From positions 1 through 21,425 of IMG/VR virus record IMGVR_UViG_3300030838_000223: DNA of 21,425 nucleotides; one strand, written 5' to 3'. Position numbers and translations under genes: made by a program. Below, in pieces: positions 1 through 21,425 of this stretch. The notes under the pieces are model-generated. The model did not search any database. It was not told where the DNA came from and saw only the letters and a list, made by a program, of their open reading frames with translations. Each line of letters opens with the position of its first letter. The first letter of the stretch is position 1. The DNA is from a virus.

Positions 1-134
1 ATATAATACATATGAATAATAAAATATATCAAAAGCTATACAATAAAATAACCATTTTATGACTTATTTCATTTTTAGAATGAGGCTATCACTAGGCTTG
101 AAGAATTAGTTTTCGTAATAAATATTATGTTAAC
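1..134. other. Non-coding left edge
   Basis: I see no gene here. The open frames are under 20 codons and lack a ribosome binding site. The upstream gene must end to the left of the window. Confidence 0.5.
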
Positions 135-163
135 TTGACTTATGCTAGAACTTAATTCATAAT
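135..163 (+). promoter_or_regulatory. Sigma-70-type promoter for the lysis genes
   Basis: TTGACT at 135-140 and CATAAT at 158-163 are separated by 17 bp, so each hexamer has one mismatch to consensus. The start site would be near 170, upstream of the terminator-like hairpin at 204-236 and the lysis genes that begin at 300. Confidence 0.6.
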
Positions 164-203
164 TTATCTATTAACTCAAAAATCAATAAGAAAAGCTAAT
201 TTT

Positions 204-236
204 AAGGGTTTGAATGAAAATTTCAAGCCTTTTTAT
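204..236 (+). terminator. Rho-independent terminator or attenuator in the leader
   Basis: The arms 204-214 and 222-232 pair, with two G-T wobbles, around a 7-nt loop and run into a T-rich tail. The hairpin lies between the promoter at 135-163 and the first gene. It may end upstream transcription, or it may attenuate the lysis transcript. Confidence 0.65.
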
Positions 237-299
237 TATGTAAAAAATTAAATAAATTTAAAGTTATGCCACTTAAAAGGCAAAAAGGAGACGATATTA

Positions 300-1181
300 A
301 TGGATAATACAACAACACAACAAATTATCAATTTTATTTCAGACAACTATGGTTATATTACTGGTCTTGGAATTTCAATTTATGGAGTTATAAAAACTAA
401 GATATTTCCTTTAATCAAAGAATTTATAACTGTAAAAAATAGTTTAATTAAAGATGAGAAAACTCGTACATTAGTAGAATCAGCAGAACAAAAAGTAAAA
501 GATTTATTAGAGATAACTATGAGTGCAATCGAAAAAACAACTAAAGAAGAAATTGTAAACAAAATTGCAAATGGTGAACTTACAAAAGATAGTTTATCTA
601 CATTACCATCAACTGTTATTAATAAAGTTAAAAATCAATTAAGTAATTCCTATAAAGAGACATTAAAAAGTGAATATGGAGATGTTGAAGATTACTTAGC
701 TACAAAAGCACAATATTTGTATGATAAGTACAAGAATGATGAGACTTCCGTTATTGGTACTGTTAAAGTTTCAGACGTAGCAAACGTTGTTACTAATGTT
801 ATAGGTACAACTGATGTTGCAAGCAAGACTACTGAATTATTGGATAAATTAAAAGATGTAGCAGAACAAAAAGTTGCTGATAATAATATTGTAAGTACAG
901 AAAATATTATTACTACTGAAACAATAGTTGAGGACAATGTACAAGCTAGTGAGGAAGTTAAGGTGGCAGAGAATGTTGATTCTAATGCTAGTGGTGTTAC
1001 TACCCAAGCAGAAGTTATTAATTCAAGTTCAGTTCCATCAATTGATGAAGTTGTAGAGCAAAAATCTACTACTGAAACTACTACAGTAGATGTTGATGCG
1101 TTACAAAAAGAATTAGCAGAAACAAAGGCAAAATTAGAAGCACTTCAATCAACTTCAACTAATAATTCAGTAACAGTATAA
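300..1181 (+). CDS. Putative holin-like, coiled-coil lysis-module protein
   Basis: This 293-aa protein has a modest hydrophobic segment near the N-terminus (about residues 18-40, YGYITGLGISIYGVIKTKIF). A long, charged, mostly helical region follows. The C-terminal third is rich in Thr, Val and Ser and ends in a short coiled coil (residues 265-285). A single N-terminal membrane segment followed by helices, placed 19 bp before an endolysin, recalls LLH-type phage holins. However, the protein is about twice the usual length of those and the membrane segment is weak. The start is set by AAAGGAG at 284-290. It could instead be a virion or cell-surface protein. The holin role is inferred from position more than from sequence. 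Confidence 0.45.
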   Translation: MDNTTTQQIINFISDNYGYITGLGISIYGVIKTKIFPLIKEFITVKNSLIKDEKTRTLVESAEQKVKDLLEITMSAIEKTTKEEIVNKIANGELTKDSLSTLPSTVINKVKNQLSNSYKETLKSEYGDVEDYLATKAQYLYDKYKNDETSVIGTVKVSDVANVVTNVIGTTDVASKTTELLDKLKDVAEQKVADNNIVSTENIITTETIVEDNVQASEEVKVAENVDSNASGVTTQAEVINSSSVPSIDEVVEQKSTTETTTVDVDALQKELAETKAKLEALQSTSTNNSVTV

Positions 1182-1200
1182 AAATAGGAGATGATATAAT

Positions 1201-2649
1201 ATGTTAGAAATTCAACAACAAATTATAAGTTATAATAAAACCTCAAGAAGTTCACAACCAATTTATATAGTTATTCATGATACTGGTTCTCCAAGCTCTA
1301 CTGCACAAAACAATCATGATTATTTTGCAGGTGGAAATCGTGGTGCTTCAGCAGACTTCTTTGTAGATTCAGATAATATAATTCAAATTATTGATACGGA
1401 CTCAAATTACAGTTGGGCAGTAGGTGACGGGAAAGGTGTATATGGTATTACTAATGCTAATTCTGTCTCTATAGAAATGTGTATAGGTTCAGATAGTACG
1501 CCTACAGAAACTACAATATCTAATACTGTTAATTTAACAAGATATTTAATGAGTAAATATGGAATAGGTATTGACAATGTAGTGAGACACTATGATTGTA
1601 GCCACAAGATTTGTCCGAACTGTTTTAGTGATAATAGTTGGTCTGCTTGGTATGAATTTAAAGAAAAAGTAACCAATGGTTCTTCAAACAAATTAGGATG
1701 GAATCAAAATGCTACTGGATGGTTTTATTGTACTGATATAGACAATGGATATTACTATAAGGGTGAATGGAAACAAATTGAAGGAGAATGGTATTCATTT
1801 GATTCTGATGGATATGCGAGATGTAGTAAATGGATTTTAGATAATAGTAATTATTATTATCTTGATGAGAATTGTGCAATGGTAAGTTATAAATGGGTAC
1901 AATATAACAATCAATGGTATTATTTAAAATCTGATGGAAAAATGGCTATAGGCTGGGTTCAAGATAGTTCTAATAAATGGCATTATTGTGATGAAAATGG
2001 AGTAATGCAAACAGGTTGGATTGAATTAGATAAAAAATGGTATTACTTAGGAACAGATGGTGCAATGTATGAAAAGGGGACATATACTATTGATAATAAA
2101 TCATATGATTTTGATAGTTCTGGTGTAATGATTGATAATACAGTTACTACGCCATCAACTTTAACTGCAAGTTCAACAACTAGTGTAGTATCAACGGATT
2201 TGTTTAACTTTGTAAAATTTTTTGAAGGATGCTATTTAACTTCCTATCTTTGCCCATCGAATGTGTTAACCATAGGAATAGGATGTACTAATACTAAATG
2301 GACTAGTTTAGGAACTATAGCTGAATCACAAGCCATAGAAGCATTTAATGAAGATATGAAAACTTTTGCTGATGGAGTAGATAAATTAGTTAGTAGTGCT
2401 GGAATTTCTTTAAATACAACACAACGTGAAAGTTTAATCAGCTTTTCATTTAACGTAGGTTTAGGTGCGTTAGCATCAAGCACTTTATGGTCTAATATCT
2501 GTAAAGGAGTTACCAATGCAGAAACTATAATTGAGAACTTTGGAAGATGGGTAAAAAGTAGTGACGGAAGCACTTTAGCGGGTTTGGTTAAACGTAGAAA
2601 ATATGAGGCGAATTTATACTTAACAGGTAGTTATTCAACAGGTGAGTAA
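1201..2649 (+). CDS. Bifunctional endolysin: amidase, cell-wall-binding repeats, GH24 muramidase
   Basis: This 482-aa peptidoglycan hydrolase has two catalytic domains. Residues 20-157 are an Amidase_2 (N-acetylmuramoyl-L-alanine amidase) domain; the likely zinc ligands are H26, H130 and C138, with K136 in the usual Lys position. Residues about 165-312 hold at least six Trp/Tyr-rich repeats of the choline-/cell-wall-binding type (for example GWVQDSSNKWHYCDENGVMQ). After a Ser/Thr linker (313-330), residues 333-475 resemble a T4-type/GH24 lysozyme: E342 in FFEG is the probable catalytic acid, followed by TIGIGCT and SFSFNVGLGAL. There is no signal peptide, so release would need a holin. AGGAG lies 10 bp before the start. 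It would cut both the stem-peptide amide bond and the glycan strand at the end of the lytic cycle. A central binding region between two hydrolases is an uncommon arrangement. Confidence 0.9.
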   Translation: MLEIQQQIISYNKTSRSSQPIYIVIHDTGSPSSTAQNNHDYFAGGNRGASADFFVDSDNIIQIIDTDSNYSWAVGDGKGVYGITNANSVSIEMCIGSDSTPTETTISNTVNLTRYLMSKYGIGIDNVVRHYDCSHKICPNCFSDNSWSAWYEFKEKVTNGSSNKLGWNQNATGWFYCTDIDNGYYYKGEWKQIEGEWYSFDSDGYARCSKWILDNSNYYYLDENCAMVSYKWVQYNNQWYYLKSDGKMAIGWVQDSSNKWHYCDENGVMQTGWIELDKKWYYLGTDGAMYEKGTYTIDNKSYDFDSSGVMIDNTVTTPSTLTASSTTSVVSTDLFNFVKFFEGCYLTSYLCPSNVLTIGIGCTNTKWTSLGTIAESQAIEAFNEDMKTFADGVDKLVSSAGISLNTTQRESLISFSFNVGLGALASSTLWSNICKGVTNAETIIENFGRWVKSSDGSTLAGLVKRRKYEANLYLTGSYSTGE

Positions 2650-2668
2650 CCAATAAATTAAAATTATT

Positions 2669-2702
2669 AAGAGTAGTCATTAGTTTGGTTACTCTTTTAT
2701 TA
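2669..2702 (+). terminator. Terminator after the endolysin gene
   Basis: The arms 2669-2678 and 2687-2696 pair over 10 bp, including two G-T pairs, around an 8-nt loop. A T-rich tail follows. The hairpin starts 20 bp after the endolysin stop codon. Confidence 0.75.
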
Positions 2703-2741
2703 TGTTCAAAATTAAAAAAAGATAAATTAAGGAGTGATAAA

Positions 2742-2930
2742 ATGTCAAATGAAAAAATTTATTATTGTAAAGATAAAGAATGTAACCATAAATTAATTAA
2801 ATATAAAGATACCTATATTTGTATGGAATGTAAAAGTGCATATAAATTAATAGATAACTCAGAAGATTTGATTATCGATGACATTGTTATCTCTTTAGGA
2901 AAGTTAGAAATATTGGTAAGGATAAATTAA
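2742..2930 (+). CDS. Small zinc-ribbon protein
   Basis: This 62-aa protein has four cysteines arranged as a zinc knuckle pair: C9-x4-C14 and C27-x2-C30. The motif looks like a rubredoxin-like or transcription-factor zinc ribbon. The C-terminal half is acidic, then hydrophobic (DLIIDDIVISLGKLEILV), without a clear membrane segment. An upstream in-frame ATG at 2685 falls inside the preceding terminator, whereas AAGGAGTG sits at the right distance before 2742, so the shorter form is chosen. It lies alone between two terminators. I do not recognise the family; a nucleic-acid-binding or adaptor role would be a guess. Confidence 0.65.
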   Translation: MSNEKIYYCKDKECNHKLIKYKDTYICMECKSAYKLIDNSEDLIIDDIVISLGKLEILVRIN

Positions 2931-2963
2931 AGTACGTAGAATTAAGAATTTATCTTGAAATTG

Positions 2964-2997
2964 AAAGGCTTAGGGATTATTCTCTAGGTCTTTTTAA
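2964..2997 (+). terminator. Terminator after the zinc-ribbon gene
   Basis: The arms 2964-2976 and 2981-2993 form a 13-bp stem with several G-T pairs around the loop TTAT. The stem is followed by TTTAATTA. Confidence 0.75.
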
Positions 2998-3118
2998 TTA
3001 TGTTCAACTTTAACCACGCTCCTTCATTTAAAGGAGTGACACTGAATTTATTTTAATGGAGTTCATCTATAGGTGGATTACTAAAAATAAATTATATTAA
3101 GAAAGGTGGATGTTAGAT

Positions 3119-3952
3119 ATGAAACTAACTAAAAACAATTTAACAAAGAAATTAGGAATAAAGGATAATGAGGTAATAGAATTAATAACAACTTATAATA
3201 ACTTATTACCAATATTATCAGAAGAAGGTGAAGGATTTTGTGTAAATGCAAGAGACTTACATAACCAATTATTAATAGGTAGGGATTTTTCTACTTGGAT
3301 AAAAGGTAATTTAGAATCTTTAGATATGAAAGTAGGAGAAGATTTTGACGCTTTCTTTAAAGGTGACGTGGATTTATCACAAGAAGAAATAGAAAATATG
3401 TCATCACAACAAAGAAGTAGACAAGGTATTTCAACAGAATATAATCTTACTTTAGAATGTGCAAAACAACTAGCTATGGTTATAGGAGCAATGCCAAAAA
3501 CAAACAAAGAGACAAAAGAACTAAGCAAGATTACAAGAATATATTTTATAGAAGTTGAAAGAATATTAAAGATGGCAGTCAAATGGGAATTAATAAGAAA
3601 ACCCGAAAAAGAAAATTATAAAATCATGTGTGAAGAACTTAAAAAGTATTTTCTTAGAAATTTTAATAAAGAACCTATGTTTTATGATTATAGTAATGAA
3701 GCTGATGCTTTAAATATGGTTTGCTTAGGTGCTAAAGCTAAAAAAATTAGAGAATATATTGACGCACAAGATAACAATACTAGAGATTGGTTAGAAATAA
3801 AATATAATACATATTTAGATAAATTACAAGATTTGAACACAATGTATCTTAAAATGAACTTTGACAAAGATAGAAGGTATGATTTGATTAAACAAGGATT
3901 TAAAGCATTGTATCCTGATGCGAGTTTCTTATTGATTTGTGGTGATAAATAA
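3119..3952 (+). CDS. AntA/AntB-type phage antirepressor
   Basis: The 277-aa protein carries the AntA/AntB signature at about residues 38-75: FCVNARDLHNQLLIGRDFSTWI, which is continuous in the protein, then GEDFDAFF. Next comes the usual companion segment TEYNLTLECAKQLAMVIG (about 105-122). The C-terminal half (from about 150) is Lys/Glu-rich and helical; I cannot name its domain. In lambdoid and Firmicute phages such proteins inactivate the prophage repressor or act through their own DNA-binding domain to favour lytic growth. The start at 3119 is preferred over the ATG at 3110, which directly abuts the AAAGGTGG ribosome site. Its stop codon overlaps the next ATG by one base, so translation is probably coupled. 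No CI-like repressor is visible in the window. Confidence 0.85.
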   Translation: MKLTKNNLTKKLGIKDNEVIELITTYNNLLPILSEEGEGFCVNARDLHNQLLIGRDFSTWIKGNLESLDMKVGEDFDAFFKGDVDLSQEEIENMSSQQRSRQGISTEYNLTLECAKQLAMVIGAMPKTNKETKELSKITRIYFIEVERILKMAVKWELIRKPEKENYKIMCEELKKYFLRNFNKEPMFYDYSNEADALNMVCLGAKAKKIREYIDAQDNNTRDWLEIKYNTYLDKLQDLNTMYLKMNFDKDRRYDLIKQGFKALYPDASFLLICGDK

Positions 3953-4140
3953 TGAATATAGAAAATTTAGAATTAAAAGGATATAAAAATTACAAAGAGT
4001 TATGTTTAACTTTAGATTGGGAAATAAGTGCTGGAAATACAAAGAAAAAACAGTTAAGAATATTAAGTGAACTATGTGATTTTGAAAAACAAGGAAACAA
4101 ATTTGTTGTAAAGGAAATTTGTTGTAAAGGAAATGTATGA
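3952..4140 (+). CDS. N-terminal fragment of a phage protein, cut by a 16-bp tandem duplication
   Basis: This 62-aa frame starts on the antirepressor stop codon (1-nt overlap) and looks like a small helical domain (YKNYKELCLTLDWEISAGNT, then a Lys-rich helix and NKFVVKE). At codon 56 it enters the second copy of an exact 16-bp direct repeat and ends at TGA after ICCKGNV. Removing one repeat copy joins residue E55 in frame to the next gene (KFVVKEMYDNKD), giving one 377-residue protein. From memory, phage proteins next to antirepressors begin with a similar domain and continue without a break. As it stands, the product is either a truncated fragment or one state of a switch. Its biochemical function is unknown to me. 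Confidence 0.6.
   Translation: MNIENLELKGYKNYKELCLTLDWEISAGNTKKKQLRILSELCDFEKQGNKFVVKEICCKGNV
4102..4133 (+). repeat. Exact 16-bp tandem direct repeat that shifts frame
   Basis: TTTGTTGTAAAGGAAA occurs twice back to back at 4102-4117 and 4118-4133, and the base before each copy also matches. Sixteen is not a multiple of three, so the second copy changes the reading frame between the fragments at 3952 and 4157. Each copy also contains AAAGGA, which could act as a ribosome site. Confidence 0.95.
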
Positions 4141-4156
4141 TAATAAGGATGTGTGT

Positions 4157-5101
4157 ATGGATATGAGAGGGAAACAGGATAATAATACACCTAAGTATGT
4201 TGAGAGTATTGAATTGAATATTATTGGAGAATTACTTACTGAAGGACAAGATAACAAATATGTTGTTGGACGTGGAGTATTACTCAGAAATGTAGGTTTG
4301 ACTAATACAAACTATTCATATTGCAAAAGAAGACAAGATAAACTTGCTACATATTTAGAAGTTAAAAGGGAAGTAGTTAATGATTATTATACTTGTGTTG
4401 ATTCTATGATATTAGGTAATTTAGAAAAGGCTCTCAAGAATTTATCTAACAAAAAAGTAATACAGTTAAATAGCACATTATTGATTTGTAAAAATGTACT
4501 AACAGATGTTACATATCAACATATTACTCAAGTAGATGAATTTGATGAAGAAATAGAAATAATTAAGCCAGTTGTTCAATCTGATGTTATTTATGTTCAA
4601 GCTACAGACGAAGAAAGACATCTTATTAACGTTTCAGAAAAGAAAGTTTTAACTAATATGGGATTTGAAAAATTAACAGATGTATTCTTAAAAAATAAAT
4701 TAAAGCAATACTATGACCAATGTTATAAAGAAATAAGAAGAGAAATGAAGGACTTAAACTTTTATTTTCAAGCTTATGATATAATTTATGACTTTGATAT
4801 TTTGGCAAATGAATTAGAAAAACATGGGTATGATGATTGGAGTAAAGAACTCAAAAAAGAACAATCAGATATAATTAATAGTGGTGCTATGAATAGAATA
4901 ATGGATAATGCTGAAAAAAGAAAAGATAAAGCTACTCCTGATTTTGGTACACTATTAAAATCTGATAAAAAATATATTAGAACTCAAGATGAATATATAA
5001 CAGGTTATAATCAACTAAATAATAGTGTGATTAATGTGAATTCTAAAAATATTAAGGCTAATGTTAAGAAAGCTAAAGAAATTAAAAAGTTGAACGTTTA
5101 A
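4157..5101 (+). CDS. Phage protein of unknown function, C-terminal part of the split gene
   Basis: This is a 314-aa soluble protein from the ATG at 4157, which has AAGGAT six bases upstream. The frame is open from 4133 (322 aa), but that ATG lacks a well-spaced ribosome site. It begins MDMRGKQDNNTPKYVESIEL and has a mixed alpha/beta N-terminal half. A Lys/Glu-rich helical C-terminus contains a basic last 30 residues (NIKANVKKAKEIKKLNV) that could bind nucleic acid. It appears to be the larger part of the protein whose first 55 residues are encoded at 3952-4116. It lies directly downstream of the antirepressor in one operon, so a role in lysis/lysogeny control or early replication is possible. 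I cannot assign a function. Confidence 0.65.
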   Translation: MDMRGKQDNNTPKYVESIELNIIGELLTEGQDNKYVVGRGVLLRNVGLTNTNYSYCKRRQDKLATYLEVKREVVNDYYTCVDSMILGNLEKALKNLSNKKVIQLNSTLLICKNVLTDVTYQHITQVDEFDEEIEIIKPVVQSDVIYVQATDEERHLINVSEKKVLTNMGFEKLTDVFLKNKLKQYYDQCYKEIRREMKDLNFYFQAYDIIYDFDILANELEKHGYDDWSKELKKEQSDIINSGAMNRIMDNAEKRKDKATPDFGTLLKSDKKYIRTQDEYITGYNQLNNSVINVNSKNIKANVKKAKEIKKLNV

Positions 5102-5169
5102 AGTCTGTTATATTATATATAGAAGATTCATACCATGACTATTATAATAAATTCTAAACGTTCAACTTT
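5086..5169. repeat. 15-bp perfect inverted repeat at the end of the split gene
   Basis: AAAGTTGAACGTTTA at 5086-5100 is the exact reverse complement of 5155-5169. The arms are 54 bp apart. The left arm contains the last codons and most of the stop codon of the preceding gene. The right arm directly abuts the 20-bp box at 5170. No U-run follows, so it is not a standard terminator. Confidence 0.85.
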
Positions 5170-5189
5170 AACAAAATATATAAAATAAC
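5170..5189 (+). repeat. AT-box copy A
   Basis: AACAAAATATATAAAATAAC is identical over 20 bp to the box read leftward at 15875-15856. No convincing -35/-10 pair follows it. It lies in the leader upstream of the GIY-YIG gene. Confidence 0.7.
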
Positions 5190-5211
5190 AAATAATCAAT
5201 AAGTTAATTCT

Positions 5212-5344
5212 ATTTGTGAGTCTGAAAGACGAAACAAAAGAACAACCGATAGGGCGTTAGGTGTATTCACTAAAGTTTGGGAGTATATGAGTCTTGTAGC
5301 TAACGCTACGCTTTTCTTCCCTTACGGTCAGAGGATATAAATTT
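5212..5344 (+). other. Structured, relatively G+C-rich intergenic region (possible RNA)
   Basis: No gene is seen between 5102 and 5377. The middle is richer in G+C than its surroundings and contains short hairpins: GTCT/AGAC near 5220-5232, TTAG-GTG/CACTAA near 5256-5272 and GTAGC-TAAC-GCTAC near 5297-5310. It could be the leader of the GIY-YIG gene or a remnant of an intron-like element. I could not match the conserved core of a group I intron. Confidence 0.35.
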
Positions 5345-5377
5345 AATAAAATATATTATATTATGGAGTGAGTTAAA

Positions 5378-5680
5378 ATGGGATATGTTTATATAATTAA
5401 AAATGAAAATAAATCTACTGATGATAAAATTTATATAAAAATAGGGGCAAGTAAGGATTACATAAAAAGAATAAATCAAATAAAGAGTTCATTTAAGTTC
5501 AATGGTAATTTAGATGAACTTTTTTTATATAAAGTTATTGAGTGTAAATCCTATTTGCGTTTGGAGAAAATGATCCATCAAATTATGTCCAGTCGAAAAA
5601 TAACTAATGAATGGTTTCTTACGGAGGAAAGTTTCTTAGAAGGTAGAATTTCGATGGTTGATTTATCAAGATATAATTAA
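5378..5680 (+). CDS. T5orf172/Mug113-type GIY-YIG superfamily protein
   Basis: This 100-aa protein starts GYVYIIKN and has YIKIGAS about 15 residues later, the two-strand GIY-YIG hallmark (Y3/Y5 and I23-G24). R31 follows in the first helix, then the acidic helix RLEKMIHQ (E63, H67) and NEWF at 77-80. This order matches the T5orf172 subgroup of the GIY-YIG nuclease superfamily, found as small free-standing phage proteins or as domains. Members are presumed DNA nucleases or binding proteins, and some resemble homing endonucleases. GGAGTGAG gives a good ribosome site. It sits after a structured non-coding stretch, which would fit a mobile-intron origin but does not prove it. Confidence 0.75.
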   Translation: MGYVYIIKNENKSTDDKIYIKIGASKDYIKRINQIKSSFKFNGNLDELFLYKVIECKSYLRLEKMIHQIMSSRKITNEWFLTEESFLEGRISMVDLSRYN

Positions 5681-5700
5681 AATAAAATATATAAAATAAC
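5681..5700 (+). repeat. AT-box copy B
   Basis: AATAAAATATATAAAATAAC begins right after the GIY-YIG stop codon and is followed within 5 bp by the AAGGAGG ribosome site of the next gene. It matches the leftward box at 19014-18995 exactly. Confidence 0.7.
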
Positions 5701-5719
5701 TAATAAGGAGGTTAGAGAT

Positions 5720-5923
5720 ATGTTATATAATAATGAAATAGTACAAAAATATTTAAATAAACTTGATGGAATACAATTAGATAAAAATATTAAAACTGCC
5801 TACCCGACTAAAAATATAAGAAGTATTGATAATATTGATATTCATGAAGTTGAAAGATATGTTATTGCAAATATTAAATGGGAAAATACAATTGAAATGA
5901 GTGGTTGGGGAATGTCAATATAA
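5720..5923 (+). CDS. Small hypothetical protein
   Basis: This 67-aa soluble protein has a very strong AAGGAGG ribosome site 9 bp upstream. The sequence is mixed polar (VQKYLNKLDGIQLDKNIKTA) and ends in ENTIEMSGWGMSI. I see no membrane segment, cysteine motif or recognisable domain. It follows the GIY-YIG gene by 39 bp and probably shares its transcript. An 11-bp hairpin without a U-run (5939-5967) follows. The function is unknown. Confidence 0.6.
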   Translation: MLYNNEIVQKYLNKLDGIQLDKNIKTAYPTKNIRSIDNIDIHEVERYVIANIKWENTIEMSGWGMSI

Positions 5924-6001
5924 TATATATAAAATTAGAGAGATTAGAAAATAAAATTCTAGTCTCTACTTATCAATTGAAAGTCAATATCAGAATAAAT
6001 C

Positions 6002-6090
6002 ATTTGTTTTGTTTGGAATTATTTTCATAAAGGCTATTAATCGTAGCTTTTAAAAGATAATTTTTGCAAAGATTATACAACAAAACAAAT
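6002..6090 (+). promoter_or_regulatory. Nested inverted repeats in the leader of the tail operon
   Basis: ATTTGTTTTGTT (6002-6013) pairs with AACAAAACAAAT (6079-6090). Within the 65-bp spacer is a terminator-like hairpin with arms 6029-6036 and 6044-6051, ending in T-rich sequence. The outer helix ends 10 bp before the AAAGGAGG of the first tail gene. This could be an attenuator or a simple terminator with fortuitous outer pairing. Confidence 0.5.
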
Positions 6091-6114
6091 CATACACAAA
6101 AGGAGGAAATTATT

Positions 6115-6432
6115 ATGGCTAATATTTTAAAAGGAACTTTTGAAGCAACAAATTATAGTCCAAATGCCACAGTATATCAAATTACAATGACCATTGATAG
6201 TGATTTATCAGACATAAATGATATAAATTCATTACTTTGTAATAATGGATCACGTTATAAAACAATTGATGGATTAGCTTATATAAGCACAAATAGTACA
6301 TCTATAGTCTATTCACCTAATTTTTTATATATGTACAAATTTGTCGCTGAACAAGGAATATTAAATAGTTCTACAGGATACAAAGATGGTATATGGAGAT
6401 GTGTTGGAAAAAAAGGATATGTAACAACTTAG
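6115..6432 (+). CDS. Hypothetical protein, first gene of the tail-fibre operon
   Basis: This 105-aa protein starts at 6115 behind AAAGGAGG; the longer frame from a TTG at 6064 lacks a ribosome site. It begins MANILKGTFEATNYSPNATV and is rich in Ser, Thr, Asn and Tyr with alternating beta-type patterns. That composition is typical of a phage virion accessory or tail-associated protein. There is no signal peptide, membrane segment or recognised domain. It lies 16 bp before the first large fibre gene and is most likely co-transcribed and virion-associated. Confidence 0.6.
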   Translation: MANILKGTFEATNYSPNATVYQITMTIDSDLSDINDINSLLCNNGSRYKTIDGLAYISTNSTSIVYSPNFLYMYKFVAEQGILNSSTGYKDGIWRCVGKKGYVTT

Positions 6433-6448
6433 AAAGGAGGGATTTATA

Positions 6449-7747
6449 ATGGATTTTGAATCTTATATAATGGCAACTGGACATACTGATGAGGAAATTG
6501 AAAAAGTAACTCAGACAATAAATAATATTCAAACAGGTGGTGCAGATTTAAGTGGTTATCCAACTTCTACAGAAGTCAATAATTTACTTAATAATAAAGC
6601 ATCAAAAAATGGTAGTACATCTGAAAATTTCTCAGCTAAAGATATGACAGTAGTAGGTAATATAATACCATCATCAAATGGGACACAAAATATTGGTTCT
6701 CCAGACAATAGATTTAGTACTATTTATGTAAATGAAGCGAAACTATCTACAAATACTTTATATATTGGTGATACTCCTGTTATGGGAACGAGTGAAGATA
6801 CTATAATGATTAAAGCAGATACAGACCAAAGTATAACCATGAAAAGTTCTGGAGTTGGTACTACTAAGGTAATATCACAAAGTAATGTTGAATTATCTAC
6901 AAGTGGGATGAATGCAAATGTTAATGTACAAGCTACTGGAAGTGGTGCTAATGCAAATTTAAGTGCTACAAATGAGGTAAATCTTACAGGAGCAAATGTA
7001 AACATTCATGGATCTACAAATATTTCTGGTGGAGCAACAGTAGATAATCTTACTGTTAATGGCAATATAGTTATGAATGGAAGTGCTTTTACCGTTGAAG
7101 CAACTACAGTAAAAATTGAAGATAATATAATTGAATTAAATAAAAATGAAGTAGGAACAGGAGTTACTACTGGCAGGGCAGGATTAAAAATTAATAGGGG
7201 TGATTCTGATGCATATTTAATGATATTTGATGAAACTGATGATAATTTTAAGGTCGGAACAGACTCAACTTTAAAAATTATTTCTACGAAAGATTATGTT
7301 GATAGTCAAGATGCTAATAAAGTTGACAAAGTTATAGGAAAATCGCTTATATTAGATACGGAAATTACACGTTTAGCTTCGATAACTGGAACTAATACAG
7401 GTGATGAAACGCAAGCTACAATAAAGAATAAAATAGGCGTTGCTAACACTAGTCAAGATGGATATTTAACATCTATAGATTGGAACACTTTTAATAATAA
7501 AGCTATTCTTTATCCAACAACTGATGGAATATCTGCAATAAAAATAACCAAAGCTGATAAAAGTACTCCAATCGTGACAGTAGATACTACAAATTCAAAA
7601 GTAATTCTTAATGGAACTTTAAATTTAATACCAATAACAACGGCACAAAGAAATGCATTAACAGGATTGAGTAGTTGTTCAATAGTATTTGATTCTGATT
7701 TAGGTTCTTTAATGTGTTACGATGGTTCAATTTGGTATCAATTATAA
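6449..7747 (+). CDS. Phage tail-fibre/baseplate structural protein
   Basis: This 432-aa protein has a short N-terminal helical region, then repeated beta-rich segments typical of fibres: VVGNIIPSSNGTQNIGSPDN and FSTIYVNEAKL near residues 67-100. A Thr/Asn/Gly-rich beta stretch spans residues 110-205. A recognisable fibre module (IEDNIIELNKNEVGTG, AGLKINRGDSDAYLMIFDE) occupies about residues 225-270. It ends with a compact C-terminal cap (SSCSIVFDSDLGSLMCYDGS). Proteins of this make-up form trimeric tail fibres or structural wedges that contact the host. AAAGGAGG is 8 bp upstream. It precedes a second, larger fibre gene in the same operon. Confidence 0.75.
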   Translation: MDFESYIMATGHTDEEIEKVTQTINNIQTGGADLSGYPTSTEVNNLLNNKASKNGSTSENFSAKDMTVVGNIIPSSNGTQNIGSPDNRFSTIYVNEAKLSTNTLYIGDTPVMGTSEDTIMIKADTDQSITMKSSGVGTTKVISQSNVELSTSGMNANVNVQATGSGANANLSATNEVNLTGANVNIHGSTNISGGATVDNLTVNGNIVMNGSAFTVEATTVKIEDNIIELNKNEVGTGVTTGRAGLKINRGDSDAYLMIFDETDDNFKVGTDSTLKIISTKDYVDSQDANKVDKVIGKSLILDTEITRLASITGTNTGDETQATIKNKIGVANTSQDGYLTSIDWNTFNNKAILYPTTDGISAIKITKADKSTPIVTVDTTNSKVILNGTLNLIPITTAQRNALTGLSSCSIVFDSDLGSLMCYDGSIWYQL

Positions 7748-7777
7748 AAAATAAAATACAAAGGAGAATGATATAAC

Positions 7778-9859
7778 ATGAGTTTATTTCCTTCAAGCCC
7801 AATAATGGGACAAACAACTACTCTAAATGGGAATTCATATTCATATGATTCTACAAAAGGATGGTTAAAACAAGCATCAACAACAAGTTCAATAATAAAT
7901 GATAGTGCAACAAGTTCTACTACAAATACATATTCAATAGATAAAATAAAATCATTAATAAGTAGTGGTACAAGTTTTGAGGTAGTATCAAGTTTGCCAA
8001 GTTCTCCAAGTTCTCTTAAAATATACATTTTAAACTCAAATGGTACTTATACAATGAATATATACGACACTTCTTGGCATACAATAAGTGGTTCAAGTAG
8101 TGGCACTTCATTTACAGATTGGGCAAGTTCAACAAATTATACGATATTAACATCATTTGTACTAGAAAATAATAATTTATATAGGTGTATAACTACTCAT
8201 ACTAGTGGAACAAGTTTTTCAGATAATAGTAGTTATTGGACTATTATAGGACATATCCATGCAAATAAAACTTATTTAGATAAAATAGGTGAAGATTCTA
8301 TTACTGGAGAAATGAAATATAATGGACAATCTGTAATAAATGCTGATGTTTCAAACAGAAGTAACGGGAAGGTAGTTACATTTAATTCTACGACTGGTAA
8401 AAATGAATATGCGACAGTTACGGTGGCTGGCATTGTTGGTAGTTCTACTATTACAACAGCAGGTGAAAATATTACTATAGCATCAGGTTCAGAACAAACT
8501 TTTGATCATCCAACAAGTACAAATATAGTTGTCAGTATAGAAGAACAGATTTCTGGTTCAAGCGTAACAGATACTCATGTGGATTTTTCAGATTCTAGTA
8601 AATACACTTTACAAGATAGTGTTAATATTAATACCATTAATAACAAATTATCACTAATAAATGGTGGAATAGATGTAAATACTTTATTACTACTTCATTT
8701 TAATGGAAGTGTAACTGATTCATCGTTGATACCAAATACAGTAACTAATAATGGAGTAACTTATAATAATACTGCTCAAAAATTCGGAACTAATTGTGCA
8801 AATTTTAGTGGAAGTTCTCAATATATGTATATCAATAGTAATAGTAAATTTAATTTTGGAACAAGTGATTTTACTATAGATTTTTGGTTAAAATATGGAG
8901 GAACTAGGATTACTAATTATCCAACTATTTTAAATACAAGTATGACTGGTTGGGTTGCTGGTGTTATGAGTTTAATGGTTGATACTACAGATGCTTCAAG
9001 TAAAGTTAGTTTGGCTTGTTTTTCTGCTACAGGAATAGCTACATCAAGTTTGATCTTTAATAATACATGGATGCATGTTGCTTTTGTTATGTCTAATCAT
9101 ACCCTTAGTATATATATAAATGGAGTTTTAAATACTAGTGTAAGTAATTGCACTGGAAATTATAATTTTGATTATAGTGCTGGTGGATTATTTATGGGAA
9201 GGAAACCATCAGAAAGTTTATATTTTAATGGTCAATTAGATGAATTTCGTATAAGCAATATTGCAAGATGGACTTCTAATTTTACTCCTAAGAATATGGA
9301 ATATTATCAATATTTAAACACTACTCCATTATATGCTAAAACAACTGGGAGTAGTGACTATAGTTTAACAACAATAGATACAATTACATCTTTAACAATA
9401 CCAGTAACTCTACCAAGTTCTAATTCTACTTGTAAGTGTTTAGTATCATTTGATAATGGAGTTAATTGGCTATATAGAAGTTCTGGGGTATGGTATAAAT
9501 ATACTGGAGATTTATCTATATCTTGGACAAGTTCAAATATAAATACTGACTTACAAACATATTTTACGAATATAAGTTTGATAACTTTAACTAGTGATTT
9601 AAGTAGTCTAGGGATTGTACCCGTGGCATTAGATTTTGCTTTTCAACTCAATACCCTGTCAAGTAATGAAACACCAACTATAGGTGCAATTACAATGGTT
9701 TATGTTAATTCATCACATAATGAATTTGCTAGTTATGGTAGTTATTCAGATAGTTACAGTACTTATGGAATCAAGAGAGTGTCAAATAGTCGATTGGCAG
9801 TAAAAAATAAATCCGCAGTTACTAAGATAATTAAAGTAAATATGGTGACTAGTGTATAA
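7778..9859 (+). CDS. Tail fibre/receptor-binding protein with a LamG-like lectin domain
   Basis: This 693-aa protein is built from modules. The N-terminus (MSLFPSSPIMGQTTTLNGNS) is a collar-like segment. Residues about 108-152 (WASSTNYT, LYRCITTHTSGT, YWTIIGH) resemble a small aromatic carbohydrate-binding module of the chitinase-C type. Residues about 305-510 form a concanavalin A/LamG-type fold: LLLLHFNGSVTDSS, FTIDFWLKYG, WMHVAFVMSN, LSIYINGVL and LDEFRISNIARW are the usual landmarks. A beta-rich C-terminal domain follows. The protein is thus a likely adhesin that binds cell-surface sugar during adsorption. AAGGAG precedes the start. Confidence 0.8.
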   Translation: MSLFPSSPIMGQTTTLNGNSYSYDSTKGWLKQASTTSSIINDSATSSTTNTYSIDKIKSLISSGTSFEVVSSLPSSPSSLKIYILNSNGTYTMNIYDTSWHTISGSSSGTSFTDWASSTNYTILTSFVLENNNLYRCITTHTSGTSFSDNSSYWTIIGHIHANKTYLDKIGEDSITGEMKYNGQSVINADVSNRSNGKVVTFNSTTGKNEYATVTVAGIVGSSTITTAGENITIASGSEQTFDHPTSTNIVVSIEEQISGSSVTDTHVDFSDSSKYTLQDSVNINTINNKLSLINGGIDVNTLLLLHFNGSVTDSSLIPNTVTNNGVTYNNTAQKFGTNCANFSGSSQYMYINSNSKFNFGTSDFTIDFWLKYGGTRITNYPTILNTSMTGWVAGVMSLMVDTTDASSKVSLACFSATGIATSSLIFNNTWMHVAFVMSNHTLSIYINGVLNTSVSNCTGNYNFDYSAGGLFMGRKPSESLYFNGQLDEFRISNIARWTSNFTPKNMEYYQYLNTTPLYAKTTGSSDYSLTTIDTITSLTIPVTLPSSNSTCKCLVSFDNGVNWLYRSSGVWYKYTGDLSISWTSSNINTDLQTYFTNISLITLTSDLSSLGIVPVALDFAFQLNTLSSNETPTIGAITMVYVNSSHNEFASYGSYSDSYSTYGIKRVSNSRLAVKNKSAVTKIIKVNMVTSV

Positions 9860-9894
9860 ATCAAATAAAGAAAGAAGAAAGTGGGTGATTAAAT

Positions 9895-10257
9895 ATGATA
9901 GCTTATATTTATTTTAAAGACAGTTTTAAAATAATCCAAAAAATAGATAATATAACTTCTATAGATGATAGTAATAAGAAAATACAAGGTGATTCAATTA
10001 TTATATTTGGAGATTCACAAGAATATATAATTTTAGAGTCAGATACTATCACTCTGAATATCGGAGATACTATTGATATTTCTAATTTGACAGATGCAAG
10101 AGATTATTTTATTAAAGGAAAAGAAATATGGTATCAAGAACAAATTAAAAAATCTAATGAAACTATATCAAAATTAAATCAGTTAACAGACATGTATGGA
10201 CAAACTTTAGATTCCATTATGTTTGATATATTACCAAATATTACAACAACAGTATAA
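9895..10257 (+). CDS. Hypothetical tail-operon protein
   Basis: This 120-aa protein has a beta-rich N-terminal two thirds (MIAYIYFKDSFKIIQKIDNI) and a helical segment from about residue 75 (EIWYQEQIKKSNETISKLNQ). It follows the receptor-binding gene by 35 bp with a ribosome site GAAAGTGGGTGA. Small proteins in this place, between fibre genes and an XkdX-sized protein, are common in Firmicute phages and may be fibre chaperones or caps. That role is inferred from position only. Confidence 0.6.
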   Translation: MIAYIYFKDSFKIIQKIDNITSIDDSNKKIQGDSIIIFGDSQEYIILESDTITLNIGDTIDISNLTDARDYFIKGKEIWYQEQIKKSNETISKLNQLTDMYGQTLDSIMFDILPNITTTV

Positions 10258-10272
10258 GAAGGAGGAAAGGAG

Positions 10273-10455
10273 ATGGAACAAATGAGCGCATTTATAGCTT
10301 TACAAATTATGAAACAAGCAGATATATCATTAGAAGATGGACAAGCTAAATATAGAGGATATTTTTTAACAACTAAATTATATGCGAAATATAAAGCAGA
10401 TTGCGATACTATTTTAACTACTGACGGATATTTAGACGTAATTGTAGAAGTTTAA
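10273..10455 (+). CDS. Small hypothetical protein at the end of the tail operon
   Basis: This 60-aa protein begins MEQMSAFIALQIMKQADISL and contains YRGYFLTTKLYAKYKADCDT. AGGAGG lies 7 bp before the ATG at 10273. A second site, AAAGGAG, would suit an alternative ATG at 10282. It holds the position of the short XkdX-like genes that close many Firmicute tail operons, but the sequence does not show the XkdX pattern. The operon terminator follows 10 bp later. Confidence 0.6.
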   Translation: MEQMSAFIALQIMKQADISLEDGQAKYRGYFLTTKLYAKYKADCDTILTTDGYLDVIVEV

Positions 10456-10465
10456 TAAAACAATA

Positions 10466-10516
10466 AAATAAAGTAGGAGAATAATATTGTGGGTTACTAT
10501 CTCCTACTTTATTTGT
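10466..10516 (+). terminator. Strong terminator of the tail operon
   Basis: AAATAAAGTAGGAGA (10466-10480) pairs perfectly with 10500-10514 over 15 bp around a 19-nt loop. The symmetrical A- and T-rich outer ends mean it could act in both directions, stopping rightward tail transcription and any leftward read-through. Confidence 0.85.
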
Positions 10517-10808
10517 GCAATTTAGTATTCAATTTATTATTATAACATATTAGTTTTCATAAGTCTACAAGCTGAAATATTTAATTTAAATTAATCTAAG
10601 CTTTAAATTATATACTTCATTGATATTTCTGAGTTCGATTTTAGATATCTGTCAGAATTGAAGTGTAAAAAGTTATTGTAAAAGAAATATTTTATAAAGA
10701 GTTTATGTCCTAGTAGATTTTGATTTGTTCTAGTAGCAACCGTTCGTCGGTTTTATACGGGCGATTGGAACGACTAGGGCGAAACGAAGGAACGAGAATA
10801 GATGAAAT
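10517..10808. other. Gene-free stretch with a folded G+C-rich segment
   Basis: No open frame with a ribosome site is present. Around 10620-10670 the words ACTTCA...TTCTGA and TCAGAA...GAAGT can pair. From about 10709, CCTAGT pairs with ACTAGG near 10775. Nested inside is CGTTC-GTCG pairing with CGAT-(TG)-GAACG. The G+C content there is far above the surrounding DNA. A structured RNA or protein-binding site is possible. Confidence 0.4.
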
Positions 10809-10836
10809 TAAAAAAGAGTAAGGTTAATCCCTACTC
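10809..10836 (-). terminator. Terminator of the ribbon-helix-helix gene
   Basis: Read leftward, 10836-10829 pairs with 10823-10816 (8 bp, one G-T) around a 5-nt loop. A run of U from 10815 to 10811 follows. It starts 4 bp after the stop codon of the leftward gene. Confidence 0.8.
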
Positions 10837-10840
10837 AATA

Positions 10841-11086
10841 CTAATATTCACGTAATCTTTTTAGAAAATCTCTTTTGATTTCTGGATGTGCCTCAAAGGT
10901 CAGCCATATGCAATCTAGTATTTTACTAATAGGACGTTTTTTAGATTTTGCTAATTTGTGCAAATCTTTATGAATATCCTCTCTAACACTTGTATGTAAA
11001 ACTAATCTAGTATCTTTAAGATATGAATATGAATTTTTCACTTTTTGACCATTAATATTAAAATATTCAGTATAAGGTATTTTCAT
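10841..11086 (-). CDS. Ribbon-helix-helix-like transcriptional regulator
   Basis: This 81-aa basic protein contains a beta strand followed by two helices (RLVLHTSVREDIHKDLHKLA, then KSKKRPISKILDCIWLTF). That is the pattern of CopG/Arc-type ribbon-helix-helix DNA-binding proteins, which bind palindromic or tandem operators as dimers. It is the only leftward gene in this part of the window and has its own promoter and terminator. The divergent promoter region contains two copies of a near-palindrome, so it probably represses itself and perhaps the RusA-recombinase operon. AAGGAGTG precedes the start. Confidence 0.7.
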   Translation of the reverse strand: MKIPYTEYFNINGQKVKNSYSYLKDTRLVLHTSVREDIHKDLHKLAKSKKRPISKILDCIWLTFEAHPEIKRDFLKRLREY

Positions 11087-11108
11087 AAATTAACACTCCT
11101 TTTAGTAT

Positions 11109-11138
11109 ATTTTAACATGAAATGAATAGCTTGGTCAA
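11109..11138 (-). promoter_or_regulatory. Promoter of the ribbon-helix-helix gene
   Basis: Read leftward: TTGACC at 11138-11133, an 18-bp spacer, then TAAAAT at 11114-11109. The palindrome at 11140-11155 begins 1 bp upstream of the -35 element, in operator position. Confidence 0.6.
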
Positions 11139-11139
11139 T

Positions 11140-11155
11140 TTATTTCGGGAAATGC
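11140..11155. promoter_or_regulatory. Putative operator 1
   Basis: TTATTTCGGGAAATGC is an imperfect palindrome (ATTTC-GG-GAAAT core) next to the -35 of the regulator's promoter. It matches 13 of 16 bases of the site at 11245-11260. Confidence 0.5.
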
Positions 11156-11244
11156 AGATTTATTACGTTGCCAATTTTATTATGTTGAGTAGATTAAAAG
11201 CATTGATATGAGTGTGATTAGATGGAATTGAAAAGTTTAAAATA

Positions 11245-11260
11245 TTATTTCGTGAAATAA
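11245..11260. promoter_or_regulatory. Putative operator 2
   Basis: TTATTTCGTGAAATAA has 7-bp inverted arms around GT. It lies on the RusA side of the divergent region, 105 bp from the first copy. Confidence 0.5.
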
Positions 11261-11281
11261 AAAATTAAAATTATTATTTTG

Positions 11282-11311
11282 AAGGTTTGTAATTTATACA
11301 AGCCTTTTTAT
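11282..11311 (+). terminator. Terminator-like hairpin before the RusA gene
   Basis: AAGGTTTGTA (11282-11291) pairs with TACAAGCCTT (11297-11306), one G-T, around ATTTA. A T-run follows. It lies in the leader of the RusA gene and could attenuate it. Confidence 0.75.
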
Positions 11312-11351
11312 TATGCCTAAAAATAAAATTAGAAAGGAATTGATAAATATT

Positions 11352-11912
11352 ATGGAAGAAAAAACTGTAGTCGTTGAATTCAATCAGGATAACTTAGATA
11401 GATTCTTGAATGAATATTATAAATCCCATAGAAAAGGAAAAAGTCTCATTGTGGAAAATCCTTTACCTAGAAGTATGAATAAGATACTCGTTATCACAAA
11501 TCGTATTGTTCAAAATAACCACAAAAAATATAGGGGTATGTATGTTGAATACGTTCTTAAAGAACTGGGACTTGAAAAATTGGGTATATGTGAAACAGAT
11601 TTAAAGCTTCAATTTGTATTCCCTACAAAAGTCCGTCACGATTTAGATAATATGCTTGGAGGAATGAAAGAAATCATGGATAAATTCAGTGATGTTGGAA
11701 TGATCCAAGATGATAATTATTCTATTATAAAATCAATATCAGCGAGTGCAAGTTATGAGAAGGATATCTCTAAATTAATAATGTCTTTCGAAAACTGTAA
11801 ATATGATGTACAAGCTACTCTAGAACAAATGGAAAAGGAACGAATTAAAAGAGAAAAACGTGAAAACACAATGTCTGAAAAGAAAAAAGCTAAGAAAAAG
11901 AAGGTGAAATAA
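11352..11912 (+). CDS. RusA-like Holliday-junction resolvase
   Basis: This 186-aa protein contains the RusA-family acidic signature: RHDLDNMLGGMKEIMDKF at about residues 95-112 (D97, D99, K106), followed by GMIQDDNY (D120, D121). The asparagine and lysine match the metal-binding pattern of RusA endodeoxyribonucleases, which cut four-way junctions as dimers. A Lys-rich tail (residues 162-186) extends beyond the usual length of about 120 and could bind DNA. An ATG at 11313 overlaps the tail of a terminator, whereas AAAGGAATTG precedes 11352, so the latter is chosen. Its neighbour is a tyrosine recombinase. It probably resolves recombination intermediates before packaging. Confidence 0.8.
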   Translation: MEEKTVVVEFNQDNLDRFLNEYYKSHRKGKSLIVENPLPRSMNKILVITNRIVQNNHKKYRGMYVEYVLKELGLEKLGICETDLKLQFVFPTKVRHDLDNMLGGMKEIMDKFSDVGMIQDDNYSIIKSISASASYEKDISKLIMSFENCKYDVQATLEQMEKERIKREKRENTMSEKKKAKKKKVK

Positions 11913-11915
11913 ATT

Positions 11916-12104
11916 ATGAAAATTTGTACATCAAATAAAAGAATTACTAGAGAATACTTAGCTAATCCATTTAGTAATATGTCCTACCATGAAAGATTGG
12001 TACAAGCTGGTGCAGTTGATTTAAGAGACAATTGTATTATTGAAGATTTAGGAAATGGTTATTGTAGGATTGTAGCAATAGATGAAACTAAAAAGATAAA
12101 ATAA
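11916..12104 (+). CDS. Small hypothetical protein between RusA and the recombinase
   Basis: This 62-aa soluble protein starts 3 bp after the RusA stop codon, with AGAAGGTGA inside the RusA tail as ribosome site, so translation is likely coupled. It contains SNMSYHERLVQAGAVDLRDN and ends DLGNGYCRIVAIDETKKIK. The single repeated theme is polar; there is no metal-binding pair or membrane segment. I do not recognise a family. Confidence 0.65.
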   Translation: MKICTSNKRITREYLANPFSNMSYHERLVQAGAVDLRDNCIIEDLGNGYCRIVAIDETKKIK

Positions 12105-12136
12105 ATTAAAACAACTTAGAAAGGATGCGATTTAAT

Positions 12137-13102
12137 ATGGCTAATGAATTACAAAGAAGCAAACAAATAGATATGGGTGGAAAAGATATCGAAAATGAAA
12201 TAAATAAGGATAATCTTAAATTACTTCAAAAGTATAAAAGAGATATGGAAATAAGAGAACTATCACCAAAAACCATATATAATTATGAAACAGATATTAT
12301 AGCATGGCTTAAATACATAGTCAAAAAACAATTTAATCCGAGTATTAAAGAATTAACTGAAGACGATATTGAGGAATTCTTTTATTTTTGCAAAAAAGAA
12401 GGTAATAATACAGAAAGAATGAAACGCAGAATGTCCTCTATTAGTGCTTTTTATAAATTTTTAAGAAGAAAGAAAGAAATAACAGAAAATCCATGTGAGT
12501 TTATTCCTAGACCTAAAAAGGGATTGCCAGTTGTGACTCAAACTTTTTTAACTCCAGATCAAGTTAATGAGTTAATAAAGAAATTAGAAGAATGCGATGA
12601 TTTACAATTGCGTACATATGCTATGTTTAGTTTATCTACAATGGCTAGAGTTAATGCTGTAAGTTCTATACAATGGGAACAAATTGATTTTGAAGAAAGA
12701 GTTGTTGAAGATGTTCTAGAAAAAGAAGGAAAAATCGTAAATTTATATTTTTCAGACAATGTAAAATATTTATTATTACAATTAAAGAAATATAGAGAAG
12801 AAAATAATATAGAGTCACCTTATGTATTTATAACAAAATATAATGGAGCATATGATAAAGTAACGACTGGAACATTAGGCGATTGGACTAGGAAATGTGG
12901 TGAAATGATAAATGTTTTAACGCTCCATCCACATGATTGGAGACATTCGGGATCTCAGCTACTTTCATTAAATGGATGTCCAATTGAAAAAATTTCTGAA
13001 CTTTTGAACCATTCAGGGCTAGATGTAACAAAAAACCATTATTTACGTCAAGATAAGAAAAAAATTAGAGCAGAGAAAGATAAGTATACTACTCAATTCT
13101 AA
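12137..13102 (+). CDS. Tyrosine recombinase (XerC/D- or integrase-like)
   Basis: This 321-aa protein has a SAM-like N-terminal core-binding domain (residues about 27-112) and a C-terminal catalytic domain. The catalytic set is R171 (MARVNAVSSI), K199 on a beta hairpin, H266-D-W-R269, H292 in NHSG and Y302 in NHYLR. The spacing fits XerC/D and phage integrases. An ATG at 12125 lies within the AAGGATG ribosome site, so 12137 is used. It lacks the long N-terminal arm-binding domain of lambda-type integrases, so it resembles Xer-like recombinases of phages or plasmids. It would act in integration, excision or dimer resolution. An inverted repeat 47 bp downstream is a candidate site. Confidence 0.88.
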   Translation: MANELQRSKQIDMGGKDIENEINKDNLKLLQKYKRDMEIRELSPKTIYNYETDIIAWLKYIVKKQFNPSIKELTEDDIEEFFYFCKKEGNNTERMKRRMSSISAFYKFLRRKKEITENPCEFIPRPKKGLPVVTQTFLTPDQVNELIKKLEECDDLQLRTYAMFSLSTMARVNAVSSIQWEQIDFEERVVEDVLEKEGKIVNLYFSDNVKYLLLQLKKYREENNIESPYVFITKYNGAYDKVTTGTLGDWTRKCGEMINVLTLHPHDWRHSGSQLLSLNGCPIEKISELLNHSGLDVTKNHYLRQDKKKIRAEKDKYTTQF

Positions 13103-13382
13103 CATCCTCATTAATTACGAGATTTACAAAACATACCACACATAAACCAATCTCATAGTCTGTTATTTTTTGATATAAAATATAATGGAGATTATCCAAA
13201 AGGACTATGAGATTAACTTAATTAAACAACTATGAAAAGGTAAAATATTTTTAGAATCATTATTAACTAATACCAAACATTTAATCAATCAATATTAATT
13301 CTATATTAATATTATACCTAAAAATATAAAAATTATACATTCTAACTTAACTATTCATAAAAAAGAAAGGATGTGCTATCAT
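13103..13382. other. Intergenic region after the recombinase
   Basis: No gene is evident. It holds the 12-bp inverted repeat at 13149-13214 and a second short palindrome, AATATTAAT-TCTAT-ATTAATATT, at 13291-13313 upstream of the small membrane gene. Confidence 0.5.
13149..13214. repeat. 12-bp inverted repeat, candidate recombination site
   Basis: AATCTCATAGTC (13149-13160) and GACTATGAGATT (13203-13214) are perfect inverse copies 42 bp apart. They start 47 bp after the recombinase stop codon. There is no U-run on either side, so it does not look like a terminator. Confidence 0.6.
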
Positions 13383-13601
13383 ATGAACCCAATGAATGAT
13401 TCAACAAATAAATTAATAGAAACATTAAAAAAGCAAATTAAAATAAGAGATGACAAAATAAATGCAATTACAAGAAAAAATGAAGTACAATCCATAGTCA
13501 TCGAATCTTTTAAGAAAAAGTATAGGACAATTATACTAATATATACTATTCTCCTTATGATAAGTTCAGGAATTGCAATTTATAATTTAATATTTAAATA
13601 A
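13383..13601 (+). CDS. Small coiled-coil protein with a C-terminal membrane anchor
   Basis: This 72-aa protein has a charged helical N-terminus (KLIETLKKQIKIRDDKINAI). After KKKYR comes one hydrophobic stretch of about 22 residues (IILIYTILLMISSGIAIYNL, residues 50-69) ending near the C-terminus. That is a tail-anchored topology. An in-frame ATG at 13371 overlaps the AAAGGATG ribosome site, so 13383 is preferred. It is the gene before a UviB-like holin and may be an accessory lysis protein, such as an antiholin or spanin-like partner. No homology supports that. Confidence 0.6.
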   Translation: MNPMNDSTNKLIETLKKQIKIRDDKINAITRKNEVQSIVIESFKKKYRTIILIYTILLMISSGIAIYNLIFK

Positions 13602-13679
13602 ATAAAAGTATATAAACCTAATATTTATGAAAGGACAGTGATTAATAAAATAAAATAAATCATGAAAGGAGTTTTTAAC

Positions 13680-13994
13680 ATGAGTATTTCGTCAATGTCA
13701 GAATTAGTTCAAAATTTAGGATTCCCAATTGCTCTTGTATTGATATTAATAGTCCTAATAGTAAAATATATCAACAAACAAAATAAACTTACTAGGGAAG
13801 ATACAAAAGAACAGATATCTATTTTAAGACAAGAAAATAAGGAGGATAAGAAACTCTTTGAGTCAGCAGTTAACAGCTTTAACACAGCAGTATGCGAATT
13901 TAAAAGTGTTCAACAGGAGACAAATTCAATAAAAAGTGATTTAGTTGAGGTAAAGCAGGACTTACTTATTATTAAAACTAAAATGGACAAATAA
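13680..13994 (+). CDS. BhlA/UviB-family holin-like protein
   Basis: This 104-aa protein matches the pattern of BhlA/UviB proteins of Bacillus and Clostridium. A short polar N-terminus is followed by one membrane segment (FPIALVLILIVLIVKYI, about residues 15-31), then a long charged coiled coil (KLTREDTKEQISILRQENKE and onward). BhlA is reported to act as a holin or bacteriocin-like lysis protein, and UviB is encoded on a C. perfringens bacteriocin plasmid. AAAGGAG is correctly placed for the ATG at 13680; an earlier ATG at 13662 overlaps it. It is the last rightward gene before the convergent point. Its stop codon lies in the A-run that serves as U-tail of a leftward terminator. Confidence 0.8.
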   Translation: MSISSMSELVQNLGFPIALVLILIVLIVKYINKQNKLTREDTKEQISILRQENKEDKKLFESAVNSFNTAVCEFKSVQQETNSIKSDLVEVKQDLLIIKTKMDK

Positions 13995-14020
13995 AAAGAG
14001 TAACCATTTCTAGCTACTCT
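13990..14020 (-). terminator. Leftward terminator at the holin 3' end
   Basis: Read leftward, 14020-14013 pairs with 14004-13997 (8 bp, one G-T) around an 8-nt loop, then UUUUU. Seen from the plus strand it has no U-run, so it points leftward. Confidence 0.7.
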
Positions 14021-14075
14021 AAGTACTATCAAGAAATAAATAGTCATATGGTAAAAGAATACTGTTTATCTCTTT
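13990..14075 (-). ncRNA. Candidate ~85-nt leftward RNA antisense to the holin 3' region
   Basis: A consensus promoter (TTGACA/TATAAT) at 14109-14082 and a terminator at 14020-13990 bound a transcript of about 85 nt. It contains no open frame with a ribosome site: an ATG near 14050 lacks one. The RNA would be complementary to the 3' untranslated part of the rightward holin mRNA. Confidence 0.45.
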
Positions 14076-14081
14076 AACTTA

Positions 14082-14109
14082 ATTATACACTTTTAAAAAT
14101 AAATGTCAA
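14082..14109 (-). promoter_or_regulatory. Consensus leftward promoter
   Basis: Read leftward, TTGACA at 14109-14104 and TATAAT at 14087-14082 are separated by 16 bp; both hexamers are perfect. It fires away from the leftward gene cluster towards the holin gene. Confidence 0.65.
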
Positions 14110-14115
14110 TACTTT

Positions 14116-14187
14116 AATAAGGGACTATTAATAAATTTATTGCACTATAATGTGTTTTACTTTTATTAATAGTCCCTTATTTTTTCG
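14116..14187 (+). terminator. 20-bp perfect hairpin between convergent operons
   Basis: AATAAGGGACTATTAATAAA (14116-14135) is the exact reverse complement of 14162-14181, and T-rich sequence follows on the plus strand. The spacer is 26 bp. It probably ends rightward transcription from the holin operon and may also stop leftward transcription. A partial third copy (ACTTTATTAATAGT) lies at 14193-14206. Confidence 0.75.
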
Positions 14188-14246
14188 TTTTTTACTTTAT
14201 TAATAGTTGTTAAATTTATCCTTTTAATGAAATGCTGAATTATTAG

Positions 14247-14528
14247 TTATTTGCTTTTAATTTCAATTTCAGTATTAGGTTTAATCCATATTAATTGTGA
14301 ACCGTCAGCATATTCATATCCAGCATATGGTCTACCATCTTTTCTTTCTTCTTGTTCTTGTTTTAACTTATAACACACTGCATACATACATTCATCTGAT
14401 ATATCTTTGCTTTTATCTGACCATATAGATAAATGGGCATTATCTTTTATAGGTTTTGATTTTCCAATAAAAATTGAATTTGATAATAATGAATTTCCAA
14501 TGTGAATATCTTCCCACTTAATTCCCAT
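14247..14528 (-). CDS. Hypothetical phage protein, possibly DUF7446-like
   Basis: This 93-aa protein begins MGIKWEDIHIGNSLLSNSIF and continues with KDNAHLSIWSDKSKDISDEC, MYAVCYKL and a charged C-terminus. The arrangement 'novel start, small beta hairpin, W-S-D-K, DISDE, helix' recalls a family of small phage proteins (DUF7446), but I make that match from memory and weakly. It is the last gene of a leftward operon, 1 bp from the ThyX-like gene before it. The function is unknown. Confidence 0.6.
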   Translation of the reverse strand: MGIKWEDIHIGNSLLSNSIFIGKSKPIKDNAHLSIWSDKSKDISDECMYAVCYKLKQEQEERKDGRPYAGYEYADGSQLIWIKPNTEIEIKSK

Positions 14529-14529
14529 A

Positions 14530-15228
14530 TTACTTATTCTCCTTTAAGCACAATTCTTTAAATATTGGTAATTCATTACATAACCTTAAAAAGTCTTTAG
14601 ACCACGAATACATTTTATGAAATTCTCTCTGATTATATATAGTCTTAAATTGTAAATAGTTACTGTCTACCCTTCTGCATAATTCAATTCCTTCGGGGCA
14701 ATTATGAATTACTCTATGAAAATTATCTTGAGTTGGATTGGCATTGTATTCTATTATCTTCTCATTTAATATATCTATTTGTCTTTTATCTGTATATTCG
14801 CTAAATAGCCCATCATATAAATCGAATTTAGTTAAACAATGCATTGTACTCATACTAGATACAGTATCTTGATGGTGATATCTTTCCCACTGTAACCAAA
14901 AACTTTGATCTGCTTCAATATTTACTGCTATCATAATTCCTTTTGTGGCACAATCATGACCAGAACTTGGTTTAGCATTGCCAAGATTTATTATTCTCTT
15001 AAGATGTCTTGTTGCTTTAATAATTCCTTCACTGAATTTTTCTAACTGTTCTTTAGGGAGTTTAGATAATTCTAACATTTTTTCTTTCCCGTAAAGTTGT
15101 ATTACACCTCTTAAATTCAGCACCTCATTTTCAAATTCTTGTGGTGTAAATTTCTTTTTTAACATTGGTAGTGCACTTGCTATTATACTTTCTTCTAAGT
15201 CATAAACTCTTAATCCGTAATATTTCAT
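14530..15228 (-). CDS. ThyX-like phage protein
   Basis: This 232-aa protein has a helical N-terminal half, then SGHDCATKGIMIAVNIEADQ, FWLQWERYHHQDTVSSMSTM and, near the end, SNYLQFKTIYNQREFHKMYS. The middle motif resembles the flavin-dependent thymidylate synthase signature RHRxxSxNExSxRY in position and in the Arg-x-His...Ser...Ser pattern. The last motif recalls the ThyX 'N-R-L-F-LR' helix. Key residues differ, so it may be a divergent or non-catalytic relative that binds a nucleotide or flavin. It sits in a leftward operon of small phage proteins. I would call it ThyX-like rather than ThyX. Confidence 0.45.
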   Translation of the reverse strand: MKYYGLRVYDLEESIIASALPMLKKKFTPQEFENEVLNLRGVIQLYGKEKMLELSKLPKEQLEKFSEGIIKATRHLKRIINLGNAKPSSGHDCATKGIMIAVNIEADQSFWLQWERYHHQDTVSSMSTMHCLTKFDLYDGLFSEYTDKRQIDILNEKIIEYNANPTQDNFHRVIHNCPEGIELCRRVDSNYLQFKTIYNQREFHKMYSWSKDFLRLCNELPIFKELCLKENK

Positions 15229-15259
15229 ATTTCAAATTCTCCTTGTTATATATATTTTA

Positions 15260-15592
15260 TTATTTACTAAATTTATAATTTTTTTCACTTTCTAAATAAG
15301 CTTCTTCCATTTCATCTGGATCATATCCGCAATCTTCAATTTTATTTAAAAACTTATCTGTTAAATCTAAGTCTTCTAAAGAAGGATTTAATACTATTAA
15401 TTTACCATTTTCAAAACTTATACCTTCTGTATTCTCAATCATATTATGTAGTAACGTGAAGCCTTCTTTCCATTCGTCTCTTTCGGATTTTAATGTCATA
15501 ACTTCTTGTCTAAGTTTGTCCATTTCAGCCATCATTTCTAATATTGTTGGATTTACTATTTCGGTTTCATTTTTTAAACATGAATTATTCAT
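15260..15592 (-). CDS. Small coiled-coil hypothetical protein
   Basis: This 110-aa acidic protein contains a coiled coil at about residues 18-45 (EMMAEMDKLRQEVMTLKSER). An acidic tail follows (DCGYDPDEMEEAYLESEKNY). GAGGGG precedes the ATG. It is the second gene of the leftward operon that starts at the promoter near 15854 and is followed by the ThyX-like gene after 31 bp. I recognise no family. Confidence 0.6.
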   Translation of the reverse strand: MNNSCLKNETEIVNPTILEMMAEMDKLRQEVMTLKSERDEWKEGFTLLHNMIENTEGISFENGKLIVLNPSLEDLDLTDKFLNKIEDCGYDPDEMEEAYLESEKNYKFSK

Positions 15593-15628
15593 TTTTAATA
15601 CAACCCCTCATACTTTATTATTTGTCAG

Positions 15629-15799
15629 TTATTTCTTTTCTAATTGAACACTATACCACCATCTATTCAATCTTTTAACATTTAAATTAAATACTTTTGT
15701 TATTTTAGTATCCTTTATATATTCTTCTAATATTGTATCTCTCATTTTAAATGTGTTTGTCGCTAGAGATATTACTTTTAAATTGTTATTTAAATTCAT
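15629..15799 (-). CDS. Small basic hypothetical protein
   Basis: This 56-aa frame starts MNLNNNLKVISLATNTFKMR and ends VKRLNRWWYSVQLEKK. AGGA stands 7 bp before the ATG, and the gene is the first one downstream of a perfect consensus promoter. Those two facts are the main support. It is basic and contains a WWY cluster near its end. There is no recognised domain. Confidence 0.6.
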   Translation of the reverse strand: MNLNNNLKVISLATNTFKMRDTILEEYIKDTKITKVFNLNVKRLNRWWYSVQLEKK

Positions 15800-15825
15800 T
15801 TGTATTCCTCATCTTCCATAATTTA

Positions 15826-15875
15826 ATTATAGTACATATGTTTGCGTGTGTCAATGTTATTTTATATATTTTGTT
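15826..15875 (-). promoter_or_regulatory. Consensus promoter preceded by AT-box copy C
   Basis: Read leftward: AACAAAATATATAAAATAAC (15875-15856), then TTGACA (15854-15849), a 17-bp spacer and TATAAT (15831-15826). Both hexamers are perfect. It drives the operon from the 56-aa gene to the 93-aa gene. Confidence 0.85.
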
Positions 15876-15899
15876 TTATACTCATTGTAGAATAACATG

Positions 15900-16175
15900 T
15901 TAAATTAATTTCCAATCTCTATCCCTTATCTCACTTACATAAACTGCTTCTGAATATTTGCATACATGATACCCTAATAGTTTTATCCATGCCTTTTCCT
16001 CATTATATGCTTCAATTTCTTTTATTTCTTTATCATCTATATCTTTAAATTTAAATAACATATTTTCATTTCTAAGAAAAAGTTTGCACTCTTCTGCCTT
16101 ATTTTCTTCATAGCCATAGTTGAATACTTCTGTATCACAACCTAAACAATACTTTTTACAATCTACACATTTCAT
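15900..16175 (-). CDS. Small protein with a cysteine-rich N-terminus
   Basis: This 91-aa protein starts MKCVDCKKYCLGCDTEVF. C3, C6, C10 and C13, with C30 (EECKLF), suggest a bound metal, most likely zinc. The remainder is a mixed alpha/beta domain (IKEIEAYNEEKAWIKLLGYH) that resembles nothing I can name. GGAGG precedes the start by 7 bp. It is the last gene of the ligase operon, ending just before the next promoter. Confidence 0.6.
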   Translation of the reverse strand: MKCVDCKKYCLGCDTEVFNYGYEENKAEECKLFLRNENMLFKFKDIDDKEIKEIEAYNEEKAWIKLLGYHVCKYSEAVYVSEIRDRDWKLI

Positions 16176-16286
16176 TTTTTTACCTCCATTTATTATATAA
16201 TATTTACATATTAAGTTTTAATTTCCACATAAAATTTCAGTTTTACTTGGACTTTCTATCTCGCAAACCTAGTGATAGAGCCATTA

Positions 16287-16529
16287 TTATTTTATTTCAA
16301 TTTGTCCAAATTTTAAATTTTCACAAATTGCAAGATTCAATCCACATATCATAGTTTCTTTATTTAAATATCCTTCTGGTTCTCTTGAAGTTTTGTAAGG
16401 TAAATCACTCTCTATGGCGTTATAAGTTTCTTTATTTATAATACAATATTTGGCATTTGGTGTCATTGTTTTGATTTCACTTATTTTATCTATATCAATT
16501 TTTATAATACTATCTGGATTCCCAAACAT
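16287..16529 (-). CDS. Small hypothetical protein
   Basis: This 80-aa protein starts MFGNPDSIIKIDIDKISEIK. Its ribosome site, AAGGAGG, lies inside the coding end of the upstream 36-aa gene, and only one base separates that stop codon from this ATG. A longer frame from 16586 ignores this site. The sequence has a beta-rich first half and a helical second half and no known motif. It is translationally coupled to the 36-aa membrane peptide. Confidence 0.65.
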   Translation of the reverse strand: MFGNPDSIIKIDIDKISEIKTMTPNAKYCIINKETYNAIESDLPYKTSREPEGYLNKETMICGLNLAICENLKFGQIEIK

Positions 16530-16530
16530 T

Positions 16531-16641
16531 TTATAATTCCTCCTTATCATAATATTCATTGGAACTTGCACCCTTTGTAAATGCAAGTATTCCTAATATC
16601 ATTATTATCCAAACTATAAATCCTATAACTATTTTCAGCAT
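16531..16641 (-). CDS. 36-aa single-pass membrane microprotein
   Basis: The frame encodes MLKIVIGFIVWIIMILGILA followed by FTKGASSNEYYDKEEL. Residues 2-21 form one clear membrane segment with a short polar C-terminal tail. GAAGTGAT is a fair ribosome site. Its last codons carry the AAGGAGG of the next gene, which supports real translation. Its role is unknown; phage microproteins of this kind include superinfection-exclusion and lysis modulators. Confidence 0.55.
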   Translation of the reverse strand: MLKIVIGFIVWIIMILGILAFTKGASSNEYYDKEEL

Positions 16642-16674
16642 ATATCAAATCACTTCTTTCTTTATGTATTTTAA

Positions 16675-18723
16675 TTAATTAGCTTTAATTATTTGTAAGA
16701 ACTCGTCTTCATTTAACATTGTGATATTTGCTTTCCCATTTGCATTATCTTCTATGGCTTTTTTATCTTTGCTACTCTTAGTCATATCATGTCCACAAAT
16801 CAAGTAATCAAGTTTTACTTTGTAGTCCGTTTCTACAATAGCACCTAAGCTTTCAAGTAATTCCTTTAATTCTTGTTTCTTCATGTTGAACCCACCTGTA
16901 GGATATACCTTTTTACCTTGGAATTGTGTTTGTTGAGTTACTATAATTTCTTTTGGTTTATCTTCAATGAATGTTAAATAGCTAATTATCTCTTTTACCT
17001 TTTCAATTGTTTGTTTGTCACTAAAATATTCTACCATTGACTCAGATATTTTCTCTCCAACATCTTCAATTTTTAATAGTTCACTTTCACTAGTTAATAT
17101 AATCCTATCTAAATTATTATTAAAATGTAAACATATATTTTTAGATGCTTTCTTTCCTACATTTTCTATTCCAAGTGAATATAAGAAGCTACTTAACTTA
17201 CACTTTTTACTTTTCTCAATAGCTTTAATTAAATTATCATACTTTTTAATTCCAAACTTAGGCAAGTTAATTAATTGTTCTTTATATTGTTCTAGATTAT
17301 AAATATCTTTAATATATTTTATAAATCCTTTATCTATGAATTGTTTTAATGTTTCCTTAGATAATCCTACAATGTTAATGGCTTCCTTTCCAACATAATG
17401 AGATAAGGCTTGTATTAATCTATCAGGGCAACTTTCATTAGTACAGAATAAGAATCTAGTTGTTTTAGGTTGTCTTATCTCTACAGGGCTATTACAACAT
17501 GGACAAACAGTAGGATATATTATATCTCTAATATCTTCATTATTTAAACTTTCATCAACTATTCCTGTCACTTCTGGAATTACATCATTGCTTCTTCTAA
17601 TAAAAGCTTCTATATTAATTTTAATTCTTTTTCTTTCAATGTCATCGATATTATTTAATGTTGCTTGTTTAACTGTAACTCCCATCAATTCAACTGGTTC
17701 TGTTTTTGCTTTTGGGTTTAATCTGCCATATCGGCTGACATTCCATTCAACATCTAAGATTTTAGTTGTTGTCTCCTCAGCTTCATATTTGTAAGCTAGA
17801 GAAAAACGTGGGAATTTTTCAGTATATCCCATAGCTTGTCTAGTGGCTAAATCATTTATTGCGATAACTGCACCATCTATATCATAAGGAAGATTTGGTC
17901 TTTGTTCCTCTATTTTATCTATGGCTTGAATAATCTCTTCATATGTATTACAAATAGAATAATCTGTTACTGGTAATCCCCTATAAGACATATAATCTAA
18001 TTGTTGTTGATAAGTTTGAAAGTCTTTTTCTATATTATTTAAATTATAAAAATATATCATTAATTTTCTTTTAGCTGTTTCCTTAGTATCTAAATTTCTA
18101 ATTGCTCCAGCTACACTATTACGACAGTTTTTTAATTGTTCGGTGTACTTTTTATTATATTCTATAAGAGCTTTATTTGGCATGATACATTCTCCATGTG
18201 GAGACATTAAATGTGTTAACTTATCATTATCTTTTAATTGTAAAGGAAGATTAATAATTGATTTTGATTGTTCTGTAACATTTTCTCCAATTATTCCATC
18301 TTTACCTCTTGTAGAGCCTTGTACAAAATTAATATTATCATAATCAGTTTCAACAGTGAGTCCATCATATTTTTTTGTTAGGACATATTTTAGTTGTGGT
18401 AATTTAGTAGTATGAGTGCTATTATATTCTTTTACAAAGTTATCATTTTTTATTAACCAATCCTTTATTTCTTCAAATGAATTTGATTTGTCTAATGACC
18501 ATAGTTTAGTTTTTCGTTCTACTTTTTCAAAGCCTTCTAATACTTCTCCACCAACTTTTTGAGTAGGGCTATTGGGTAATATTGTTTTAGTTTCTTTTTC
18601 TAATTTAACTAATTTGTCATATTCATCATTCCATTGTTTGTCTGATACTGAAGGATTATCCAAAGTATAGTATTCATAGTTCCATTTGTTTAGGTTGTCT
18701 ATCAACTTATTCATTTCTTCCAT
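16675..18723 (-). CDS. ligA: NAD+-dependent DNA ligase
   Basis: This 682-aa enzyme seals nicks using NAD+ and is complete by domain order. Residues 1-68 form the Ia/NMN-binding part (EYYTLDNPSVSDKQWNDEYD). The adenylation motif KYDG is at 118-121, with K118 as the nucleophile. STRGKDGIIGENVT (137-150), NSVAGAIRNLD (202-212) and YDIDGAVIAIND (280-291) are the usual nucleotidyltransferase motifs. The OB part has GRLNPKAKTEPVELMGVTVK. The zinc finger is C407, C410, C427, C432, then helix-hairpin-helix repeats (about 450-570) and a BRCT domain (601-678). It diverges from chromosomal LigA in several motifs, which fits a phage-borne copy. AAGGAG precedes the start. Confidence 0.93.
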   Translation of the reverse strand: MEEMNKLIDNLNKWNYEYYTLDNPSVSDKQWNDEYDKLVKLEKETKTILPNSPTQKVGGEVLEGFEKVERKTKLWSLDKSNSFEEIKDWLIKNDNFVKEYNSTHTTKLPQLKYVLTKKYDGLTVETDYDNINFVQGSTRGKDGIIGENVTEQSKSIINLPLQLKDNDKLTHLMSPHGECIMPNKALIEYNKKYTEQLKNCRNSVAGAIRNLDTKETAKRKLMIYFYNLNNIEKDFQTYQQQLDYMSYRGLPVTDYSICNTYEEIIQAIDKIEEQRPNLPYDIDGAVIAINDLATRQAMGYTEKFPRFSLAYKYEAEETTTKILDVEWNVSRYGRLNPKAKTEPVELMGVTVKQATLNNIDDIERKRIKINIEAFIRRSNDVIPEVTGIVDESLNNEDIRDIIYPTVCPCCNSPVEIRQPKTTRFLFCTNESCPDRLIQALSHYVGKEAINIVGLSKETLKQFIDKGFIKYIKDIYNLEQYKEQLINLPKFGIKKYDNLIKAIEKSKKCKLSSFLYSLGIENVGKKASKNICLHFNNNLDRIILTSESELLKIEDVGEKISESMVEYFSDKQTIEKVKEIISYLTFIEDKPKEIIVTQQTQFQGKKVYPTGGFNMKKQELKELLESLGAIVETDYKVKLDYLICGHDMTKSSKDKKAIEDNANGKANITMLNEDEFLQIIKAN

Positions 18724-18737
18724 TTTTCATTCTCCTT

Positions 18738-18757
18738 TATATTTTATATATTTTATT
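18738..18757 (-). repeat. AT-box copy before the ligase gene
   Basis: Read leftward, the core AATAAAATATATAAAAT (18757-18741) lies between the 41-aa gene and the ligase ribosome site AAAGGAG. No -35/-10 pair follows it. Confidence 0.6.
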
Positions 18758-18759
18758 AT

Positions 18760-18885
18760 TTAAACAACATCTTTTAATTCTTCTTTCTTTAGTTCTGATA
18801 TGTAGTAAGCAAAAGCCATTTCACCATATTCATCTGTAAAAGTCCAATTTCTATATTCATTATCTTTTTCATAACTTCTATCCAT
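18760..18885 (-). CDS. 41-aa hypothetical protein upstream of the ligase gene
   Basis: The frame reads MDRSYEKDNEYRNWTFTDEY and continues to GEMAFAYYISELKKEELKDVV. AAGGGAGATG gives a good ribosome site. It is the first gene downstream of the promoter at 18992 and 36 bp before the ligase start codon. It is acidic, with a helical end. I recognise no family. Confidence 0.6.
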   Translation of the reverse strand: MDRSYEKDNEYRNWTFTDEYGEMAFAYYISELKKEELKDVV

Positions 18886-18963
18886 TCTTAACATCTCCCT
18901 TTATTATTTATGTATATTTTATTATGATTGGAATTTTTGGAACTATTTACTGCCCTTATGTAT

Positions 18964-19014
18964 ATACTAATATATTTGGCTTTGTTTGTCAATAGTTATT
19001 TTATATATTTTATT
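18964..19014 (-). promoter_or_regulatory. Promoter preceded by AT-box copy D
   Basis: Read leftward: AATAAAATATATAAAATAAC (19014-18995), TTGACA (18992-18987), a 17-bp spacer and TAGTAT (18969-18964). The -10 is weaker than in the other two leftward promoters. It heads the 41-aa gene and ligase operon and abuts the stop of the methyltransferase gene. Confidence 0.7.
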
Positions 19015-19020
19015 GTTTAT

Positions 19021-20595
19021 TTAGTTTAATCTTAAATAATTATTAGATGATGCTTGGCTCAATGTTAGTGTATCATATTCATTAACCGTTAATCCAAATT
19101 CAGCTACAATCCTTTTTTCTTCTTCATTCATACTTGAATATGATTTTTGTCCAAAGTCTGGAGGTAAAGCATTTTTGCCCTTGCCTGCTAAAATGTTGAA
19201 TACCTGAAGATGATCTTTATTTTTATACTTGATATGTATAGTTTGTTTTTTGTAACAATCTAGAATGAAATGCTCTGTTTCTATATTCTTATCACATCTT
19301 TTAATTGCTTCTACTATTTCATTCGTATCTATATTATATTTTGTTCCTTTGATATTATTAAATATTATGTTCAAATCATTTAAGGTATCAGGAACTCTAT
19401 ACATATAACTTCCATAGTAACCTATAATTGATTTGTTATTTATCTTATAACAACTATTAGTCTTCCAGCCACTATATAAATAAATATTACTATTCCACAT
19501 AGTATCTGAATAATAAGATTTATATGTGAGGTCATCAAAAACTTTAGCAACAGTTTCCTCGTAGCTTTTAGGAATAGATTGCATTAACTCTTCATAAAAG
19601 TATCTAACATTCTCTATCGTAAAAGCTATATTTTGTTGTTTCTCCATATTGCATGAGAAATTATCTCTTAATTTACTTGGAAGTTTCTTTTTAAAATCTG
19701 TTTCTTCTATAAATTTATTCCAGTATTTTAATGTTAGGTGACATATAAAACCATTAACTGTGAGTTTATCAGCATGAACTTTGTCATCACTTATTCTTAT
19801 CATGTTATCTATTCCAAATCCATTAAGTAATTTACCAAGTCTCATTTGTTCTTTGAATAATTCTATTGAAGCATTCTTTATTATTTTGTATTCAAATACC
19901 AATTTTTCTAATTTATTCACAGAAGGCATTAGGGATTGTAAATTATCTACATGAATATCTGGATTTTCTCTTTTGAATTCTCTTTCAAACATGGTTTCCG
20001 TATCAGACATTGGAACATTTATATATACAAATGCAGTTTCAACATCTGTTTCTCTTTCTGAATTACTAAATGCATTATCTATATATTCTATATAACCATT
20101 ATATTGTTCTATAAGTTTTAATAATTGCTTTCGTTGGTTGCTATAAGGATTTTTAAGAGTTTCTGCATTTAGTAGGCATAGTATTTTGCCTCCCACCTTT
20201 TCCTGTATTTGAATTGCTCGTAAAAGATGGTCTGAACCTTTATCAAAAGGTGGATTCATTATTATTAAATCATAAAATCTAGGTGGGTCAAAAGTAAGAA
20301 AATCGTCCCATACTACATTATATTTTTGACCTCGAAGTAAATTGTTTAGATTTTCGTCAAATTCAATAACATCAAATTTCAAATAATCTTTTGCTTTTTT
20401 ACCATAAGCTATCATTCTTCTGCAATGTGTCTCATAATATTCTTCATAAGCTTGTACTATATCTGCTTTTCCACAACTAGGTTCTAATATGTACTGGATT
20501 GATGATAAATTATATTGTTCCTCATTTAATTTATCAAGCATTTTAAATACAAGTTCTTTAGGAGTCGGATAAAATTGGTCGTTATTTGTAAACAT
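19021..20595 (-). CDS. DNA (N6-adenine) methyltransferase with a DUF4942-like C-terminus
   Basis: This 524-aa protein has FYPTP at residues 8-12, a class I methyltransferase S-adenosyl-methionine loop variant (ILEPSCGKADI, 36-46), an acidic strand end (VIEFD, 76-80) and the catalytic NPPF at 114-117. NPPF points to exocyclic amino methylation, usually N6-adenine. The C-terminal half (about 290-480) carries features that I associate with DUF4942 (YLYSGWKTNSCYKINNKSII). Such phage enzymes may protect DNA from host restriction. The ATG at 20604 overlaps the AAAGGAG ribosome site, so 20595 is used. It stands alone behind a box-plus-promoter element; no cognate nuclease is visible. Confidence 0.85.
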   Translation of the reverse strand: MFTNNDQFYPTPKELVFKMLDKLNEEQYNLSSIQYILEPSCGKADIVQAYEEYYETHCRRMIAYGKKAKDYLKFDVIEFDENLNNLLRGQKYNVVWDDFLTFDPPRFYDLIIMNPPFDKGSDHLLRAIQIQEKVGGKILCLLNAETLKNPYSNQRKQLLKLIEQYNGYIEYIDNAFSNSERETDVETAFVYINVPMSDTETMFEREFKRENPDIHVDNLQSLMPSVNKLEKLVFEYKIIKNASIELFKEQMRLGKLLNGFGIDNMIRISDDKVHADKLTVNGFICHLTLKYWNKFIEETDFKKKLPSKLRDNFSCNMEKQQNIAFTIENVRYFYEELMQSIPKSYEETVAKVFDDLTYKSYYSDTMWNSNIYLYSGWKTNSCYKINNKSIIGYYGSYMYRVPDTLNDLNIIFNNIKGTKYNIDTNEIVEAIKRCDKNIETEHFILDCYKKQTIHIKYKNKDHLQVFNILAGKGKNALPPDFGQKSYSSMNEEEKRIVAEFGLTVNEYDTLTLSQASSNNYLRLN

Positions 20596-20645
20596 TATTA
20601 ACATCTCCTTTAATTTATTTTATTGGTAATTTAAACCTCTATTAC

Positions 20646-20694
20646 ATAATAGCACAAACTAAAATATTTGTAAAGGCATTTTATATATTTTGTT
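20646..20694 (-). promoter_or_regulatory. Promoter preceded by AT-box copy E
   Basis: Read leftward: AACAAAATATATAAAAT (20694-20678), TTTACA (20674-20669), a 17-bp spacer and TATTAT (20651-20646). It drives the methyltransferase gene. Confidence 0.8.
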
Positions 20695-20719
20695 ATTATA
20701 GTTTTAAATAATTCTTTAT

Positions 20720-20747
20720 ATAAGAAAAGACGAGTTTTACCTCGCCT
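20720..20747 (-). terminator. Leftward terminator after the HNH gene
   Basis: Read leftward, AGGCGAG (20747-20741) pairs with CTCGTCT (20734-20728), one G-T, around a 6-nt loop, followed by UUUUCUUAU. Confidence 0.7.
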
Positions 20748-20851
20748 AATTTATTTATTCTATTACTAGTCACCTTCCATGAAATATCACTTCCTTTCTT
20801 GTTTTATATAATTTGTTGAACTTACGATAAAAGTATGAGTTTATTGGGTTT

Positions 20852-21425
20852 TTATGTATCGAATCTACTATTTGTTTTTCTACTTCTACCTTTATGTCTT
20901 GGTGGCAATGGAGTTAGTCCTAAATATGCCCATTGTGCACCTCTTGCAATTGTGGAAAGTGTTGACTTTGGAATACTATACATTATAGCTATGTCTTTAT
21001 ATTTTATTTTACCTTCTTTGCAAAGGTTATAAACTTCAATAACTAAATCTTCTTTAAGTTTATTCATACAATTCTTTTCACCATTTCTTTTCTGTATGTA
21101 TTTACCTTCATGCTTTTGATTCTCAGATTTAGTAACCCATTCTAAATTGGTATCATAATTGTGATATTTAATTCCGTCTTTGTGATTTACTTCTATTTTA
21201 TTAACTGGGTCTTCATTCGGTATAAATAAGTATGCTACTGCCCTATGCACACTTCTAGCAAAGAAACCATCTTCAAATTTAACGCTACATTGTAGGTAGC
21301 CGTCTTTGTTTGGATTACAATTTAATAGTTTCCCCTTTTTACCAAGAATCCTTCCTTTGTTAGAAATTTCATATCCATTGTTTATAATCCAAATTTCATC
21401 TTCTAAATCTTCTATATATTCTTTT
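20852..21425 (-). CDS. NUMOD4-HNH homing endonuclease, 5' end beyond the window
   Basis: The open frame continues to the right edge, giving at least 190 residues. Near the truncated N-terminus is the NUMOD4 pattern (EIWIINNGYEISNKGRILGK). The HNH_3-type core follows: FIPNEDPVNKIEVNHKDGIK, then YHNYDTNLEWVT, with the NHKDG histidine and the NLEWV asparagine visible. After it comes a helix-turn-helix-like part (YNLCKEGKIKYKDIAIMYSI) and a basic end. This is the domain order of free-standing or intron-encoded phage homing endonucleases. No split target gene is visible on the left side. Confidence 0.85.
   Translation of the reverse strand, partial: KEYIEDLEDEIWIINNGYEISNKGRILGKKGKLLNCNPNKDGYLQCSVKFEDGFFARSVHRAVAYLFIPNEDPVNKIEVNHKDGIKYHNYDTNLEWVTKSENQKHEGKYIQKRNGEKNCMNKLKEDLVIEVYNLCKEGKIKYKDIAIMYSIPKSTLSTIARGAQWAYLGLTPLPPRHKGRSRKTNSRFDT

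What the first reader, a model, noticed from the sequence alone, without database searches (positions are those of the whole stretch)
5170..20694. A dispersed 20-bp AT-box attached to promoters and gene leaders of the non-structural genes
The core AAYAAAATATATAAAAT occurs at 5170, 5681 (+), 15875, 18757, 19014 and 20694 (-), with three looser versions near 5345, 15261 and 18923. In all three leftward promoters the core ends 3, 4 or 5 bp before the -35, at the same helical face, and each promoter starts a separate operon. Several 20-bp copies are identical apart from the Y position. A generic A+T-rich UP element would not need such conservation. This suggests a specific regulator or phage factor that controls methyltransferase, ligase and ThyX-like operons together. 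Copies without a promoter lie just before ribosome sites, so an RNA-level role is also possible.
Basis: partly seen in the sequence, partly recalled or inferred. Interest (0 to 1): 0.75.

Follow-up and report, generated by a model that had tools for sequence, protein, structure and literature searches.

The report
Scattered repressor-binding boxes of SPbeta-like phages
A short A/T-rich sequence scattered in front of promoters and genes of this uncultured bacterial virus is most likely the docking site of the virus's own master repressor, and related viruses appear to carry the same kind of site in their own private spelling.

Summary
The six exact boxes (AAYAAAATATATAAAAT) are at the stated places, all intergenic (shuffled intergenic sequence: mean 0.005). 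In contigs assigned to the same phage there are 42 copies at up to one mismatch in about 140 kb; in 15 of 42 a promoter -35 starts 3-5 nt after the box (background 1.3-2.4%), and 10 lie just before a ribosome site.

The phage is a distant SPbeta-like phage (terminase 36% identical to YonF). SPbeta has the dispersed element SPBRE, bound by master repressor MrpR, a dead tyrosine recombinase; my scan recovers the ten MrpR ChAP-seq targets, in similar layouts. Relatives carry differently spelled boxes. In 12 of 12 SPbeta-group phages box type follows repressor type, and 5 of 6 alignable SPbeta/phi3T sites are swapped.

Best reading: the boxes are asymmetric operators of an MrpR-type repressor, blocking initiation at promoters and perhaps elongation in leaders.

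Not shown: binding. No MrpR gene was found in the window phage's contigs (one was found in its 141-kb relative, beside a YopQ homologue); the window's integrase-like ORF is not it.

The parts
5170..5186 (+). exact box AACAAAATATATAAAAT (20-mer form ...AAC), after ORF 4133-5101 and a long inverted repeat, upstream of a non-coding stretch and of gene 5378-5680 (T5orf172 domain); no promoter directly after it by my rule
5345..5361 (+). looser box (2 mismatches) directly 5' of the ribosome site of ORF 5378-5680
5681..5697 (+). exact box AATAAAATATATAAAAT, leader type: between the stop of 5378-5680 and the ribosome site of 5720-5923
15245..15261 (-). looser box (2 mismatches) directly 5' of the ribosome site of ORF 14530-15228
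15859..15875 (-). exact box, promoter type: ends 4 nt before the -35
15826..15854 (-). promoter-like TTGACA-17-TATAAT that follows the box at 15859
18741..18757 (-). exact box, leader type, directly 5' of the ribosome site of the NAD-dependent DNA ligase gene 16675-18723
   Evidence: ligase by Pfam
18907..18923 (-). weak box-like stretch (3 mismatches) 5' of the ribosome site downstream of the promoter at 18992
18998..19014 (-). exact box, promoter type: ends 5 nt before the -35 upstream of the ligase gene
18964..18992 (-). promoter-like TTGACA-17-TAGTAT that follows the box at 18998
20678..20694 (-). exact box, promoter type: ends 3 nt before the -35 upstream of gene 19021-20604 (DUF4942; methyltransferase-like by eye)
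20646..20674 (-). promoter-like TTTACA-17-TATTAT that follows the box at 20678

Best explanation
The box is a dispersed, asymmetric operator for a phage-encoded master repressor of the MrpR type (tyrosine-recombinase fold without catalytic activity), the counterpart of SPBRE in SPbeta, in a distant SPbeta-like phage with plasmid-type genes. Bound at the boxes the repressor would keep lytic operons off during lysogeny: next to or flanking a sigma-A promoter it blocks initiation, and in the leaders that have a box but no promoter it would act as a roadblock to readthrough transcription. Phage lineages have their own box spelling matched to their own repressor, so the box is also an immunity-type code. 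Shown here: the family of boxes, the fixed geometry, layouts shared with SPBRE, private boxes in relatives, match of box and repressor type in 12 SPbeta-group phages. Inferred: that the window phage has such a repressor, that it binds this box, and the roadblock role.
For: Box family far above chance and intergenic. 42 copies at up to one mismatch in four contigs assigned to this phage; -35 at 3-5 nt in 15 of 42 against 1.3% (2.4% for A/T-rich 17-mers) of non-box intergenic positions. Terminase 36% identical to SPbeta YonF. SPBRE found de novo in SPbeta (14-mer 6 times, 0.011 expected); sites of my scan lie at all ten genes bound by MrpR in ChAP-seq (PMC10516654), in layouts seen here: 5' of -35 (aimR, yonX), box-promoter-box about 65 bp apart (yonX; G7 18993/19059; G003 49927/49992), box before ribosome site (yopV, yopM). 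Activity of PaimR was five-fold lower with MrpR in vivo (PMC10516654, passage), and my scan puts that SPBRE 6 nt before a -35-like TTGACT. Relatives sharing the ligase block have private boxes: G001 AAYAAATTAATA, 77 exact copies; G003 AAATTAATGTATAAA, 7. G001 encodes an MrpR-family protein (phrog_5830 E 2e-17; hhalign 96%, E 1.5e-9) directly after a YopQ homologue, the SPbeta gene order. 6 of 6 phages with SPbeta-type repressor have 8-10 SPBRE and 1-4 phi3T boxes; 6 of 6 with phi3T-type repressor have 0-1 and 15-18. 5 of 6 alignable SPbeta/phi3T sites are swapped.
Against: No MrpR-family gene in G004, G007, G015 or G016, by the phrog profile and by my own profile; the sequence is not shown to be complete. 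The window's recombinase-like ORF 12125-13102 does not match the MrpR profile (hhalign 0.6%). The window holds no SPBRE-spelled site even at 2 mismatches. phrog_5830 also rings in 9 of 14 control genomes, so weak matches to it are not specific. Among three SPbeta-like phages picked by terminase alone only 1 of 3 has the family. The 12 SPbeta-group phages are close relatives, not independent samples. A site just 5' of -35 in fixed phase is as typical of activators as of repressors. The test for shared box positions between window phage and G001 orthologues was not significant (9 of 16 box-bearing gene sides against 20 of 46 others, P 0.40). In KKP_3916, which has an MrpR homologue, no clear box family appeared, and in BcoS-136 the top word contains TTGACA and may just be promoters.
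Confidence: 0.7

Rival explanations
1. The box binds a phage transcription activator, or a dual regulator, that touches RNA polymerase from just upstream of -35; leader copies are secondary.
For: Fixed spacing of 3-5 nt in sense orientation (15 of 18 promoter-linked copies). Inverted copies next to a promoter fall in classes about one helical turn apart, -2/-1 and +9/+10 (13 of 18 hits of the scan, no null computed).
Against: In SPbeta the aimR promoter, whose SPBRE sits in that position by my scan, is repressed five-fold with MrpR (PMC10516654). 24 of 42 copies have no promoter after them (3 of these have one in the inverted layout), and in SPbeta several copies lie, by eye, within the -35/-10 spacer, which fits repression.
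Confidence: 0.13
2. The box is an A+T-rich UP element read by the alpha subunit of host RNA polymerase.
For: Position about -57 to -41 and A/T-only sequence but for Y suit alpha-CTD (recalled); 18 of 42 copies lie before a promoter.
Against: 10 of 42 copies lie directly before a ribosome site with no promoter between. The spelling is fixed within a phage but changes between phages and follows repressor type. Inverted copies abut -35 elements.
Confidence: 0.07
3. The box acts in RNA, as a ribosome stand-by or translation-regulator site.
For: 10 of 42 copies in the window phage and 37 of 77 in G001 end within 35 nt of a start codon.
Against: Copies 5' of -35 are not in the transcript of that promoter, and inverted copies exist at orthologous places in two phages.
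Confidence: 0.04
4. The box is a recombination linker: short identical stretches at gene borders that let gene cassettes be exchanged.
For: Boxes sit at gene borders, and some promoters are flanked by two copies.
Against: Constant spacing to -35 is not expected of a linker. At SPbeta/phi3T sites the box changes while alignable downstream DNA stays 77-100% identical.
Confidence: 0.06

Closest known systems
SPBRE of Bacillus phage SPbeta, bound by the master repressor MrpR/YopR (PMC10516654)
   Same: Dispersed short asymmetric A/T-rich element, intergenic, at promoters and directly before ribosome sites, box-promoter-box arrangement, in a phage with a related terminase; a relative of the window phage has an MrpR homologue behind a YopQ homologue.
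   Different: Spelling differs (no SPBRE within 2 mismatches in the window); 42 copies rather than 12 at up to one mismatch; in SPbeta several copies lie, by eye, in the -35/-10 spacer, here they lie 5' of -35; repressor of the window phage unknown.
The phi3T counterpart AGAATAAAAATAAAA (found here) with master repressor phi3T_97 (PMC10769878, passages)
   Same: Promoter-linked copies have the -35 at a fixed offset (4 of 5 at 6 nt); private spelling in a phage with a diverged repressor.
   Different: No binding data seen for this box in the passages I read; spelling differs from the window box.
Stoperators of cluster A mycobacteriophages such as L5 (PMC9283540, passages)
   Same: Many asymmetric sites over the genome, at promoters and in short intergenic spaces, monomeric repressor.
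   Different: 13-mer sites read by a two-domain HTH/Stoperator repressor; the L5 sites follow transcription and lose repression when reversed, whereas here some promoter-linked copies are inverted. No evidence of common descent was sought.
Start-associated sequences of cluster K mycobacteriophages (PMC3203893)
   Same: Short repeats in gene leaders (recalled; I saw the search listing only).
   Different: Not compared further.

Membership tests
SPBRE/MrpR operator family | many copies of one short element, mainly intergenic, in one phage genome | tested here: met
   6 of 6 exact window copies intergenic; 42 copies in four contigs assigned to the phage, 36 outside predicted ORFs
SPBRE/MrpR operator family | placement at promoters and directly before ribosome sites, incl. 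box-promoter-box | tested here: met
   18 promoter type, 10 leader type of 42; G7 18993/19059; the same in SPbeta
SPBRE/MrpR operator family | SPBRE sequence itself (AYAAAWAATATGTATA) | tested here: not met
   0 matches in the window at up to 2 mismatches, 1.61 expected; the spelling is also absent or nearly so in 6 phi3T-type phages
SPBRE/MrpR operator family | MrpR-family (phrog_5830) repressor encoded by the same phage | tested here: inconclusive
   none in G004, G007, G015, G016, which may be incomplete; present in G001. Of 12 named phages 10 have it, but 9 of the 12 were chosen for it; of the 3 chosen by terminase, 1 has it
SPBRE/MrpR operator family | box spelling goes with repressor type | tested here: met
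   met in 12 of 12 SPbeta-group phages, which are close relatives; not testable for the window phage without its repressor
SPBRE/MrpR operator family | repressor binds the box and represses | not testable with these tools
   shown for SPbeta only (PMC10516654, passages)
SPbeta-like phages | SPbeta-type terminase and portal | tested here: inconclusive
   terminase 36-42% identical to YonF in two pieces; no portal (YonE) match in G4 or G7 at E 1e-3
UP element | found only upstream of promoters | tested here: not met
   24 of 42 copies have no promoter after them by my rule, 3 of these have one in inverted layout
cluster A stoperators | site orientation follows transcription | tested here: not met
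   inverted copies with a promoter by my rule: 3 in G016, and 7 of the 9 minus-strand copies in G001

The most novel reading that the evidence does not exclude
SPbeta-like phages of Firmicutes, including phages with plasmid-type genes from Clostridium-like hosts, share a genome-wide stoperator-like regime run by a dead tyrosine recombinase: tens of asymmetric boxes block both initiation and elongation, each lineage has its own operator spelling, and a change of repressor type goes with a change of the boxes across the genome, which makes box spelling a readable immunity code. This would be a convergent counterpart of mycobacteriophage stoperators with an unrelated protein fold.
Probability: 0.37. 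Interest if true: 0.78.

Novelty: new variant of a known kind. Interest (0 to 1): 0.62.

Why it matters
SPBRE and its recombinase-fold repressor are described for one phage in the papers I could find. A private, dispersed box in several related phages, with box type tracking repressor type in 12 of 12 SPbeta-group phages, turns a single-phage finding into a general and testable operator code. It would let immunity groups of large temperate Firmicutes phages be read from DNA, gives a system for asking how a genome-wide set of operators changes together with its repressor, and raises the question whether a dead recombinase can stop elongating RNA polymerase.

Tried and rejected
Integrase-like ORF 12125-13102 as the repressor: rejected; Pfam calls it a phage integrase, it has R, HxxR, H and Y of the catalytic set by eye, and hhalign gives 0.6% against the MrpR profile.

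Megablast of the window against named phages and plasmids: no match. Rfam over window, L056, L057, L058 at gathering scores: no family. The tool's 'reversed pattern' control says nothing here because AATAAAATATATAAAATAA reads the same backwards. Ortholog-side test between window phage and G001, with 128 G001 boxes at up to one mismatch: not significant (P 0.40); kept as a negative result, although the nearest boxes have the same relative orientation on all 9 shared sides (which are 7 intergenic gaps). Genome-contig scan with the ligase: two matches, 42% identical; no host identified. MrpR of the window phage: exact-peptide scan with G001's protein found two G001-type contigs; a profile search of loci then held found no new one. 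L277 proved to be a sibling phage with the same box, not the missing piece. My ORF caller and promoter rule are simple scripts; some 'coding' boxes lie in short doubtful ORFs.
Full report
OBSERVATION. They are all intergenic; 200 shuffles of the window's intergenic sequence gave a mean of 0.005 and a maximum of 1. The wider count (up to 3 mismatches) is 19 against 7.49. Three promoters follow a box by 4, 5 and 3 nt. Promoter-like sites in general are no more frequent than in shuffles (157 against 150.2). Four of six copies share a 20-mer. In a count of 12- and 15-mers over contigs G4 and G7 the top words are pieces of the box (15-mer AAAATATATAAAATA 11 times, 0.029 expected).

THE GENOME AROUND IT. 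The window is the first 21,425 nt of IMG/VR contig 3300028676_000016 (G004, 34,558 nt, one difference). Contig G015 overlaps G004 by 11,879 nt at 99.98%; contig G016 overlaps G007 (same sample as G004) by 13,095 nt at 99.99%. That the two pairs are one phage is inferred from sample and box, not shown; a sibling phage with the same box exists (L277). Together they give about 140 kb without overlap. They encode an NAD-dependent ligase, a DUF4942 protein with an NPPF motif (methyltransferase-like, by eye), an AntA domain protein and a lysozyme/amidase and, by eye, ribonucleotide reductase, a topoisomerase subunit, a plasmid-type Rep and a TubZ-like GTPase. The terminase is 36-42% identical, in two pieces, to YonF of SPbeta. 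I call it a distant SPbeta-like phage with plasmid-type genes; the portal did not match.

HOW THE BOXES ARE PLACED. At up to one mismatch there are 42 copies: 18 followed by a sigma-A-type promoter, of which 15 have the -35 at 3, 4 or 5 nt; 10 with a start codon 14 to 34 nt away; 14 others. 6 of the 42 lie in ORFs of my caller. Intergenic 17-mers at least 4 mismatches from the box have such a promoter at 3-5 nt in 529 of 40,080 cases, and in 71 of 2,931 if A/T-rich. Some copies are inverted next to a promoter. In a scan of window phage and G001 for this layout, 13 of 18 hits have the -35 at -2/-1 or +9/+10, about one helical turn apart; the others, mostly with weak promoters, are at other offsets, and no null was computed. 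In the structural contig G7 no copy lies between 1619 and 18489.

RELATIVES HAVE THEIR OWN BOX. Contig G001 (140,944 nt), 79-90% identical over the methyltransferase-like, ligase and reductase genes, has no exact copy of the window box and one at one mismatch, but 77 exact copies of AAYAAATTAATA, 68 on the coding-rich strand and 69 outside predicted ORFs (shuffles give about 3: 0.6 intergenic, 2.3 coding). 37 of 77 end within 35 nt of a start codon. G003 has AAATTAATGTATAAA (7 copies). At the ligase, methyltransferase and topoisomerase loci each phage has its own box in matching places, for example boxes 69 and 180 nt upstream of one gene against 73 and 180 (G001 boxes at up to one mismatch). 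Two inverted copies beside gene G016 47460-49304 are inverted in G001 too. But the global test of shared positions was not significant (9 of 16 against 20 of 46, P 0.40).

SPBRE AND MRPR. A paper that I searched by passages and of which I read sections 27 and 36 in full (PMC10516654) reports that MrpR, a monomer in solution with tyrosine-recombinase fold but without most catalytic residues, binds the 15-bp SPbeta repeated element at ten promoter regions, and that aimR and yosX promoter activity was five-fold lower with MrpR. I rediscovered the element from the sequence. Sites within one mismatch of AYAAAWAATATGTATA number 12; by the annotation they lie at all ten bound genes (the yorM site 25 nt inside the annotated start of that gene) and at one more place, 134078. 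Layouts, by eye: 5' of -35, within the spacer, box-promoter-box and box-ribosome site.

BOX AND REPRESSOR GO TOGETHER. MrpR belongs to phrog_5830. Of 12 named phages searched 10 have it, but 9 of the 12 were taken because they matched MrpR; of the three taken by terminase, LIBA6276 has it, LC76P1 and TR-TP1 do not. The profile also rings in 9 of 14 control genomes. Nine of the eleven MrpR-bearing named genomes were counted for words (SPBc2 and eight others; FADO and phi36 were not): SPBc2, phi3T, E3, LIBA6276, Sundance and the Staphylococcus phage have clear private words, Perkons a possible one, KKP_3916 no clear one, BcoS-136 an ambiguous one. phi3T_97 is the phi3T master repressor (PMC10769878, passages) and the phi3T protein is 29.5% identical to MrpR. 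Of 12 SPbeta-group phages chosen from the 44 records (one, Hyb1, a laboratory hybrid), 6 with SPbeta-type repressor have 8-10 SPBRE and 1-4 phi3T boxes; 6 with phi3T-type repressor have 0-1 and 15-18. These are close relatives, so the 12 are not independent. Of 11 SPBRE-like sites, 6 had alignable downstream DNA in phi3T (77-100% identical): at 5 the SPBRE is replaced by a phi3T box (at two of them with one mismatch, by eye), and at yorM it is unchanged in identical DNA.

THE MISSING PIECE. G001 has an MrpR-family gene (40944-42053) right after a YopQ homologue. The contigs of the window phage have none, and no gene of G001 between 35.4 and 75.2 kb matched them at E 1e-8 except one that has several paralogues (44236-45831). 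So the repressor of the window phage is predicted, not found.

MECHANISM. I hold it most likely (0.70) that an MrpR-type repressor binds the boxes. Initiation block next to -35 is supported by the aimR case. Elongation block in leaders is my inference from placement, by analogy with L5 stoperators (PMC9283540, passages). On rechecking I lowered this figure from 0.72 and the novel case from 0.40 to 0.37, because the 10-of-12 figure for MrpR rests largely on phages chosen for it.

NOVELTY. Searches for SPBRE, MrpR/YopR, phi3T, repressor operon and related terms listed no paper whose title or start of abstract reports such elements outside SPbeta; several lists were cut (20 of 242, 12 of 358, 12 of 1,870), PMC8612738 and PMC8270828 were searched by passages only, PMC6550527 by abstract and outline, and subscription papers and the source paper of SPBRE were not available, so this is not proof. 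The thing is a new variant of a known kind.

Noticed in passing
window 5086-5370: A 15-bp perfect stem (5086-5100 with 5155-5169) and the non-coding stretch up to gene 5378-5680 fold better than shuffles (z -2.7, 2 of 200 shuffles as good); a 70-nt part (5287-5353) recurs at 89% in contig G7 1552-1619, there too running into a box. No Rfam match at gathering score.
   Followed up: partly
window 3043-3095 and L057 555-610: 56 aligned columns at 82% identity shared by the stretches before the antirepressor-like gene 3110-3952 and before ORF 647-1381 in contig G7.
   Followed up: no
L111 (G016 31646-35762): A Rep-like protein and a TubZ-like GTPase, by eye, suggest that the prophage may be kept as a plasmid.
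   Followed up: no
L064-L065 (G001 1353-29700): Nine minus-strand boxes among plus-strand genes; 7 of 9 have a promoter by my rule next to them, and several pair with a sense box before the ribosome site so that the promoter is flanked by an inverted repeat.
   Followed up: partly
G018 (87,871 nt, L117-L121): A phage with a terminase 34% identical to the G7 terminase has a dispersed palindromic word around TTTACTATATAGTAAA (13-mer TTACTATATAGTA 16 times, 0.003 expected), a different style of repeat.
   Followed up: no
BcoS-136 (L193-L200): Two strong dispersed words, ATCTGTTGACAAA and the palindromic TTTCACGTGAAAC/GTTTCACGTGAAA.
   Followed up: no
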